Virus record (IMG/VR): IMGVR_UViG_3300004770_000001
Location: 1 to 52,133 of that record
Strand: one strand, 5' to 3'
Origin: a virus
DNA length: 52,133 nt
Below, one piece after another: positions 1 through 52,133 of the stretch. Made by a program: the position numbers and the translations under genes. Under the pieces are notes generated by a model, which saw only the letters and a program-made list of their open reading frames with translations, did no database searches and was not told the DNA's origin. The number at the start of each line of letters is the position of its first letter. The first letter of the stretch is position 1.

Positions 1-70
1 TGGTAAAGCTACGCAGGTGCATCACAAAAAAGGCCGGGGCGAATATCTCAACCGAACTGAAACATGGCTG
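1..70. repeat. Terminal direct repeat, left copy (circle junction)
   Basis: These 70 bases are identical to the last 70 bases of the window (52064-52133). An open reading frame (HNH nuclease) is continuous across the joined ends, so the two copies are the same piece of DNA seen twice in a circular or circularly permuted molecule. This is seen directly by base comparison. Confidence 0.97.
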
Positions 71-169
71 GCAGTATGCTTTAACTGTCACCGAATGATT
101 GAAGAAAACCCTGAATGGGCAAAGCAAAAAGGTTTTTCATTAAGCAGATTAGAAACAAAAACTATATGA
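2..169 (+). CDS. HNH endonuclease, C-terminal part (gene wraps around from 51789)
   Basis: This is the end of the gene that begins at 51789. Frame 2 reads D/GKATQVHHKKGRG, then a CFNCHRMIEENPEWA segment, and stops at 167-169. The VHH with the following CxxCH is the usual HNH core, in which the second His of VHH is the expected catalytic residue and the Cys pair the zinc ligand. The joined protein is about 147 residues, typical of small phage HNH proteins. The stop overlaps the methyltransferase start as ATGA, so the two are translationally coupled. Small phage HNH proteins often help terminase or act as homing nucleases. Here the replication-operon context does not decide between these roles. 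Confidence 0.85.
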   Translation, partial: GKATQVHHKKGRGEYLNRTETWLAVCFNCHRMIEENPEWAKQKGFSLSRLETKTI

Positions 170-1866
170 ATCCACAATTCCTAATAATAGATCTTTTTTG
201 CGGCGCCGGGGGCACTACTACCGGTTTTGCGATGGCGGAACATAATGGCCAAAAAATTGCAAAGGTTATTGCTTGCGTAAACCATGATTGGAAAGCAATT
301 AAAAGCCACTGGCAGAATCACCCGGAAGTCGAGCATTATACCGAAGATATTCGGACGCTTGATTTAAAGCCGTTGGTTCAATTATTATCACAAAATAGGG
401 CAATATACCCTGACGCAAAAGTTATTTTATGGGCCAGTCTTGAATGTACAAATTTCAGCAAAGCTAAGGGAGGCCAGCCGAGGGATGCCGATAGCCGCAC
501 TTTAGCTGAACATTTGGATAGGTATATATTGGCTCTTAACCCTGATTATGTGCAAATCGAAAACGTAGTTGAATTTATGAGTTGGGGGCCTTTAAATGAG
601 CATGGTAAACCAGTAAGTAAAAAAGCAGGCAGGGATTGGATGCGCTGGCGTAACCATATTGATAGCCTCGGGTACCGCAATGAATGGCGCGAACTTAACA
701 GCGCAGATTTTGGGGCATACACCAGCCGTAACCGTTTGTTTGGTTGCTTTGCTAAACCAGGCTTACCGATAGTTTGGCCCGAAAGCACACATGCTAAAAA
801 TCCAGGTAAACATGGCATGTTCGGAAATGTAAGCAAGTGGAAATCCGTTAAAGATGTGCTTGATTTTGACGACGAGGGCGAAAGTATTTTTACACGTAAA
901 AAGGAGCTTTCACCAAAAACTTTAGAGCGAATTTATGCAGGTTTAATTAAATACGTTGCGGGTGGAAAAGATAAACACGAGGCCTTTTTAATTCAATACA
1001 ATAGCGGCAAAGATCGGGTTACTTCGGTTGAAAATCCTTGCAACACTATACCAACAGAAAACAGATTTGCGTTGGCTCAAATGGCTTTTATCGCTAAAAC
1101 TTTTAGCGGTCGTCCTGAAGGTAAAGTTATACCCGTTACCGGCCCGGCTGGCACCATTACAACAACGGCCGGTCAGAGTGTAGTAAGATGCTTTTTGCAT
1201 AGCTATTACGGTAATGGCGATAACAACAGATCTATTGAAGAACCTTGCGCTACCCTTACAACAAAAGACAGATTGGTTAAGGTTCAAGCGCAATGGCTTG
1301 ATAGAAACTTTTCAGGAGGTGGTCAGCATTCATCAGTCGAAGAACCTGCCGGAAGTGTTTTATCTGTTCCTAAATTAAACCTGGTCCAAGCCGAGCCGTT
1401 TATAATGAATACCAACTATAACAACATTGGCAGCTCAATTAATCAGCCATCGCCTCCGTTATTAGCCAGTCGTCGTCATAGCTACATCGTTAATCCATCG
1501 CACGGCGGTCACAGCACCAGCACCGAAGCACCATGCCCCGTGATCATTGCAAGGCAAGACAAAGCACCGTTATATCTTTTACAAGTAGAACAAGCTGACG
1601 TTGTCATCCCAGTTTACGAAGAAGATCCGCAGGTCATGGTTGACATTAAAAAATTCATGTGCCTTTACGGAATATCCGATATTAAAATGCGGATGCTAAA
1701 AGTTCCAGAGCTGCTGAATATTCAGGGTTTCCCTTCAAACTACAATTTATACGGCAACCAGTCTGATCAAAAGAAATTTATCGGCAATAGTGTTGTTCCG
1801 CACGTTGTAAAATGCTGGTGCGAGGCCATGACAAAACGTTTAAGAGAAGAAAGGATAGCGGCATGA
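166..1866 (+). CDS. DNA cytosine-C5 methyltransferase, unusual motif IV
   Basis: The 566-residue protein would transfer a methyl group from SAM to C5 of cytosine in phage or host DNA. Visible motifs are motif I DLFCGAGG (residues 9-16), motif IV LECTNFSKAKGG with candidate nucleophile Cys94, motif VI ENV (132-134), motif VIII SRNRLF (about 187-192) and motif X GNSVVP (540-545). Motif IV carries EC where the family normally has PC. Between motifs VIII and X lie six degenerate copies of a module of about 35 residues (about 272-475), each with a core like VEEPxxTxTTxDR. Start 166 is chosen over 115 because it forms ATGA with the HNH stop and gives the usual short N-terminus before motif I. The role could be protection against host restriction or epigenetic control. 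Confidence 0.9.
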   Translation: MNPQFLIIDLFCGAGGTTTGFAMAEHNGQKIAKVIACVNHDWKAIKSHWQNHPEVEHYTEDIRTLDLKPLVQLLSQNRAIYPDAKVILWASLECTNFSKAKGGQPRDADSRTLAEHLDRYILALNPDYVQIENVVEFMSWGPLNEHGKPVSKKAGRDWMRWRNHIDSLGYRNEWRELNSADFGAYTSRNRLFGCFAKPGLPIVWPESTHAKNPGKHGMFGNVSKWKSVKDVLDFDDEGESIFTRKKELSPKTLERIYAGLIKYVAGGKDKHEAFLIQYNSGKDRVTSVENPCNTIPTENRFALAQMAFIAKTFSGRPEGKVIPVTGPAGTITTTAGQSVVRCFLHSYYGNGDNNRSIEEPCATLTTKDRLVKVQAQWLDRNFSGGGQHSSVEEPAGSVLSVPKLNLVQAEPFIMNTNYNNIGSSINQPSPPLLASRRHSYIVNPSHGGHSTSTEAPCPVIIARQDKAPLYLLQVEQADVVIPVYEEDPQVMVDIKKFMCLYGISDIKMRMLKVPELLNIQGFPSNYNLYGNQSDQKKFIGNSVVPHVVKCWCEAMTKRLREERIAA

Positions 1867-1893
1867 CCCACTATCTACGCTACTTCGGGATTG

Positions 1894-2061
1894 TTACGCT
1901 GGTGGGGTTGTTTTTGCGATGATTATGTTCAATCGCTTTGCGTCCTTTTTTATCCAATGCTCGATTTGTGCGCCTTGTGATCGGCTTTCCCTTTTTGCGA
2001 TTTCTTCGAGTACGGGTTTTAAGTTTTCGTCAATCTTAACTGTGACCATTTTTTTTGCCAT
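1894..2061 (-). CDS. Ribbon-helix-helix (CopG/Arc-like) DNA-binding protein
   Basis: The 55-residue protein reads MAKKMVTVKIDENLKPVLEE then IAKRESRSQGAQIEHWIKKD. This has the short N-terminal beta strand (VTVKID) followed by two helices of the ribbon-helix-helix fold. Such proteins bind DNA as dimers, usually to short palindromes. It is the only minus-strand gene in the left region and faces away from the operon starting at 2195. A near-perfect TAnnTTTG box (TATATTTG) lies only three bases before its ATG, so its mRNA may be almost leaderless. Autoregulation through the 5-3-5 palindromes at 2077 and 2136 is an inference. Confidence 0.75.
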   Translation of the reverse strand: MAKKMVTVKIDENLKPVLEEIAKRESRSQGAQIEHWIKKDAKRLNIIIAKTTPPA

Positions 2062-2076
2062 GCACAAATATAGGTA

Positions 2077-2148
2077 TTTACAAAGTAAACTTACAAGCGT
2101 GACGAAAATAGTTTAAAAATATTACTAAAAAAGTATTGACAAAGTAAA
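2077..2148. promoter_or_regulatory. Two candidate operator palindromes between divergent genes
   Basis: TTTAC-AAA-GTAAA at 2077-2089 is a perfect 5-bp inverted repeat with a 3-base centre. TTGAC-AAA-GTAAA at 2136-2148 is a one-mismatch copy. They share the core ACAAAGTAAA and sit in the divergent control region between the ribbon-helix-helix gene (minus) and the operon starting at 2195. The second copy covers the TTG of the rightward promoter. The same TTTAC/GTAAA half-sites recur in the repressor operator at 45814-45861. Confidence 0.5.
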
Positions 2149-2166
2149 TATTAAACTGTACTTTTA
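2136..2166 (+). promoter_or_regulatory. Bacteroidota-type promoter for the 2195 operon
   Basis: TTG at 2136-2138 is followed after 20 bases by TACTTTTA at 2159-2166. This matches the Bacteroidota -33 TTG and -7 TAnnTTTG layout except for the last base. A short leader of about 28 bases then leads to the ATG at 2195. The first bases (GTATTGACAA, then GTAAA) closely resemble the early promoter at 45833-45865. Confidence 0.55.
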
Positions 2167-2194
2167 TCAAAGCAAAACAAACACCCAATAAAAA

Positions 2195-2365
2195 ATGGAA
2201 ACTCTTGAAAAGATAAAAATGGATGGCGCAGGTTTTATAGACAAACTTCGCAGAGGTGAAACACTAACCGAAGATGAAAGGTATGTTGTCAAAATCTACA
2301 ATTCACTTTATGCTGGGAAAGCTGGCAACGCAGGTAAAAGAAAAGTTATAAAAACGGGGAGATAG
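2195..2365 (+). CDS. Small hypothetical protein, 56 residues
   Basis: The protein begins METLEKIKMDGAGFIDKLRR and ends GKRKVIKTGR. It is soluble, charged, with a basic tail. No family is recognised. It is the first gene after the promoter at 2136 and starts an operon of small accessory genes. A correctly spaced promoter and an A-rich leader support it as real. Confidence 0.55.
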   Translation: METLEKIKMDGAGFIDKLRRGETLTEDERYVVKIYNSLYAGKAGNAGKRKVIKTGR

Positions 2366-2404
2366 CCTGCACAGCAATTAAGAAAGCAACTAATATTTAA
2401 AGAG

Positions 2405-3151
2405 ATGAAGCGAGTAATAAACTTTAGCGGTGGTAAAACATCGGCATTGATGACTATTATGTTAAAGCCAACGGATGATGATATTGTGTTATTTACTGAT
2501 ACGGGAAGGGAGCATCCGCTTACTTATAAGTTTATTGAAGATTTTGAAAAGTATGAGGGGATAAAAGTTAATCGGTTTTCTTATACACATCATAAATCGC
2601 CGGGATTAACTGGATTTGATGCTCTTAATAATCATAAAACTACACTGCCTAACCGAATGAAAAGACTTTGTACTACTCATTTAAAAGTAGACGCAGGAAA
2701 GAAATTTTTAAGGCCATTAATTGGGATGACTTATGAGCAATACATCGGTTTTAGATTTGACGAGCCTAATTGGGTAAAAAACTTTAAGCCAAACTATAAA
2801 AAATCAACAGCTAAATTCCCCTTGTATGAAATGGGCATAACCAAAGAAATGGTAAATCAATACTGGTTAACAAAGCCATATACTTTAGAAATACCGTCAA
2901 TACTGGGGAATTGTGATCTATGTTTTTTAAAAGGCAAAAATGTAATTATTCGCATCCTGCAACATTACCCGGAATTGGCCGACAAGTGGATTGCAGACGA
3001 AGAACAAATGCTTGCTAAGACTGGCAAAAAAAACATTACTTATTTTCCTGATATTACTTATAGACAGTTGCTTAATATAGCTAAATCACAAAAATCATTA
3101 TTTGACCTTGAAGAAGCATTACCTGCTTACTCATGCTCATGTACTACTTAA
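2405..3151 (+). CDS. PAPS reductase/ATP-pyrophosphatase-like PP-loop protein
   Basis: The 248-residue protein has an N-terminal FSGGKTSAL (residues 7-15), the PP-loop that binds ATP or PAPS in the adenine nucleotide alpha-hydrolase family. It also has FTDTGREHPLTY, the usual second conserved segment after it. A CxxC (GNCDLC, about residue 178) and a C-terminal SCSC could bind metal or sulfur. Phage members of this family are common, mostly with unknown role. Proposed roles include sulfur activation, nucleotide chemistry and DNA sulfur modification. It lies near the DNA methyltransferase, so a part in nucleic acid modification is possible, but no Dnd partner genes are visible. Confidence 0.75.
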   Translation: MKRVINFSGGKTSALMTIMLKPTDDDIVLFTDTGREHPLTYKFIEDFEKYEGIKVNRFSYTHHKSPGLTGFDALNNHKTTLPNRMKRLCTTHLKVDAGKKFLRPLIGMTYEQYIGFRFDEPNWVKNFKPNYKKSTAKFPLYEMGITKEMVNQYWLTKPYTLEIPSILGNCDLCFLKGKNVIIRILQHYPELADKWIADEEQMLAKTGKKNITYFPDITYRQLLNIAKSQKSLFDLEEALPAYSCSCTT

Positions 3152-3204
3152 ATAAACTAATCAGCAATAAGGATACCAACAAGGGGACATAAAACTTTAA
3201 TAAG

Positions 3205-3384
3205 ATGAGTAAAATTGATTTTTTAATCGTAGTCGGCTATTGCATTTTTTGTTGTGTAATTATGACGTTGGAAGCATCACATGTTTTTGATTGGAAGGCT
3301 GCTTTGCTTTTTGTTGTTATTGGCCTTGCTCTATGTTTAGTATTATTTGACCATCAACCAAAAGACCCCAGCCATGAAAAGTAA
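3205..3384 (+). CDS. Small membrane protein, two helices
   Basis: The 59-residue protein has two hydrophobic stretches (about residues 5-21 and 31-48) and a polar tail ending DPSHEK. This fits a two-helix inner membrane protein. No family is recognised. It overlaps the next gene by 11 bases. Small membrane proteins in early phage operons are often superinfection-exclusion or host-takeover factors, but nothing here shows which. Confidence 0.55.
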   Translation: MSKIDFLIVVGYCIFCCVIMTLEASHVFDWKAALLFVVIGLALCLVLFDHQPKDPSHEK

Positions 3385-3649
3385 AGAGAGAATAATTAGC
3401 GATTGCATAAAAGGGTTTTATCCGGTACTTGACGAAAATGGACAGAATATCCCTGCATATTCACATGATGACGTTCTCGACGCAATGGAATCCTACGCCA
3501 CCCAACAAACAGCCGAACTTCAACAAGAGGTGGAGAGGTTGAAACTGGCAATAATAGAAATCGGGAATCATTTATGCGAAGGTAATTACATCGCTGCCCA
3601 CAGATATTTACAATCCATTAACCCCCAACAAGATGAAAACGGAAGATAG
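3374..3649 (+). CDS. Hypothetical phage protein with coiled coil
   Basis: The 91-residue protein begins MKSKERIISDCIKGFYPVLD. A heptad-like region follows (TAELQQEVERLKLAIIEI, about residues 47-65). The ATG at 3374 is preferred to an upstream TTG at 3347, which lies deep inside the previous gene. It overlaps both neighbours by a few bases, as expected in a tight operon. No function is recognised. Confidence 0.6.
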   Translation: MKSKERIISDCIKGFYPVLDENGQNIPAYSHDDVLDAMESYATQQTAELQQEVERLKLAIIEIGNHLCEGNYIAAHRYLQSINPQQDENGR

Positions 3650-3929
3650 TAACAAGCTGATAGCAGAGTTCATGGGACTTCACTTTGATATTGAAGTTAA
3701 TCAAATTCCTGCATTTGATAAGGACTGGAATAAATTAATACCAGTAGTTGAAACGATTGAGAAAAAAGTAATTCGATTTGAGATAGGTAGAGAATCGGCT
3801 TTAATAACACTACGAGCTTTGAATTTCCCTGAAATATATGTAGAGTCATGGGCTGAAGCAAATTCCAAACTTGATGCTACCTATCAAGCCGTAGTTCAAT
3901 TCATTCAATGGTACAATCAAAATCATTAA
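3633..3929 (+). CDS. Conserved Bacteroidota phage protein, unknown function
   Basis: The 98-residue protein begins MKTEDSNKLIAEFMG and has DWNKLIPVVETIEKK (about residues 31-45). I associate this pattern with a small protein repeated in Bacteroidota phages and prophages, but no biochemical role is known to me. It overlaps the previous gene by 17 bases. The tryptophan-rich C-terminus (VQFIQWYNQNH) suggests a folded single domain. Confidence 0.65.
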   Translation: MKTEDSNKLIAEFMGLHFDIEVNQIPAFDKDWNKLIPVVETIEKKVIRFEIGRESALITLRALNFPEIYVESWAEANSKLDATYQAVVQFIQWYNQNH

Positions 3930-3948
3930 CACATAAAATGAAAGAGAA

Positions 3949-4242
3949 ATGAAAACAGGAATAGAGCTTATTGCTGAAGAACGAGCAGAGCATCCCAAAA
4001 AACATGGATGGGATAATAGTCACGATCAGGAACACGTCAACGGTGAACTTGCAAAAGTAGCCGCAACGCTTGCCGTAATGGGAACGGATGCGGTCGTTGT
4101 TGACCCTTATGATGGTTACGGAACAGGTAAAGACCCCTGGGGACTGGAATCAAAATTAGAGCATGACGATATACATCGGCTTAAGGTAGCAGGGGCGTTA
4201 ATAGCTGCTGAAATTGACAGGCTTTTAAATATTGTACCATGA
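3949..4242 (+). CDS. Conserved phage protein of the IAEER...GEL...IAAEIDRL type
   Basis: The 97-residue protein begins GIELIAEERAEHPKKHGWDN. It has SHDQEHVNGELAKVAATLAV and ends AGALIAAEIDRLL. This pattern (ER..Q/HP..GW, HDxEH, GEL..AA, GALIxAEIDR) is a widespread small phage protein family of unknown function; the acidic and His residues resemble all-alpha nucleotide-hydrolase-like folds, which is speculative. Its stop overlaps the next start by four bases (ATGA). Confidence 0.7.
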   Translation: MKTGIELIAEERAEHPKKHGWDNSHDQEHVNGELAKVAATLAVMGTDAVVVDPYDGYGTGKDPWGLESKLEHDDIHRLKVAGALIAAEIDRLLNIVP

Positions 4243-4613
4243 CATTAGCAGAAACCTACACAGCAAACAACCTGGACGGGCAGACATGGCTCGTGTGCCC
4301 CGGACACCCCGACATTCTCCTCACCGACCACCTGCCTGACGGAACAAAGGTTAGGGGGGATGAGATAGAGGTTAACGAATATATTTGCTACGAAAAGAAT
4401 GGCATTTTAGAGCAAGTCGCCACATTAAATAAAATGAGATTTGAGGCGGTAGGTATTGACGATGAACTTTTAAGTATTTGCGATTGGCTTTTAGAAAAAT
4501 ACAATGATGATTTCATGTCAGAAAAAGGTAAGTTTTATCATATATCTCGGTTAAGCATAGCTGGAATAATTATCGAATATCACAAAATTAGGGAGAAAAG
4601 TAGGGAGAAATAG
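4239..4613 (+). CDS. Hypothetical protein, 124 residues
   Basis: It begins MTLAETYTANNLDGQTWLVC and has an acidic middle and a basic tail. No family is recognised. It is translationally coupled to the preceding gene through ATGA. The first 45 residues are a little more GC-rich than the rest and might be a separate module. Confidence 0.55.
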   Translation: MTLAETYTANNLDGQTWLVCPGHPDILLTDHLPDGTKVRGDEIEVNEYICYEKNGILEQVATLNKMRFEAVGIDDELLSICDWLLEKYNDDFMSEKGKFYHISRLSIAGIIIEYHKIREKSREK

Positions 4614-4677
4614 CAGAAAATTAAGGAGAAAAAGTAAAGCTATTAACTGATTTATATCAAACAAAAGTAAAGGTAAC

Positions 4678-5019
4678 ATGACAAAAGAAATAGAACTTGC
4701 TGCTGAGGATGCAGCGAACCAAAAGTACCCCTATTGTAAAACAGCAACCAACCCTTGTTATTCAGGTATGCACGATGCCTACAAAGAAGGCTTTTTGGAT
4801 TGCGCACAATGGATGGCAACCCGTGATCGGTGGGTAAGTGTGGAAACTGCAAAACCAACGGATAATCATAGGTATCTAATAATAGATGACGATGGGGATG
4901 TTTCAATAGATTTTTACAATTTAGATGAAAATAGGTTTTTTTGCGAAGAAGCGGATGATATGTTTGTTACGCATTTTAAAGAACTCCCCTCACCACCACA
5001 ATCAAAGAACAATGGCTGA
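4678..5019 (+). CDS. DUF551-like phage protein
   Basis: The 113-residue protein has a C-terminal half starting RWVSVETAKPTDNHRYLI and ending VTHFKELPSPP. This fits DUF551, a small phage domain with the pattern W..v....P.......v......v.......F......THW..LP.PP. The N-terminal half has the helical segment YKEGFLDCAQWM, often found in front of DUF551. The function of the family is unknown. It overlaps the next gene by eight bases. Confidence 0.7.
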   Translation: MTKEIELAAEDAANQKYPYCKTATNPCYSGMHDAYKEGFLDCAQWMATRDRWVSVETAKPTDNHRYLIIDDDGDVSIDFYNLDENRFFCEEADDMFVTHFKELPSPPQSKNNG

Positions 5020-5224
5020 TATAACAATGTGCAACAATGAAAAATGCCCATTAAGAATGGAGTGTTTTCGATACAGGGCAATTCCTAATCCATATAGGCA
5101 ATCATACTTTGCTGATATTGTCTTAAAAGATGACGGCACTTGCGATAATCAAATGCCAATAGTTGATGGCAAATATTTAAACGGATATAATTGTTCGGCC
5201 TCAATAACTTATAACACGAAATGA
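5012..5224 (+). CDS. Small cysteine-rich phage protein
   Basis: The 70-residue protein begins MADITMCNNEKCPLRMECFR. The C-x4-C-x5-C spacing suggests a small metal-binding knuckle, with two more Cys (in GTCDN and GYNCS) later. Short Cys-rich proteins of this pattern (CP...C.R, then a QSY motif) occur in many Bacteroidota phages without known role. ATG 5012 is chosen because it couples to the stop at 5019, whereas the upstream frame has no reasonable start. Confidence 0.65.
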   Translation: MADITMCNNEKCPLRMECFRYRAIPNPYRQSYFADIVLKDDGTCDNQMPIVDGKYLNGYNCSASITYNTK

Positions 5225-5286
5225 AAACAGTTTTATCCATCCTCCTTGCCTTTATAGTATCGGCATCGGTAGCACAAGTAATATGA
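5221..5286 (+). pseudogene. Orphan signal-peptide ORF, 21 residues, probable remnant
   Basis: MKTVLSILLAFIVSASVAQV followed by Ile and stop is a complete Sec signal peptide with no mature protein. It starts by ATGA overlap with the previous gene, and its stop overlaps the HNH start at 5283. The gene after the HNH (5852) begins with a very similar signal peptide. The simplest reading is a secreted-protein gene whose 5' end was left behind when the HNH cassette was inserted. A real 21-residue peptide cannot be excluded. Confidence 0.5.
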
Positions 5287-5855
5287 ATCTGTACGGTCAA
5301 ATTAATCCAGTGTTTAAGCAAAACGTTTCTGATGAAGTTAAACGCGTTGTTTTATTTAATCCGACCGAATTGTATAAATCTATTAGCATAGACAACAGGA
5401 ATCGTTACCAAAAAATTAGCATGGATTCATGGCCAGTAATTGAGAAGTATTGTAATTGCGGATGCGGTGCTAAATTGACGGGACGGCAAAAAAGATGGAG
5501 CAATCCAGATCACGTATTAATACCACTTAACATTATTGAAATCATAAGAGGCGACAGCGATGTAATTAGGCGAATGATGCTTTCTTATTTAGATGAAAAT
5601 TGCGCTATATGTGGCAAGTCAGGGTATCTGCAAGAGAAAATAACAGAAGTAAAATTACCAAACGGTCGCACTTATCATAAAATTTGGTCCCAAAACGGGA
5701 TACATGTTGACCACATATTGCCTGTAGATAAAGGTGGTGGAGGTTGCTGGCTGGGTAACTATCAATTTTTATGTCATGTATGTAACCTGCAAAAAGGCAA
5801 AAAAATAAACTACGAAAAACCAAAAACATTACCATTTTCAACATTATTTGAATGA
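5283..5855 (+). CDS. HNH endonuclease, zinc-type
   Basis: The 190-residue protein has an N-terminal region with CNCGCG and a C-terminal HNH domain. CAICG, then HVDHILPVDKGGGG, then NYQFLCHVCNLQKGKK give the ββα-metal motif with two zinc-binding Cys pairs. Its start overlaps the tiny signal-peptide ORF and its stop overlaps the next signal-peptide gene (ATGA on both sides). It thus sits between two near-copies of a signal peptide, which looks like insertion of a mobile homing-type nuclease. Confidence 0.85.
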   Translation: MNLYGQINPVFKQNVSDEVKRVVLFNPTELYKSISIDNRNRYQKISMDSWPVIEKYCNCGCGAKLTGRQKRWSNPDHVLIPLNIIEIIRGDSDVIRRMMLSYLDENCAICGKSGYLQEKITEVKLPNGRTYHKIWSQNGIHVDHILPVDKGGGGCWLGNYQFLCHVCNLQKGKKINYEKPKTLPFSTLFE

Positions 5856-6385
5856 AAACCAAACTAACCCTTATTCTCACCTTAGTAGCTTCGGTGAGTT
5901 TATCACAAGTACACAAGCACGTAGATAGCGTGGCGAAAAATGGAACTCAATTGTCACCACCATTACGCATGTCAGGCAAAACCACACCTCTATTAATGTT
6001 TGATACTACTAAGGTTTTAATAATTGATACTAATCAAAAAGGCAACTTACTTTTGTATCACTCATCCGGAACAAACGTATTATTCAATCCTAAGCGCGAT
6101 ACAGTTCCGGTATTCGTTTTAAAGGTGGCGCATGTAGATACAATTCATAATACAATGGGAAGCCTGCAAATATTAGGATACGATAAAATATCAACGCTTG
6201 AATTTTATTCACATGCCAATGTGATTTGGATAAAAGCCTTTGCAATCAGAGAAGAACAACTCGCTACTCCCGATAGGTGGATAATTGGCGAAAAAATACC
6301 GATGGAGTTTCAAACAATCGGATACCTATACGCCGACAAAAAAACCCCCATTACAGAAAATGTTTACATGAGTTTGGGACGATAG
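5852..6385 (+). CDS. Secreted protein of unknown function
   Basis: The 177-residue protein has a clear Sec signal peptide (MKTKLTLILTLVASVSLS, cut before or after Q19) and a mature part rich in beta-type sequence. No domain is recognised. A signal peptide on an accessory phage gene suggests action in the periplasm or at the outer membrane, for instance cell-surface change in lysogens or superinfection exclusion (inference). It is the last gene before the hairpin at 6512. Confidence 0.6.
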   Translation: MKTKLTLILTLVASVSLSQVHKHVDSVAKNGTQLSPPLRMSGKTTPLLMFDTTKVLIIDTNQKGNLLLYHSSGTNVLFNPKRDTVPVFVLKVAHVDTIHNTMGSLQILGYDKISTLEFYSHANVIWIKAFAIREEQLATPDRWIIGEKIPMEFQTIGYLYADKKTPITENVYMSLGR

Positions 6386-6511
6386 CACTTTTACGTTTAA
6401 AGAGAAATGACCATTCCGTCGAAATCACCAAAATGGTAAACCGGATCTAAAGATAAAAAGGGCACAATCATCAACCAGGTAAATGCAAGTTTAGATTTAG
6501 TGCAACGATAG

Positions 6512-6544
6512 GACCGGAAGATGTGCCGCCGGTCTTTCGTTTTG
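6512..6544 (+). terminator. Possible rho-independent terminator
   Basis: GACCGG (6512-6517) and CCGGTC (6529-6534) form a 6-bp stem with an 11-base loop, followed by a T-rich tail broken by C and G. It lies between the secreted-protein gene and the nuclease gene at 6578, so it would separate the accessory operon from the packaging operon. Confidence 0.45.
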
Positions 6545-6577
6545 AAATATCAAAAGTTTTTTGTAAATTGTAAGAGA

Positions 6578-7090
6578 ATGAAGCCTTCGGAAGGCAAAAA
6601 AATAATAAAGGATTGCTTAGATCGGGGATGGGTGAAAGTAGGTGATAAACTGATTACTCCAGCCCAGGCGAAACAGATGCCGGCAGTCAAACGAAAAAGG
6701 GCAAAGAAAGCTATTAAAACCGGATGGATAGACGACGACAGAAACATCAGAAACAAAGCAAAGCATACTGATCAGTTTGTCCGGCTAATAGAGATAGAGT
6801 TTGGATTAACTGTTTTTCCAGAGTTCTATTTTGACGTAGAAAGAAAATGGCGTATTGATTACGCAATTCCACTAAAAAAAGACGGATCTAAATTAAAATT
6901 AGCCATCGAGGTTGAGGGTGGTGCTTTTACCGGAGGCCGACATACCAGGCCGATGGGTTTTATTAATGACATGGAAAAATACAATAAAATGTCAGAAAAT
7001 GGATGGATTTTAATTAGGATAATTCCAGCTAATTTGCTATCTTTAAGTACGTTACAAAAAATAAAAGCAATTATTTTTAATGGAAAATGA
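6578..7090 (+). CDS. PD-(D/E)XK-like nuclease (VSR/DUF559-like)
   Basis: The 170-residue protein has RKWRIDYAIP, LKLAIEVEGG, then FTGGRHTRPMGF and DMEKYNKMSENGWILIRI. The D...(I/V)EVEGG pairing is the PD-(D/E)XK core with the acidic metal ligands. The RHTR...D.EKYN block is typical of small phage VSR/DUF559-like nucleases found near packaging genes. The N-terminal third is basic and may bind DNA. ATG 6578 is preferred to 6521, which lies inside the hairpin. The role could be DNA packaging, recombination or host DNA breakdown. Confidence 0.75.
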   Translation: MKPSEGKKIIKDCLDRGWVKVGDKLITPAQAKQMPAVKRKRAKKAIKTGWIDDDRNIRNKAKHTDQFVRLIEIEFGLTVFPEFYFDVERKWRIDYAIPLKKDGSKLKLAIEVEGGAFTGGRHTRPMGFINDMEKYNKMSENGWILIRIIPANLLSLSTLQKIKAIIFNGK

Positions 7091-7625
7091 AATTTGGAAA
7101 GATGTTCCCGGTTATGAGGGGCTTTATAAAATAAGTTCAACTGGAAAGGTAAAATCTTTATTTAGGGTAGTTAGATTCAAAAATCACACACGAGATATTA
7201 AAGAAAAAATACTTAAAGTAACTCTTACTCCAGATGGTTATTATCGTGTAGAATTAAATAAGGATTGTAAGGGTAAAAAATACCCTATTCATAGATTAGT
7301 CGCTTTGGCTTTTATTTCAAACAATGAAAATAAACCGGCTGTTAACCACATTGATGGAGATAAAACAAATAACAATATATCTAATCTTGAATGGGTTACA
7401 AGCAAGGAAAATACTGTTCATGGATTTAAAACTGGCTTAATTAAGGTAGTATTTGGCGAGGGTCATGTTCGCGCAAAATTATTAAAGTCCCAAGTAACCG
7501 AAATAAGGCAAAAATTTAAATCAGGTCAATTTAAAAATCAAACAAAAGTTGCTGAAATGTATAATGTTTCCAGAACCACAATTTGGAGTATTGTAAGAGG
7601 TAAAAATTGGAAACAAGCAATTTAA
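7080..7625 (+). CDS. Homing endonuclease, NUMOD4-HNH with C-terminal HTH
   Basis: The 181-residue protein opens with EIWKDVPGYEGLYKISSTGKV, a NUMOD4 motif. It is followed by HRLVALAF and NHIDGDKTNNNISNLEW, the HNH_3-type core, and a C-terminal helix-turn-helix (VAEMYNVSRTTIWSIVRGKNW). This order is the hallmark of free-standing phage homing endonucleases. It is visibly more AT-rich than the terminase genes and sits directly before the small terminase gene, a favoured place for such elements. It overlaps the upstream nuclease by 11 bases. Confidence 0.9.
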   Translation: MENEIWKDVPGYEGLYKISSTGKVKSLFRVVRFKNHTRDIKEKILKVTLTPDGYYRVELNKDCKGKKYPIHRLVALAFISNNENKPAVNHIDGDKTNNNISNLEWVTSKENTVHGFKTGLIKVVFGEGHVRAKLLKSQVTEIRQKFKSGQFKNQTKVAEMYNVSRTTIWSIVRGKNWKQAI

Positions 7626-7710
7626 ATTGTTTAATCCAGGTAGAGCCAAAAGAGTTAATTACTCAAAAAACAATAGACTTAATTAAAAAAGCTATTAATA
7701 ATTTTTCACC

Positions 7711-7728
7711 TAAATGAAAGGATTGAAA
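7711..7728 (+). promoter_or_regulatory. Conserved intergenic motif B, copy 1 (before small terminase)
   Basis: TAAATGAAA-GGA-TTGAAA. The same 15 fixed bases with a 3-base spacer occur at 21439-21456 and 39463-39480. In this copy a TATATTTG box (7735-7742) follows and the small terminase ATG is at 7749. A late promoter or activator site is inferred from the repeated position in front of late gene blocks. Confidence 0.55.
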
Positions 7729-7734
7729 AATATT

Positions 7735-7742
7735 TATATTTG
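7735..7742 (+). promoter_or_regulatory. -7 box (TATATTTG) before the terminase operon
   Basis: This is an exact match to the Bacteroidota -7 consensus TAnnTTTG, six bases before the small terminase ATG at 7749. No good TTG is seen 19-21 bases upstream; that position is instead occupied by motif B (7711-7728). This would fit an activator-dependent late promoter with an almost leaderless transcript. Confidence 0.45.
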
Positions 7743-7748
7743 TGTATT

Positions 7749-8168
7749 ATGGGACCAGGCAGACCGAAAGCTATCAAATCACCAGAGGAATTATGGGATT
7801 TATTTACCGCATACGTTAAAGATGTAAAATCTGATCCTATACTTGTACATGATTTTGTAGGTAAGGATGCTTTTGAAATAGAACGTAAAAAAGAACGACC
7901 ATTAACAATGGAAGGCTTTGAAGATTACGTTGCGACAAATGGTGGCCCGCTCGAATTGAAGCAATATTTTGCAAATATTGAAGATCGCTACGAAGAATTT
8001 ATTCCTATCTGCCGCGTGATAAGGAACAAAATCCGCAGAGATCAGATTGAAGGCGGCATGGCTGGCATCTATAATCCTTCAATTACTCAGCGTTTAAATA
8101 ACCTTGTCGACAAGTCAGAAACCACAATAAGGGAACAGCCATTATTCGATGACACAAAGGAAAGTTAA
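7749..8168 (+). CDS. terS: Terminase small subunit
   Basis: The 139-residue protein begins MGPGRPKAIKSPEELWDLFT. It has PLTMEGFEDYVA (helix-turn-helix region) and ends with a block beginning QIEGGMAGIYNPSITQRLN. This is the small terminase or DNA-packaging protein pattern common in Bacteroidota phages. It recognises phage DNA and loads the large subunit. It overlaps the large subunit gene by 20 bases. The ATG at 7749 is favoured over the TTG at 7740, which falls within the promoter box. Confidence 0.9.
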   Translation: MGPGRPKAIKSPEELWDLFTAYVKDVKSDPILVHDFVGKDAFEIERKKERPLTMEGFEDYVATNGGPLELKQYFANIEDRYEEFIPICRVIRNKIRRDQIEGGMAGIYNPSITQRLNNLVDKSETTIREQPLFDDTKES

Positions 8169-9372
8169 CGAATATAACGGGTTTGCTTTAACGACTGCGA
8201 TAAAGAAACTTCGCAAACTTACCAAACGGGTTAAAGTAATACCAGGTGGAACAAGTGCCGGAAAAACCTATGGCATTTTACCTATTCTTATAGATACCGC
8301 AACCAAAACACCAGGACTTGAAATATCTGTAGTTTCCGAATCAGTTCCACATTTGCGTAAAGGCGCTTTAAAGGACTTTTTGAAAATAATGAAAGCTACG
8401 GGCCGGTATATCAATCAAAACTACAATCGGACTTTTTTAACATATACTTTTACAAATGGCAGCTATATAGAGTTTTTTAGCGCAGATCAGGAAGATAAAG
8501 TTCGAGGTCCGAGGCGCCATATTTTGTACGTAAACGAGTGCAATAATATAACCTTTGACACTTATCATCAGCTTGCAATTCGTACCAGTCAAAGTATATG
8601 GGTTGACTTTAACCCCTCAAATGAATTTTGGGTTTACGAAGAATTAAAACCCGATGCAGATACTGAATGGCTAACGCTTACTTATCAGGATAACGAAGGA
8701 TTGCCGGATTCGATAAAAAAGGAAATCGAAAAGGCAAAAGTGAAAGCCTATAAAAATCCCGATGGTAATATTTTAGATCCCAATAACATAAAAAACAAAT
8801 TTTGGGATAACTGGTGGAAAGTTTACGGATTGGGTTTATTAGGGTCGCTGGATGGTGTTATTTTCACAAATTGGGAACAAATAGACGAAGTTCCAAAAGA
8901 AGCGGAATTATTGGGCATAGGGCTTGACTTTGGTTATACAAATGACCCGACCGCAGCTATCGAGGTTTATAAATGGAACGGCAAAAGAATATTAAATCAA
9001 ATCATCTTTCAGCCGGGATTGTTAAACTTTCAAATTGCCGAAAGGCTACCGAAAGGAGTTAAAGTTATCGCGGATAGTTCTGAGCCTAAATCCATTGAAG
9101 AAATAAAAAGATTTGATATTGATATAAAGGGAGCTACAAAAGGCCCGGATAGTGTGATGTTCGGCATCCAGGCAATGCAAACGCAGGAATATTTAATCAC
9201 TAAAAATAGTGTTGATCTTATTAAAGAATTTCGGCAGTATTGCTGGGACACTGACAAGACTGGTAAAAAGCTAAATCAACCCATTGATACATTCAATCAC
9301 GGTATAGATGCGGTTAGGTATCACGAAATGGAAACCCTGTTAAACCCTGCATTTACATGGGCCTTTGATTAA
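8149..9372 (+). CDS. terL: Terminase large subunit
   Basis: The 407-residue packaging ATPase and nuclease has Walker A GGTSAGKT (33-40), Walker B-like ILYVNECN (125-132) and a C-terminal RNase H-like nuclease domain starting GLDFGYTNDPT with Asp260. It cuts concatemeric DNA and pumps it into the prohead through the portal encoded next. Length and layout fit the terminase_6/PBSX-type large subunits. The stop is followed after two bases by motif A copy 1. Confidence 0.95.
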   Translation: MTQRKVNEYNGFALTTAIKKLRKLTKRVKVIPGGTSAGKTYGILPILIDTATKTPGLEISVVSESVPHLRKGALKDFLKIMKATGRYINQNYNRTFLTYTFTNGSYIEFFSADQEDKVRGPRRHILYVNECNNITFDTYHQLAIRTSQSIWVDFNPSNEFWVYEELKPDADTEWLTLTYQDNEGLPDSIKKEIEKAKVKAYKNPDGNILDPNNIKNKFWDNWWKVYGLGLLGSLDGVIFTNWEQIDEVPKEAELLGIGLDFGYTNDPTAAIEVYKWNGKRILNQIIFQPGLLNFQIAERLPKGVKVIADSSEPKSIEEIKRFDIDIKGATKGPDSVMFGIQAMQTQEYLITKNSVDLIKEFRQYCWDTDKTGKKLNQPIDTFNHGIDAVRYHEMETLLNPAFTWAFD

Positions 9373-9374
9373 TA

Positions 9375-9405
9375 TTGCAAAACCGCAACACGAATTTTTA
9401 AAGCT
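9375..9405 (+). promoter_or_regulatory. Conserved intergenic motif A, copy 1 (before portal)
   Basis: TTGCA-AAAC-CGCAA-CACGA, followed by ATTTTTAAAGCTAT. It is an imperfect inverted repeat (TTGCA/CGCAA) with a fixed CACGA tail, in the 77-base gap between terminase and portal. Other copies start at 13185, 21891 and 27689. A TAAATTTAT block lies 31 bases after CACG (9423), the same distance as in copy 4. Confidence 0.65.
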
Positions 9406-9449
9406 ATACAACAACACTATTGTAAATTTATACCTATCAAATACATTAG

Positions 9450-10940
9450 ATGAAGTGGCCTTCTTTCGGTTTAAGTAAAAAAAAGCCGGGTGCCGGTGGT
9501 GCTATTATGGACCCTGCGGTTAACCCGGTTAATCCTATAAACGATTATAATGCGGCAATCTTTGGTTGGTTAAACAATAATCAGCCATTATACTACGACG
9601 ACAAGTTTACTAACTATGTCGAGCGTGGTTATATGAGTACGCCGGACGTTTTCATCTGTATTAATAAAATCAATCAAAAGCTTGCAATGTGTCCTCCGGT
9701 ACTTTACGAGGTTGCAAGTGAAGATGTCGCACAAATCAGGAAATACAAAAATCTGATCAGCTCACCCGACATAAAAGCGCAATACCAGGCAAAGCTTATC
9801 GAAATTAAATCGCTTAAAAAGGTTTACGAACCAACAATAAGCAAAATGCTCAATAAACCTAATCCTTACGAAACTTGGAGCGATTGGGTTAAGAATTGGG
9901 CCGGGTTTAAACTGATAACTGGAAATACTTACACTTACCTAAACGGACCGAATCCAGAAAAAGGAATGTGGAATGAAATGTTCGTTTTGCCTTCTCACTA
10001 CATCGAGATTGTTTCAGGTGGACCGTGGCAGCCGGTTAAAGGTTATAGGTTAGTCGGACAAGGCCATTATTACCAAAGTGAAAATATCGCATTTACAGCA
10101 AATCAGGTAGTACATAGCAAAACGTTCAACCCGGATTATCGTTCTATCGGTTCGCAGCTTTACGGTATGTCACCGTTAAAGCCGTTTTTGATTACTTTGT
10201 ACAAAAACCAGGTAACAAGGGAGGAACTTTCAAGGCAAGCTAAAAACGGTGGCGTTCTTGGTTTTATTGGTCCGGGTAAAGATGGTATCCCTTTACAATC
10301 AGCACAAAGGGACGATTTAAGAGAGCAAGTTAAACGGGCTAAAATGGGGGATTCTATTTCTGATCGTTTGTTTGTAAGTAGCGGACCATTAAACTGGCAG
10401 CAAATCGGATTGCCATCCGTAGAATTGCAATTACTTGAATCGTTAGATTGGGATCAAAAAGATATTTGCAACGCTTACAACGTTCCTATTCAGTTAATGA
10501 ACTCGCAAGAGGCTAGCACTGACAATAATATGCAGTGGGCAATGAAGCAGTTTATCTACAATGCTATCATGCCGGAGGCTAACGAACTCGGTGACATGCT
10601 TACACGGGCATTGTGCGCGAATCTTAATGCTAAAAGTGCGCAAACGGGTAAATCTTACGAAATTATCATTGATACTACCAGTTTACCCGAAATGCAAGAA
10701 GATCAGCAGAAAATAGCTGCATGGCTGGCTGAATCTGATTGGCTTACTTACAATGAAAAGAGAGAAGTTCAGGGCTTTGGTAAATCTACACTTGCAGGAA
10801 CAGACGAATTGTTTATTGATAGCAATAAAGTATTACTTCGTGATGCAGCTTCATTTGATAATGAGATAACAGCAGCAGCAGGTAAAGAAAGCCCGGCACC
10901 AGTAGAACCGAATCCTAAAGAGGATGATCCACAACTATGA
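9450..10940 (+). CDS. Portal protein (HK97-like)
   Basis: The 496-residue protein forms the dodecameric ring through which DNA enters. Recognisable features are TPDVFICINKINQKLAMCPP near the N-terminus, the VFNKP-like loop as MLNKPNPYETWSDW, FVLPSHYIEI, and the C-terminal DICNAYNVPIQLMN with a following TDNNMQWA, all typical of HK97-family portals. It follows terminase and precedes a Mu F-like protein, the normal order. It overlaps the next gene by 17 bases. Confidence 0.92.
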   Translation: MKWPSFGLSKKKPGAGGAIMDPAVNPVNPINDYNAAIFGWLNNNQPLYYDDKFTNYVERGYMSTPDVFICINKINQKLAMCPPVLYEVASEDVAQIRKYKNLISSPDIKAQYQAKLIEIKSLKKVYEPTISKMLNKPNPYETWSDWVKNWAGFKLITGNTYTYLNGPNPEKGMWNEMFVLPSHYIEIVSGGPWQPVKGYRLVGQGHYYQSENIAFTANQVVHSKTFNPDYRSIGSQLYGMSPLKPFLITLYKNQVTREELSRQAKNGGVLGFIGPGKDGIPLQSAQRDDLREQVKRAKMGDSISDRLFVSSGPLNWQQIGLPSVELQLLESLDWDQKDICNAYNVPIQLMNSQEASTDNNMQWAMKQFIYNAIMPEANELGDMLTRALCANLNAKSAQTGKSYEIIIDTTSLPEMQEDQQKIAAWLAESDWLTYNEKREVQGFGKSTLAGTDELFIDSNKVLLRDAASFDNEITAAAGKESPAPVEPNPKEDDPQL

Positions 10941-11748
10941 TAATGTTTTAGACTTCGACCGTGACAAGTTCGCTAAGGAGTTTAAAAGAACGCATCACAA
11001 GTATGAGCGTTCTGTTATTACATTATTTCAAAACGCATTAAAGCAGCAGGTAAAACCAGTTATTGATTTTGTAAAAGCAAACGGATCTGAAAACCTTAAA
11101 ACTCATTTATCTGCGCTAATTACTATTTCACCTATCCAGCACGCATACCGGGAATGTTATGTTAAAGTAGGTGTTCAACATGCGGAATTTATCTATAAAT
11201 GGATTCAAAAAATAGCAGGTAAAAAGGACTTAGGTTTTTTTAGTGCAGTTTGGCGAAAGTTAATGCAACACTTTTATTTGACTGATAGCGCACAACGGGT
11301 AAAGAATGTTAGCGACACTACTAAAGACAGGATTGCTCAGGCACTCGATGAAGCAGAGGCGCAAGGCTTAACGAAAAGCCAAACAGCGGATTATTTGGTT
11401 AACACTTTACAAAGCGACGATTTTACGAGGTCGAGGGCGCTAACAATCGCAAGAACCGAATCAACGGCAGCGGCCAGTCAAGGCGCAATGCTTGCGGCAG
11501 ATAGTTCAGATTATTTAGTCGGCAAAATATGGATTCCGATTGTTGATGCAAACACAAGGCCAGCTCATGCAGAAATGGACGGTGAACCTGCTATCTCTTT
11601 AACTGATCAGTTTGATGTCGGTGGTGAATTATTGAGTTATCCAGGGGATTTGTCTGGATCACCGGGTAACGTTATTAACTGCCGGTGTTGTGTTGCGATG
11701 GTTCCACTGGCTGATGATAACGGGCTGCCGATACTAAAAGCTGCCTAA
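10924..11748 (+). CDS. Mu F-like head morphogenesis (minor capsid) protein
   Basis: The 274-residue protein has a long helical N-terminus, then ALTIARTESTAAASQGAMLA, IPIVDANTRPAHAEMDGEPA and a C-terminal GNVINCRCCVAMVPL. The RTE..., D.RTR/DANTRPAH..mDG and CRC patterns define the Mu gpF/SPP1 gp7-like minor head proteins, which take part in procapsid assembly and possibly DNA ejection. It ends convergently onto the reverse cassette, overlapping its last gene by four bases. Confidence 0.88.
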   Translation: MIHNYDNVLDFDRDKFAKEFKRTHHKYERSVITLFQNALKQQVKPVIDFVKANGSENLKTHLSALITISPIQHAYRECYVKVGVQHAEFIYKWIQKIAGKKDLGFFSAVWRKLMQHFYLTDSAQRVKNVSDTTKDRIAQALDEAEAQGLTKSQTADYLVNTLQSDDFTRSRALTIARTESTAAASQGAMLAADSSDYLVGKIWIPIVDANTRPAHAEMDGEPAISLTDQFDVGGELLSYPGDLSGSPGNVINCRCCVAMVPLADDNGLPILKAA

Positions 11749-12005
11749 ATATTCACCTGAAAATTTTCATCATAAGTATAAACAGCCATCGGGCATGTTA
11801 TTTTGTGGTTGTAGATTGCGATGCAAATCGGACTGCCTGCTAATATCGCTTCAATATCTTCCTTACTGGGTTGAAACTGCATTAAAATGTACGGGTTGCC
11901 TTCTTTATCAATTCCCCTCATTCCCGGAATAGGGATACAATCCTTTTCAAATCGGGCCGGAATTTCGCTTTGATAATTTGAACCTTTGAAGTCAACTGGC
12001 AACAT
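11745..12005 (-). CDS. Hypothetical protein, reverse cassette gene 4
   Basis: The 86-residue protein begins MLPVDFKGSNYQSEIPARFE and appears to be a single beta-rich domain with Cys at three places. No family is recognised. It is last in a four-gene minus-strand cassette inside the head operon, convergent with the Mu F-like gene. The cassette position suggests a moron, expressed independently of late genes. Confidence 0.6.
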   Translation of the reverse strand: MLPVDFKGSNYQSEIPARFEKDCIPIPGMRGIDKEGNPYILMQFQPSKEDIEAILAGSPICIAIYNHKITCPMAVYTYDENFQVNI

Positions 12006-12022
12006 TCGTGCAAGTTACGCAC

Positions 12023-12382
12023 TTACCATGAGATTTTTATAAAATGTTGGCGTTGATATACTTCTTCCGAAACAGAATAACCTAAGCTTTTAATGTATTC
12101 TAATCCGGCTTCATTAATTTCGGAATGAAATGTTCTTATAAACCGATGGCCATATTTAGCATTCTTTTTTATGTTATCCAATAAAGTATTTACTTGATTG
12201 GCATTTATTGTTAAAGCCAATCTTTCGGCTTCCAAAACCAAATAACGAGCCTTTTCAACATCAAAATCATTAAGCTTATCATCTTCTTTAATTCTGTTGA
12301 CATTTAACAAAATATCTTCAAATTTTACAAGGGTTTTTACCGATTTGTGTTTTTGTGGCCTAAATGCCTGAAATAATCCCAT
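12023..12382 (-). CDS. Hypothetical helical protein, reverse cassette gene 3
   Basis: The 119-residue protein begins MGLFQAFRPQKHKSVKTLVK. A charged helical middle (DVEKARYLVLEAERLALT) and a C-terminal domain ending YQRQHFIKISW follow. No family is recognised. The DNA looks more AT-rich than the flanking head genes. Confidence 0.55.
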   Translation of the reverse strand: MGLFQAFRPQKHKSVKTLVKFEDILLNVNRIKEDDKLNDFDVEKARYLVLEAERLALTINANQVNTLLDNIKKNAKYGHRFIRTFHSEINEAGLEYIKSLGYSVSEEVYQRQHFIKISW

Positions 12383-12412
12383 TGTTAATGATTTTTTGTT
12401 AAAAAATGTGAA

Positions 12413-12877
12413 TTAATGACCAAATGAAGCAAAAATACCGCGAATCATATCTTTTGATTCAGTCTTATTGATTTTACCCTCCGGTACACTAAACGGTAAT
12501 TCCTGATTAAATAATTCAAAAGTTAAATTCTGTAATTCGTGAATAAACTTTAAAGTTTTTATAGGGAACTGTTTATCAATCTCATTGTATTGCCCAATCC
12601 AAAATTCAAAACCATGAGTTAAAAAAAAGTTTAATTCTGAATGTTGAAAAATACCTTTTTCCGATTCAAAAAAATTTGAAAGTAGTAATTCGTGTGTTAA
12701 TTCAATGCCTTCTAAATTATCTTCCCTATCCCAATCGAGCGATACCTCAAAACTGGGTTCGACATTTATTCCGTAATCGCAAACACTATCGACAATAACC
12801 GGGTAATATCCATTTGTATAACAAATGTTTGTTTGATTTACGATATTCCCTACTCGAAGTGATTTTGTATCAATCAT
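12413..12877 (-). CDS. Conserved Bacteroidota phage protein, reverse cassette gene 2
   Basis: The 154-residue protein begins MIDTKSLRVGNIVNQTNICY and has a C-terminal motif HELQNLTFELFNQEL. I recognise the pair of motifs (L+.GN.V at the start and hxLQNLyFaLtgeEL near the end) as a protein recurring in Bacteroidota phages and prophages, of unknown function. Its start overlaps the stop of the preceding cassette gene by four bases, showing that the cassette is one operon. Confidence 0.65.
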   Translation of the reverse strand: MIDTKSLRVGNIVNQTNICYTNGYYPVIVDSVCDYGINVEPSFEVSLDWDREDNLEGIELTHELLLSNFFESEKGIFQHSELNFFLTHGFEFWIGQYNEIDKQFPIKTLKFIHELQNLTFELFNQELPFSVPEGKINKTESKDMIRGIFASFGH

Positions 12878-13074
12878 GCTGTCTTTTTAATTATCTGCCA
12901 TTCAATTTCAGCAGGTTCATAACCAAACTTTGCAAAAAACCATATTAAGGTGCTTTGCTTTACGGTTCCGTTCTTCCAACGGCGCTTAATTGAAAACGCA
13001 GTACTGTGATTCATTACACCTGCATAAAACTTCGGCTCGGTGCAAATAATTCCCATTAGCTCGTCTGTAGTCAT
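12874..13074 (-). CDS. Small HTH-like protein, reverse cassette gene 1
   Basis: The 66-residue protein begins MTTDELMGIICTEPKFYAGV. It contains AFSIKRRWKNGTVKQSTLIWF and ends FGYEPAEIEWQIIKK. This resembles the small helix-turn-helix proteins found in Bacteroidota phages, which may bind DNA. It is first in the minus-strand cassette, and the divergent region 13075-13252 must carry its promoter as well as that of the protease gene. A regulatory role for the cassette is plausible but unproven. Confidence 0.6.
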   Translation of the reverse strand: MTTDELMGIICTEPKFYAGVMNHSTAFSIKRRWKNGTVKQSTLIWFFAKFGYEPAEIEWQIIKKTA

Positions 13075-13184
13075 AGGCTAAAAAATTTTCATGTTTGATA
13101 TTTTTACCAAAATGACCAACAGCTAAACAAAGGCGTAATCTTCAACTATTTAGGTCAAGTAAAGGTAATTACAAGCATTTGTAT

Positions 13185-13215
13185 TTGCAATAGTGCAACA
13201 CGATAATTTTTCACA
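13185..13215 (+). promoter_or_regulatory. Conserved intergenic motif A, copy 2 (before prohead protease)
   Basis: TTGCA-ATAG-TGCAA-CACGA followed by TAATTTT. It has the perfect inverted repeat TTGCA/TGCAA. It lies in the divergent region between the reverse cassette and the protease gene, in the same orientation as the other three copies, about 50 bases before the ATG at 13253. A TAATTTTAT block is 30 bases after CACG. Confidence 0.65.
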
Positions 13216-13252
13216 ATGATGAAAATAAATCTAATTTTATTGAGGTATAGCT

Positions 13253-14158
13253 ATGACACTTCCAAACGGTAATTTTCTTAAAAGCAAAACGGGCATTGTA
13301 GAAGTGCCTAAAAAGTTTCTTGAATTTAAGAGCATTAACAACGCTTCGGCTGAAATCAAGGACATTGATTTTAAAAACCGTATTGTTTCCTGTTATTGGA
13401 GTGCTTTTAATAATAAAGACTTCGACGACGACATAATGGTGCAGGGATGCTACAAAAAGTCAATAGCCGAAAACGGCCCGCAAGGGGCTAATAAGATATT
13501 TTACTTAAAGTCACACAACTGGGAAAACCCATTAGGCAAGCCTACTTTATTGCAGGAAGATTCAAAAGGTCTTTATGCTGAAATCCCTGTAACATCGGGA
13601 GCATCATTCGCTGAGGATACTTTAAAGCTGATGGCAGCCGGATTGATGATTCAGAACTCGGTAGGTTTTCAAACGGTGAAATACAATACAGTTATGCCGG
13701 ATGAAAACGATTGGCAGACCTGGTACCGGGAAATATTAGAGGTAAAACTTTATGAAGGATCAGCGGTGGTTTTGGGTGCTAATGAAGATACACCTTTTCA
13801 GGGCTTCAAAAGCATGACACCTGCGGAGCTTGTTGATCTTGAAAGCAAAATATTTAAAACACTTCGCTCTGGAAATTTACGGGACGAAACTTATGAACGG
13901 TTAGAATTTGCAATTAAACAGTTGCAAAGGGAAACATATTTATTGGGTCAATCTGAAAAGTCACTTACTGAAAACGAACAGCCGAAGATGATGACGGTGA
14001 GCTGCCCTGAATGTAATAAAGACATGGATGTTGACGACGATTCGTCGGAAATGGAATGTCCTTACTGCAAGTGCATGTTTACTAAGAGTTTCACTGTTAC
14101 GAAGCGTAAGCCGAAAGGAGCGATTGGAGCAATAGCGTCAATTAAAATAAATCTGTAA
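13253..14158 (+). CDS. HK97-type prohead protease with C-terminal zinc ribbon
   Basis: The 301-residue protein has a serine protease domain in its first 190 residues. His88 in LKSHNWENPLG and Ser136 in IQNSVGFQ are at the expected places of the HK97 prohead protease catalytic pair. It matures the capsid by cutting the N-terminal domain of the major capsid protein encoded next. After a helical linker, residues about 250-276 form a CPEC...CPYC zinc ribbon. Zinc ribbons are not part of the usual protease. This added domain may tie it to scaffold, portal or nucleic acid (inference). Confidence 0.88.
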   Translation: MTLPNGNFLKSKTGIVEVPKKFLEFKSINNASAEIKDIDFKNRIVSCYWSAFNNKDFDDDIMVQGCYKKSIAENGPQGANKIFYLKSHNWENPLGKPTLLQEDSKGLYAEIPVTSGASFAEDTLKLMAAGLMIQNSVGFQTVKYNTVMPDENDWQTWYREILEVKLYEGSAVVLGANEDTPFQGFKSMTPAELVDLESKIFKTLRSGNLRDETYERLEFAIKQLQRETYLLGQSEKSLTENEQPKMMTVSCPECNKDMDVDDDSSEMECPYCKCMFTKSFTVTKRKPKGAIGAIASIKINL

Positions 14159-14177
14159 TCAAAAAAATTTAACAAAA

Positions 14178-15641
14178 ATGAAAACCATTAAAATATTAAA
14201 CTCCCTGTTTTTTGCGGTGGCGTTTTCTTTATTTGTGGGTGCCGCTACACAATCGCCGTTTGTTGCGATGGGTGTTTTTGGTTTCCTGATGATCGGTGGC
14301 CTTGTGCTTAACGCATCGAAATTTAATACCGATGGAATGCTCGGTGAATTTTTAACCATTTTGGATTCGGATTCCGAAGAAATCAAAGGTTATAAAAAGA
14401 ACATGAATAGCCTGGGCGATGCCGCTGTAAAAAAGGCTAAGGAAGAAGCCGCTAAAGAAGCAGAAGAAAAAGCTAAAAAGCTAATCGAAGATGCTGTTAA
14501 AAAGGTAAACGAAGATGCTGAAACTAAGATCAAAGTTTTGCGCGACGAAGTAGAGGCTAAAAACAAAGAAACCGAAGATGCTTTAACTCAGCTTAACCGT
14601 TTCAAAGAAATCGGCAAAGCTAATGAGAATAAAGGTGTTTCTTTTCAGGATTCATTGCTTGAGCAAATGGCAACTCCGGAGGCTTTGGATGGTTTCAAAC
14701 AACTTGCAAGCGGTAAAAAAGGCGCTGGCGTTAAATTGGAATTGAAAACCGTTAGCACTATGGGCTTATCGAGCATTTCAGGTCTTGACGTTGCTCGTGC
14801 CGAATTGCTTCCTGGTATCCTGCCAATTCCGAAGCGTAAAATTCACGTTCGTGACATTATCGCAACAGGCCGCATGACCGCATCAGATATCCACTTCTTG
14901 AAGATGACTTCAACTGATGGTACTGGTGCTATGTCGGTAGCAGAAAACGCTCAGATCAACCAGATCGATTTTAACTTTATCGAATCACTTGCTCCAAGCC
15001 AGTACATTTCGGCATTCTTGAAAATCAGCCGTAAATCACTTGATGACATCACTGCATTGCGTGCTTCGATTGCTGATCGTTTGTTACAGGAATATTTGCT
15101 TGCTGAAGATACTCAGCTTTTGACTGGTAACGGCTCAGGTTCAAACTTAACTGGTTTGATTAACTCGGCTAACTCATTCGCTTACGCTGGTTCTAAAACT
15201 AAGCCTGTCGAAATGTTGATTGATGCTGCAGCTTATGTTGAAACTAACAACCTGCAAGTTACAGGTATATTGTTGCACCCGATTGACTGGTCTTCAATCC
15301 TGTTAACTCAATCTTCTGGTTCAACTGCCGGTATCTACTCGCTGCCAGGTTTAGGTGTTGTTAGTTTGCAAAACGGTATCCTGCATATCAATGATATTCC
15401 GGTTTACAAATCTACTGCAATATCTCAGGGTGAAGCTCTGTTGGGTGACTGGCAGAATGGTGCGCAGTTGTTCTTACGTGAAGATCCTATTGTTGAGTTC
15501 TTCGAGCAAGACGGTACAAACGCACAATACAATCAGATTACTGTTCGTGTTCAGGGTCGTGTAGCATTGCCAGTTTACTACGGTGGTGCAGGTGGCGCAT
15601 TCTGTCGCGTTAACATCTCTGGTTCAGGCTATCAATCTTAA
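14178..15641 (+). CDS. Major capsid protein (HK97 fold) with hydrophobic and coiled-coil N-terminus
   Basis: The 487-residue protein ends in an HK97-like shell domain: LSGLDVARAELLPG..., IADRLLQEYLLAEDTQLLTG, HPIDWSSILL and VQGRVALPVYYGGAG. In front are about 155 residues with two hydrophobic stretches (about 8-24 and 28-45) and an Ala/Lys/Glu-rich coiled coil (about 80-145). The coiled coil is the usual scaffold (delta) domain removed by the protease. The membrane-like start is unusual and may help assembly at a membrane or act in packing inside the procapsid. A terminator follows. Confidence 0.9.
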   Translation: MKTIKILNSLFFAVAFSLFVGAATQSPFVAMGVFGFLMIGGLVLNASKFNTDGMLGEFLTILDSDSEEIKGYKKNMNSLGDAAVKKAKEEAAKEAEEKAKKLIEDAVKKVNEDAETKIKVLRDEVEAKNKETEDALTQLNRFKEIGKANENKGVSFQDSLLEQMATPEALDGFKQLASGKKGAGVKLELKTVSTMGLSSISGLDVARAELLPGILPIPKRKIHVRDIIATGRMTASDIHFLKMTSTDGTGAMSVAENAQINQIDFNFIESLAPSQYISAFLKISRKSLDDITALRASIADRLLQEYLLAEDTQLLTGNGSGSNLTGLINSANSFAYAGSKTKPVEMLIDAAAYVETNNLQVTGILLHPIDWSSILLTQSSGSTAGIYSLPGLGVVSLQNGILHINDIPVYKSTAISQGEALLGDWQNGAQLFLREDPIVEFFEQDGTNAQYNQITVRVQGRVALPVYYGGAGGAFCRVNISGSGYQS

Positions 15642-15697
15642 TAGCATTTGGGTAGTGGAAACACTCTTAATAGTTGATTAATTGTTTGTTGGGGAAA

Positions 15698-15724
15698 GGC
15701 CGGGTTAAAATCCCGGTCTTTTTT
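15698..15724 (+). terminator. Rho-independent terminator after the capsid gene
   Basis: GGCCGGG (15698-15704) and CCCGGTC (15712-15718) form a 7-bp stem with a 7-base loop, followed by six T. It follows the major capsid stop by about 57 bases. It probably sets capsid mRNA apart from the lower-expressed glycosylation island. Confidence 0.8.
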
Positions 15725-15752
15725 AGAACTAAAATATTTCAAAAGTAACACT

Positions 15753-15926
15753 ATGGCAGATGACCAAAAAGAATACACACCGTTAAAACTCGATAAGGGA
15801 CTAAAGGAAGTAGTTAAGAAAAAAGCCGAAGAAGAAAACAGATCGGTAAATAACTACATCGAAACATCCTTAATCGAAAAGACGGGGTATAAAAAAGGCA
15901 TACATACTAAAAAACGTGAATATTAA
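15753..15926 (+). CDS. Small ribbon-helix-helix-like protein
   Basis: The 57-residue protein has TPLKLDKGLKEVVKKKAEEE followed by NRSVNNYIETSL. The pattern LK+D..L...V...A....+S.N.YIE..L is that of Arc/CopG or HicB-type ribbon-helix-helix domains. It overlaps the next gene as TAATG. It might regulate the island or simply be a moron. It is the second such protein in the genome. Confidence 0.65.
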   Translation: MADDQKEYTPLKLDKGLKEVVKKKAEEENRSVNNYIETSLIEKTGYKKGIHTKKREY

Positions 15927-16534
15927 TGGGTTTGGAAAGCATTGAATTTAACGGCAAAGTTTATCCGTCTTTTCAGGCTACGGGTAACGCTGCGAGGTGG
16001 TGCAGACCATTCGCTGACGAAATACTCAAAGGTTTAACTCACGGCTTAGATATTGGCTATTCCAAAGAAGAATGGAAGTATCCGGGATCTATAGGTATCG
16101 AGCCGTCAATAAACCCTCAGTTTCATGCGATGAATTTGCCAGTTTACGGAGGCGAGGGATTTGATTACATCCATAGTTCCCATAGCCTTGAACATGTTAA
16201 AGAAAATTGGATGAATGTTCTGGATTATTGGATGAGCGTTTTACGGGTTGGCGGTATTCTGTTTTTGTATCTGCCGCATGTATCACAAGAATACTGGCAG
16301 ACATGGAGCAACCGTAAGCACGTTCACCAATTCACTGGCACCGAAATAGCGGACTATCTCAAATCAAAAGGCCACAAGGTTTTTTTAAGTAGTGTTGATC
16401 TAAATAACAGCTTTATTGTTGTTGCTGAAAAGTCTATTTACAGCGATAGCAAAAGCAACGATCCCAAAACAAAACTCGGTGATTTACCACCAAGTGAACG
16501 ATTCACCTTTGATATAACCGGGAACGCACAATGA
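15926..16534 (+). CDS. Class I SAM-dependent methyltransferase-like protein
   Basis: The 202-residue protein has GLDIGYSKEEW (motif I-like, about residues 39-49), FDYIHSSHSLEHVKE (motif IV-like, as in methyltransferase_11) and VLRVGGILFLYLPH (post-motif V). The second acidic residue of the usual E/DxGxGxG loop is changed (DIGYSKE), so SAM binding is probable but not certain. It opens a run with two glycosyltransferases between capsid and connector genes. It may O-methylate or otherwise tailor sugars placed on the virion (inference). Confidence 0.7.
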   Translation: MGLESIEFNGKVYPSFQATGNAARWCRPFADEILKGLTHGLDIGYSKEEWKYPGSIGIEPSINPQFHAMNLPVYGGEGFDYIHSSHSLEHVKENWMNVLDYWMSVLRVGGILFLYLPHVSQEYWQTWSNRKHVHQFTGTEIADYLKSKGHKVFLSSVDLNNSFIVVAEKSIYSDSKSNDPKTKLGDLPPSERFTFDITGNAQ

Positions 16535-16689
16535 CATCAAAAATTAAAATCAGAGTTATTCAGCGGACATCTAAAAAGCCTAAAAGGGAATTATCAAATA
16601 CAACATTCTTTTTTAGATACGGCAGGTTTTTGCTTGCTGAATCAAGTATAACAAGAACTGGAAGAACTAATTTTAAATCCTACTTGTAA
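16531..16689 (+). CDS. Small basic hypothetical protein, 52 residues
   Basis: The protein begins MTSKIKIRVIQRTSKKPKRE and is strongly basic. It starts by ATGA overlap with the methyltransferase and stops one base before the next ATG. The tight coupling is the main support. No family is recognised. Confidence 0.45.
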   Translation: MTSKIKIRVIQRTSKKPKRELSNTTFFFRYGRFLLAESSITRTGRTNFKSYL

Positions 16690-16690
16690 A

Positions 16691-16990
16691 ATGATAAAAT
16701 GGTTTAAAAAAGTATTAGCGATGCTCATTCGCTACCATTTAGCCGGGAAGGGTTATCAGTTCATTGAACCTTCCTTAGTAAAGGTTACACCAAGCTTAGT
16801 TTACAAAGGAAAAATTGCGCCTGCAGGAAAGGTTTTCTATATAGCATCACTTAAATATCGTGGCGTTTATTTTCATAAAGATGTAGCTATTGAAAGAAAA
16901 GACATCAGTCCGGCTGACGAAAAGAAACTGATTAGGTTATGCCAGGTGAAATTTGTTAGAGGTATTGAAAAACGAATCAATAAAGCATGA
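16691..16990 (+). CDS. Hypothetical protein in the glycosylation island
   Basis: The 99-residue protein begins MIKWFKKVLAMLIRYHLAGK. A basic amphipathic N-terminal helix is followed by a small beta-rich domain. Its stop overlaps the glycosyltransferase start by four bases. The function is unknown. The amphipathic start might attach it to membrane. Confidence 0.5.
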   Translation: MIKWFKKVLAMLIRYHLAGKGYQFIEPSLVKVTPSLVYKGKIAPAGKVFYIASLKYRGVYFHKDVAIERKDISPADEKKLIRLCQVKFVRGIEKRINKA

Positions 16991-18891
16991 AAGTCGGAGT
17001 TATAATTTGCTGCTATAACAGGCCCGAATATTTGAAAGAATGTTTATGGAGCCTTGAACGAGTTATGCTTCCTGAAAGTGCAGAAATTCTGATTATCGAC
17101 GATGCCAGCAATAACAATCAAACGCTAAACCTTATAAATAACTTCACTCATAAAAACCCGGTTAGAAAAGTCCTGTTAAAAGAGAATGTAGGCATCAGAG
17201 GTGCGCTAATTTACGGCTTTGACCTGTTCTTTGGGTTAGGATTAGATTTAGTTATAAACTTCGATAGCGACGCTATAATTAAGCCTGACGGGGTATTGAA
17301 ATTAATTCAGGCTTATAAGGAAATTCCCGGTAAGCTTTTAACAGGGTTTCATTCAACAACGCGAAATGCTAATGGAACCGAAAGGCATCATATTATCAGC
17401 GAAGAAAAAAGCTTATATCTTAAACAGTCTGTTGGCGGCATAAACTTTTGTATCGACAAACAGGCATATGATAATTTTGTCAAACCTGCTTTAAACATTG
17501 TCGGCAACTGGGACCATAACGCTTGTATAAATGCAGGTGGCGCTTACTGCCTAAAAGAAAGCATCTGCCAGCACATCGGATTTGATAGTAGTATGAACCA
17601 TACCGAACAGCCGGACGTTGCAGACGACTTTTTTTATTACGATTTACCCGATGTTACACTGCTTTGTGTCGACAGCAATCCTGAACGGGTAAAACCTGCT
17701 TTAAAAAAATGCACTGAGTATATCAGATTTGGAGAAGTAAAGGTATTGCACCCGAATATCAATTCAAAAGAGCAATATAGCGAATGGTGTATTGATGAAA
17801 TGCACAAAAATATTAACACTTCGCATGTTTTGGTATTTCAACATGATGGATTTGTAAATAACTGGAAAGCGTGGGATGATAGCTGGACGCAATATGACTA
17901 CATCGGCGCTCCCTGGCATTATACAGATGGTTACGATGTGGGGAATGGAGGCTTTTCGCTTCGGTCAAAAAGACTGATGGAATTGGTTAGCACAATCGTA
18001 AAACAAAAGCATCCGGAAGATCACCACATTTGCCGAACCTACCGAAAAGAACTCGAAGCACACGGAATGAAGTTCGCACCCTTGCACGTAGCGGAAAAGT
18101 TTTCATTTGAGGGCTATTTGCAGCCGAATAAGGTACTTTCTGATCAGTTTGGTGTACACGGACCTAACCCGCGAAAATCGCCTGGAGTCCCGGTTAAAAC
18201 TCAAAAATATATTTTCAATCAATTTTTGTCGCTGGGGGACATTCTGTTTTTAATTCCGATGGCAAGGGCATTGATGCATGAAGGTAATTCTGTTCTATGG
18301 CCTATTGAAGATCAGTACCTAAATATCAAAAAACACTTTCCTGATATAAACTTTGTAAGTAAAAAAGAAGTTGATATTAACTACGAAATCCGGGCGACAA
18401 ATAACACACCTCATGGCGTTGTATTGCCTTATCGCTGGGCTTCGGAAATACTAAAAAAGGATCTTCGCTTTTGTATGCGGTCAAAATATGACCTTTACGG
18501 GCATAATTATTTAATGTGGCGCAATCTTTACTGGAAACGGGACTACGCCAGCGAAAACAGGCTAATTAACCTTTTAAACCTACCGAAAGACTTCATTTTG
18601 GTTAATCGTTTCTTCGGGCATGAATTTAAGCATAAAATAACACCTGAAATAAACTCGAACTTACCACAAATCGAAATGAGGCCGATTGAGGGCTTTACTT
18701 TGATTGATTGGCTGGCAGTAGTTGAGAAAGCTTCTGAAATTCACATGGCAAATTCAAGCTTAAACTATTTAATTGAGTTGATGCAGTTAAATATCCAGGT
18801 TCACCTTTATAAGCGTGGCATCTGGGGAGAACGGGAATTTGAGTACAGCGACTATCTATTCACTAATAAATGTTTCATTTTTCACAGATAA
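16987..18891 (+). CDS. Multidomain glycosyltransferase (GT2, DUF5672-like, third GT-like domain)
   Basis: The 634-residue protein has three parts. Residues 1 to about 215 are a GT2 (GT-A) domain: VGVIICCYNRPEYLKECL, EILIIDDASNNNQ, and the metal-binding NFDSDA (DxD). Residues about 220-390 match DUF5672-like transferases with VLVFQHDGFV, YDYIGAPWHY and GNGGFSLRSKRLME. From about 400 on, FNQFLSLGDILFLIPMARAL and WPIEDQYLNIKKHFPDI recall GT9/heptosyltransferase-like GT-B N-terminal sequences. Placed among head genes, it probably glycosylates capsid or tail proteins, or the lysogen surface. Confidence 0.82.
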   Translation: MKVGVIICCYNRPEYLKECLWSLERVMLPESAEILIIDDASNNNQTLNLINNFTHKNPVRKVLLKENVGIRGALIYGFDLFFGLGLDLVINFDSDAIIKPDGVLKLIQAYKEIPGKLLTGFHSTTRNANGTERHHIISEEKSLYLKQSVGGINFCIDKQAYDNFVKPALNIVGNWDHNACINAGGAYCLKESICQHIGFDSSMNHTEQPDVADDFFYYDLPDVTLLCVDSNPERVKPALKKCTEYIRFGEVKVLHPNINSKEQYSEWCIDEMHKNINTSHVLVFQHDGFVNNWKAWDDSWTQYDYIGAPWHYTDGYDVGNGGFSLRSKRLMELVSTIVKQKHPEDHHICRTYRKELEAHGMKFAPLHVAEKFSFEGYLQPNKVLSDQFGVHGPNPRKSPGVPVKTQKYIFNQFLSLGDILFLIPMARALMHEGNSVLWPIEDQYLNIKKHFPDINFVSKKEVDINYEIRATNNTPHGVVLPYRWASEILKKDLRFCMRSKYDLYGHNYLMWRNLYWKRDYASENRLINLLNLPKDFILVNRFFGHEFKHKITPEINSNLPQIEMRPIEGFTLIDWLAVVEKASEIHMANSSLNYLIELMQLNIQVHLYKRGIWGEREFEYSDYLFTNKCFIFHR

Positions 18892-18894
18892 GCC

Positions 18895-19857
18895 TTGAAA
18901 ATATTACTCATTCCCCACAACTACAAGCCTTTTTTTAACGCTGGAGGCGAAACATACCTGCATAACATGGTAAAAGCTTTGCAGCCATACGGTCACGAGT
19001 TTAAAGCCATTGTTTACGCTGAACAACCCTACGTTTATGACGGAATAGAATGTATTCCGCAGGGAAATTTATCTACAATGTGGGCAGCTCATTCGGGGCT
19101 GTTAAATTGGTGTGATTTAGTGATCACGCAATTACTCGGAACCGCATATGCTTACAACAAAGCACACCAGTTTAAAAAGCCGCTTGTATTCATCAGCCAC
19201 AACCAACATCGCAGCTACCCGATTAACGAACCATCAAATAAAAACACCTGGATTATTTACAATTCAGAATATCTAAAACGTGAAGTTAATTTTACCCATC
19301 CGTCGTTCGTTCTGCCGCCAATCATTGATTACAGGAACTTTACTCCATCTCCGGCCAGTAAGCGAAAATACATCACATTGGTAAACTGCAACGAAAACAA
19401 AGGCGGTAAGATTTTTATAAAGCTTGCAGAACGTATGCCGGAATATCAGTTTTTAGGAATCAAGGGACCTAAAACATACGGCGAACAATTCACAGCAGAA
19501 CTACCCAATTTAACCTACGTAGATAACAGGGAAGATATAACAGGCTACTTATCGCAAACAAAAATATTAGTTGCACCATCAGAGTTTGAAACTTACGGAC
19601 AAGCAGCTACAGAGGCTATTTGTATGGGTATTCCCGTTGTTTGCTCACCAACACCCGGACTAAAAGAAAATTTATCACATTGTGGTATTTATATTGATAG
19701 AAATGATGTAAATTTATACACCGACATTCTTCAACTGCTAATGAGTGATTCCGGCTATTACAGCCAGCAATCTGCACGTGCTTTAAAACGTGCGATTGAA
19801 CTCGATCCACAACCAAACGTTAAAAGTTTAAACGACTGGCTATTAAAAATTAAATAA
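18895..19857 (+). CDS. Glycosyltransferase, GT4 type
   Basis: The 320-residue GT-B protein begins MKILLIPHNYKPFFNAGGET, a typical GT4 nucleotide-sugar transferase N-terminus. Its C-terminal domain has APSEFETYGQAATEAICMG and GIPVVCSPTPGLKE, the conserved EX7E-type segment that binds the sugar nucleotide. The start is TTG at 18895, since no ATG lies near the beginning of the fold. It ends in a TAATG overlap with the connector gene, so it is transcribed with structural genes, which supports a virion target. Confidence 0.85.
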   Translation: MKILLIPHNYKPFFNAGGETYLHNMVKALQPYGHEFKAIVYAEQPYVYDGIECIPQGNLSTMWAAHSGLLNWCDLVITQLLGTAYAYNKAHQFKKPLVFISHNQHRSYPINEPSNKNTWIIYNSEYLKREVNFTHPSFVLPPIIDYRNFTPSPASKRKYITLVNCNENKGGKIFIKLAERMPEYQFLGIKGPKTYGEQFTAELPNLTYVDNREDITGYLSQTKILVAPSEFETYGQAATEAICMGIPVVCSPTPGLKENLSHCGIYIDRNDVNLYTDILQLLMSDSGYYSQQSARALKRAIELDPQPNVKSLNDWLLKIK

Positions 19858-20393
19858 TGGCAACACAATTAGATGTGCTTTCCCTTGCGGATGCAAAAGA
19901 TTACTTAGCAATTGATTTCCCGGATTGGGACAGCACAATTACGCTTGCAATTTATGGTATGGTTAACCTTGTTGAACAGTTAACCAATTACAGGCTATAT
20001 GAACGACAAGAAGTCATTCAGGTAGGTACGGTTAAATATGATGCTTTTCAGTATCCTATAAATAATATCGTCAGCGTAATTGATCAGAATGGGTATCCCT
20101 CTGTTTACAAATTAGAGCAACTTCCGCTGCGGTGGGCTTTTACTTTTAAGAAGCCTGTTCAGGACTTTTACGCTGACGATTATTCTTATTACACAGGCCC
20201 GGCAGTAAACTATCTAAATACGATTACGCTCGATGTAGGTTATGCCGACACTTCTAAAATTCCTGATGCTATCGTTTATGCGATTAAACTTCTGGTTACG
20301 GAAGTAATGGAAAACAGGATTCCAACAAAAGAATCCATGCCGAACGATATATCAATGCTGTTAAATCCTTACATGCGGTCAACTTATTTTTAA
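19857..20393 (+). CDS. Head-tail connector protein (gp6-like)
   Basis: The 178-residue protein begins with a block ending LSLADAKDYLAIDFPDWDST, followed by VEQLTNYRLYERQEV. A LSLxeaKxyLridxxxdDxxI start with a helical bundle is the gp6/phage_connect adaptor signature. It would form the ring below the portal. It is followed by the head closure gene three bases later. Confidence 0.85.
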   Translation: MATQLDVLSLADAKDYLAIDFPDWDSTITLAIYGMVNLVEQLTNYRLYERQEVIQVGTVKYDAFQYPINNIVSVIDQNGYPSVYKLEQLPLRWAFTFKKPVQDFYADDYSYYTGPAVNYLNTITLDVGYADTSKIPDAIVYAIKLLVTEVMENRIPTKESMPNDISMLLNPYMRSTYF

Positions 20394-20396
20394 AAG

Positions 20397-20828
20397 ATGA
20401 ATCCTGGATTATTTAATAAGCGAATACGGTTTTTTGTTGAAACTGCAACCCAAAATGAATACGGTGGATCTGTTACAACTTTAACACCTGTATCTAATGT
20501 TTCACCGGATGCTAAAGACGGCGACCATACAGCTACATGGGGAGCTTTAGAACCTATTCGCCAATACCATCAATTTGCAATCGAGGCCGGTGCCAGCGTT
20601 ATGAATGGCGACCGTTTTTTGAAGATACGGAAACGGGCAAGCTTTTACCCAACTAAAAATATGGTGTTTCAGGACATCAGCGATCCTAATAATACAAATC
20701 CTGACACTTACACGATAGTTTCAGTATTACCTTACTGGCCAGGTGCTAAAGCAAGTTTCCAAAACGGACAGGAAACAGCTTACCATGATCAGTATTTTGT
20801 TTGGATGCTCGGAGTAAAAAGAAGTTAA
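20397..20828 (+). CDS. Head-tail adaptor / head closure protein
   Basis: The 143-residue protein begins MNPGLFNKRIRFFVETATQN and has TATWGALEPIRQYH and VMNGDRFLKIRKR. This is the pattern of SPP1 gp16 or HK97 gp7-like stopper proteins (L..RI.......d..G......W.a..p). It sits between connector and gp10-like genes as expected. It overlaps the next gene as TAATG. Confidence 0.82.
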   Translation: MNPGLFNKRIRFFVETATQNEYGGSVTTLTPVSNVSPDAKDGDHTATWGALEPIRQYHQFAIEAGASVMNGDRFLKIRKRASFYPTKNMVFQDISDPNNTNPDTYTIVSVLPYWPGAKASFQNGQETAYHDQYFVWMLGVKRS

Positions 20829-21430
20829 TGACAGCGTTTAGGATAGATGGAGTTCAGGAAACAATTCAAAAGCTTTTAGCTATATCTGACAGGTCCGCAC
20901 GAATCGCATCGGCTCAGGTAAATGTAATAGCTGATAAAATTGTTTTGGATGCGAAGCAAAGCGCACCGGCTGATCTCGGAACTATTCGGCAAAGTATCGG
21001 TAAAGAAAATGCCGACACGCAAGGGCTATTAGTTTCGATATTTTGTTCTGCACCAGAAGCGCCATTTCAGGAATTTGGGACAGGTGGAAAGGTTGATGTT
21101 CCTGAAGAAATGGCCGATGTTGCAGCGCAGTTTCAGGGGCAGAAAAGCGGAGGGATGGAAGATTTTATTAAGGCGTTGACTGATTGGGTTAGGCGGCATG
21201 GTTTGACAGGGGTTTACAGCGTTGCTACTCATAAACGAGTTACCAATAAAAACTTTACAAAACAAAGCAATGCGGATGCCGACGAACAAGCTGCCTGGGC
21301 AATAGCAAAAACAATATTAAGGGACGGATTAACACCTCAGCCTTTTTTATATCCGGCTTATGTAGAGCATAGGGACGAACTTTTGCCAGCTTTACAAAAT
21401 GCCCTGCGCGAAATGATGACGCAGCAATAA
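20828..21430 (+). CDS. HK97 gp10-like tail completion protein
   Basis: The 200-residue protein has VIADKIVLDAKQSAPADLGT, IRQSIG, then PEAPFQEFGTGGKVDVP and a C-terminal TPQPFLYPAYVEHRDELLP. The A..PvdtG.Lr.sI, E.GT and PfLrPA motifs define the HK97 gp10 family, which joins the connector complex to the tail. Start 20828 gives the TAATG overlap with the upstream stop, which favours it over 20801. Confidence 0.85.
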   Translation: MTAFRIDGVQETIQKLLAISDRSARIASAQVNVIADKIVLDAKQSAPADLGTIRQSIGKENADTQGLLVSIFCSAPEAPFQEFGTGGKVDVPEEMADVAAQFQGQKSGGMEDFIKALTDWVRRHGLTGVYSVATHKRVTNKNFTKQSNADADEQAAWAIAKTILRDGLTPQPFLYPAYVEHRDELLPALQNALREMMTQQ

Positions 21431-21438
21431 ATTTCATA

Positions 21439-21456
21439 TAAATGAAAACTTTGAAA
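21439..21456 (+). promoter_or_regulatory. Conserved intergenic motif B, copy 2 (before tail terminator)
   Basis: TAAATGAAA-ACT-TTGAAA, identical at all 15 fixed positions to the copies at 7711 and 39463. It ends only four bases before the ATG at 21461, so if it is a promoter element it cannot start this gene in the ordinary way. It may act in translation or on RNA instead. Confidence 0.5.
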
Positions 21457-21460
21457 TAAA

Positions 21461-21889
21461 ATGGTACCTGATAAATACATACGAAAAGCCTATTATAATT
21501 TACTTAGTGGGTTGGTTAGCGGAAGCGTTGCAGTTCCCGTTTATGATAAGCTTGTACCTAAATCAGTCGATCCTGTTCCAGCCGTTAGGGTTATTATAAA
21601 TTCAATCACTAAAAAACAGGCAGATACTTCAAGAGCAGGTCACGATTGGAACGCTACTATTGAACTCGATATAATAGCTGAGTTTAGCAATGGTAATGTT
21701 AACTCGGTTATAGTTGATGACATTGAAGATCAGATCAGCACAATAATCGATTTAGCCGGGCCGGATATTAGCGTGGATAATTTCACCGTTTACAATACTC
21801 AGGTAACAGTTGCAGCCGACAGAGTTATGAACTACCCGACACGATCAGTTCATAGCAGGGTGGTAAGGTATAATCATATTTTGGGATAG
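21461..21889 (+). CDS. Tail terminator-like protein (DUF3168/gpU-like)
   Basis: The 142-residue protein begins MVPDKYIRKAYYNLLSGLVS and has VPVYDKLVP, PAVRVIINSITKKQ and ATIELDIIAEF. This arrangement fits tail terminator proteins that cap the tail tube. Its place between the gp10-like protein and the tail tube protein supports this. The stop is directly followed by motif A copy 3. Confidence 0.75.
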   Translation: MVPDKYIRKAYYNLLSGLVSGSVAVPVYDKLVPKSVDPVPAVRVIINSITKKQADTSRAGHDWNATIELDIIAEFSNGNVNSVIVDDIEDQISTIIDLAGPDISVDNFTVYNTQVTVAADRVMNYPTRSVHSRVVRYNHILG

Positions 21890-21890
21890 T

Positions 21891-21925
21891 TTGCATTTAT
21901 GCAACACGAAAATTTAAAGCTATTA
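21891..21925 (+). promoter_or_regulatory. Conserved intergenic motif A, copy 3 (before tail tube)
   Basis: TTGCA-TTTA-TGCAA-CACGA followed by AAATTTAAAGCTATT. The inverted repeat is perfect. It begins one base after the tail terminator stop and lies about 77 bases before the tail tube ATG at 21972. A TAAATTCAT block lies at 21952. Confidence 0.65.
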
Positions 21926-21971
21926 ACCGTTTACTTTTTATCTTTAATTGATAAATTCATAATCATTTAAA

Positions 21972-22409
21972 ATGAGCGCAAAAAAAGAAAAGGGTAAAGA
22001 CCTCATCGTCTATATTAATGGCGTTGCGGTACTTTACGACGAATCCAGCACAATTAATTTCACTGCAAAAACAGCCGATACAACCAGCCGGGCATCACAA
22101 GACGCTAACGGTACTATCTGGGAGGAAGCAGTTCCTATTTCAATCGGTATAAAGATAACTGGTAGCGGATTTTTGGTTAATGATAATCCTTCAGGCGGTG
22201 CCGCTGTTTATTCGTCAGGCCGTTTATATACTGCCCTTGCTAATCAAACTCTGGTTTATGCTACATGGAAAAGCCAGGACGGTTTATTCTTATATGGTTG
22301 CGATTGCTTCGTAATGGATCTTAAAGTAACTGCAACTGTTAAAGATGTAGCGAAATATGACTATACGCTGCAAGGTAACGGTGTTGTGAGCTTAGTTCCA
22401 GTTAGCTAA
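21972..22409 (+). CDS. Major tail (tube) protein
   Basis: The 145-residue protein begins MSAKKEKGKDLIVYINGVAV and has TINFTAKTADTTSRASQDAN, then TGSGFLVND and a C-terminal YDYTLQGNGVVSLVP. This is a TP901-1/lambda V-like tail tube subunit. It has its own leader with motif A, as expected for a highly made protein. A longer paralogue is encoded at 27767. It overlaps the chaperone gene as TAATG. Confidence 0.85.
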   Translation: MSAKKEKGKDLIVYINGVAVLYDESSTINFTAKTADTTSRASQDANGTIWEEAVPISIGIKITGSGFLVNDNPSGGAAVYSSGRLYTALANQTLVYATWKSQDGLFLYGCDCFVMDLKVTATVKDVAKYDYTLQGNGVVSLVPVS

Positions 22410-22816
22410 TGGCTGAAATTACTGATTTCAATCTTCCTGAACCAGTTGTGTTAAACATTGGTGGCGAAAAGTTCTTATGGCACTTCAATAATTATGCGCT
22501 CGTTGAATTAGGCCATTTAACTAAAAGCGAACCGTTTAACGCTCATATAGCTTTGCAAAATGTAGCAAAGCGCGATGTAATACAAGGCCTGGCTTATTTG
22601 CTTTATGCCGGATTGGTGGGTTACGAAAAGATGCAGGGAAATTTTGATCATGGCATTGAAATGAAAAAGATTGCTGGGTTTACTGCGACTGCCAATATAA
22701 ACGATTTTGCACCATTGTGGGATGCTTTCAAAGCTTCTACGGACATGGGCGAGTTTCTGGTAACACTGAGAGGCAAAGAAGATAAAGACGCTGAAAAAAG
22801 CGTAAAAAAAAAGTAG
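22409..22816 (+). CDS. Tail assembly chaperone, short (G-like) form
   Basis: The 135-residue protein starts by TAATG overlap with the tail tube gene and ends just after an A9G run. It lies exactly between tail tube and tape measure genes, the fixed place of tail assembly chaperones. The helical sequence (NNYALVELGHLTK... LLYAGLVGYE) is consistent. A second, longer product is expected through -1 frameshifting at 22807-22813. Confidence 0.85.
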   Translation: MAEITDFNLPEPVVLNIGGEKFLWHFNNYALVELGHLTKSEPFNAHIALQNVAKRDVIQGLAYLLYAGLVGYEKMQGNFDHGIEMKKIAGFTATANINDFAPLWDAFKASTDMGEFLVTLRGKEDKDAEKSVKKK

Positions 22817-23151
22817 AAATAAACTGGCGTAGTATCTGCGAGTTTGCGCTCGGTGATGTAGGACTACGAAAACATGAGTTTCTTTCTATGACATGGTATG
22901 AATATACCGTTTTACTCGGTGGGCATATCAAAAGAAGTGTAAAAGAATGGGAGCATTCCCGGTTTATCGCTTATTATACCTATTGGGCTAACAGCGATGA
23001 AAACCGTGATAAAATAACAGATTTCCTGCCATTAGTAACTGATCCTGAACCAGAAGCGGCTAAAGAGTTAAGCCAGGATGAAAAGGATAGGATTTTTGCA
23101 GAAATAAAAATAAGGGAAGAAGCATTTAAACAGATCAAAAATGGCGGGTGA
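22409..23151 (+). CDS. Tail assembly chaperone, long (G-T-like) form by -1 frameshift
   Basis: After the slippery A-AAA-AAG at 22807-22813, the -1 frame stays open without a start codon from 22801 to the stop at 23149-23151. The extension reads KVEINWRSICEFALGDVGLR, KHEFLSMTWYEYTVLLGGH and so on, about 113 residues. The segment GLRKHEFLSMTWYEY matches the usual T-domain pattern (G+...F..MT..E). The fusion of about 247 residues would bind the tape measure during tail assembly. An internal ATG at 22888 is unlikely to be the true start because conserved sequence lies upstream of it. Confidence 0.85.
22804..22813 (+). promoter_or_regulatory. Programmed -1 ribosomal frameshift site (A9G)
   Basis: Nine A followed by G gives the heptamer A-AAA-AAG in the zero frame at 22807-22813, one codon before the stop at 22814-22816. 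This is one of the most efficient bacterial -1 slippery sequences, known from dnaX. Frame arithmetic (22409 frame to 22801 frame) requires exactly -1. Confidence 0.85.
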
Positions 23152-25075
23152 AGATTTAAGGCTCACCATTGGGGCCGACATAGATGCTTATCAAAACGGC
23201 TTAAAACAGGCCGGACAACTCACACAGAATTTTAGTAATGATGTATCACGTTCATTAGCTGGGGCAGCAGCATCAACAGATGCTTTAGGCGGCTCAGCAA
23301 TGTCAGCGTCGATGAAGTTTTATACCATGCGTTCGGGCGTAAGTGCTGCCCGTGATGGTGTAATGGCTTTTACTTTAGGTGGTCAAGCGGCAGAACGTTC
23401 CTTGCTTGCAATGGGTCACCACATCACAAGCTTAGTAAACGAAACCGGAAGTTTTAAAGGCGCTTTAGGTGCTTTAGCTTCGTCGCTTTGGGGTCCGGGT
23501 GGTTTAATATTGGGTATTACTCTTGCGGTTGAATTATTTGATAAATTCGGTTCATCTTCAAAGGGTGCCGCTCAATCATCAGCCGAATATATTGATAGTT
23601 TAGATGCAATAACTCAGGCTACAATAAAAGGCAAAGAATCAGGCGAGCAGGAAATAACCCGGTTAAAAATTCTTTACGATGCTACTCAAAACCATACACT
23701 TTCTTTACGGGATCGGAATAAAGCATACGATGAACTCGAAAAGAAATATCCTAATTGGTTTAGTAATGCCGAAAGAGAAAAGACGCTGTTAGGAGAAAAC
23801 AAGAAGGCTTATGATGATTTGTCAAAAGCTATACTTGCTTCTGCTTTGGCTAAAGCTTATGAAGATCAAATAGGTAAAAATGCCGAACGCGAATTTGCTA
23901 ATCAGAATAAAATAACTGACTTATCTAAGCAAAGGGATCAGGCTCAAGGGAGTTACAACAGCCAACTTTCAAGCCTTAAAAAAACATATCCTGGTATTCC
24001 CGAAAGTGAATTAAAAACCCTATACGGCCCGGCTTTGGTCGGTGACATGCAAAAGGTCGCAAGTTTGCAAAAGCAAATAAACGACCTGCAAACTGATAGC
24101 GGATTAATCACTAAGCAAAATCTTGAATTACAGAATTTAGCTACAAATAATGAAGTAAAAGCTGGATTTAGCACAAATCCCGGTGGCGATACTAATAAAA
24201 ATACCGATGCTGTAACGGGGCTTGATTTATTAAAGCAAAAACAGCAAGAGTTTAAAACTGCTTTGGATGATGCTGTAGCTGACAATAAGCCGGCGGAATA
24301 CATCAAAAACCTTGCTATTCAGTACACTGCATTAAGCGAAAAAATCAGCGAGGTTGAACAGAAAATTGCAAACTCTCAGGTAATTGGTGGTGGTGCCGCT
24401 CCTCTTACAGCAGTAGGCACGAAAGCTACGACTATAAACGGGAAAGATGATAATCAATTATCAACAGATAAGCTAACTGGCGACGATATAGCTAAAATGG
24501 CTAAAGCCTATGAAGATTATGTTCATTGGCTAAATATGGCACACCAAAGCAATGCCGACCTTAAAAAAGATAATGCAGAAGAAAATTTAGCATTTAAAGA
24601 ACTTTCAAAAACGGTAGGTCAGGGATTGGTTGGTGCTTTTGAAGCCGCGATGCAAGGAACTCAAAGCTTTGTTCAGGCAATGGGTCAATTTCTTGAAAAG
24701 TTAATTGAAAAGTTAATTGCGGCGGCAGCGGCAGCAGCAGTTGTAGCTGTTTTAATGACCGTTATTTCAGGCGGTTCGTTTTCAGCAGAATTTGCTTCAT
24801 CATTTGGTCAGTTAAGTGGGTTAACGGGCGTAATAGGGTCATTGGGCGGCACAGCAACATCAAGTTTACCACAACACGCAAACGGTGGTATTGCTACATC
24901 TGCATCAATAGGAATATTCGGTGAAGCAGGGCCAGAAGCATTGATTCCATTAAACCGAATGAATGAATTTACAGGTGGTGGCGGTGGAAATATGGAAGTT
25001 ACGCACCGGGTATCGGGATCTGATTTGCTTTTAGTTATTAATCGTGCAACAAAAACACAAGGCCGTAAATCATAA
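23141..25075 (+). CDS. Tape measure protein
   Basis: The 644-residue protein begins MAGEDLRLTIGADIDAYQNG and LKQAGQLTQNFSNDVSRSL, the usual start of tape measure proteins. Helical and coiled-coil sequence follows, then a hydrophobic segment near residue 530 (LIAAAAAAAVVAVLMTVISG) and a C-terminal FGEAGPEALIPLNRM, a very common tape measure ending. The length predicts a tail of roughly 95-100 nm if about 1.5 Å per residue holds. It overlaps the chaperone by 11 bases and the next gene as TAATG. Confidence 0.92.
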   Translation: MAGEDLRLTIGADIDAYQNGLKQAGQLTQNFSNDVSRSLAGAAASTDALGGSAMSASMKFYTMRSGVSAARDGVMAFTLGGQAAERSLLAMGHHITSLVNETGSFKGALGALASSLWGPGGLILGITLAVELFDKFGSSSKGAAQSSAEYIDSLDAITQATIKGKESGEQEITRLKILYDATQNHTLSLRDRNKAYDELEKKYPNWFSNAEREKTLLGENKKAYDDLSKAILASALAKAYEDQIGKNAEREFANQNKITDLSKQRDQAQGSYNSQLSSLKKTYPGIPESELKTLYGPALVGDMQKVASLQKQINDLQTDSGLITKQNLELQNLATNNEVKAGFSTNPGGDTNKNTDAVTGLDLLKQKQQEFKTALDDAVADNKPAEYIKNLAIQYTALSEKISEVEQKIANSQVIGGGAAPLTAVGTKATTINGKDDNQLSTDKLTGDDIAKMAKAYEDYVHWLNMAHQSNADLKKDNAEENLAFKELSKTVGQGLVGAFEAAMQGTQSFVQAMGQFLEKLIEKLIAAAAAAAVVAVLMTVISGGSFSAEFASSFGQLSGLTGVIGSLGGTATSSLPQHANGGIATSASIGIFGEAGPEALIPLNRMNEFTGGGGGNMEVTHRVSGSDLLLVINRATKTQGRKS

Positions 25076-27684
25076 TGGTTACATTATACACCTTTAGAAA
25101 AAGTAATTATTTATACACGGTTTACCGGGATGATACTAACTATGCCCTTGTAAATTACTATTCTACTTATTCGCCGGGCGTTGACAGCCAGCCGCCAGCT
25201 AATACTACTATTTCAGTAGTTTGCGTGCCGGGTACCTACGATCAATATTCCTACAAAACTCAAACTGCCGTTCCTTATGTTTACATTGACATAAACCATG
25301 ATGCTGCGGAATGCGGATACGTGCCGCCAGCTTGTGACGTTGCTATTTCAAGTTTTACAAAAAGCGATCAGACTGCAACGGGCGTAAATGACGGCAGCGC
25401 AAATTTATTTTGTACTTCCTCATCGCCTCCAATAACTTACTACTTATACACATCAGCGGATGTTTTAGTAACTCAAAATACTACCGGGTTATTTACAGGC
25501 CTTGCGCCAGGTGATTACTACATCAAAGCTTATGATACTCGTTTGTGTTATCAGATTCAAACCTTTACTATTTTAGCTTATGATGAAACATCGCAAACGC
25601 ATTGGAAATATCGTTTAGATTTCACAAGTTTAGACGGCCTTACAAGCTGGGAATTGAGGCTTATAGATGTTTTCCATAATTACGATAATACAGTTTACCC
25701 GATTGACATAACAGGGCAAGATGAGCCTATCGTCAAAAAAGTAGCAGATCCAAACGAAGATAAAACGACTTCAATAATATGCACAACGCTGGATATAAAC
25801 CTTGAATATACCGGAAACGATTTTACTATTGAAGAATTTATAGTTCCTGAGCAAAGCTGGAAAGTTGAATTATATAAAGATGGCGTTTTGGACTTTCAAG
25901 GCTGGATTTTGCCGGACGAAACGCAAAACTATTATTCAGATGCCCCCTATGCAGTTACCCTGACAGCTACCGACGGACTGGCAAGCTTAAAGGGCAATCT
26001 TTGGGGAGATGGTTCGGGCGGTCAGGGTTATGGATCGTATCAAATCGCGCAATACGGCTTTACTTCATGGGCGCTTCTTGTTAAACAGTGCTTAGATCAG
26101 TTAGGCTACGATTACGGTAGCACAACTATAATTTCATCGCTTCAATTTGCCGGAACTTATGATGTAAATCTATGGGTTGAAATAGGCATGTGGAGTGATA
26201 TTCTTTACGATTCGTCAGGCATTCCTACCGATACCTATTCTGCATTAGGCTTGCTTTTGGGAGGCTTAAAATTAAGTATCGTCCAGCATAAAGGCTATTT
26301 TGTTTTATTCAATAGTAACGACCTTTTTTATTTAAACAAATCTGCAAGGTCGGCAGACTTTGAAAATGCAGTTTATCAATTAGGCCCGACATTTGAGAAT
26401 ATTGCGGAAACTGGTACAGCGGTAGAGCAACCATTAAATCAATTAATTGGCAAAGATTATCCCGGCATACCAATTAATCCCCCACAAGGTATAAATTACG
26501 ATAAAGCTTATAATATTAAAGAAAGAGTAGATTTTAACTCTTTGGCGTTGCTTTTTACTAATCCGAGTTTTGAAGTTGGCGCCGTTCAGGGTAATTTGCC
26601 ACCTGAATTTCAATTTTATGGACCCACACCCACACCGGCTTATTGTAATTACGACCCAGTAATACCAGGAGTCACAAATTCAGGAGCATTTGACGGTGTA
26701 TGGGAATTACAAACCGAATGGCATACAGCATCAGGAGTCAATGCTCCAGCATTTGGAAGTCAGGCTCAGCTTATTAATCCAATAGTTATTGATCAGCCTT
26801 TGGTTGGTATCAATCTGTCATATCAATGGCGAGGTAATACACCATTTAATTCATATATAAAAATTGGCCCATCAGTAGCTTTAATATTTACCGAAACATC
26901 AACAGGTCTAACATGGTGGTGGAATAATAGGCCAACTCCCGGCCCTGCTTGGAAACCATTTACATCGGAATCCGATATAGGTGCTTTATATGTTGGTGAT
27001 GATGCAACTGATAATAGATGGCACAATTTTACGGTTCAAACAGCATCATTGCCAAATAGTGGAATTGGAACTATTCAAATTATGATAAATGGCCCTGGTT
27101 ACGTTTATACAACCGGCCATGAGCTTCCAGCAGGAACACTAATTTCTGTATCTATTGATGACTTAAATATTACCCAGTACAGTACAATAGTTTCATCAGT
27201 AAATCAAGTAGCTGAAATACATCAGACTGCTAAAGTAGTGGAATTACCAAATTCAAACATTAAAAATCCGAATCTAAATCTTTTTACTTTCCCCACAAAC
27301 AAACGTTGTGCAGGAAATATATTCTATTGCCCGGATATTAGCATTAATTATGCTTCGGGTATCGTTGCTAATACTTGGAATTTCGCTTTGAAAGTTGCTG
27401 ACCCATCAGATAGACTACCTGCGACAATCACAAGGGCATACGCTCGAAACTATGCCCGGCAAATGCTAAAATGGGAAGGTGACGTTAAAACAAACTACCT
27501 GCAATTTTACGGAACGTTCCAAGTCGAATACTTTGATAGTAAAGTTTTTTTAGCATTTTCTATTGAAAGCAAGCTTAGATCAGGCATTCATCATGTGGTA
27601 TTAATCGAGATTGACGATTCCGATGCTCAAAACGTTTACACCTATACACCTGTATATGAGAACAGCGCGAGAACGCTTCAATAG
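25075..27684 (+). CDS. Distal tail / baseplate protein with SprB-like repeat
   Basis: The 869-residue protein follows the tape measure gene, where distal tail and tail-associated proteins lie. Residues about 80-165 (from CDVAISSFTKSDQTATGVND to the end of QIQTFTI) resemble one SprB-type adhesin repeat: DGSANL, PPITYYLY, GLAPGDYYIKAYD, C. The next part (about 175-330: WKYRLDFTSLDGLTSWELRL, then VELYKDGVLDFQGWILPDE) looks like a distal tail hub. A jelly-roll-like carbohydrate-binding segment may follow near residues 490-710. It likely forms the tail tip contacting the host. Confidence 0.72.
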   Translation: MVTLYTFRKSNYLYTVYRDDTNYALVNYYSTYSPGVDSQPPANTTISVVCVPGTYDQYSYKTQTAVPYVYIDINHDAAECGYVPPACDVAISSFTKSDQTATGVNDGSANLFCTSSSPPITYYLYTSADVLVTQNTTGLFTGLAPGDYYIKAYDTRLCYQIQTFTILAYDETSQTHWKYRLDFTSLDGLTSWELRLIDVFHNYDNTVYPIDITGQDEPIVKKVADPNEDKTTSIICTTLDINLEYTGNDFTIEEFIVPEQSWKVELYKDGVLDFQGWILPDETQNYYSDAPYAVTLTATDGLASLKGNLWGDGSGGQGYGSYQIAQYGFTSWALLVKQCLDQLGYDYGSTTIISSLQFAGTYDVNLWVEIGMWSDILYDSSGIPTDTYSALGLLLGGLKLSIVQHKGYFVLFNSNDLFYLNKSARSADFENAVYQLGPTFENIAETGTAVEQPLNQLIGKDYPGIPINPPQGINYDKAYNIKERVDFNSLALLFTNPSFEVGAVQGNLPPEFQFYGPTPTPAYCNYDPVIPGVTNSGAFDGVWELQTEWHTASGVNAPAFGSQAQLINPIVIDQPLVGINLSYQWRGNTPFNSYIKIGPSVALIFTETSTGLTWWWNNRPTPGPAWKPFTSESDIGALYVGDDATDNRWHNFTVQTASLPNSGIGTIQIMINGPGYVYTTGHELPAGTLISVSIDDLNITQYSTIVSSVNQVAEIHQTAKVVELPNSNIKNPNLNLFTFPTNKRCAGNIFYCPDISINYASGIVANTWNFALKVADPSDRLPATITRAYARNYARQMLKWEGDVKTNYLQFYGTFQVEYFDSKVFLAFSIESKLRSGIHHVVLIEIDDSDAQNVYTYTPVYENSARTLQ

Positions 27685-27688
27685 TTCT

Positions 27689-27720
27689 TTGCAGTTTTGC
27701 AACACGAAAATTAAGCTGTA
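27689..27720 (+). promoter_or_regulatory. Conserved intergenic motif A, copy 4 (before second tail-tube protein)
   Basis: TTGCA-GTTT-TGCAA-CACGA followed by AAATTAAGCTGTAT. The inverted repeat is perfect. It starts four bases after the upstream stop, 78 bases before the ATG at 27767. TAAATTTAT occurs 31 bases after CACG (27737), the same as in copy 1. Confidence 0.65.
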
Positions 27721-27766
27721 TAAGAAGCATGTTGGGTAAATTTATGCCTGTTGAATAGTGGAATAA

Positions 27767-28444
27767 ATGGCAATAAAGGGTAAGGATTTAATATTAAGTC
27801 TATCCGTTAATGGAGTTGTCAAGCCTTTTTTATATTGTAAGACCTGTACGCTCACCCAAACTGCCGATGTGTTAGAAACGACCACACGCGGATCGGGCAG
27901 CGCACGTTCATACGATTATAATAGAACGTCTTACAAAATCCAGCTTACGAGTCTTGCTGATTTGTTAGATGTAACTTATTCAAGCCTTTATTTACAAAAC
28001 TGCCTGAATAATAGGATTAAGGTAACTTGGAGTTTTAAACTCGATTACACAACTTATTATAGCGGTAGTGCTTTAGTTACATCAGCAGCTATTGATTCGC
28101 CAAACGATGGTGTTTCGACGTTTACGGGGGAGTTAACAGGTGATGGCGCTATCGCTATCGCTGCAACCATTCCTCCAGTAGCAGAAAATTACAATTATAT
28201 CCGGGCGCTTTATGGTGATCCTCGATTCAGCACAAACGGTTTAGGTCAGGTAGTATTTACTGATCCTGCATTGAAAGGATTTACAGGATATCCAATTTTT
28301 GCAACTCAGCTATCTACTTATTTCACTTTAGCAAACATAAGCTACGATTCGGTAGATGGTAGCTTTACTATTCTTTCGGATGGCTTTAGTTTATTAAGCG
28401 GATACGATTTGATCATTTATCCATACCAGGTTCAAGAAACATAA
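27767..28444 (+). CDS. Second tail-tube-like protein (paralogue of 21972)
   Basis: The 225-residue protein begins MAIKGKDLILSLSVNGVVKP and has CTLTQTADVLETTTRGSGSA. The KGKDLIv...NGV, then T..T.TaDt.etTsR pattern is shared with the major tail protein, which points to duplication. The extra 80 C-terminal residues (from about 148, NYIRALYGDPRF onward) are a separate domain. It may be a tail-tip tube, a decorated tail subunit or a fibre adaptor. It has its own motif A leader. Confidence 0.72.
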   Translation: MAIKGKDLILSLSVNGVVKPFLYCKTCTLTQTADVLETTTRGSGSARSYDYNRTSYKIQLTSLADLLDVTYSSLYLQNCLNNRIKVTWSFKLDYTTYYSGSALVTSAAIDSPNDGVSTFTGELTGDGAIAIAATIPPVAENYNYIRALYGDPRFSTNGLGQVVFTDPALKGFTGYPIFATQLSTYFTLANISYDSVDGSFTILSDGFSLLSGYDLIIYPYQVQET

Positions 28445-28448
28445 TGAA

Positions 28449-31400
28449 ATGAAAAGGCTTTTATTAATAGTTACCATTATATCAGCATTTGTTACAGCGT
28501 CTTTTGCTCAGACAAAGCCAGTAGCAACCCGTACACCCGATGGCCCTCAGTTTATCGGGGACGCGAATTTAAAAGCAACAAAATATTTAATAGTACCCAT
28601 TTCAAGTGTTACGGGAATAACAGGCGGTACGGTTGATAGTGCAGGATACATCCGATACAATCCATCTACTAAAAACTTTGAGGGTTATTATGGCCCGGTT
28701 CATGGCTGGGGCGCTATTGGTGCTGCATCAGGAAATATTGTAGCAAAAGCCGATAGTAATACTTTTCCTGGTTACGTTACCCGTACAGCTTTAAAAGATT
28801 CATTAGCGAATAACACCCTAATATTTTCAAGACGGTTTAAAAACGTTTCAGGAACGGTTGATTTAGCTATCGGTGACAGTTCGGCCACATCCACAAATAA
28901 CAAACTTGTATTCAAAAATAATAACGGTGATTTAGTCACTCCTAACATCGTGTATGCTGCCGGAAGTACAAATACTATTACTTATACCGGAATGAAAATA
29001 GTTGCTTCAGGTGGGCTGCAAATACCTACCGGAGCAAGTTCAGGGTATGTTTTAACAAGCGATGGATCAGGGAATGCTTCATGGTCGGCAGGTGGAACAA
29101 CCAATATCTATAACCATAACGGCACATTAACAGGTAACAGATATTTTAACGGTGGGTTTCATCAATTGCACCTTGATTCATTGTCCGGGTATTATCAAAG
29201 TGTTGCAGGTACCGACGCTTTGGGAGAAGAAGATGCAACTACTTCATTCTATGGCAATACTAATACTATAAGTTTTTCTTATTGGGGTGGTGATTATTAC
29301 GCATTTTCATCTTCGGATGACGGCACAGGAAATTCAACAATGAACCTTTCGCATCAGCAAGGTTCAAGCTATGAATCCTTTTCGTTTGACAATAATAACA
29401 CAGGTATAAAAGTAATCGATCAATTGGGCGGTTATGGATTAGTTGCTTCAACAGGTGTTGACAGTACCAAAATGGGAACAGGTTCGGCTACTTACGCTAC
29501 AGGAAAATGGGTAATAAACCGAATAAAAAATTATTTTACGGCAGTTGGTGGGGCTACAAGTCAATCAGTAACTTTTAATAACAGCGGTTCAGGTGCTTCG
29601 TCAGGTGCTTTTTTTAACGGTACGGCAGCCAAAACAATTAGCTATAACACAATCGGTGCGCAAGCGGCTTTGAGTGGAACAGGTTTCGTAAAGATTTCAG
29701 GTTCTACGATTAGCTATGATAATTCGACCTATCTAACAACGGCGGCTGCAAGTTCAACCTATCAGCTTGCTTCAAACATCGAAACAACATTAACAAATTC
29801 CACTTATTTATATCCATCAGGAAGCGCAGTCACGGCGGCAATAGCGGCTATTTCAGTACCAACAGGAGCAAACCCGACAGGATCAGCCGGTTTGACTGCC
29901 GTTAACGGTTCTGCAACCACTTTTATGCGCAGTGATGCTGCACCTGCCATTAACCAGGGGATTGCGCCAACATGGACGTCGCAACATAATTATCAGCTTA
30001 ACTCACTCGGTACAACAATCGCGGCATCAAACGCTTCAATTTTTGTAGCCAATACAACAGCAGCCACTTCGGGAACTCAGCAATATTCGCCACTTATTGG
30101 GTGGCAAGCTCAATACTATAATACGACGGCATCTGCATCAAGATCGGTAGCGGCTTATTGGGGGCTTCAATCGCAATCGGGCACTGGATATGCTTACTTA
30201 GCAATGTACGCTTCTATAGATGGTGGTACACCTGCTTATAATGGCGTTGAAATAAGTTTGACAGGCTCTATGATTGCTGGGGCTTATACTTCAAGCAGTA
30301 CGTTTACAACAGCAAATAATGGTATAGGTGTTACTTCTACGGACGGCTATATTATGGCTAACGCCACAGCAGCGACAAACTCACTGGCTCAATGGTCGCG
30401 CAGATCACGGCAAAGCTCATTTTATTGGACTGGATCTACATCAAATCAGGCAGAAGCAACAGAGGAATTGCAAACCACTACCTCAAATACTGCTCAATAT
30501 GTTATTTCAGGGCGTACAGGTGGTTCAGGCTCATTCAATCCATACTTCGGCATAAGTGTAATCAACGGCAACTGGAGCTTAAACGGAACGGCTGGCACGA
30601 CCGGGCAAGTTCCGTCAAGTACAGGTTCGGGAATGCAATGGATAACTCCGATATCTTTAACAAGCCTATCCGCAACAACTCCTTTATCATACAATAACAC
30701 TACAGGTGCTTTTACCATTCAGCAAGCAAGCGGAAGTCAACCGGGTTATTTAGCATCAGCAGACTGGACGACTTTTAATGGCAAACAAGCCGCACTTTCA
30801 GGAACTGGATTTGTTAAAATATCGGGTACGACAATAAGTTATGACAACTCAACTTATTTAACTACCACAACTGCGGCTTCGACATATAGCCCGATTGCAG
30901 GTAGTTCGTCAATCGTTACGGTGGGTTCGCTTACATCAGGATCTATCCCTTATTCACTTTTAAGCGGAACGGTTCCGACATGGAATCAGAATACCACAGG
31001 AACGGCAGCCAATATAACAGCCACATCAAATAGCACCTTAACGACATTATCGGCTTTATCGCTGCCTTATTCACAAATTACAGGCACACCGTCATTATCG
31101 GGTTATATTCCCTATACTGGCGCGACTGGTAACGTGACGCTGGGTAGCTATTCAATCACTGCTTCACAATTCTTAGCTGGCACACTCGGCTATACAGATA
31201 CGGGCATTTTAGGGGCTTTGCAAAGCTCTGTCAATGGGTACAATCAATTCATTATCCAAAACACAAACACAGGATCGTCAGCATCGGCAAATTTAGTATT
31301 GAATAACAGCGCAAGTAGCGCAACGAATTACTACGGTGAAACGGGTATTAATGGCGTTAACTTTTCAAACGGTTCAGGGTCTTTAAACGGGCCGGGTAAC

Positions 31401-31823
31401 GTTTACTTTGATGCAGTTGGTGAAGATATAGTTGTAGGAACTTTCTCAAACAATGCAATTCACCTGGTTGCAAATAATAACGCCACAGACGCAATAACCA
31501 TATCAGGTTCAAATGCTATTTCATTCCCTCAATTAAGCACCAACGGACTATTAAAAACAAGCGGGGGCACTGGGGCTGTAAGTGTTGCGGTGGCTGGAAC
31601 TGATTATGTTTTAGCATCAAACTTTGTTACATCAGAAGTGCCATCCGGAACTATCAACGGTAGCAATACCAGCTTTACGCTTGCCAACACTCCGGTAACG
31701 GGAACTATCAGGCTATTTAGAAACGGAGTAAGAACTACAGCATTTACTGCGTCAGGTAGCACAATCACCATGAGCGCAGCACCATTAACAGGGGATACAC
31801 TTTTAGTTGATTATCAAAAATAA
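28449..31823 (+). CDS. Tail fibre-like protein with signal peptide
   Basis: The 1124-residue, Ser/Thr/Gly/Ala-rich protein starts with a Sec-type signal peptide (MKRLLLIVTI...ASFAQ, about 21 residues). It contains two copies of GTGFVKISGxTISYDNSTYL (about residues 408 and 782) and trimeric fibre-like sequence such as GNVTLGSYSITASQF. The C-terminal module begins EVPSGTINGSNTSFTLANTP and ends DTLLVDYQK, a common fibre ending in Bacteroidota phages. Fibres bind host receptors. The N-terminal signal peptide is unexpected for a virion part assembled in the cytoplasm. Confidence 0.78.
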   Translation: MKRLLLIVTIISAFVTASFAQTKPVATRTPDGPQFIGDANLKATKYLIVPISSVTGITGGTVDSAGYIRYNPSTKNFEGYYGPVHGWGAIGAASGNIVAKADSNTFPGYVTRTALKDSLANNTLIFSRRFKNVSGTVDLAIGDSSATSTNNKLVFKNNNGDLVTPNIVYAAGSTNTITYTGMKIVASGGLQIPTGASSGYVLTSDGSGNASWSAGGTTNIYNHNGTLTGNRYFNGGFHQLHLDSLSGYYQSVAGTDALGEEDATTSFYGNTNTISFSYWGGDYYAFSSSDDGTGNSTMNLSHQQGSSYESFSFDNNNTGIKVIDQLGGYGLVASTGVDSTKMGTGSATYATGKWVINRIKNYFTAVGGATSQSVTFNNSGSGASSGAFFNGTAAKTISYNTIGAQAALSGTGFVKISGSTISYDNSTYLTTAAASSTYQLASNIETTLTNSTYLYPSGSAVTAAIAAISVPTGANPTGSAGLTAVNGSATTFMRSDAAPAINQGIAPTWTSQHNYQLNSLGTTIAASNASIFVANTTAATSGTQQYSPLIGWQAQYYNTTASASRSVAAYWGLQSQSGTGYAYLAMYASIDGGTPAYNGVEISLTGSMIAGAYTSSSTFTTANNGIGVTSTDGYIMANATAATNSLAQWSRRSRQSSFYWTGSTSNQAEATEELQTTTSNTAQYVISGRTGGSGSFNPYFGISVINGNWSLNGTAGTTGQVPSSTGSGMQWITPISLTSLSATTPLSYNNTTGAFTIQQASGSQPGYLASADWTTFNGKQAALSGTGFVKISGTTISYDNSTYLTTTTAASTYSPIAGSSSIVTVGSLTSGSIPYSLLSGTVPTWNQNTTGTAANITATSNSTLTTLSALSLPYSQITGTPSLSGYIPYTGATGNVTLGSYSITASQFLAGTLGYTDTGILGALQSSVNGYNQFIIQNTNTGSSASANLVLNNSASSATNYYGETGINGVNFSNGSGSLNGPGNVYFDAVGEDIVVGTFSNNAIHLVANNNATDAITISGSNAISFPQLSTNGLLKTSGGTGAVSVAVAGTDYVLASNFVTSEVPSGTINGSNTSFTLANTPVTGTIRLFRNGVRTTAFTASGSTITMSAAPLTGDTLLVDYQK

Positions 31824-31824
31824 T

Positions 31825-34800
31825 ATGAAACGGATACTATTTTTTATTGCTTTTTTATTTGCATCAACTTTTGCTTTTGGGCAGGCAGGCAACATTGTAG
31901 CTGGGCAGGTAAATACTTCTGCCTACACGCCGTTGGATACGGGATATATTTCTTTAAACAAGCTCAAAGTAAATAGCACAATAGCTTATTTCGGTAACTC
32001 CATATCTGCAAGAGGCTTGGTGGGTGGTGAGCCTACATCAAAGCCTACCTATTGGAGTGCTTTGGGGTATGCGACATGGACACAACAATTAACCAATTAT
32101 AAGCTATTTGCGCCTCGTTTTTCAGACTCTTTGGCAATATCCGGGCAGACTACTACGCAAATGCTTGCAAGGCTTGGCGCGGCTTTAAATTACAAATTGG
32201 ACGTTGTTGTTATTGAGGCCGGAACAAACGATATAGCAACAGGTGCATCATCACAGACAATAATCGACAACCTGCAAAATATAGTTAATGGATTTGTGGC
32301 AAACGGAACACGGGTTTATATCCTAACCGTAATGAAAAGATGGTCGCCAGCGACTTTTACAAGCGGACAGGAAACAATAAGACAGGCGGTAAATACAGCG
32401 ATACTTGGCATGGCTACCACAATGGTAACGCCGATAAATCTTGAAAATGCGATGAATAGTTCAACCCTTTTCGGGTCGGATGGTATTCATCCAACATCAA
32501 CAGGTGCTTATACTATTGCTACTTTATTAGCTCCCAAAATTCAAACTTATTTACCGACAAATATCAGCATAACTGATAATATCGGCAGCGATAATAACTT
32601 GGTAACAAATGGTAACTTACTTGCAGGTACTTCGGGAACGACCACAAGTGCAAGCGGTACGGTGGTATCAAACTTTAATCTGAATGGTACTAATGCAGGG
32701 GGTGGTACAATTACAGGATCAGTCACAAATGCCAATAATGCCAATCAACAGGTTATTACTTTATCCGGAACGTACACTTATTCAGCATCAAATGGGTGCA
32801 GTCTTTATAGTGGATTGGTTGCAGCTTCAAATCTTTATGTTAACGATGAATTGGAGGGGTATGTTGATTTTGAAATCACCACTCCTTTAACCAACGTACA
32901 GGCTATTTACTTACAAAATGGTATTTATGATGGTAGTTCAACTTTATTGGCATCGGGCTATACCAACTATTATGCAGGTGATAATCCGATATATCCTTTG
33001 GGTAATGGCAGGTATCAAATGAGAACGCCACCTATCACAATTACAACAGGCACACCGACACAGATTGACGCAAAAATTACCATTTTATTTAATGAAGCAT
33101 CAGGGTCATTGGGCGGTGTTGTAAGGATTTGGAAAGTAGGTTTAAGAAAGATTGTCAATAAATCATACGCTACACAATTTCCGGGACTCAATACCAACGG
33201 TATTTTACACCTATATGGTGGAAACGGAACGGCTTATAGCGCGCCACTTAGTTCAGGTGACTTACCTGCGGGTGTTGCTTTCCTTGCATCGGCACAAACC
33301 TTTACAGGGTTAAACCAGTTCAACGTTACTAACACGGCTACATCTGGCAGCCAATATGGCTTTCAAATTAACCCTACATATAACCAGGCATCGGGAACGG
33401 GAACAAATACCGACCTTTTAATTAACCGAACGGAAACGGCTATAATGTCGGGGACTCAGTTATTAGAGGATTTACAGGTAGGCGGTACTTCTAAATTTAG
33501 TGTTTCAAGAACAGGGGTTGTAACGGCAGCAAATACAATAACTACGCCAACGATTCAAACACCGGCGGTAACAACCGCATTAGGCTCTAACTCATCGTTA
33601 ATTTCGTTGGGCGCAAATGGTACATCGGTGGTAAGGAATATTAGCGATGCAAATTCGGCGTTTTTTGTAAATAATAAACTGGGAACTGGTGATATTCAAG
33701 ATTGGCAGTTTGCTACATCAAACGTAGCTACAATGGGTTATAATGGTAAGTTTACTTTGAATGGTAGTATAAGCGCATCATCGAGCCTTGCACAGGGTAT
33801 ATTTGCTAACCATACCCTAACAGCAGTAGCAAATAATGACGTTTTGGTTGAGGGTGATTTTAACCCAACCATTGCGGGTGTAGGTATCATATCAACTTTG
33901 GGGTCGGTGACAGGCGGTTCATCTTATACCAACGGAACTTACACTAACGTTCCCTTAACAGGTGGTAACGGTTCAGGCGCACAGGCAACGGTAGTTGTTT
34001 CAGGCGGTGCTGTTTCGACGGTGACAATAACCACAGCCGGAACAAGGTATGTTGTGGGTGATATTCTTTCCGCAGCAGCAGCAAATATTGGTGGTACAGG
34101 TTCGGGATTTAGCGTCCCGGTAGCAACATTAACCCAAACGGTAACAGGTGCGGTTTTAAGGGCTACTGTAAGCAATATTGGTCAGGGTAGTGGTTCGTCA
34201 GGTTCATGGTCAGATGGATTGCTGATGTTAAACTCTACAGCAGCAACAGCTACACTAACTCAAAACGCGCCGGGAATACATTTTTCATCTTACGGATGGA
34301 ATACAGGTTCATCAGCATCACAAGTTTTTGATAGCTATATAGTAAGTTCAGCGCAAACAGGTGCAACATCACCGGGGGGTAATATTGGTTTTATATTCTA
34401 CCAAAACGGCACTAAATCTGGAACGTCATTTGCTTTTGCCCCGTCACTTGCTTCGTTCACATCAGCACAGCTACAATTAACCCACTCCGCACAAGGCGCA
34501 ACGGTATTTACAAGTTTGGCCCTATTAAACACAACAGCATCAACAGTAGGTACACCTAACCAATGGACTAACCAATATTATCAGGAGGGAACTGTCTGGA
34601 ATACGGGCGGAACACCCGCGAATAACCCATTTGCTTTTGGTTTAATTGGTGAGGGTACATCAAGTGCTAACCCTTACGCATCATGGTATTTTCAGACTTA
34701 TTTAGGCACAAGCAATACCCCGACATTTGTGAATATGGCATCATTTACCACGCAAGGGCAGTTTAACTTAGCATTAGCTAATAGCAACGTTCAGGCAGGA

Positions 34801-35544
34801 TCACAGGCGGGTACAATCTTTAACATCGCTGCATCAACGGTAACAGATAACTCCACAGCATCGGGTACAGTAACAAATTTCGCGGTTATCGGAACAGGTC
34901 TAACCACATTAGCAGCAACCAACGCAAGTATTACTTATACCAATGGGTACGGTGCTTTCTTTACACAGCCAACAAACGGCACTAACGTAACCATGACGAA
35001 TAAATATGCTTTAGGTCTTGCTTACGATGCTACCCACTTAGCTACGTTCGCTGTAAGTTCGGCAGGTTTACTTACAATTAACGCCACAAGTACAATAACA
35101 ATAACCCCCGCAACAACATTTAGTACTACAGTTTCAGGGCCGACAGCATCGACGTTAACAAATACAACCCAATTAGCCACTACAGCATACGTTATAAACA
35201 ACGTTCTTACAAAGAGAACCGCACAGGCTATAAACGCCACAGCGACCGCTACAGCAGCGCAAATGGCAGCAGGGTACATTACGTCAACATCAGCAGCAGC
35301 GACTACCATAACTTTTCAAACGGCAACGGCTTATGCAACAGGCTTGGGTGCAGCAGCAGGGTCGACGGCAGATTTATACATAGACAATACAGCAGGTGCA
35401 AATACGGTGACAATAGTGTTAGGCTCAGGTATGACAGGCGTAAATAGCCCATCATTAACGGTTTCTACGGGTGCATCGGGAATTGCCCTATATCACTTTA
35501 CATTTTCGTCAACATCAGCTTGTACAGTAGTAAGATTACAATAA
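31825..35544 (+). CDS. Secreted SGNH hydrolase-fibre fusion
   Basis: The 1239-residue protein begins with a signal peptide (MKRILFFIAFLFASTFAFGQ) followed by an SGNH/GDSL-type esterase domain (about 50-250). Block I is YFGNSIS with Ser59, block III is IEAGTND (about 133-139) and block V is DGIHPT (Asp/His near 220). The family removes ester groups such as acetyl from polysaccharides. The remaining 1000 residues are low-complexity fibre-like repeats rich in T, S, G and N. It may deacetylate capsule or exopolysaccharide during attachment. Start 31825 is chosen because the signal peptide begins there. Confidence 0.8.
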   Translation: MKRILFFIAFLFASTFAFGQAGNIVAGQVNTSAYTPLDTGYISLNKLKVNSTIAYFGNSISARGLVGGEPTSKPTYWSALGYATWTQQLTNYKLFAPRFSDSLAISGQTTTQMLARLGAALNYKLDVVVIEAGTNDIATGASSQTIIDNLQNIVNGFVANGTRVYILTVMKRWSPATFTSGQETIRQAVNTAILGMATTMVTPINLENAMNSSTLFGSDGIHPTSTGAYTIATLLAPKIQTYLPTNISITDNIGSDNNLVTNGNLLAGTSGTTTSASGTVVSNFNLNGTNAGGGTITGSVTNANNANQQVITLSGTYTYSASNGCSLYSGLVAASNLYVNDELEGYVDFEITTPLTNVQAIYLQNGIYDGSSTLLASGYTNYYAGDNPIYPLGNGRYQMRTPPITITTGTPTQIDAKITILFNEASGSLGGVVRIWKVGLRKIVNKSYATQFPGLNTNGILHLYGGNGTAYSAPLSSGDLPAGVAFLASAQTFTGLNQFNVTNTATSGSQYGFQINPTYNQASGTGTNTDLLINRTETAIMSGTQLLEDLQVGGTSKFSVSRTGVVTAANTITTPTIQTPAVTTALGSNSSLISLGANGTSVVRNISDANSAFFVNNKLGTGDIQDWQFATSNVATMGYNGKFTLNGSISASSSLAQGIFANHTLTAVANNDVLVEGDFNPTIAGVGIISTLGSVTGGSSYTNGTYTNVPLTGGNGSGAQATVVVSGGAVSTVTITTAGTRYVVGDILSAAAANIGGTGSGFSVPVATLTQTVTGAVLRATVSNIGQGSGSSGSWSDGLLMLNSTAATATLTQNAPGIHFSSYGWNTGSSASQVFDSYIVSSAQTGATSPGGNIGFIFYQNGTKSGTSFAFAPSLASFTSAQLQLTHSAQGATVFTSLALLNTTASTVGTPNQWTNQYYQEGTVWNTGGTPANNPFAFGLIGEGTSSANPYASWYFQTYLGTSNTPTFVNMASFTTQGQFNLALANSNVQAGSQAGTIFNIAASTVTDNSTASGTVTNFAVIGTGLTTLAATNASITYTNGYGAFFTQPTNGTNVTMTNKYALGLAYDATHLATFAVSSAGLLTINATSTITITPATTFSTTVSGPTASTLTNTTQLATTAYVINNVLTKRTAQAINATATATAAQMAAGYITSTSAAATTITFQTATAYATGLGAAAGSTADLYIDNTAGANTVTIVLGSGMTGVNSPSLTVSTGASGIALYHFTFSSTSACTVVRLQ

Positions 35545-37037
35545 TGAAACGCATACTAATCATATTATTCCTACTATACAGCTTTGCGGCATCAGCTCAA
35601 TATTGCGGGCCATATACAGCGCATTCCAACATCAGCGAATCGGGACATAGTTACGAAACGATACGGGGCGATTCAATAAATTGCGGAAGTTCTGCCGGGA
35701 TTTACCTTTATAACAGTCACGATATTCATATCACTAAGTGTAAATTCGTGAATGGCACAAGTAGTGCAGGTGTTGGCATTTACCTTTTAGGGTGTTATAA
35801 TATAACTATTGATAGCTGTTTTTTTAGCGGGACTGCATCCGGTTGCTATGCGCAACTTTGTACAGGTGGTATAGTATTTCAATACAATCATGACCTTAAC
35901 GAAGTTGGCCCATTACCTAGAGGGCAAATGATTCAGCTTAATACTTGCTCAGGATCAGGCAATATTATTCAGTACAACATTAGCCAGTCATTTCCGGGTG
36001 TTGGCAACTACGAAGATCACATTAACCTATATAAATCAAACGGTACATCAGGTAGTTATATAACTGTAAAATATAACACCATTTACGGCGGTGGACCGTC
36101 GACAACGGGGTCAGGAATTACGGTCGCGGATGGAGGCGGCAGTTACCAGGATATTGAATATAATACCGTAATAAATCCCGGTTACATCGGTATGCAAGCC
36201 GCTGGAGGTACTTATATCAACATCAGCAACAACACAATCTATTCAAAACAAACTACGGTATCTCATTTGGGTCTAGGATACGGAAATTATAGCGGTTCAC
36301 CATCGAATAACGTTGTGATGGGATACAACCGAATTAAATTTATAAATAGTTCAGGATCTGAAGCTGATACTGCACACCATTATTCAGCCGGGACTTATCA
36401 GGTATCAACGCCAATTAACTGGACTACAAACACCGTAAATGCTTCAATAGATAGCACCATTGTAAGTTTCCCCTTATGGGCCGCTTGTATTCTAAGCCCA
36501 GTAATAAGTTATACTGCCCCATCGGCTTTAACTTATGGATCAGCAATGGCAACTCTAACACCGACAAATACGGGCGGCATCGCAGCAAGTTTTACTATTA
36601 CACCGTCTTTGCCATCAGGTTTAAGTTTTAATACTTCTACGGGCGTTTTTAGCGGCACTCCATCGGCAGTTATTTCGGCTACATCTTATACCGTAACGGC
36701 AACAAATACGGCAGGAAGCGGAACGGCATCTGTTTCACTAACAGTAAATAAAGCGCCATTATCAATTTATGCAAATAGCCTGTCAAAAGTACAAGGAACG
36801 GCTAACCCGACTTTAACAGCAAGCTATTCAGGTTTTGTTTTGGGTGATACGCCGTCATCATTAACAACCCTGCCAACATTAAGCACAGCAGCGACCACAA
36901 GCTCACCCGTCGGCACTTATTCGATTACAGCCAGCGGAGCAGCTTCGTCAAATTATACCATTAGTTATTATTCAGGTACTCTGACTATATACAGCGCACT
37001 TTTAAAGCATCACAAGTTTAAAATCTTAACACATTAA
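35544..37037 (+). CDS. Secreted right-handed beta-helix protein with Ig/MBG-like C-terminus
   Basis: The 497-residue protein begins MKRILIILFLLYSFAASAQ, a third similar signal peptide. Residues about 45-310 have parallel beta-helix repeats (NSHDIHITKCKFVNG, LGCYNITIDSCFFSG, IEYNTVINPGYIG), as in polysaccharide lyases and tailspikes. Then comes a cadherin-like/putative Ig domain (PSLPSGLSFNTSTGVFSGTP) and an MBG-like domain (ANSLSKVQGTANPTLTASYS). It could be a glycan-binding or glycan-cutting spike. It starts with a one-base overlap on the previous stop. Confidence 0.75.
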   Translation: MKRILIILFLLYSFAASAQYCGPYTAHSNISESGHSYETIRGDSINCGSSAGIYLYNSHDIHITKCKFVNGTSSAGVGIYLLGCYNITIDSCFFSGTASGCYAQLCTGGIVFQYNHDLNEVGPLPRGQMIQLNTCSGSGNIIQYNISQSFPGVGNYEDHINLYKSNGTSGSYITVKYNTIYGGGPSTTGSGITVADGGGSYQDIEYNTVINPGYIGMQAAGGTYINISNNTIYSKQTTVSHLGLGYGNYSGSPSNNVVMGYNRIKFINSSGSEADTAHHYSAGTYQVSTPINWTTNTVNASIDSTIVSFPLWAACILSPVISYTAPSALTYGSAMATLTPTNTGGIAASFTITPSLPSGLSFNTSTGVFSGTPSAVISATSYTVTATNTAGSGTASVSLTVNKAPLSIYANSLSKVQGTANPTLTASYSGFVLGDTPSSLTTLPTLSTAATTSSPVGTYSITASGAASSNYTISYYSGTLTIYSALLKHHKFKILTH

Positions 37038-37043
37038 CATGAC

Positions 37044-37376
37044 ATGACACAGGTTCAATCTATCGAAGCCCTAACATCAGAGGTAAAACATTTAGTAAAT
37101 ATGTTTAGCGATCACGCTAAAAAACTGGAAGAAGTTCATGTTAAAGTTTCCGAGATTCAATACGACATCAACGGAACAAACAATACTGAGGGCTTCGGTG
37201 AGCGTCTTAAAAATATTGAAAAATGGAAAGAAGAAACTCATGTCAAATTGCAGAAAGATGATGTAGAGGATAGCACTCAAAAATCAATACTTGATAGTGC
37301 ATGGTTTAAAGCAGGGATAGCAATTTCAGCAATAGCGAATATTGTAACTATCATAATGATGGTTATTAAAAAATAA
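37044..37376 (+). CDS. Coiled-coil protein with C-terminal membrane helix (XhlA-like)
   Basis: The 110-residue protein has a heptad-rich part (VKHLVNMFSDHAKKLEEVHV, then ERLKNIEKWKEE) and one hydrophobic C-terminal helix (GIAISAIANIVTIIMMVI). This is the architecture of haemolysin XhlA-type membrane anchors often placed near lysis genes. A role as accessory holin or membrane anchor is possible. Confidence 0.6.
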   Translation: MTQVQSIEALTSEVKHLVNMFSDHAKKLEEVHVKVSEIQYDINGTNNTEGFGERLKNIEKWKEETHVKLQKDDVEDSTQKSILDSAWFKAGIAISAIANIVTIIMMVIKK

Positions 37377-37379
37377 AAC

Positions 37380-38525
37380 ATGCCAACACCAACCAATTTC
37401 AAGCAAGAACATATTGATGAAGCTGTAGAAATTGTAAAAGCGTTGGGTTGCTCTTTTGCGTCAGCAGCCACAACAATTTTAGACAAACATAATTTAAGTG
37501 ATTATAATCCTGTTAACTTTGCAAAGCAAGTAAGGCGGTATTATCATAAATCTGTAAGTAAGGAAAATGGGATTGAGGCAATTTGTGATCAGCAAGGAAT
37601 TGATATAAACGATGTAAATCATTATTGGTATAAAGGCCAGCATCATTCGATTCATGTTAAAAACAAGGCACCAGGCTACGACGAAATAAAGGATGATATT
37701 ATCGCAGAAATGCGAGCGCATGCACCAATATATCCGACTATTCGCAGGGATGCACCAAAAAATCCGCATTTGCTTGTAATAGATCCCGCCGATGTTCACA
37801 TCGGTAAATTGTGCAGTGCATTTGAGGTAGGCGAAGATTACGATAATCAAATAGCTATAAACCGGGTTCGGGAGGGTGTAAACGGAATATTGAGCAAATC
37901 GGCAGGATGGAATATTGATCGAGTTCTTTTTATTATTGGCAACGATATATTGCACATAGACACGCCAAAGCGGACCACTACGAGCGGAACGCCACAGGAT
38001 ACGGATGGAATGTGGTATAATAATTTTTTAATCGCTAAAAGGCTTATAATCGATATGATTGAACTATTGCGAGGCGTTGCACCGGTATCGGTTCAATATG
38101 ATCCCAGCAATCACGATTATACAAACGGTTTCTTTTTAGCTGATACCATTAGTTCGTGGTTCGCGAATTGCGAGGATGTTTCTTTTAATGTTAGTATAGC
38201 CCACCGCAAATATTTCACTTATGGTGCTAATCTAATTGGAAGCACTCACGGAGATGGAGCAAAAGCGCAAGATTTGCCGCTTTTAATGGCTCAGGAAGCC
38301 GCAGAACATTGGGCCGGGTGTAAGCATAGGTATTTTTATACTCACCACATGCACCATAAAATAAGTAAGGATTACGGCAGCGTTTGTATTGAAACATTAC
38401 GCAGTCCGAGCGGAACAGATAGCTGGCACCACCGAAACGGGTATCAGTATTCACCGAAAGCAATAGAAGGGTTTATTCACCATCCTGATTTCGGTCAGGT
38501 AGCGAGGTTGACCCACATATTTTAA
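37380..38525 (+). CDS. Calcineurin-like metallophosphoesterase with N-terminal helical domain
   Basis: The 381-residue protein has the metal ligands of metallophosphoesterases: DPADVH (Asp138, His140), IGNDILH (Asn188-Asp189), PSNHD (Asn244, His245, Asp246), STHGD and YTHHMHHK. The first 120 residues are helical with an HTH-like segment (SFASAATTILDKHNLSDYN) that may bind nucleic acid. Relatives include SbcD/Mre11-like nucleases and phage phosphoesterases of unknown target. It is the last gene before a terminator, at the end of the fibre block. Confidence 0.82.
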   Translation: MPTPTNFKQEHIDEAVEIVKALGCSFASAATTILDKHNLSDYNPVNFAKQVRRYYHKSVSKENGIEAICDQQGIDINDVNHYWYKGQHHSIHVKNKAPGYDEIKDDIIAEMRAHAPIYPTIRRDAPKNPHLLVIDPADVHIGKLCSAFEVGEDYDNQIAINRVREGVNGILSKSAGWNIDRVLFIIGNDILHIDTPKRTTTSGTPQDTDGMWYNNFLIAKRLIIDMIELLRGVAPVSVQYDPSNHDYTNGFFLADTISSWFANCEDVSFNVSIAHRKYFTYGANLIGSTHGDGAKAQDLPLLMAQEAAEHWAGCKHRYFYTHHMHHKISKDYGSVCIETLRSPSGTDSWHHRNGYQYSPKAIEGFIHHPDFGQVARLTHIF

Positions 38526-38530
38526 GGATA

Positions 38531-38557
38531 GGTACAATTTGTACCCGGCCTTTTTTT
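38531..38557 (+). terminator. Rho-independent terminator after the phosphoesterase gene
   Basis: GGTACA-ATT-TGTACC at 38531-38545 is a perfect inverted repeat with a 3-base loop. After CGGCC it is followed by seven T (38551-38557). It ends the long structural transcript. Confidence 0.75.
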
Positions 38558-38580
38558 GAGGTGTATTATTGGCACCTCAA
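38556..38580 (+). other. Second hairpin next to the terminator
   Basis: TTGAGGTG (38556-38563) and CACCTCAA (38573-38580) give an 8-bp stem with a 9-base loop, starting inside the T run of the terminator. The T run before it would be an A run on the opposite strand. It may back up termination or protect an RNA end. Confidence 0.55.
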
Positions 38581-38614
38581 GTGAATTATTGCCAAAATAT
38601 AGGAACTATCGACG

Positions 38615-38639
38615 AGTTGTCGACAGATTGTAGACAACT
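38615..38639. other. Inverted repeat in the leader of the 38705 gene
   Basis: AGTTGTC (38615-38621) and GACAACT (38633-38639) are 7-bp complementary arms around 11 bases. It lies in the 180-base gene-free gap after the terminator and before the ATG at 38705, so it may be an operator or a leader hairpin. No good promoter could be fixed here. Confidence 0.35.
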
Positions 38640-38704
38640 AAAATATACGTTTAAGCATATAATTTCAAATAAGCATAACAAATTATATCTATTCACATAT
38701 AATC

Positions 38705-38884
38705 ATGCAAGTAACAGCCACATACACCAACCCGGACACGGGCAAAAAAGAAAAGCGAACAGTAACAGTTCCACCGGGTGCCAGCGAATCAAAAACTAAA
38801 CTGGGCGTTATTTGGGCCGTTAAATTAGTTTATGGTGATCATATTAAAGTAAGTTTTCTAAAAGATGACAATACGCAAATTTGA
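38705..38884 (+). CDS. Small hypothetical protein, 59 residues
   Basis: It begins MQVTATYTNPDTGKKEKRTV and ends DHIKVSFLKDDNTQI, predicted as a small beta domain. It overlaps the next gene by 20 bases. No family is recognised. The sequence pattern is regular, and coupling to the next gene supports translation. Confidence 0.5.
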   Translation: MQVTATYTNPDTGKKEKRTVTVPPGASESKTKLGVIWAVKLVYGDHIKVSFLKDDNTQI

Positions 38885-39191
38885 AACCGGAAGTGTAAGG
38901 GATAGCGATGTAGATAAACCTTTAGTAAACCATGATCCGGCTTATTCCAGGCTTCGTTATGGCGTTCACATGCGTAACGGTGCTAATAAGTACGATAAAG
39001 GGAATTGGAAGCTGGGGCAACCCTCGGAGGCGGTTTTAGAAAGTTTACATCGGCATCTTGCATTTTACGAAATGGGCGACCGAACAGAAGATCATTTAAT
39101 GGCTATAAAATTCGCAGTTAATATGCTTGCACAGAATGAAGAAAAGGAAGGAATACCATTTGATTTTTTTAAGCAGCCAGCGGCAACATGA
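38865..39191 (+). CDS. dATP/dGTP diphosphohydrolase-like protein (DUF5664 type)
   Basis: The 108-residue protein has RLRYGVHMRNGANKYDKGNW, then ESLHRHLAFYEMGDRTEDHL and MAIKFAVNMLAQNEE. The R....GA.KY..gNW, S..RHl..y..Ge..eDHLaa..fN...l pattern is that of phage dATP/dGTP diphosphohydrolase N-terminal domains. These are thought to hydrolyse purine deoxynucleotides and reshape the pool for phage DNA. No diaminopurine synthesis partners are seen here, so pool control rather than base replacement is the simpler view. Confidence 0.75.
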   Translation: MTIRKFETGSVRDSDVDKPLVNHDPAYSRLRYGVHMRNGANKYDKGNWKLGQPSEAVLESLHRHLAFYEMGDRTEDHLMAIKFAVNMLAQNEEKEGIPFDFFKQPAAT

Positions 39192-39469
39192 AACACAAGG
39201 TTTTAAAATTTCAGAATGACATCTACTGTATAATTCGATACCGGACTATATTCGGCATTCCTGTCTATTTTAAAGCCAAAACATTCGATAATCAAAACGA
39301 TTTCTTAGACGACTTATATAAGCTTGTGACTAAACCAGAACCAACAATACCCGAACTAATCAAAGAAAAGGAACGACTGCAAGCCGAAATCGATCAGGTT
39401 TGCCGCAAACTCCGTGAAAAGCTTAATATCGATATGAAACAATTTACAAAAAAATATTCAATTAAATGA
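39188..39469 (+). CDS. Hypothetical protein with C-terminal coiled coil
   Basis: The 93-residue protein begins MKHKVLKFQNDIYCIIRYRT and has a charged helix (ELIKEKERLQAEIDQVCRKL). It overlaps the previous gene by four bases. The N-terminal half may be a small beta domain. No function is recognised. Confidence 0.55.
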   Translation: MKHKVLKFQNDIYCIIRYRTIFGIPVYFKAKTFDNQNDFLDDLYKLVTKPEPTIPELIKEKERLQAEIDQVCRKLREKLNIDMKQFTKKYSIK

Positions 39470-39480
39470 AAATTTTGAAA
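39463..39480 (+). promoter_or_regulatory. Conserved intergenic motif B, copy 3 (before tRNA-like element and lysis genes)
   Basis: TAAATGAAA-ATT-TTGAAA, identical at the 15 fixed positions to the copies at 7711 and 21439. It overlaps the stop codon of the previous gene and is 36 bases before the tRNA-like element. Confidence 0.55.
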
Positions 39481-39515
39481 ATAAATTATTTACCTTAGTA
39501 TCACTATTGAAACAT

Positions 39516-39602
39516 GAACGGGTGCCGCAGATGGTTAGCGGACAGAGTAAACGACTGGCTTTAGTTGCTCTGTAGTCGTGGGTTCGACTCCCACCCCGTT
39601 AG
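39516..39602 (+). tRNA. tRNA-like element with expanded anticodon arm
   Basis: Seen: acceptor arms GAACGGG (39516-39522) and CCCGTTA (39595-39601) pairing at six of seven positions; TG at positions 8-9; D arm CCGC/GCGG with GG in the loop (39525-39541); a perfect T arm GTGGG-TTCGACT-CCCAC (39578-39594). The anticodon stem CAGAG/CTCTG (39543-39547, 39568-39572) encloses 20 bases instead of 7. CGACT/AGTTG inside can pair around GGCTTT. CCA is not encoded. It could be a tRNA with an insertion, a pseudogene or a tRNA mimic. No amino acid can be assigned. Confidence 0.5.
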
Positions 39603-39619
39603 CTTATTTTAAACATTTT

Positions 39620-39988
39620 ATGGCAAATTCAAATCCTACCTTGTGGCAGCGTATTTCAAGCGAAACGCCTCCGTTTTGGTTAAAAGTTCAAAAGATATGC
39701 CTTGCTTTGGCGGCAGTTGTTTCTTACCTGGCATTGCAGAAATTGATACCCGCGGAAATAACCGACACGGTTTATAAAGTGTGTTTAGGTTGTGCTGGCC
39801 TTTCTCAGTTTGCTGTTACCGATATTGGTATGGTAAACGGCGCTGTCAACAATCCGTTATCTGCATTGTCTGATTTATCAACCATTAAATCACAAGTTGG
39901 TGCTATTCATCAGCAAGTAGTAGCTCCGGCAAAGCCTGAAACTATTGATAGTGTAATTGAAAAGGTTGCGGACATAAACGCTCAATAA
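39620..39988 (+). CDS. Putative holin
   Basis: The 122-residue protein has two hydrophobic segments (ICLALAAVVSYLALQKLIP, about residues 26-44, and KVCLGCAGLSQFAV, about 54-67) and a polar C-terminus. It sits directly before and is coupled (TAATG) to the GH25 lysozyme gene, the normal place of a holin. No sequence family is certain. The start at 39620 avoids the GTG inside the tRNA-like element. Confidence 0.65.
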   Translation: MANSNPTLWQRISSETPPFWLKVQKICLALAAVVSYLALQKLIPAEITDTVYKVCLGCAGLSQFAVTDIGMVNGAVNNPLSALSDLSTIKSQVGAIHQQVVAPAKPETIDSVIEKVADINAQ

Positions 39989-40623
39989 TGGCAGGTTACA
40001 TTAAAGGCGTTGATATTAGCCATCAAAACGATGGCTTTAATTTCGACCATTTAGACCCGGAAGTAAAGTTTATTTATCTGAAAGCTACTCAGGGCGCAAA
40101 GTTTCAAGATCCAGCATTTCAGGCCAACTGGAAAGCTGCAAGGGATAAAGGCTTATTGCATGGCGCCTATCACTTTTTGACAGCGACTGACAGCGTAAAT
40201 GATCAGGTAGATAATTTCCTTTCACGTGGCGTGGATTGGAGTTTGCCGAACGTATTGCCGCCGATGCTCGATGTTGAGGACCAGGTACCGGCAGCGTTAA
40301 ATGCAAACATCACCAAAAACAAACCAGCTTTTATAAAGCTCGTTACCGATTGGATTAACATCGTTGAGGCTGAAACTAAGCGCAAGGTTGTTATCTATTC
40401 CTATAAGAACTTTTTTAACGATTATTTGAATAGCCAAAGTTGGCCTAATAATCCACTTTGGCTCGCATCATATCAGCCAACACCTCCGGGATTGCCTCAC
40501 GGATGGAATGATTGGACTTTTTGGCAATATAGCCAATATGGTACAATGGCAGGAGGTGTAAAGGGTGGCAGTCTTGATCTTGATTATTTCAACGGCACCA
40601 TTGAACAACTGGCAGCACTTTAA
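39988..40623 (+). CDS. Endolysin, GH25 lysozyme
   Basis: The 211-residue muramidase has GVDISHQ with Asp9, KATQGAKFQDPAF, GAYHFL, PMLDVED with Asp95 and Glu97, and a C-terminal WTFWQYSQYG. These are the conserved strands of the GH25 TIM-like barrel, and the D95-x-E97 pair is the catalytic centre. It cuts the MurNAc-GlcNAc bond of peptidoglycan at lysis. There is no signal peptide, so release would depend on the upstream holin. Confidence 0.93.
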   Translation: MAGYIKGVDISHQNDGFNFDHLDPEVKFIYLKATQGAKFQDPAFQANWKAARDKGLLHGAYHFLTATDSVNDQVDNFLSRGVDWSLPNVLPPMLDVEDQVPAALNANITKNKPAFIKLVTDWINIVEAETKRKVVIYSYKNFFNDYLNSQSWPNNPLWLASYQPTPPGLPHGWNDWTFWQYSQYGTMAGGVKGGSLDLDYFNGTIEQLAAL

Positions 40624-40663
40624 AGAGTAACGAATTATCAATTAACCATAAACAAAAATCAAA

Positions 40664-41185
40664 ATGTCAATTTTCAGTTTCCTCAGTCACCTATTTTTAT
40701 CGCTTTTTAACTCGACAAAAGCGGCATGGGAAAAGCTTCCCGTTGCAACCCAAAATTCAATCCTTAACGGATCTGAAATTCTACACATTATCAATGCAGG
40801 TGTCGACGCTGATCCTGCCGCAGTTGCAGCGACAATCGAAGCGACATTCCCGACCGAAACAAACATCTATGACGGACTTGTTGCCGTTGCAAAAGGTTTC
40901 AATTTAATTGCCGACAAAGCTCCGGTTGATTTGCCTGGTGTTATTGCTCTTATTCAGGCCCACCTTAAATCTTTGGATTCGTCTACATGGCCAGCGATTA
41001 TAAGCGGTGCAGCAGGTTTACTAGGTTCAATTTTGGCGGGGAAAGAAACTCCGTTTGAAGTTGTGTTAACATTGCTTCAATGGGTTTACACTAACCTTGT
41101 AAAACCTAAAGTTGTAACCATTGCGCCGGTACCGACCGTAGTTACTGGAGTAGCAACACCGAACGCAGCCGAACCAGTATCTTAA
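40664..41185 (+). CDS. Hypothetical protein, lysis region
   Basis: The 173-residue protein begins with a hydrophobic stretch (MSIFSFLSHLFLSLFNS) and is otherwise helical, with a Pro/Val/Thr/Ala tail. No family is recognised. A Gly/Ala/Leu-rich segment (ISGAAGLLGSILAGK) may insert in membrane. Position after the endolysin hints at a lysis or envelope role. Confidence 0.55.
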   Translation: MSIFSFLSHLFLSLFNSTKAAWEKLPVATQNSILNGSEILHIINAGVDADPAAVAATIEATFPTETNIYDGLVAVAKGFNLIADKAPVDLPGVIALIQAHLKSLDSSTWPAIISGAAGLLGSILAGKETPFEVVLTLLQWVYTNLVKPKVVTIAPVPTVVTGVATPNAAEPVS

Positions 41186-41284
41186 ATCAATCGCATAAAC
41201 AGGCCGGAAGGGAAAATACCGACTTTTACCGTTTGGGTAATTACGGACAGAAGTACACGGCTTGTTTACTTAAATAACAAAATT

Positions 41285-41389
41285 GTGGAATTAATTGTCT
41301 GGATAATAGGTTTCATTATTTGCGCCTTATATGTTTGGGGTGTTGGAAAATCCATTATCGATGACTATAAACATTTTAAAAACAAATGA
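41285..41389 (+). CDS. Small membrane protein, 34 residues (GTG start)
   Basis: (M/V)ELIVWIIGFIICALYVWGV then GKSIIDDYKHFKNK is a single transmembrane helix with a charged tail. The GTG start and the ATGA overlap with the following signal-peptide gene support it. A single-helix protein beside a small secreted one, next to holin and lysin, is the layout of an i-spanin/o-spanin pair, but the tail is too short for a normal spanin. Confidence 0.45.
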   Translation: MELIVWIIGFIICALYVWGVGKSIIDDYKHFKNK

Positions 41390-41697
41390 AAAAAGTAATA
41401 TTAGCTATCGTTTTAATCTGTTCGATTTCGACCATTTTAAAAGCACAAACCAAAGCAAAGGCCGACACCTCAAAGCCAAAGTATAATTACTTTGTGACGG
41501 TGCCAATTAACGACTATCAGCAAATCGTAAACTCGCTGAACGAGTATAAAAGACTTCAGATGTACGATCCAACCGCGAAGCCGGAGCAACAAGTTCAGCT
41601 ATTCAAAGGCATCGAGGCATATTTGAAAGAATTGCCTAACCGGGTTAAATTGGATAGTGTGTTGGCAAAGGGATCATCAATAGAAGGGGCTAAATAA
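41386..41697 (+). CDS. Small secreted protein, lysis region
   Basis: The 103-residue protein has signal peptide MKKVILAIVLICSISTILKA, cut near AQ, and a mature helical part of about 80 residues. No lipobox is visible. It might act in the periplasm with the upstream 34-residue membrane protein during lysis (inference). It ends in a TAATG overlap. Confidence 0.55.
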   Translation: MKKVILAIVLICSISTILKAQTKAKADTSKPKYNYFVTVPINDYQQIVNSLNEYKRLQMYDPTAKPEQQVQLFKGIEAYLKELPNRVKLDSVLAKGSSIEGAK

Positions 41698-42035
41698 TGG
41701 AAAACATACGGCTTACGTCCAATGACGGTATTATTTGCGATAATCCTAACTGTGATTATAAAGACCCATCGGTGCAACTGGATGACGTAGGATTATGGCT
41801 AAATAAACCTTGCCCTAAATGCGGTGAAAACCTTTTAACTCAGGAAGATTACGATAACTTTAAAAAGGTTATTGCAATGGTTAAAATGTTAAATGCACTT
41901 ACACCGGAAGAATTAGCATTGCTTGGTAACACCGTTTACGATGGGAGCGAAATATCGGATAAAACTCCGGTTGTATTTAACGTCGGCACACACAAGGAAA
42001 TTTCATTGGAATTAGTTGAGGATAAAAAACCATGA
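41697..42035 (+). CDS. Small zinc-ribbon-like protein
   Basis: The 112-residue protein has CDNPNC (about residues 14-19) and CPKC (about 39-42), spaced as in a zinc ribbon with an N-terminal knuckle. It is followed by helices. No family is recognised. It is coupled at both ends (TAATG upstream, ATGA downstream). Confidence 0.6.
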   Translation: MENIRLTSNDGIICDNPNCDYKDPSVQLDDVGLWLNKPCPKCGENLLTQEDYDNFKKVIAMVKMLNALTPEELALLGNTVYDGSEISDKTPVVFNVGTHKEISLELVEDKKP

Positions 42036-42601
42036 AAAAACTAATCTTCATTTTTTTTTCGCTTCTTGCTTCATGCGGTCAGGCTGCATTAGCCCAGCAA
42101 CAGGTCATTAAATATCCTGGTTATGTAAGCTATTGGAATCCGAAAACATTAATTCCTGACAGCGTTATCTGGACGGCTGCCCCTCATAAAAAAGTAGTTG
42201 GCAGGGCGGCTGGATTTCACGCGACCGGAGGCCGACCGAATTTATCAAAGGATTATGCTAAATCGGGTTATGACATAGGCCATAATTGCGACGCTTCGGA
42301 TGAAAATTCAAATAAAACCGACGAGTATAATTCATTCGATTTCTGTAATACATTCCCTCAGCGGCCCAACAATAACAGGCTTGTTTGGCTACAGCTTGAA
42401 AACTACACACGATCATTAAATCAACCTGTAAAAGTTAAAGTTTACTGGCAGGGGGTCAGCGGATATTTAAAACCGGATAATGTAGCAATCCCGACTTATA
42501 CTATTAAGGAATTACGCTACGCTGGAAAGTTTGAAAAGTACATAGTTCCGAATAACGATACCGTTTCACGGCACCCATTCACATATTATAAAGCGAAGTA
42601 G
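42032..42601 (+). CDS. Secreted DNA/RNA non-specific endonuclease (NUC1-like)
   Basis: The 189-residue protein has a signal peptide with a possible lipobox (LLASC, Cys15) or alternatively cleavage at ALAQ. The nuclease core is GYDIGHNCDASDE with His84 in place of the DRGH motif (here DIGH). It is followed by NTFPQRPNNNRLVWLQLE, where Asn115 and Glu123 fit the magnesium-binding N...W..lE helix. Such enzymes degrade nucleic acid outside the cytoplasm. On a phage it could clear released DNA, feed nucleotides or block competing phage DNA (inference). It is the last rightward gene before the terminator. Confidence 0.82.
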   Translation: MKKLIFIFFSLLASCGQAALAQQQVIKYPGYVSYWNPKTLIPDSVIWTAAPHKKVVGRAAGFHATGGRPNLSKDYAKSGYDIGHNCDASDENSNKTDEYNSFDFCNTFPQRPNNNRLVWLQLENYTRSLNQPVKVKVYWQGVSGYLKPDNVAIPTYTIKELRYAGKFEKYIVPNNDTVSRHPFTYYKAK

Positions 42602-42630
42602 TTTTTTTCATAAATCAGTTTTTGTTTAGC

Positions 42631-42662
42631 AAAGCCGGTGACGCGAGGTTTCCGGCTTTTTT
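42631..42662 (+). terminator. Rho-independent terminator between lysis genes and integrase
   Basis: AAAGCCGG (42631-42638) and CCGGCTTT (42652-42659) form an 8-bp stem with a 13-base loop and a T run after it. The A run before the GC stem is short, so it acts mainly rightward. It separates convergent late and integrase transcripts. Confidence 0.8.
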
Positions 42663-42663
42663 G

Positions 42664-44028
42664 TTAAAACTCCAAAACACTACCCTTCATCAAATGACTG
42701 TTATCTATCACTAAATCCCGTTTATAAATTTCAAAGGCTTTTTGTGTTTTGTGACCTGAAAGAACCATTATTTCTTTATCGGTAAACCCTGCGTTTATCA
42801 TGTCACAGATTGCGGTACTTTTCCAACTATAAGGGCCGTAATCGTCGCTAATGTTGAGATTATTCAACAAAGCCCGGTATTTATTCAGGAAGTAGTCAAC
42901 ACTCATTCTATGGGCTGAAACTTTGCCAGCTTCACCAAAAACATAATCCCCAGGCAATGCAGTTTTACACCTTTTGCGGACCAAAGAAAGTAACTGATCA
43001 GAGATAGGTATTAGCCGATCACCTGTTTTGCCAATTATCCTTATATGCCGGGATTGTTCGTCGATATCTTGAACTTTCAAAGCCCTGATTTCTGCCGGAC
43101 GCATAAGGGATAAATATATCCATTCGATATACTCTTTTAGGTTAACGTCACCTTTCCGCAATGCCTCTTTTATTTTATTTGCGAGTACCGGCGTATATGG
43201 TTTATTCTTTTGTGACTTTGTGATTTTTAGATCCACATTATCAATATCAAAAGTGTAAACTACCCCCCGATGAATTGCTTTCTCTAATTTGTGACAACGA
43301 TTGAAAAACCCTGCATAAAATTTCAGGTAGTTGTTGAAAGTCCGGGCCGACCATTTATGACCATTGCTGTTCAAAAACTTTTGCACCTGGTATTCTGTGA
43401 AGTCTTTCGCCGGGGTATATCCTAAATTATTTGCTTTGATCCATTCAATAAAATCAGCTAAATAATTATTGTAGGTATGAATTGTGCGAGGCGAATAGTT
43501 CTGATTTGCCGTAAAAGTTTTAAACCTGATAATAGCTTCCGTTATGGACCAGAATTTTACTTTCTTTTCTTTTATCTCAGCTTCGGCTTTTTCGATATAT
43601 TGGATTATTCGTTTTTCCTTATCAAACGGACTATTACCTGCCTTCAGCCATCGCAATACATCGCTACAAAGTTCGGCGGCGGCACGTTCTTTTTCGGCGG
43701 CTTCCTTTATATAGTTTATTCCTGATCGTGTCTTAAAAGCTTTGAATTTGCCTGTTAAATTATTGAAGTAATAGAACTGCACAAACCAATCACCGTTTTT
43801 GCATCGAACTATTTTAGGTGATTTATATGGTAATCTGTAACGGCCCATTAATTGATTCCGAAAGTCTTTAAAACTTAGTCCGTTTTTTACTCCGTTTTTT
43901 TTGTTTTTCTTTAAAAACCCTGTTTTTGATGGGTTTAAAGCAGGTTGAATAGTGCCCAGAACGAGATTCGAATTGTCGTCGTTTCGGCTTTGTGTATTAA
44001 AAAGCGGCTTTTTGCAGGGTTTGGCCAT
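42664..44028 (-). CDS. int: Tyrosine recombinase, phage integrase
   Basis: The 454-residue protein has an N-terminal SAM-like DNA-binding region (KTFTANQNYSPRTIHTYNNY, about 165-190) and a C-terminal catalytic domain. Arg310 is in LMRPAEIRAL. The box II segment is PYSWKSTAI, where the usual HxxR reads Y400-S-W-K403, a change common in Bacteroidota integrases. His426 is in LSGHKT and the nucleophile is Tyr435 in IYKRD. It integrates and excises the phage. It shares a terminator region with the late genes and reads from the repressor side. Confidence 0.93.
   Translation of the reverse strand: MAKPCKKPLFNTQSRNDDNSNLVLGTIQPALNPSKTGFLKKNKKNGVKNGLSFKDFRNQLMGRYRLPYKSPKIVRCKNGDWFVQFYYFNNLTGKFKAFKTRSGINYIKEAAEKERAAAELCSDVLRWLKAGNSPFDKEKRIIQYIEKAEAEIKEKKVKFWSITEAIIRFKTFTANQNYSPRTIHTYNNYLADFIEWIKANNLGYTPAKDFTEYQVQKFLNSNGHKWSARTFNNYLKFYAGFFNRCHKLEKAIHRGVVYTFDIDNVDLKITKSQKNKPYTPVLANKIKEALRKGDVNLKEYIEWIYLSLMRPAEIRALKVQDIDEQSRHIRIIGKTGDRLIPISDQLLSLVRKRCKTALPGDYVFGEAGKVSAHRMSVDYFLNKYRALLNNLNISDDYGPYSWKSTAICDMINAGFTDKEIMVLSGHKTQKAFEIYKRDLVIDNSHLMKGSVLEF
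43880..43898. repeat. Direct repeat copy 1, inside the integrase gene start
   Basis: CCGTTTTTTACTCCGTTTT, a one-mismatch copy of 44050-44068. On the minus strand each copy contains two units of AACGGNSTAA type, giving four units around the first 50 codons of the integrase gene. They could be arm-type integrase sites or an autoregulatory site. Confidence 0.5.
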
Positions 44029-44049
44029 GTTTTCAGGTAGATATTTACA

Positions 44050-44068
44050 CCGTTTTTTAGTCCGTTTT
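44050..44068. repeat. Direct repeat copy 2, upstream of integrase
   Basis: CCGTTTTTTAGTCCGTTTT, matching 43880-43898 at 18 of 19 positions. It lies in the short gap between integrase and the XRE regulator gene, about 22 bases before the integrase ATG. Confidence 0.5.
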
Positions 44069-44462
44069 ATCTTTCATAAGCTTTCATCCTGGCTTTCATC
44101 ACATCGAGTTCCTGGCGCATGATTTGAAGTTCGGTCCGCAAAAGTTGAATTTCGTGTATCAGCTTCGTGTCTTTTACATTTCCTTTCTTTTCGCCAGATC
44201 CACCGATAAACCATTCTGGGCTATAACCTAATATTTTTACTACTGCATCAATGGTTGAGCGGGTTACTTCATATTTTCCGGTAAGCATATTGTGAAGGCT
44301 ACCGACACTAATCCCCATCTTTTCAGAAAAGTGTATCAAGCTTCGCTGTTTGTAGGGCTGTTCGGCTTTCCATTCATTATAAACCTGGTTAAACCTTTTT
44401 TGAATCGGGCTTAATTTGGTTTTTGGATTAATAGCTTTTGCGGTATTTGAAGCGACCATCAT
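44067..44462 (-). CDS. XRE-family regulator with C-terminal coiled coil
   Basis: The 131-residue protein has an HTH_3 domain (LIHFSEKMGISVGSLHNMLT then GKYEVTRSTIDAVVKILGYS, about residues 41-82) and a C-terminal helix with heptads (IHEIQLLRTELQIMRQELDV). It may control integration or excision next to the integrase gene. It overlaps the neighbouring secreted-protein gene by one base, so both are on one lysogeny transcript. Confidence 0.8.
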   Translation of the reverse strand: MMVASNTAKAINPKTKLSPIQKRFNQVYNEWKAEQPYKQRSLIHFSEKMGISVGSLHNMLTGKYEVTRSTIDAVVKILGYSPEWFIGGSGEKKGNVKDTKLIHEIQLLRTELQIMRQELDVMKARMKAYER

Positions 44463-45007
44463 TAAAAATCTGATTTTGTAATAGATGAATTTTCAGACAT
44501 AATCAGTTTTAGGTTAGTAGTCACATCGTCAATATGTTTTTCGAGTGCTATAATCCTTTTAACATGATTGTCATAATTTTTACCCTCATTAGTGGCTTTA
44601 TATTCCTCATAAAGCGTTTTTCTTTCGAGGTGTGACATTATGAGGGTATTGTAAAGAATTTCAATGTTTGAAAAAGTATATCGGTATTTTCCTTTTTTAA
44701 AATCTATTGTTACCGTATAACGAACCTGAAACTGCATTGATCCTAAACCCTGCGGAATAATAAGATTTTGAATAGAGGTATAAACGCATGAATTGTTTTC
44801 AATGGCAATATTTGAGGCCATTGTATTATTCGCTAAAAACTTTCTGATTCTTGATTTAATCTGATCGTCATTTAAGGAAGTATCTATCTTAACAACTTCC
44901 TGATAAAATGCGGCTTTATTAGGTGTGTCAATTTTTAACTTAAATTGAGTTTGAGCCAATCCCCAAAAAGGGATAAAAATTAATAGCGTAAAAAATATCT
45001 TTTTCAT
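44462..45007 (-). CDS. Secreted protein, DUF4468-like, in the lysogeny module
   Basis: The 181-residue protein has signal peptide MKKIFFTLLIFIPFWGLA (cut before Q19) and a mature domain with FYQEVVKIDTSLNDDQIKSR, IRKFLANN and VRYTVTIDFKKGKYRYTFSN. This resembles the DUF4468 (TBP-like fold) secreted proteins of Bacteroidota. It lies between repressor and XRE genes and should be made in the lysogen. It is a good candidate for lysogenic conversion or superinfection exclusion at the envelope. Confidence 0.65.
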   Translation of the reverse strand: MKKIFFTLLIFIPFWGLAQTQFKLKIDTPNKAAFYQEVVKIDTSLNDDQIKSRIRKFLANNTMASNIAIENNSCVYTSIQNLIIPQGLGSMQFQVRYTVTIDFKKGKYRYTFSNIEILYNTLIMSHLERKTLYEEYKATNEGKNYDNHVKRIIALEKHIDDVTTNLKLIMSENSSITKSDF

Positions 45008-45018
45008 TTTGATAGGGT

Positions 45019-45786
45019 TTATTTGGTTTGTGTAACATTAACTACATTGAATATTTGTAAACACTGATCGAGGTTTAAATCGAAGTCAGCGTATATTTCT
45101 TTATTTTGGTTTAAAGAATGACAGGTTATTATTCCCTTTTCGGTGTCATGCTTTGTTATTTGTTTGACGAAAATTCCATCTTCGTGAACTATGATATAAT
45201 CCTGGTACCGGTGAATATGGAATTTATTTCGCCAATGGTGCTTTTGAATTTCCCGGCCTGTAACAGTACTGCCTTCGGGTATTGAGTTTTTTGTCCCGTC
45301 ATCCATGCTATCGCCGTCAACTATAAAGGCCATGTACTTACCGCGATATACCCGGCTCACAGCGAATGAATGTTTTTGGGTGAAGTTTTCTTGAATGTAA
45401 TTTTCGTCATTATAATTATTGATATATCCGGCCTGAGCTTTAATAGGAACAAGCGGAACAACCATTATATATTGATCAGGTCCTATTTGAATAAATGGCG
45501 ATTCTTCGTCACCTTGTCCTATTTCGCCAATTATCAAACCGTTAGATTTAGGTATTTGATTTGTTACATCTGATAAATTATCAGCTTTGATAAAATTTTC
45601 TTTTACATTGTGTAAATCAATCCCCAATTTTTCCCGGACATTTTGTAAAAGGTCGGGTTCTAATTCCCCACTTTTGTAATAGATGTAAAGCATCTGCCGG
45701 GACACACCCAGCTTATCGGCAGCTTCTTGAACCGTCATTCCTGTTGACCTTACAGCCTTTTTTAAATTTTCCCCGTTGATAGTCAA
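45019..45786 (-). CDS. CI/LexA-type phage repressor (HTH + S24 peptidase)
   Basis: The 255-residue protein has an HTH domain (VQEAADKLGVSRQMLYIYYK, about 19-38) and a C-terminal S24 domain with cleavage site Ala119-Gly120 in IKAQAGY, Ser160 in DGDSMDD and Lys208 in IFVKQIT. Autocleavage under SOS would induce the prophage. The start is TTG at 45786, as no upstream in-frame ATG is visible. Met17 just before the HTH is an alternative. It diverges from the early operon across an operator-rich gap. Confidence 0.88.
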   Translation of the reverse strand: MTINGENLKKAVRSTGMTVQEAADKLGVSRQMLYIYYKSGELEPDLLQNVREKLGIDLHNVKENFIKADNLSDVTNQIPKSNGLIIGEIGQGDEESPFIQIGPDQYIMVVPLVPIKAQAGYINNYNDENYIQENFTQKHSFAVSRVYRGKYMAFIVDGDSMDDGTKNSIPEGSTVTGREIQKHHWRNKFHIHRYQDYIIVHEDGIFVKQITKHDTEKGIITCHSLNQNKEIYADFDLNLDQCLQIFNVVNVTQTK

Positions 45787-45794
45787 TGTGTTAT

Positions 45795-45865
45795 ATGATT
45801 TGTATCATTTTTTGTAAATTATTTTACAAAATGTATTGACAATATGTAAAATAACCGTAAATTAG
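45795..45865. promoter_or_regulatory. Repressor operator region and early rightward promoter
   Basis: Three palindromes stand in a row: ATGAT-TTGT-ATCAT (45795-45808), GTAAA-TTAT-TTTAC (45814-45827), and ATTTTACA/TGTAAAAT (45821-45828, 45845-45852) around 16 bases. The rightward promoter has TTG at 45836-45838, a 19-base spacer and TAAATTAG at 45858-45865, matching TTG-N19-TAnnTTTG except one base. The last palindrome covers this promoter, so repressor binding would silence the early operon. Confidence 0.75.
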
Positions 45866-45886
45866 CATTGTAATTAATTCAAAGAT

Positions 45887-46108
45887 ATGCAATTCAATTC
45901 AACAGAAACAATAGACATGCCTAAAAGTGCCACTGAGCGACTGGATGAGTTAGTGGTTGGCGCAAACATTTTAGTGAACGGTGAAAGTAAATCGAAATGG
46001 TATAGCGCAATGGCCAGGGTTGAAGATCGTACCGACAAGGAAAAACAGTTCACAATGAGAACCATGCGTGACGGCTCCGGTGAAGTAAGAGTTTGGAGGA
46101 TAAAATAA
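45887..46108 (+). CDS. First early gene, hypothetical, 73 residues
   Basis: The protein begins MQFNSTETIDMPKSATERLD and contains VNGESKSKWYSAMARVEDRT. It occupies the place of cro but shows no clear helix-turn-helix. The C-terminal half may be a small beta domain. It is about 22 bases downstream of the early promoter and overlaps the next gene by one base. Confidence 0.6.
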   Translation: MQFNSTETIDMPKSATERLDELVVGANILVNGESKSKWYSAMARVEDRTDKEKQFTMRTMRDGSGEVRVWRIK

Positions 46109-46281
46109 TGCAGTTAATTCATTCCAATATCAGCAAGACAGCCACTAAAAAGGATAATGGTATATCTGTTTGGTCTATTGGATATGAAGCTAAACTTCAC
46201 CGGGAAGCTTTAAAAAAATACAAAAACAGGATCGAAGCAATAATAGAAGCTGACCCAACTAAAGCAGAATATTTTAAATAA
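46108..46281 (+). CDS. Small hypothetical early protein, 57 residues
   Basis: It begins MQLIHSNISKTATKKDNGIS and ends AIIEADPTKAEYFK. The GGAGG before it and the TAATG overlap with the previous stop support the ATG at 46108. No family is recognised. Confidence 0.55.
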   Translation: MQLIHSNISKTATKKDNGISVWSIGYEAKLHREALKKYKNRIEAIIEADPTKAEYFK

Positions 46282-46285
46282 AAAA

Positions 46286-46305
46286 GGCCCGGCGGGAACC
46301 GAGCC
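46286..46305 (-). terminator. Weak hairpin, terminator-like on the minus strand
   Basis: GGCCCGG (46286-46292) and CCGAGCC (46299-46305) pair with one mismatch around 6 bases, with five or more A before it, which reads as a T run on the minus strand. No minus gene lies to its right, so it may stop antisense transcription or merely be a leader hairpin. Confidence 0.3.
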
Positions 46306-46331
46306 AATTCATAAAATAATTTTCAACAACT

Positions 46332-46706
46332 ATGCAAACCTACACAAATTCTATCAATCAGTCAACAAAAATTCTCGCAGCAGGAGCCGCGAAAATTGCA
46401 GCAGCCAGAGAAGTGTTAAAACGCACCATTACAAAGAAATGCTACTTCATTGAAGATTACACCGATGGCGATGTGATCGAAGTAACTATCTACGATCAGG
46501 ACGACAACTTTACTGATATCACTATCAGCCGTGACGAACTATATCAGTTCATCTCAAATCATTACAGCTTTATCGCTGATGAATTTACCGGAGGCGAACA
46601 CAACCAATATCAGAGCTACGCAAGTGCCGAAGAATTTCTTGAAGAAAACTGCATGAGCGACATTCTGAAAGACTATGTAAACAATACTAAACTTTCATTG
46701 TCATGA
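46332..46706 (+). CDS. Hypothetical early protein, 124 residues
   Basis: An Ala-rich helix (QSTKILAAGAAKIAAAREVL, about 10-29) is followed by an acidic beta-type domain (YFIEDYTDGDVIEVTIYDQD). No family is recognised. The strongly acidic surface could mimic DNA, which is speculative. Its leader ATAATTTTCAACAAC recurs before the recombination gene at 47383. Confidence 0.55.
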   Translation: MQTYTNSINQSTKILAAGAAKIAAAREVLKRTITKKCYFIEDYTDGDVIEVTIYDQDDNFTDITISRDELYQFISNHYSFIADEFTGGEHNQYQSYASAEEFLEENCMSDILKDYVNNTKLSLS

Positions 46707-46870
46707 AAAAACCATTGGTATTCTTCGCGCTGATTGCGCTGTTAGCCGGACTGATTGTGCTGGCTAACAAAAAACTGATTACTCCACTGGAGGCTGAGGT
46801 TTTAATCGTAGTTACTGTCATTTCGGGTGGCCTTTATTTATCAAATTCTTTCGGGAGGGCTGAGGCATGA
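46703..46870 (+). CDS. Small membrane protein, 55 residues
   Basis: Two hydrophobic helices (PLVFFALIALLAGLIVLA and AEVLIVVTVISGGLYLS) with a short polar loop. ATGA overlaps link it with both neighbours. The function is unknown. Confidence 0.55.
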   Translation: MKKPLVFFALIALLAGLIVLANKKLITPLEAEVLIVVTVISGGLYLSNSFGRAEA

Positions 46871-47115
46871 GCAACGTAAAGATAAAAGCAATGTATGTTC
46901 GGTTTGACGAAATGCTTGCCCGGCCTAAAGTTCATTTAAGCGAACACGAAAAGTTCTTAATTGATATCAATGTCAATTCAGCTTTCAACACTTTCAAATC
47001 ATTGTTTAGTGCAGAACTGGCAGCCGAAGGACTTTCTATAGAGTTTATCGATTACGATATACCGACCTATGAATTTATGAAGGATGCCAAAGAAAGTGAG
47101 GTAGCTCATGTCTGA
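46867..47115 (+). CDS. Hypothetical early protein, 82 residues
   Basis: It begins MSNVKIKAMYVRFDEMLARP and contains a helical part and an acidic tail. No family is recognised. It is coupled to the membrane-protein genes on both sides by 4- to 8-base overlaps. Confidence 0.55.
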   Translation: MSNVKIKAMYVRFDEMLARPKVHLSEHEKFLIDINVNSAFNTFKSLFSAELAAEGLSIEFIDYDIPTYEFMKDAKESEVAHV

Positions 47116-47215
47116 TCAGGAATACGAAGCGGTAATTGTTGCATTTAAGCAATTCGGGATATTACTCGCATTCATCACCTTTTGTGCAGGGATTTTAATC
47201 TACATAGGCCGATGA
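47108..47215 (+). CDS. Very small membrane protein, 35 residues
   Basis: MSDQEYEAVIVAFKQFGILL then AFITFCAGILIYIGR: a short polar start and one transmembrane helix. It overlaps the previous gene by eight bases and the next by four (ATGA), which supports translation. Confidence 0.5.
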   Translation: MSDQEYEAVIVAFKQFGILLAFITFCAGILIYIGR

Positions 47216-47346
47216 ACTTTCCCGACTACATCAAAGAGCAAATCCGGGAAACAGAGCGCATTCAATGGCGGCTCGAAGCATCCCGGCAAAGGTTTAACTG
47301 GATTGAAAAAATGATCCTGGCCTTTTTGAAAATAGCATCTAAATAA
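47212..47346 (+). CDS. Very small basic protein, 44 residues
   Basis: MNFPDYIKEQIRETERIQWR then LEASRQRFNWIEKMILAFLK: an amphipathic helical protein with a hydrophobic end. It is coupled by ATGA to the upstream gene. No family is recognised. Confidence 0.45.
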   Translation: MNFPDYIKEQIRETERIQWRLEASRQRFNWIEKMILAFLKIASK

Positions 47347-47382
47347 TCAACGAATAATTTTTCAACAACAAAACCCAAAACA

Positions 47383-48027
47383 ATGGAAAATAAGCCAGCC
47401 AAAATCAATCTTGGCGAATTATGTACCCAGCTTGAATTAGCAAGCAAGATTGACAGCCTTAATAGCCTGTTAAATCAAACCCCACCTTCAGCATGGCTCA
47501 AAGAGCATAAAGGTGTAAAGTATCAACCGATTGAGCGTGTTAGAAACAACGTGCTTACAATATTCCAGGATTACGACTGGACAATCACCGAAGTTAAAGT
47601 TATTGCTAACAGCATCCTTGTAACCGGATTTATAGAATACACAAATCCGGTAACAGGCAGAATAGCTAAAAAATCCGGTGTTGGCGCGTGGCCTATTCAA
47701 TTAAAGGCTGGATCTAACCCGACTGACTTTGATAAAATCGTACAGGATGCAATCCAAAAGAACGCACCTGCCGCCGAAAGCCTTGCATTTAAAAATGCTT
47801 GCAAAAAGATAGGTCGTTTATTCAGCGATGGCGCGGACGAAGATATAATCTTCAATCCTGTTTATTCAACTGCCTTTGAAAACAAAAGAGCAGAAAACGT
47901 TGAAAACTTCGACGAAAAGACGCTGGATACAGAACTGAAAATAAATCAGGCTATCGCAGGTGGTTTAATAACCAAAGAGCGCGGAAAGGAACTTAAAGCT
48001 GCATTGAAAGGAGAGCTTGCTATATGA
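47383..48027 (+). CDS. Single-strand annealing protein (Rad52/ERF-like)
   Basis: The 214-residue protein has SAWLKEHKGVKYQPIERVRN, IFQDYDWTITEVKVIANSIL, a beta-strand GFIEYTNPVTGR, then GVGAWPIQ and AESLAFKNACKKIGRLFSDG. The Y.P...V...L...FG.dW.......V, then GvG, then a helix A..dA+KRa...lG pattern marks the Rad52/ERF recombinase superfamily. It anneals complementary DNA after resection by the nuclease encoded next. It overlaps the exonuclease gene by four bases, the usual recombinase-nuclease pair. Confidence 0.8.
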   Translation: MENKPAKINLGELCTQLELASKIDSLNSLLNQTPPSAWLKEHKGVKYQPIERVRNNVLTIFQDYDWTITEVKVIANSILVTGFIEYTNPVTGRIAKKSGVGAWPIQLKAGSNPTDFDKIVQDAIQKNAPAAESLAFKNACKKIGRLFSDGADEDIIFNPVYSTAFENKRAENVENFDEKTLDTELKINQAIAGGLITKERGKELKAALKGELAI

Positions 48028-48737
48028 ACGTATTAGAAGCACCACAGGGATCAAAAGCCTGGTTAGACGCAAGAATGTACCGCTTTACTGCATCCGAAGT
48101 TTATAAGCTGTTTAAAGGTGGTAAAAGACCTATGACGGCGGCAGAACTGGAGGCCAGAGAAAAAGGCGACCGTAGAACTACTGTAGAAACTGTTTTTGGT
48201 GATGGTGCCTTGACTTATATCCGCAGAAAGGTAACAGCTTCTTTAACTTCAGGTCTATCCGAAGAATATCACTACTTCGAGAATAAAAATACCGAATGGG
48301 GCAAGGAATACGAAGCGATGGCAGCAGAAAGGTTTTCAGAAATCACCGGCCTTGAACTCGAAGAATGTGGACTGGTTATTTACAATGACATTTTCGGAGG
48401 CAGCCCGGACCGTTTGGTTAAGGGTTACAAAGAACTGATTGAAATCAAATGCCCAGCCGATAGCGCAAATCACACCTTGAATTTAGCCTGTAATAACGCT
48501 CAGGATTTAAAGGAATTGTCCGAAGATTATTACATACAGATACAGGGCAATCTGTTAGCTACAGGCTACGAAAAGGGCTATTTCGTTAGCTATGACTGGA
48601 GATTCACGCTACCAAACCTACAAATTAAAATAATAGAGGTGCCAGCGGATCTCGAAGTGCAATCAGAGCTTTTATTCAGGCTTGATCAGGCCGCCGGAGT
48701 AATGAACGAATTATTGGAAAAAATCACAGGAATTTAA
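48024..48737 (+). CDS. YqaJ-type recombination exonuclease
   Basis: The 237-residue protein begins with QGSKAWLDARMYRFTASEVY (YqaJ start) and has WGKEYEAMAAERFSEITGL, FGGSPDRLV and LIEIKCP, which supply the Glu, Asp and E-x-K of the PD-(D/E)XK core, then YYIQIQGNLLATGYEKGYFV. It should digest the 5' strand of double-stranded ends like lambda Exo. It pairs with the annealing protein upstream and the SSB-like protein downstream. Confidence 0.88.
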   Translation: MNVLEAPQGSKAWLDARMYRFTASEVYKLFKGGKRPMTAAELEAREKGDRRTTVETVFGDGALTYIRRKVTASLTSGLSEEYHYFENKNTEWGKEYEAMAAERFSEITGLELEECGLVIYNDIFGGSPDRLVKGYKELIEIKCPADSANHTLNLACNNAQDLKELSEDYYIQIQGNLLATGYEKGYFVSYDWRFTLPNLQIKIIEVPADLEVQSELLFRLDQAAGVMNELLEKITGI

Positions 48738-48740
48738 GAA

Positions 48741-49022
48741 ATGGAAATAGTAAGTATATGCGTGAGTGATATCCCAAAGGATAAAATCACAGTAAGCACC
48801 AAAAACGGCAAGAAGTATTTAAGTATTGTCGTTGACAAGCGTAAATCACCCGATCAATTTGGTAACGATTTGACGGTTTACCTAAATCAAACCAAAGAAG
48901 AACGTGAGGCCAAAGCAGACCGGGTTTATGTTGGTCAGGGTAAAACCTACAACTTTAATAACACCGAAAGCAAGCCAGCAGCAGGAAGTAAAAAAGCGGA
49001 CGACGACGATTTGCCGTTTTAA
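48741..49022 (+). CDS. SSB-like protein with acidic DDDDLPF tail
   Basis: The 93-residue protein ends KKADDDDLPF, the C-terminal peptide by which bacterial SSB recruits partner proteins. The body is a short beta domain (KITVSTKNGKKYLSIVVDKR, then FGNDLTVYLNQ), smaller than a normal OB fold of about 110 residues. It most likely coats single-stranded DNA for the recombinase pair upstream. It could alternatively be a decoy carrying only the SSB tail. Confidence 0.72.
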   Translation: MEIVSICVSDIPKDKITVSTKNGKKYLSIVVDKRKSPDQFGNDLTVYLNQTKEEREAKADRVYVGQGKTYNFNNTESKPAAGSKKADDDDLPF

Positions 49023-49099
49023 AAATAACGGCGGCAAAAACTAATCAATTAATCATTCACTTAAAAAACCCTTAAAAGGAAAGGAAAACAGTGTTTATC

Positions 49100-49233
49100 A
49101 TCGGTTTAGCCGCCACCGATACTACAGGTCAGCCATAGAGCTGGCCTTTGCCAGTGAGGGGTTTCCCACTTTCTCATTTGCATAGGGTTTTAGTTGATTT
49201 CCGTTCCCGGCGCGAGGCTGGGGACGGTTTTTT
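49100..49233 (+). ncRNA. Structured intergenic RNA candidate (four hairpins)
   Basis: The 232-base gene-free stretch after the SSB-like gene holds four consecutive hairpins. They are ATCGGT/ACCGAT (49100-49120), GGTCAGC/GCTGGCC (49127-49146), AGT..GGG/CCCACT (49153-49170) and an 11-bp terminator stem (49201-49227) with six T. Bacterial or phage small RNAs and structured leaders look like this. No promoter was pinned down. An origin of replication is an alternative. Confidence 0.4.
49201..49233 (+). terminator. Strong rho-independent terminator
   Basis: CCGTTCCCGGC (49201-49211) and GCTGGGGACGG (49217-49227) pair over 11 bp with two G-U pairs around a 5-base loop, followed by six T. It lies 21 bases before the next gene, so genes from 49255 on need read-through, antitermination or their own promoter. 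Confidence 0.85.
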
Positions 49234-49254
49234 GAAAACTTAAAAAGAAAAAAA

Positions 49255-49551
49255 ATGAAAGCTGAATTTTATAACACGATCGGACTACAAGGTGATTTAT
49301 TCACGATGGCTAAAGAATCAGCCGCTAACCAGGCTGTAAACATTCTTGATGTATTCAAAAGGCTGGGCGAACCTTTGACACCTGCCGAAGTTTTAAAGTG
49401 TTTAGAGGCAAAAGGATTCATTTACCCTATCACATCTGTACGCCGGGCAATAACTGATTTAACAGCTTCAGGTGAGCTTGTAAAGTGTAGCGAAATGAGG
49501 CCGGGATTATATGGTCAACCTAACCATACATGGAGGGCGAAAGCCGCATGA
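49255..49551 (+). CDS. Winged-helix-like DNA-binding protein
   Basis: The 98-residue protein has AVNILDVFKRLGEPLTPAEV, LKCLEAKGFIYPITSVRRAI then TDLTASGELVKC and a beta wing ending GLYGQPNHTW. This is a winged helix-turn-helix pattern (as in replication-initiation or MarR-like folds). It lies at the head of the replication gene group. It overlaps the XRE gene by four bases. Confidence 0.7.
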   Translation: MKAEFYNTIGLQGDLFTMAKESAANQAVNILDVFKRLGEPLTPAEVLKCLEAKGFIYPITSVRRAITDLTASGELVKCSEMRPGLYGQPNHTWRAKAA

Positions 49552-49751
49552 TTTATTTAGGGCAAAATATCAAAAAACTGAGAAAGGAAATGAAATTAAC
49601 TCAGGATCAGTTTGGCGATTTGTTCTGCATACCGGGTAAAACCATTCAAGCATACGAAAACAGGGGAATTGAAATGCCTTACCAAAAGCTGATTGTTTTA
49701 TCGAGGTATTTTAAAATATCAATCGAAGATTTATTAACCAAACAACTATGA
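49548..49751 (+). CDS. XRE-family regulator
   Basis: The 67-residue protein is almost only an HTH_3 domain: IYLGQNIKKLRKEMKLTQDQ then FGDLFCIPGKTIQAYENRGI. It could be the Cro-like or replication control protein. The ATG at 49548 forms ATGA with the upstream stop and is preferred to 49530. It is coupled to the DnaA-like gene by another ATGA. Confidence 0.82.
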   Translation: MIYLGQNIKKLRKEMKLTQDQFGDLFCIPGKTIQAYENRGIEMPYQKLIVLSRYFKISIEDLLTKQL

Positions 49752-50152
49752 TAGCAGAAATATTAGAGCCGGTTAAGCCGGTCCGTTACAACGGAGTTAC
49801 CAGGATTCAAACGGTATTTGTAAAACCAGTTGAATTAAATTCTTTTGAAAACCAACTGGAAAAAGCAAATCAAATAGCCAGATATGTTTTTTCTTTCTAC
49901 GGTTTAGATATTTTTTCAGTTAAAAAAAGATCACGTAAAGCTGATAATGTATTGGCAAAACGGGTTGCTATCGGCCTTATCTGTTCCAATCTTTTTAAGT
50001 TAAAAGATCGCAACGTTGCCGCAATTTTTGGCATCGACAGAACAACTGTAATTTTTTACAGGTCATCATTTAATGACTATGCAAAGTTTTACAAGGAGTT
50101 TAAAACAGAGGTTAATTCGATCGCTGAAATATTAAAGTTAAGAACCGTTTAA
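49748..50152 (+). CDS. DnaA domain IV-like protein
   Basis: The 134-residue protein carries SVKKRSRKADNVLAKRVAIG and VAAIFGIDRTTVIFYRSSFN (about 57-118). The R-S-R...R..A..L, then iG..FG.DrTTV pattern is the DNA-binding domain IV of DnaA, which reads DnaA boxes. No AAA+ domain is present. In phages such proteins may bind the phage origin or compete with host DnaA. Location before the replication protein supports an origin role. Confidence 0.75.
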   Translation: MIAEILEPVKPVRYNGVTRIQTVFVKPVELNSFENQLEKANQIARYVFSFYGLDIFSVKKRSRKADNVLAKRVAIGLICSNLFKLKDRNVAAIFGIDRTTVIFYRSSFNDYAKFYKEFKTEVNSIAEILKLRTV

Positions 50153-50161
50153 TCTACCGAA

Positions 50162-51013
50162 ATGGCTAAACAACCTTACATACCGCTCTATATCGGCGAC
50201 TGGGAAAAGGACACAAATTGTCTTACAAATTTGGCAGAATATGCTTTGTTTAAATTGACATTTAAGCTGTTTAATGCTGAAAAAAGAGGTGTTTTTTGTA
50301 CTAATTTTCGCACACTTTCAGTGCTTTTTAAGGCCGATTTGGACACAACAAAGGAGATTTTTAACGAAATTATCTTTAATAAAGTGTTAGATATTGAAGC
50401 GGGTGAAGACGGAATTTTTATTATAAAAAGCCGCCGCATGTTGCGCGAAAGCAATATTTCTGAATTGCGCTCAGAAATCGGAAAAAAAGGCGCAATCAAA
50501 AAGCAAGCAAAACGTAAGCAAACATTAAAAAACAGCGAAGCAAAACATCAGCAAAACACTGATAATGATATTGAAGATGATAATATAAATAGTGTTGATG
50601 CTAATCAAAAAATTAAAGGTGCGGATTTTGAAAAAAACAAAGCAATCGATGATTTTTTAGAGCATGTTAAGCCTTCTAAATCTTCGGCAAAAAAAGAGAA
50701 AGAACTACCGAGCCATTTTCAAGTAATTGAACACATTGAAAAAACTGCACACTGGCGAAACACTTGCGAGCATTACGGAATAAAATCCGATCAGCGCGAA
50801 TCACTGTTTAAAATTTTCTACGAGCAGAAAGAGGATAATTATAAAATAAGGCTTCCGACCTGGACTGACATTGCTCAAAACTTTTACTTCTGGGTAAAAA
50901 TCCATTTGAGCAAAAACGAAATCGATAAAGTTAAAAATCAGATTTCAAAACCAAACAGAGGCCCGGCAGCTTCCATCGAAACATTCACAGCAATTTTAAA
51001 ACCAGTACCATGA
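50162..51013 (+). CDS. Phage replication protein (DUF1376-like N-terminus)
   Basis: The 283-residue protein begins MAKQPYIPLYIGDWEKDTNC followed by LTNLAEYALFKLTF, the winged-helix start of DUF1376/Lin1244-type replication proteins. A polar, low-complexity linker (about 115-175) leads to a C-terminal domain with PSHFQVIEHIEKTAHW and PTWTDIAQNFYFWVKIH, resembling DnaT-like or helicase-loader interaction domains. It probably binds the origin and loads the host helicase. It overlaps the next gene by four bases. Confidence 0.72.
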   Translation: MAKQPYIPLYIGDWEKDTNCLTNLAEYALFKLTFKLFNAEKRGVFCTNFRTLSVLFKADLDTTKEIFNEIIFNKVLDIEAGEDGIFIIKSRRMLRESNISELRSEIGKKGAIKKQAKRKQTLKNSEAKHQQNTDNDIEDDNINSVDANQKIKGADFEKNKAIDDFLEHVKPSKSSAKKEKELPSHFQVIEHIEKTAHWRNTCEHYGIKSDQRESLFKIFYEQKEDNYKIRLPTWTDIAQNFYFWVKIHLSKNEIDKVKNQISKPNRGPAASIETFTAILKPVP

Positions 51014-51792
51014 GCCAGTTAATCAAATCCGAAAACGTTCTTAGCCAGCCCAACGCTTTGCAGGTTCACGAAAACGAACTGTTTAACACCGTAGCAGCTT
51101 CGATAGCAAAATGCTATGCTGATTTGAATCAGGCTATGCCTTCTGATCCTACATATTTGGTAACAGAGGTGACAAATTCGATTTTAAACCGGTTTCCTGC
51201 AATGAGGCTGCCTGAGATACCTATCGCATTCGCAAACGGCATACGAGGCGATTACGGGCAGTATTTCGGGTTAAGCGTAATTAGCTTCGAGCAGTTCATC
51301 GAAGGCTATCTAACGAGCGAGAGCCGCCGTAAATTGGTTCAGGAAAGAAACAAAGTAAACGATTTAAAATCCGAGCCAACAAAAGATGAAAAATTTGACA
51401 CGGCTAAGAATTTAACGCTTGAAGTTTTTGAAAAGGTTAAGTTAGGAAAGCAGGTCGGATTGAATGGCGCCACAGTTTATGAGTTTTTAAATTCCATTTC
51501 TCTGATTGGTCCTGATTACAAAAAAGGAGTTATGCCGAGGGCACTCGAAGAATATGTTCAGGAATTAAAAGCCGAGGCCGTTAACTGCATGGAGATTATA
51601 AAAAGACGGTATTTAAATCAAAGGCTTGAACTACTCCAGCAGAATATCGAAGCAGATGCGATAACTCCAGATCAGTACAAAGAATGCAAAAGAGTTGCAA
51701 AGCGGCTGATTTTAACCGATTGGATGCGTGATCACATGCTCGAAGAAACGGATTTAAACGCTTTGATTGAATCCCGGAGGAATGCAATATGA
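51010..51792 (+). CDS. Replication-associated protein (helicase loader partner)
   Basis: The 260-residue protein has TYLVTEVTNSILNRFPAMRL and IPIAFANGIRGDYGQYFGLS then VISFEQFIEGYLTSESRR. The pattern of a helical N-terminus with h..G..GdYG.y.GL....f..wI..Y..s..R recurs in Bacteroidota phages next to replication genes. No ATPase motif is visible. It is coupled on both sides by ATGA. Confidence 0.6.
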   Translation: MSQLIKSENVLSQPNALQVHENELFNTVAASIAKCYADLNQAMPSDPTYLVTEVTNSILNRFPAMRLPEIPIAFANGIRGDYGQYFGLSVISFEQFIEGYLTSESRRKLVQERNKVNDLKSEPTKDEKFDTAKNLTLEVFEKVKLGKQVGLNGATVYEFLNSISLIGPDYKKGVMPRALEEYVQELKAEAVNCMEIIKRRYLNQRLELLQQNIEADAITPDQYKECKRVAKRLILTDWMRDHMLEETDLNALIESRRNAI

Positions 51793-52133
51793 AGCAATGT
51801 TCAACCTTTGGTTGCTGGCATCCGGTGTTTTCCAAAGGGCTTTGTCAAACTCACTGGCGGCAGCAATACGGCAAACCGATAAAAAAAAGTAAGACATTAA
51901 AGCAAACCGACGAAGATCCTGCTAAACCGTTTAAGGTTTACAGAACGGCTGAAATAAAAAAAGTAAGTACCAGGCAGCAGAAGCTTTTAGCGGAATATTC
52001 AATCCTTCATAAACAATTCATGGCCAATCATCCAGAATGCGAAGCCAAAGCCGAAGGATGCGATGGTAAAGCTACGCAGGTGCATCACAAAAAAGGCCGG
52101 GGCGAATATCTCAACCGAACTGAAACATGGCTG
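51789..52133 (+). CDS. HNH endonuclease, N-terminal part (continues at base 71)
   Basis: This is the first 115 codons of a protein of about 147 residues completed at 71-169 after circularisation. It starts MKQCSTFGCWHPVFSKGLCQTHW, where Cys4, Cys9, Cys19 and His22 can form a zinc finger. The HNH core follows with HPECEAKAEGCDGKATQVHH. It begins by ATGA overlap with the replication-associated gene. The reading frame passes the window end without a break, which proves the junction. Confidence 0.85.
   Translation, partial: MKQCSTFGCWHPVFSKGLCQTHWRQQYGKPIKKSKTLKQTDEDPAKPFKVYRTAEIKKVSTRQQKLLAEYSILHKQFMANHPECEAKAEGCDGKATQVHHKKGRGEYLNRTETWL
52064..52133. repeat. Terminal direct repeat, right copy (circle junction)
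   Basis: Identical to bases 1-70. It marks the overlap of a circular assembly or a circularly permuted phage genome. The unit length without one copy is 52,063 bp. Confidence 0.97.

Follow-up and report, generated by a model that had tools for sequence, protein, structure and literature searches.

The window analyzed here is the whole of IMG/VR virus record IMGVR_UViG_3300004770_000001 (52,133 nt). Its positions 1-70 are identical to positions 52064-52133, and this 70-base identity of the two ends indicates a complete genome of about 52,063 bp, circular or permuted, and not a linear fragment. PHROGs and Pfam profiles identify a head-tail module with a portal, a Mu F-like protein, a Peptidase_S78 protease, an HK97-type capsid, and two tail tubes (Table 1). 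By gene content the phage is temperate, as it carries an integrase-like gene (42664-44028, assigned by reading the sequence) and an S24-type repressor gene (45019-45786). The nearest named phages, judged by terminase and portal, have hosts in Flavobacterium, Cellulophaga, Elizabethkingia, Bacteroides, and others; the collections searched yielded no close relative, just identical copies or pieces of the same phage from three metagenomes.

Three further features of the genome are recorded here. Within the late module, a minus-strand cassette of four genes (11745-13074) separates the Mu F-like gene from the protease gene; relatives carry other inserts at this site, some of them homing endonuclease genes. 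A tRNA-like sequence with a clear T arm (GTGGGTTCGACTCCCAC) precedes the holin-like gene (39519-39600). It is not called as a tRNA by ARAGORN, gives only a sub-threshold tmRNA T-arm match in Rfam, and is possibly a degenerate tRNA or an attachment remnant. Near the lysis genes, 41697-42035 encodes a small zinc-ribbon-like protein (CX4C...CPKC) that has no Ogr match.

Table 1. Positions of the repeated element, the associated promoter boxes, and the genes discussed (window coordinates, except for the two prophage rows)
Feature	Position	Strand	Remarks
Motif A copy 1	9375..9393	+	TTGCA-AAAC-CGCAA + CACGA; 1 mismatch; 2 nt past the stop of the terminase large subunit gene
Motif A copy 2	13185..13203	+	0 mismatches; divergent gap beside the minus-strand cassette
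Motif A copy 3	21891..21909	+	0 mismatches; 1 nt past the stop of the tail terminator gene
Motif A copy 4	27689..27707	+	0 mismatches; 4 nt past the stop of the upstream gene
-7 box TAAATTTA, portal promoter	9423..9430	+	Predicted start near 9435; register from PMC6847099
-7 box TAATTTTA, prohead protease promoter	13232..13239	+	Predicted start near 13244
-7 box TATCTTTA, first tail-tube promoter	21939..21946	+	Predicted start near 21951
-7 box TAAATTTA, second tail-tube promoter	27737..27744	+	Predicted start near 27749
Presumed early promoter TTG-N19-TAAATTAG (comparator)	45836..45865	+	Beside the S24-type repressor gene; no motif A
Portal protein gene	9450..10940	+	Opens late block 1; PHROG portal 1.2e-41, PF04860
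Prohead protease gene	13253..14158	+	PF04586, PHROG
Major capsid gene	14178-15641		Next after the prohead protease gene; without its own promoter box
Major tail (tube) protein gene 1	21972..22409	+	PHROG 1407, 8e-16
Major tail (tube) protein gene 2	27767..28444	+	PHROG 1407, 1e-19
Candidate binder, 98-aa protein	49255-49551	+	PHROG 9069 (unknown function)
Candidate binder, XRE-type HTH	49530-49751	+	
Candidate binder, DnaA domain IV-like HTH	49748-50152	+	
Prophage dyad units, G306 contig C30 (L122, L123)	3025, 9417, 17071, 20609		Box CTATTTAT[CG]
Prophage dyad units, G318 contig C1 (L121, L120)	6071, 15922, 19447		Reverse orientation; box CTATTTAT[CG]

The late region contains a repeated element, TTGCA-N4-TGCAA-CACGA (motif A), comprising a dyad and the tail CACGA. 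Searching the window at up to three mismatches recovered the four copies listed in the preliminary description, all on the plus strand and all in gaps between genes, and a fifth match at 2248 whose three mismatches place it within the chance range. The expected count at one mismatch or fewer on both strands is approximately 0.004, versus four observed. Gaps account for 3.6% of the late region, and the placement of 4/4 copies within them has a chance probability of approximately 1.7e-6. In an unbiased self-search of the window (gapped 15-of-19 mask), motif A was joined by just one other four-copy word, which is A-rich and of low complexity. All four occurrences of the 8-mer CAACACGA in 52 kb, counting either strand, fall at the copies of motif A. 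The inverted repeat is exact in copies 2-4, in agreement with the earlier account; the single mismatch of copy 1 breaks the dyad pairing. Profile matches also confirmed the names given to the genes that follow (portal, prohead protease, tail tube, and second tail tube), and copies 1, 3, and 4 do begin within five bases of a stop codon.

A further sequence had been described as following the motif in three copies. An AAAGCT-like part is indeed present, but its offset is common to copies 1 and 3 only. The word AAAGCTATTAA, which copy 3 has in common with two other gaps, was discarded as not specific, as it recurs at 6707 and on the minus strand. The gap at the terminase small subunit gene (7699-7720) has a TAATTTTTCAC-n-AATGAAA-like sequence resembling that after the CACGA of copy 2 (13204-13225). 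This gap has no dyad, and its end, TATATTTG, lies 14 nt upstream of the start.

Each copy of motif A is followed by a TAnnTTT box at an almost constant offset from the start of the motif (48, 47, 48, and 48 nt for copies 1-4), leaving 29 nt between CACGA and the box, or 28 nt in copy 2; the probability of such a common offset by chance is approximately 4e-6. The preliminary description had seen the box in copies 1 and 4 only, exactly 31 bases downstream, and has to be corrected on both points. When motif A with up to six mismatches was searched together with a box at 45-51 nt on both strands, the four sites had 0, 0, 0, and 1 mismatches, and the next best had 5. The sequence TAHHTTTG is the -7 element of the Bacteroidota primary sigma factor, in which T occupies -12 and G occupies -5 (PMC6847099). 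Its register is known from Flavobacterium johnsoniae transcript data, with which the four late boxes agree (PMC6847099), and predicts a dyad at -60 to -47, CACGA at -46 to -42, and leaders of approximately 9-21 nt. The core of the sigma ABfr -7 element (T-12, A-11, T-8, T-7, and T-6, with no G at -10 or -9) is found in 4/4 boxes. As each unit ends in a -7 box, it is best described as a Bacteroidota promoter to which an upstream site has been added, and the earlier statement that the unit is not a known Bacteroidota promoter has to be qualified accordingly. A scan for promoters and terminators of Escherichia coli type gave no excess over shuffled sequences.

The same geometry bears on two other explanations. 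An inverted repeat on the coding strand in front of structural genes might form a hairpin that stabilizes or processes mRNA, as the preliminary description had allowed when it named an RNA processing or leader element. Against shuffled sequences, the four regions give folding z scores of -0.61, -0.01, -0.36, and -0.05, and no Rfam family matches. With no excess of folding, the pairing broken in copy 1, and the predicted start downstream of the motif, a role in the RNA is very improbable. That motif A is confined to one phage would also suit chance, or a recent duplication without function. The expected count given above contradicts the former, and the 4-nt centers and flanks of the copies are unlike one another, which excludes a fresh duplication; the fixed spacing to the -7 box and the regular placement contradict both, and this origin is scarcely credible.

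Further evidence comes from distant relatives. A search with the capsid protein identified contigs whose capsids are 44-50% identical and whose genes, from portal to second tail tube, follow the same order, and two further relatives were found through a 634-aa protein, giving about ten phages for comparison (amino-acid identity 25-60%). The 45 nt upstream of the start codon of each orthologous late gene were scanned for TAHHTTT[AG]. Counting this phage, the box is present at 15-45 nt before the same four genes in 33/33 gaps (portal 9/9, protease 11/11, tube 1 8/8, tube 2 5/5). Thirteen other late genes have it in 15/115 gaps, six of these at the orthologue of the gene at 23141. The Fisher probability of 1e-21 for this difference overstates independence, because the phages share ancestry; the contrast between genes inside the same phages does not rest on independence of the phages. 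Motif A itself is absent from these relatives, while the promoters occupy the same places. The complete set of boxes at the same genes indicates that the motif A sites mark four conserved late promoters, and the assignment of predicted late promoters to portal, protease, and both tubes is well supported. Terminase relatives (80 loci) and portal-found prophages were too distant for this comparison and lacked motif A, but were of use for the second lineage described below. A distant portal alignment was too poorly conserved as a basis for scanning.

The late promoters differ from the host consensus at two positions. None of the four late promoters of this phage has TTTG or TTG 20-25 nt upstream of the box, and they therefore lack the -33 element of sigma ABfr promoters. 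The relatives have TTTG 23-24 nt before the box of the portal promoter in 8/8 cases, and TTTG or TTG 20-22 nt before that of tube 1 in 7/7; the element occurs at the protease promoter in 1/10 and at the tube 2 promoter in 0/4. At portal and tube 1, this phage thus has the dyad and no -33 TTTG or TTG. Its presumed early promoter beside the repressor gene, taken as a comparator, reads TTG-N19-TAAATTAG and carries no motif A. At -5, where G is near-invariant in host promoters (PMC6847099), the four late boxes have A; in this phage and its relatives, A occupies this position in 30/33 late boxes versus 8/30 of the boxes that precede non-late genes in these phages. Without a -33 element and with A at -5, the late promoters depart from the host consensus as expected if help is needed. 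The -33 element is weakly conserved in host promoters too (PMC6847099), and given also its absence from relatives at the protease (9/10) and tube 2 (4/4), its loss is no proof of dependence on an activator. The first arm and center of the dyad (TTGCAAAA at portal, TTTGCATTTA at tube 1) equal the -33 region of relatives in the same gaps. This is suggestive of descent from a -33 element, although the match is too short to prove it.

Outside the window, motif A together with the -7 box was found in viral contigs only in identical copies of the same phage, besides chance-level matches. Searches of viral contigs with looser arms, or with the AAGCT part replacing the first arm, retrieved no other phage. 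Stray matches to motif A in viral contigs were in coding sequence, or were single and unplaced, and were treated as chance. The dyad could instead serve as an enhancer for a host regulator, or as a passive element used by RNA polymerase, with no phage activator involved. Some phages do borrow host factors, and such a site too would stand upstream at constant spacing. The combination of motif and box is present in 0/400 Sphingobacteriaceae genomes, a family that may not be the host's, and its restriction to late genes suggests late-specific control; use by a host factor or by the polymerase alone is quite unlikely.

The lysogeny repressor or another phage protein could also bind the dyads and silence the late blocks. 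The repressor of mycobacteriophage L5 binds oriented intergenic stoperators, and motif A is likewise oriented and intergenic, three copies lying directly past stop codons, in a phage whose gene content is temperate. Silencing is nonetheless unlikely: the dyad, centered near -53, has no overlap with the core promoter, its spacing to the -7 box is constant within 1 nt, the sites number only four, and the gap next to the repressor gene contains other inverted repeats and no motif A. This divergent gap (45787-45886) combines TTTGTAAA-TTAT-TTTACAAA with the TTG-N19-TAAATTAG promoter, and is likely to be the operator region of the lysogeny switch, judging from its sequence.

An activator remains the best-supported of the functions proposed at the outset, given the fixed spacing to the -7 box and the conserved promoter positions, and the four units are probably activator-dependent late promoters of a temperate Bacteroidota phage. 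The sequence itself shows the repeated dyad, its fixed spacing to a -7 box, and the four promoter positions conserved in relatives, and a model can be built on these. RNA polymerase with the host primary sigma factor would use the -7 box of the TAAATTTA type and start approximately 12 nt beyond it, the usual -33 contact being missing at the late promoters. A protein made by the phage after expression of its early genes would bind, probably in dimeric form, to the dyad and CACGA (approximately -60 to -42) and recruit or activate the polymerase. Most likely, one protein would act at all four sites and switch the late genes on together, as in P2 and Mu. Four transcripts would result, covering portal and head morphogenesis; protease, capsid, and connector; tube 1 to 27684; and tube 2 to 38525.

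The late promoters of P2 have a dyad centered near -55. They form a set of four (PF, PO, PP, and PV) under the Ogr activator (PMC3931495), and share with the present set a temperate phage, late promoters for head, capsid, and tail blocks, and one short dyad each. In contrast, the P2 site is TGT-N12-ACA and its core TATAAT, where this phage has TTGCA-N4-TGCAA-CACGA and the Bacteroidota -7 box. No Ogr/Delta zinc-finger gene (PF04606) was matched in the phage, although control genomes do match. Mu also has four late promoters (lys, I, P, and mom), at which the dimeric C activator binds upstream of -35 (PMC4461284), comparable to the single upstream activator that we infer here; the site and its spacing differ. 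A search for C/Mor activators gave one weak match (12.7 bits, E 0.004, cut-off 24.9), in the C-terminal HTH of a homing endonuclease gene. The units would work like P2 and Mu late promoters but belong to neither group, as the site differs, Ogr/Delta is absent, and C/Mor is below threshold.

Three adjacent small early genes encode candidate binders (Table 1). The DnaA domain IV-like protein matches PF08299 at 26-27 bits, under the cut-off of 31.5, and by eye retains the D-x-T-T of the DnaA recognition helix, which reads CAC-type DNA. As the binder of the dyad, this protein is only a lead. Its gene is present here and was not found in six relatives that have no dyad, but this correlation is weak, since four of the six records fall well short of full length and early regions are almost wholly different. 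The XRE-type and DnaA-like proteins are possible binders, and none is singled out. A 121-aa protein encoded before the terminase of the G306 prophage was considered as a counterpart of the DnaA domain IV-like protein and set aside, being similar by eye and giving no alignment.

A comparable arrangement occurs in a second lineage. Two Sphingobacteriaceae prophages found by their portal have a repeated dyad, GAATA-n-TATTC or a related form, with a GTT-containing tail. Approximately 30 nt after dyad and tail, CTATTTATCTG or CTATTTATGGG follows just upstream of the start codon. The genes behind these units encode the terminase small subunit, prohead protease, tail terminator, and major tail protein. 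From dyad start to box the distance is 45 nt, compared with 48 nt in this phage, and the dyad sequence is unlike motif A. A separate repeated upstream site on late promoters raises the odds that the four units are activator-dependent.

Compared with the sigma ABfr promoter (TTTG/TAHHTTTG), the late promoters of this phage thus retain the -7 core and differ by the A at -5, the lack of TTTG at -33, and the additional dyad and tail. Related Bacteroidota phages (the IMG/VR contigs behind L135-L142, L174, and L175) have TAHHTTT[A/G] before the same four genes, mostly with A, but lack motif A and keep TTTG or TTG at -33 at portal and tube 1. It is tempting to speculate, though somewhat against the balance of probability, that temperate Bacteroidota phages have fixed late promoters (portal, protease, and tubes, with a box ending in A) whose upstream sites and activators are swapped: the -33 element in some lineages, TTGCA-N4-TGCAA-CACGA here, and a GAATA-n-TATTC-type dyad in the Sphingobacteriaceae prophages. 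The activator of this phage would then belong to a new family, possibly as the DnaA domain IV-like or the XRE-type protein (49530-50152).

For tailed phages of Bacteroidota, a limited search of the open literature turned up no described activator of late genes or type of late promoter, and the site and its putative protein have most likely not been described before. The four sites supply exact coordinates, predicted starts, and a short list of candidates for a Bacteroidota late activator. In this phage family, a TAHHTTTA box in front of a portal, protease, or tail-tube gene can be read as a late promoter. If confirmed, a phage activator compatible with the unusual sigma factor of the Bacteroidota would also be useful for driving strong and switchable expression in this group.
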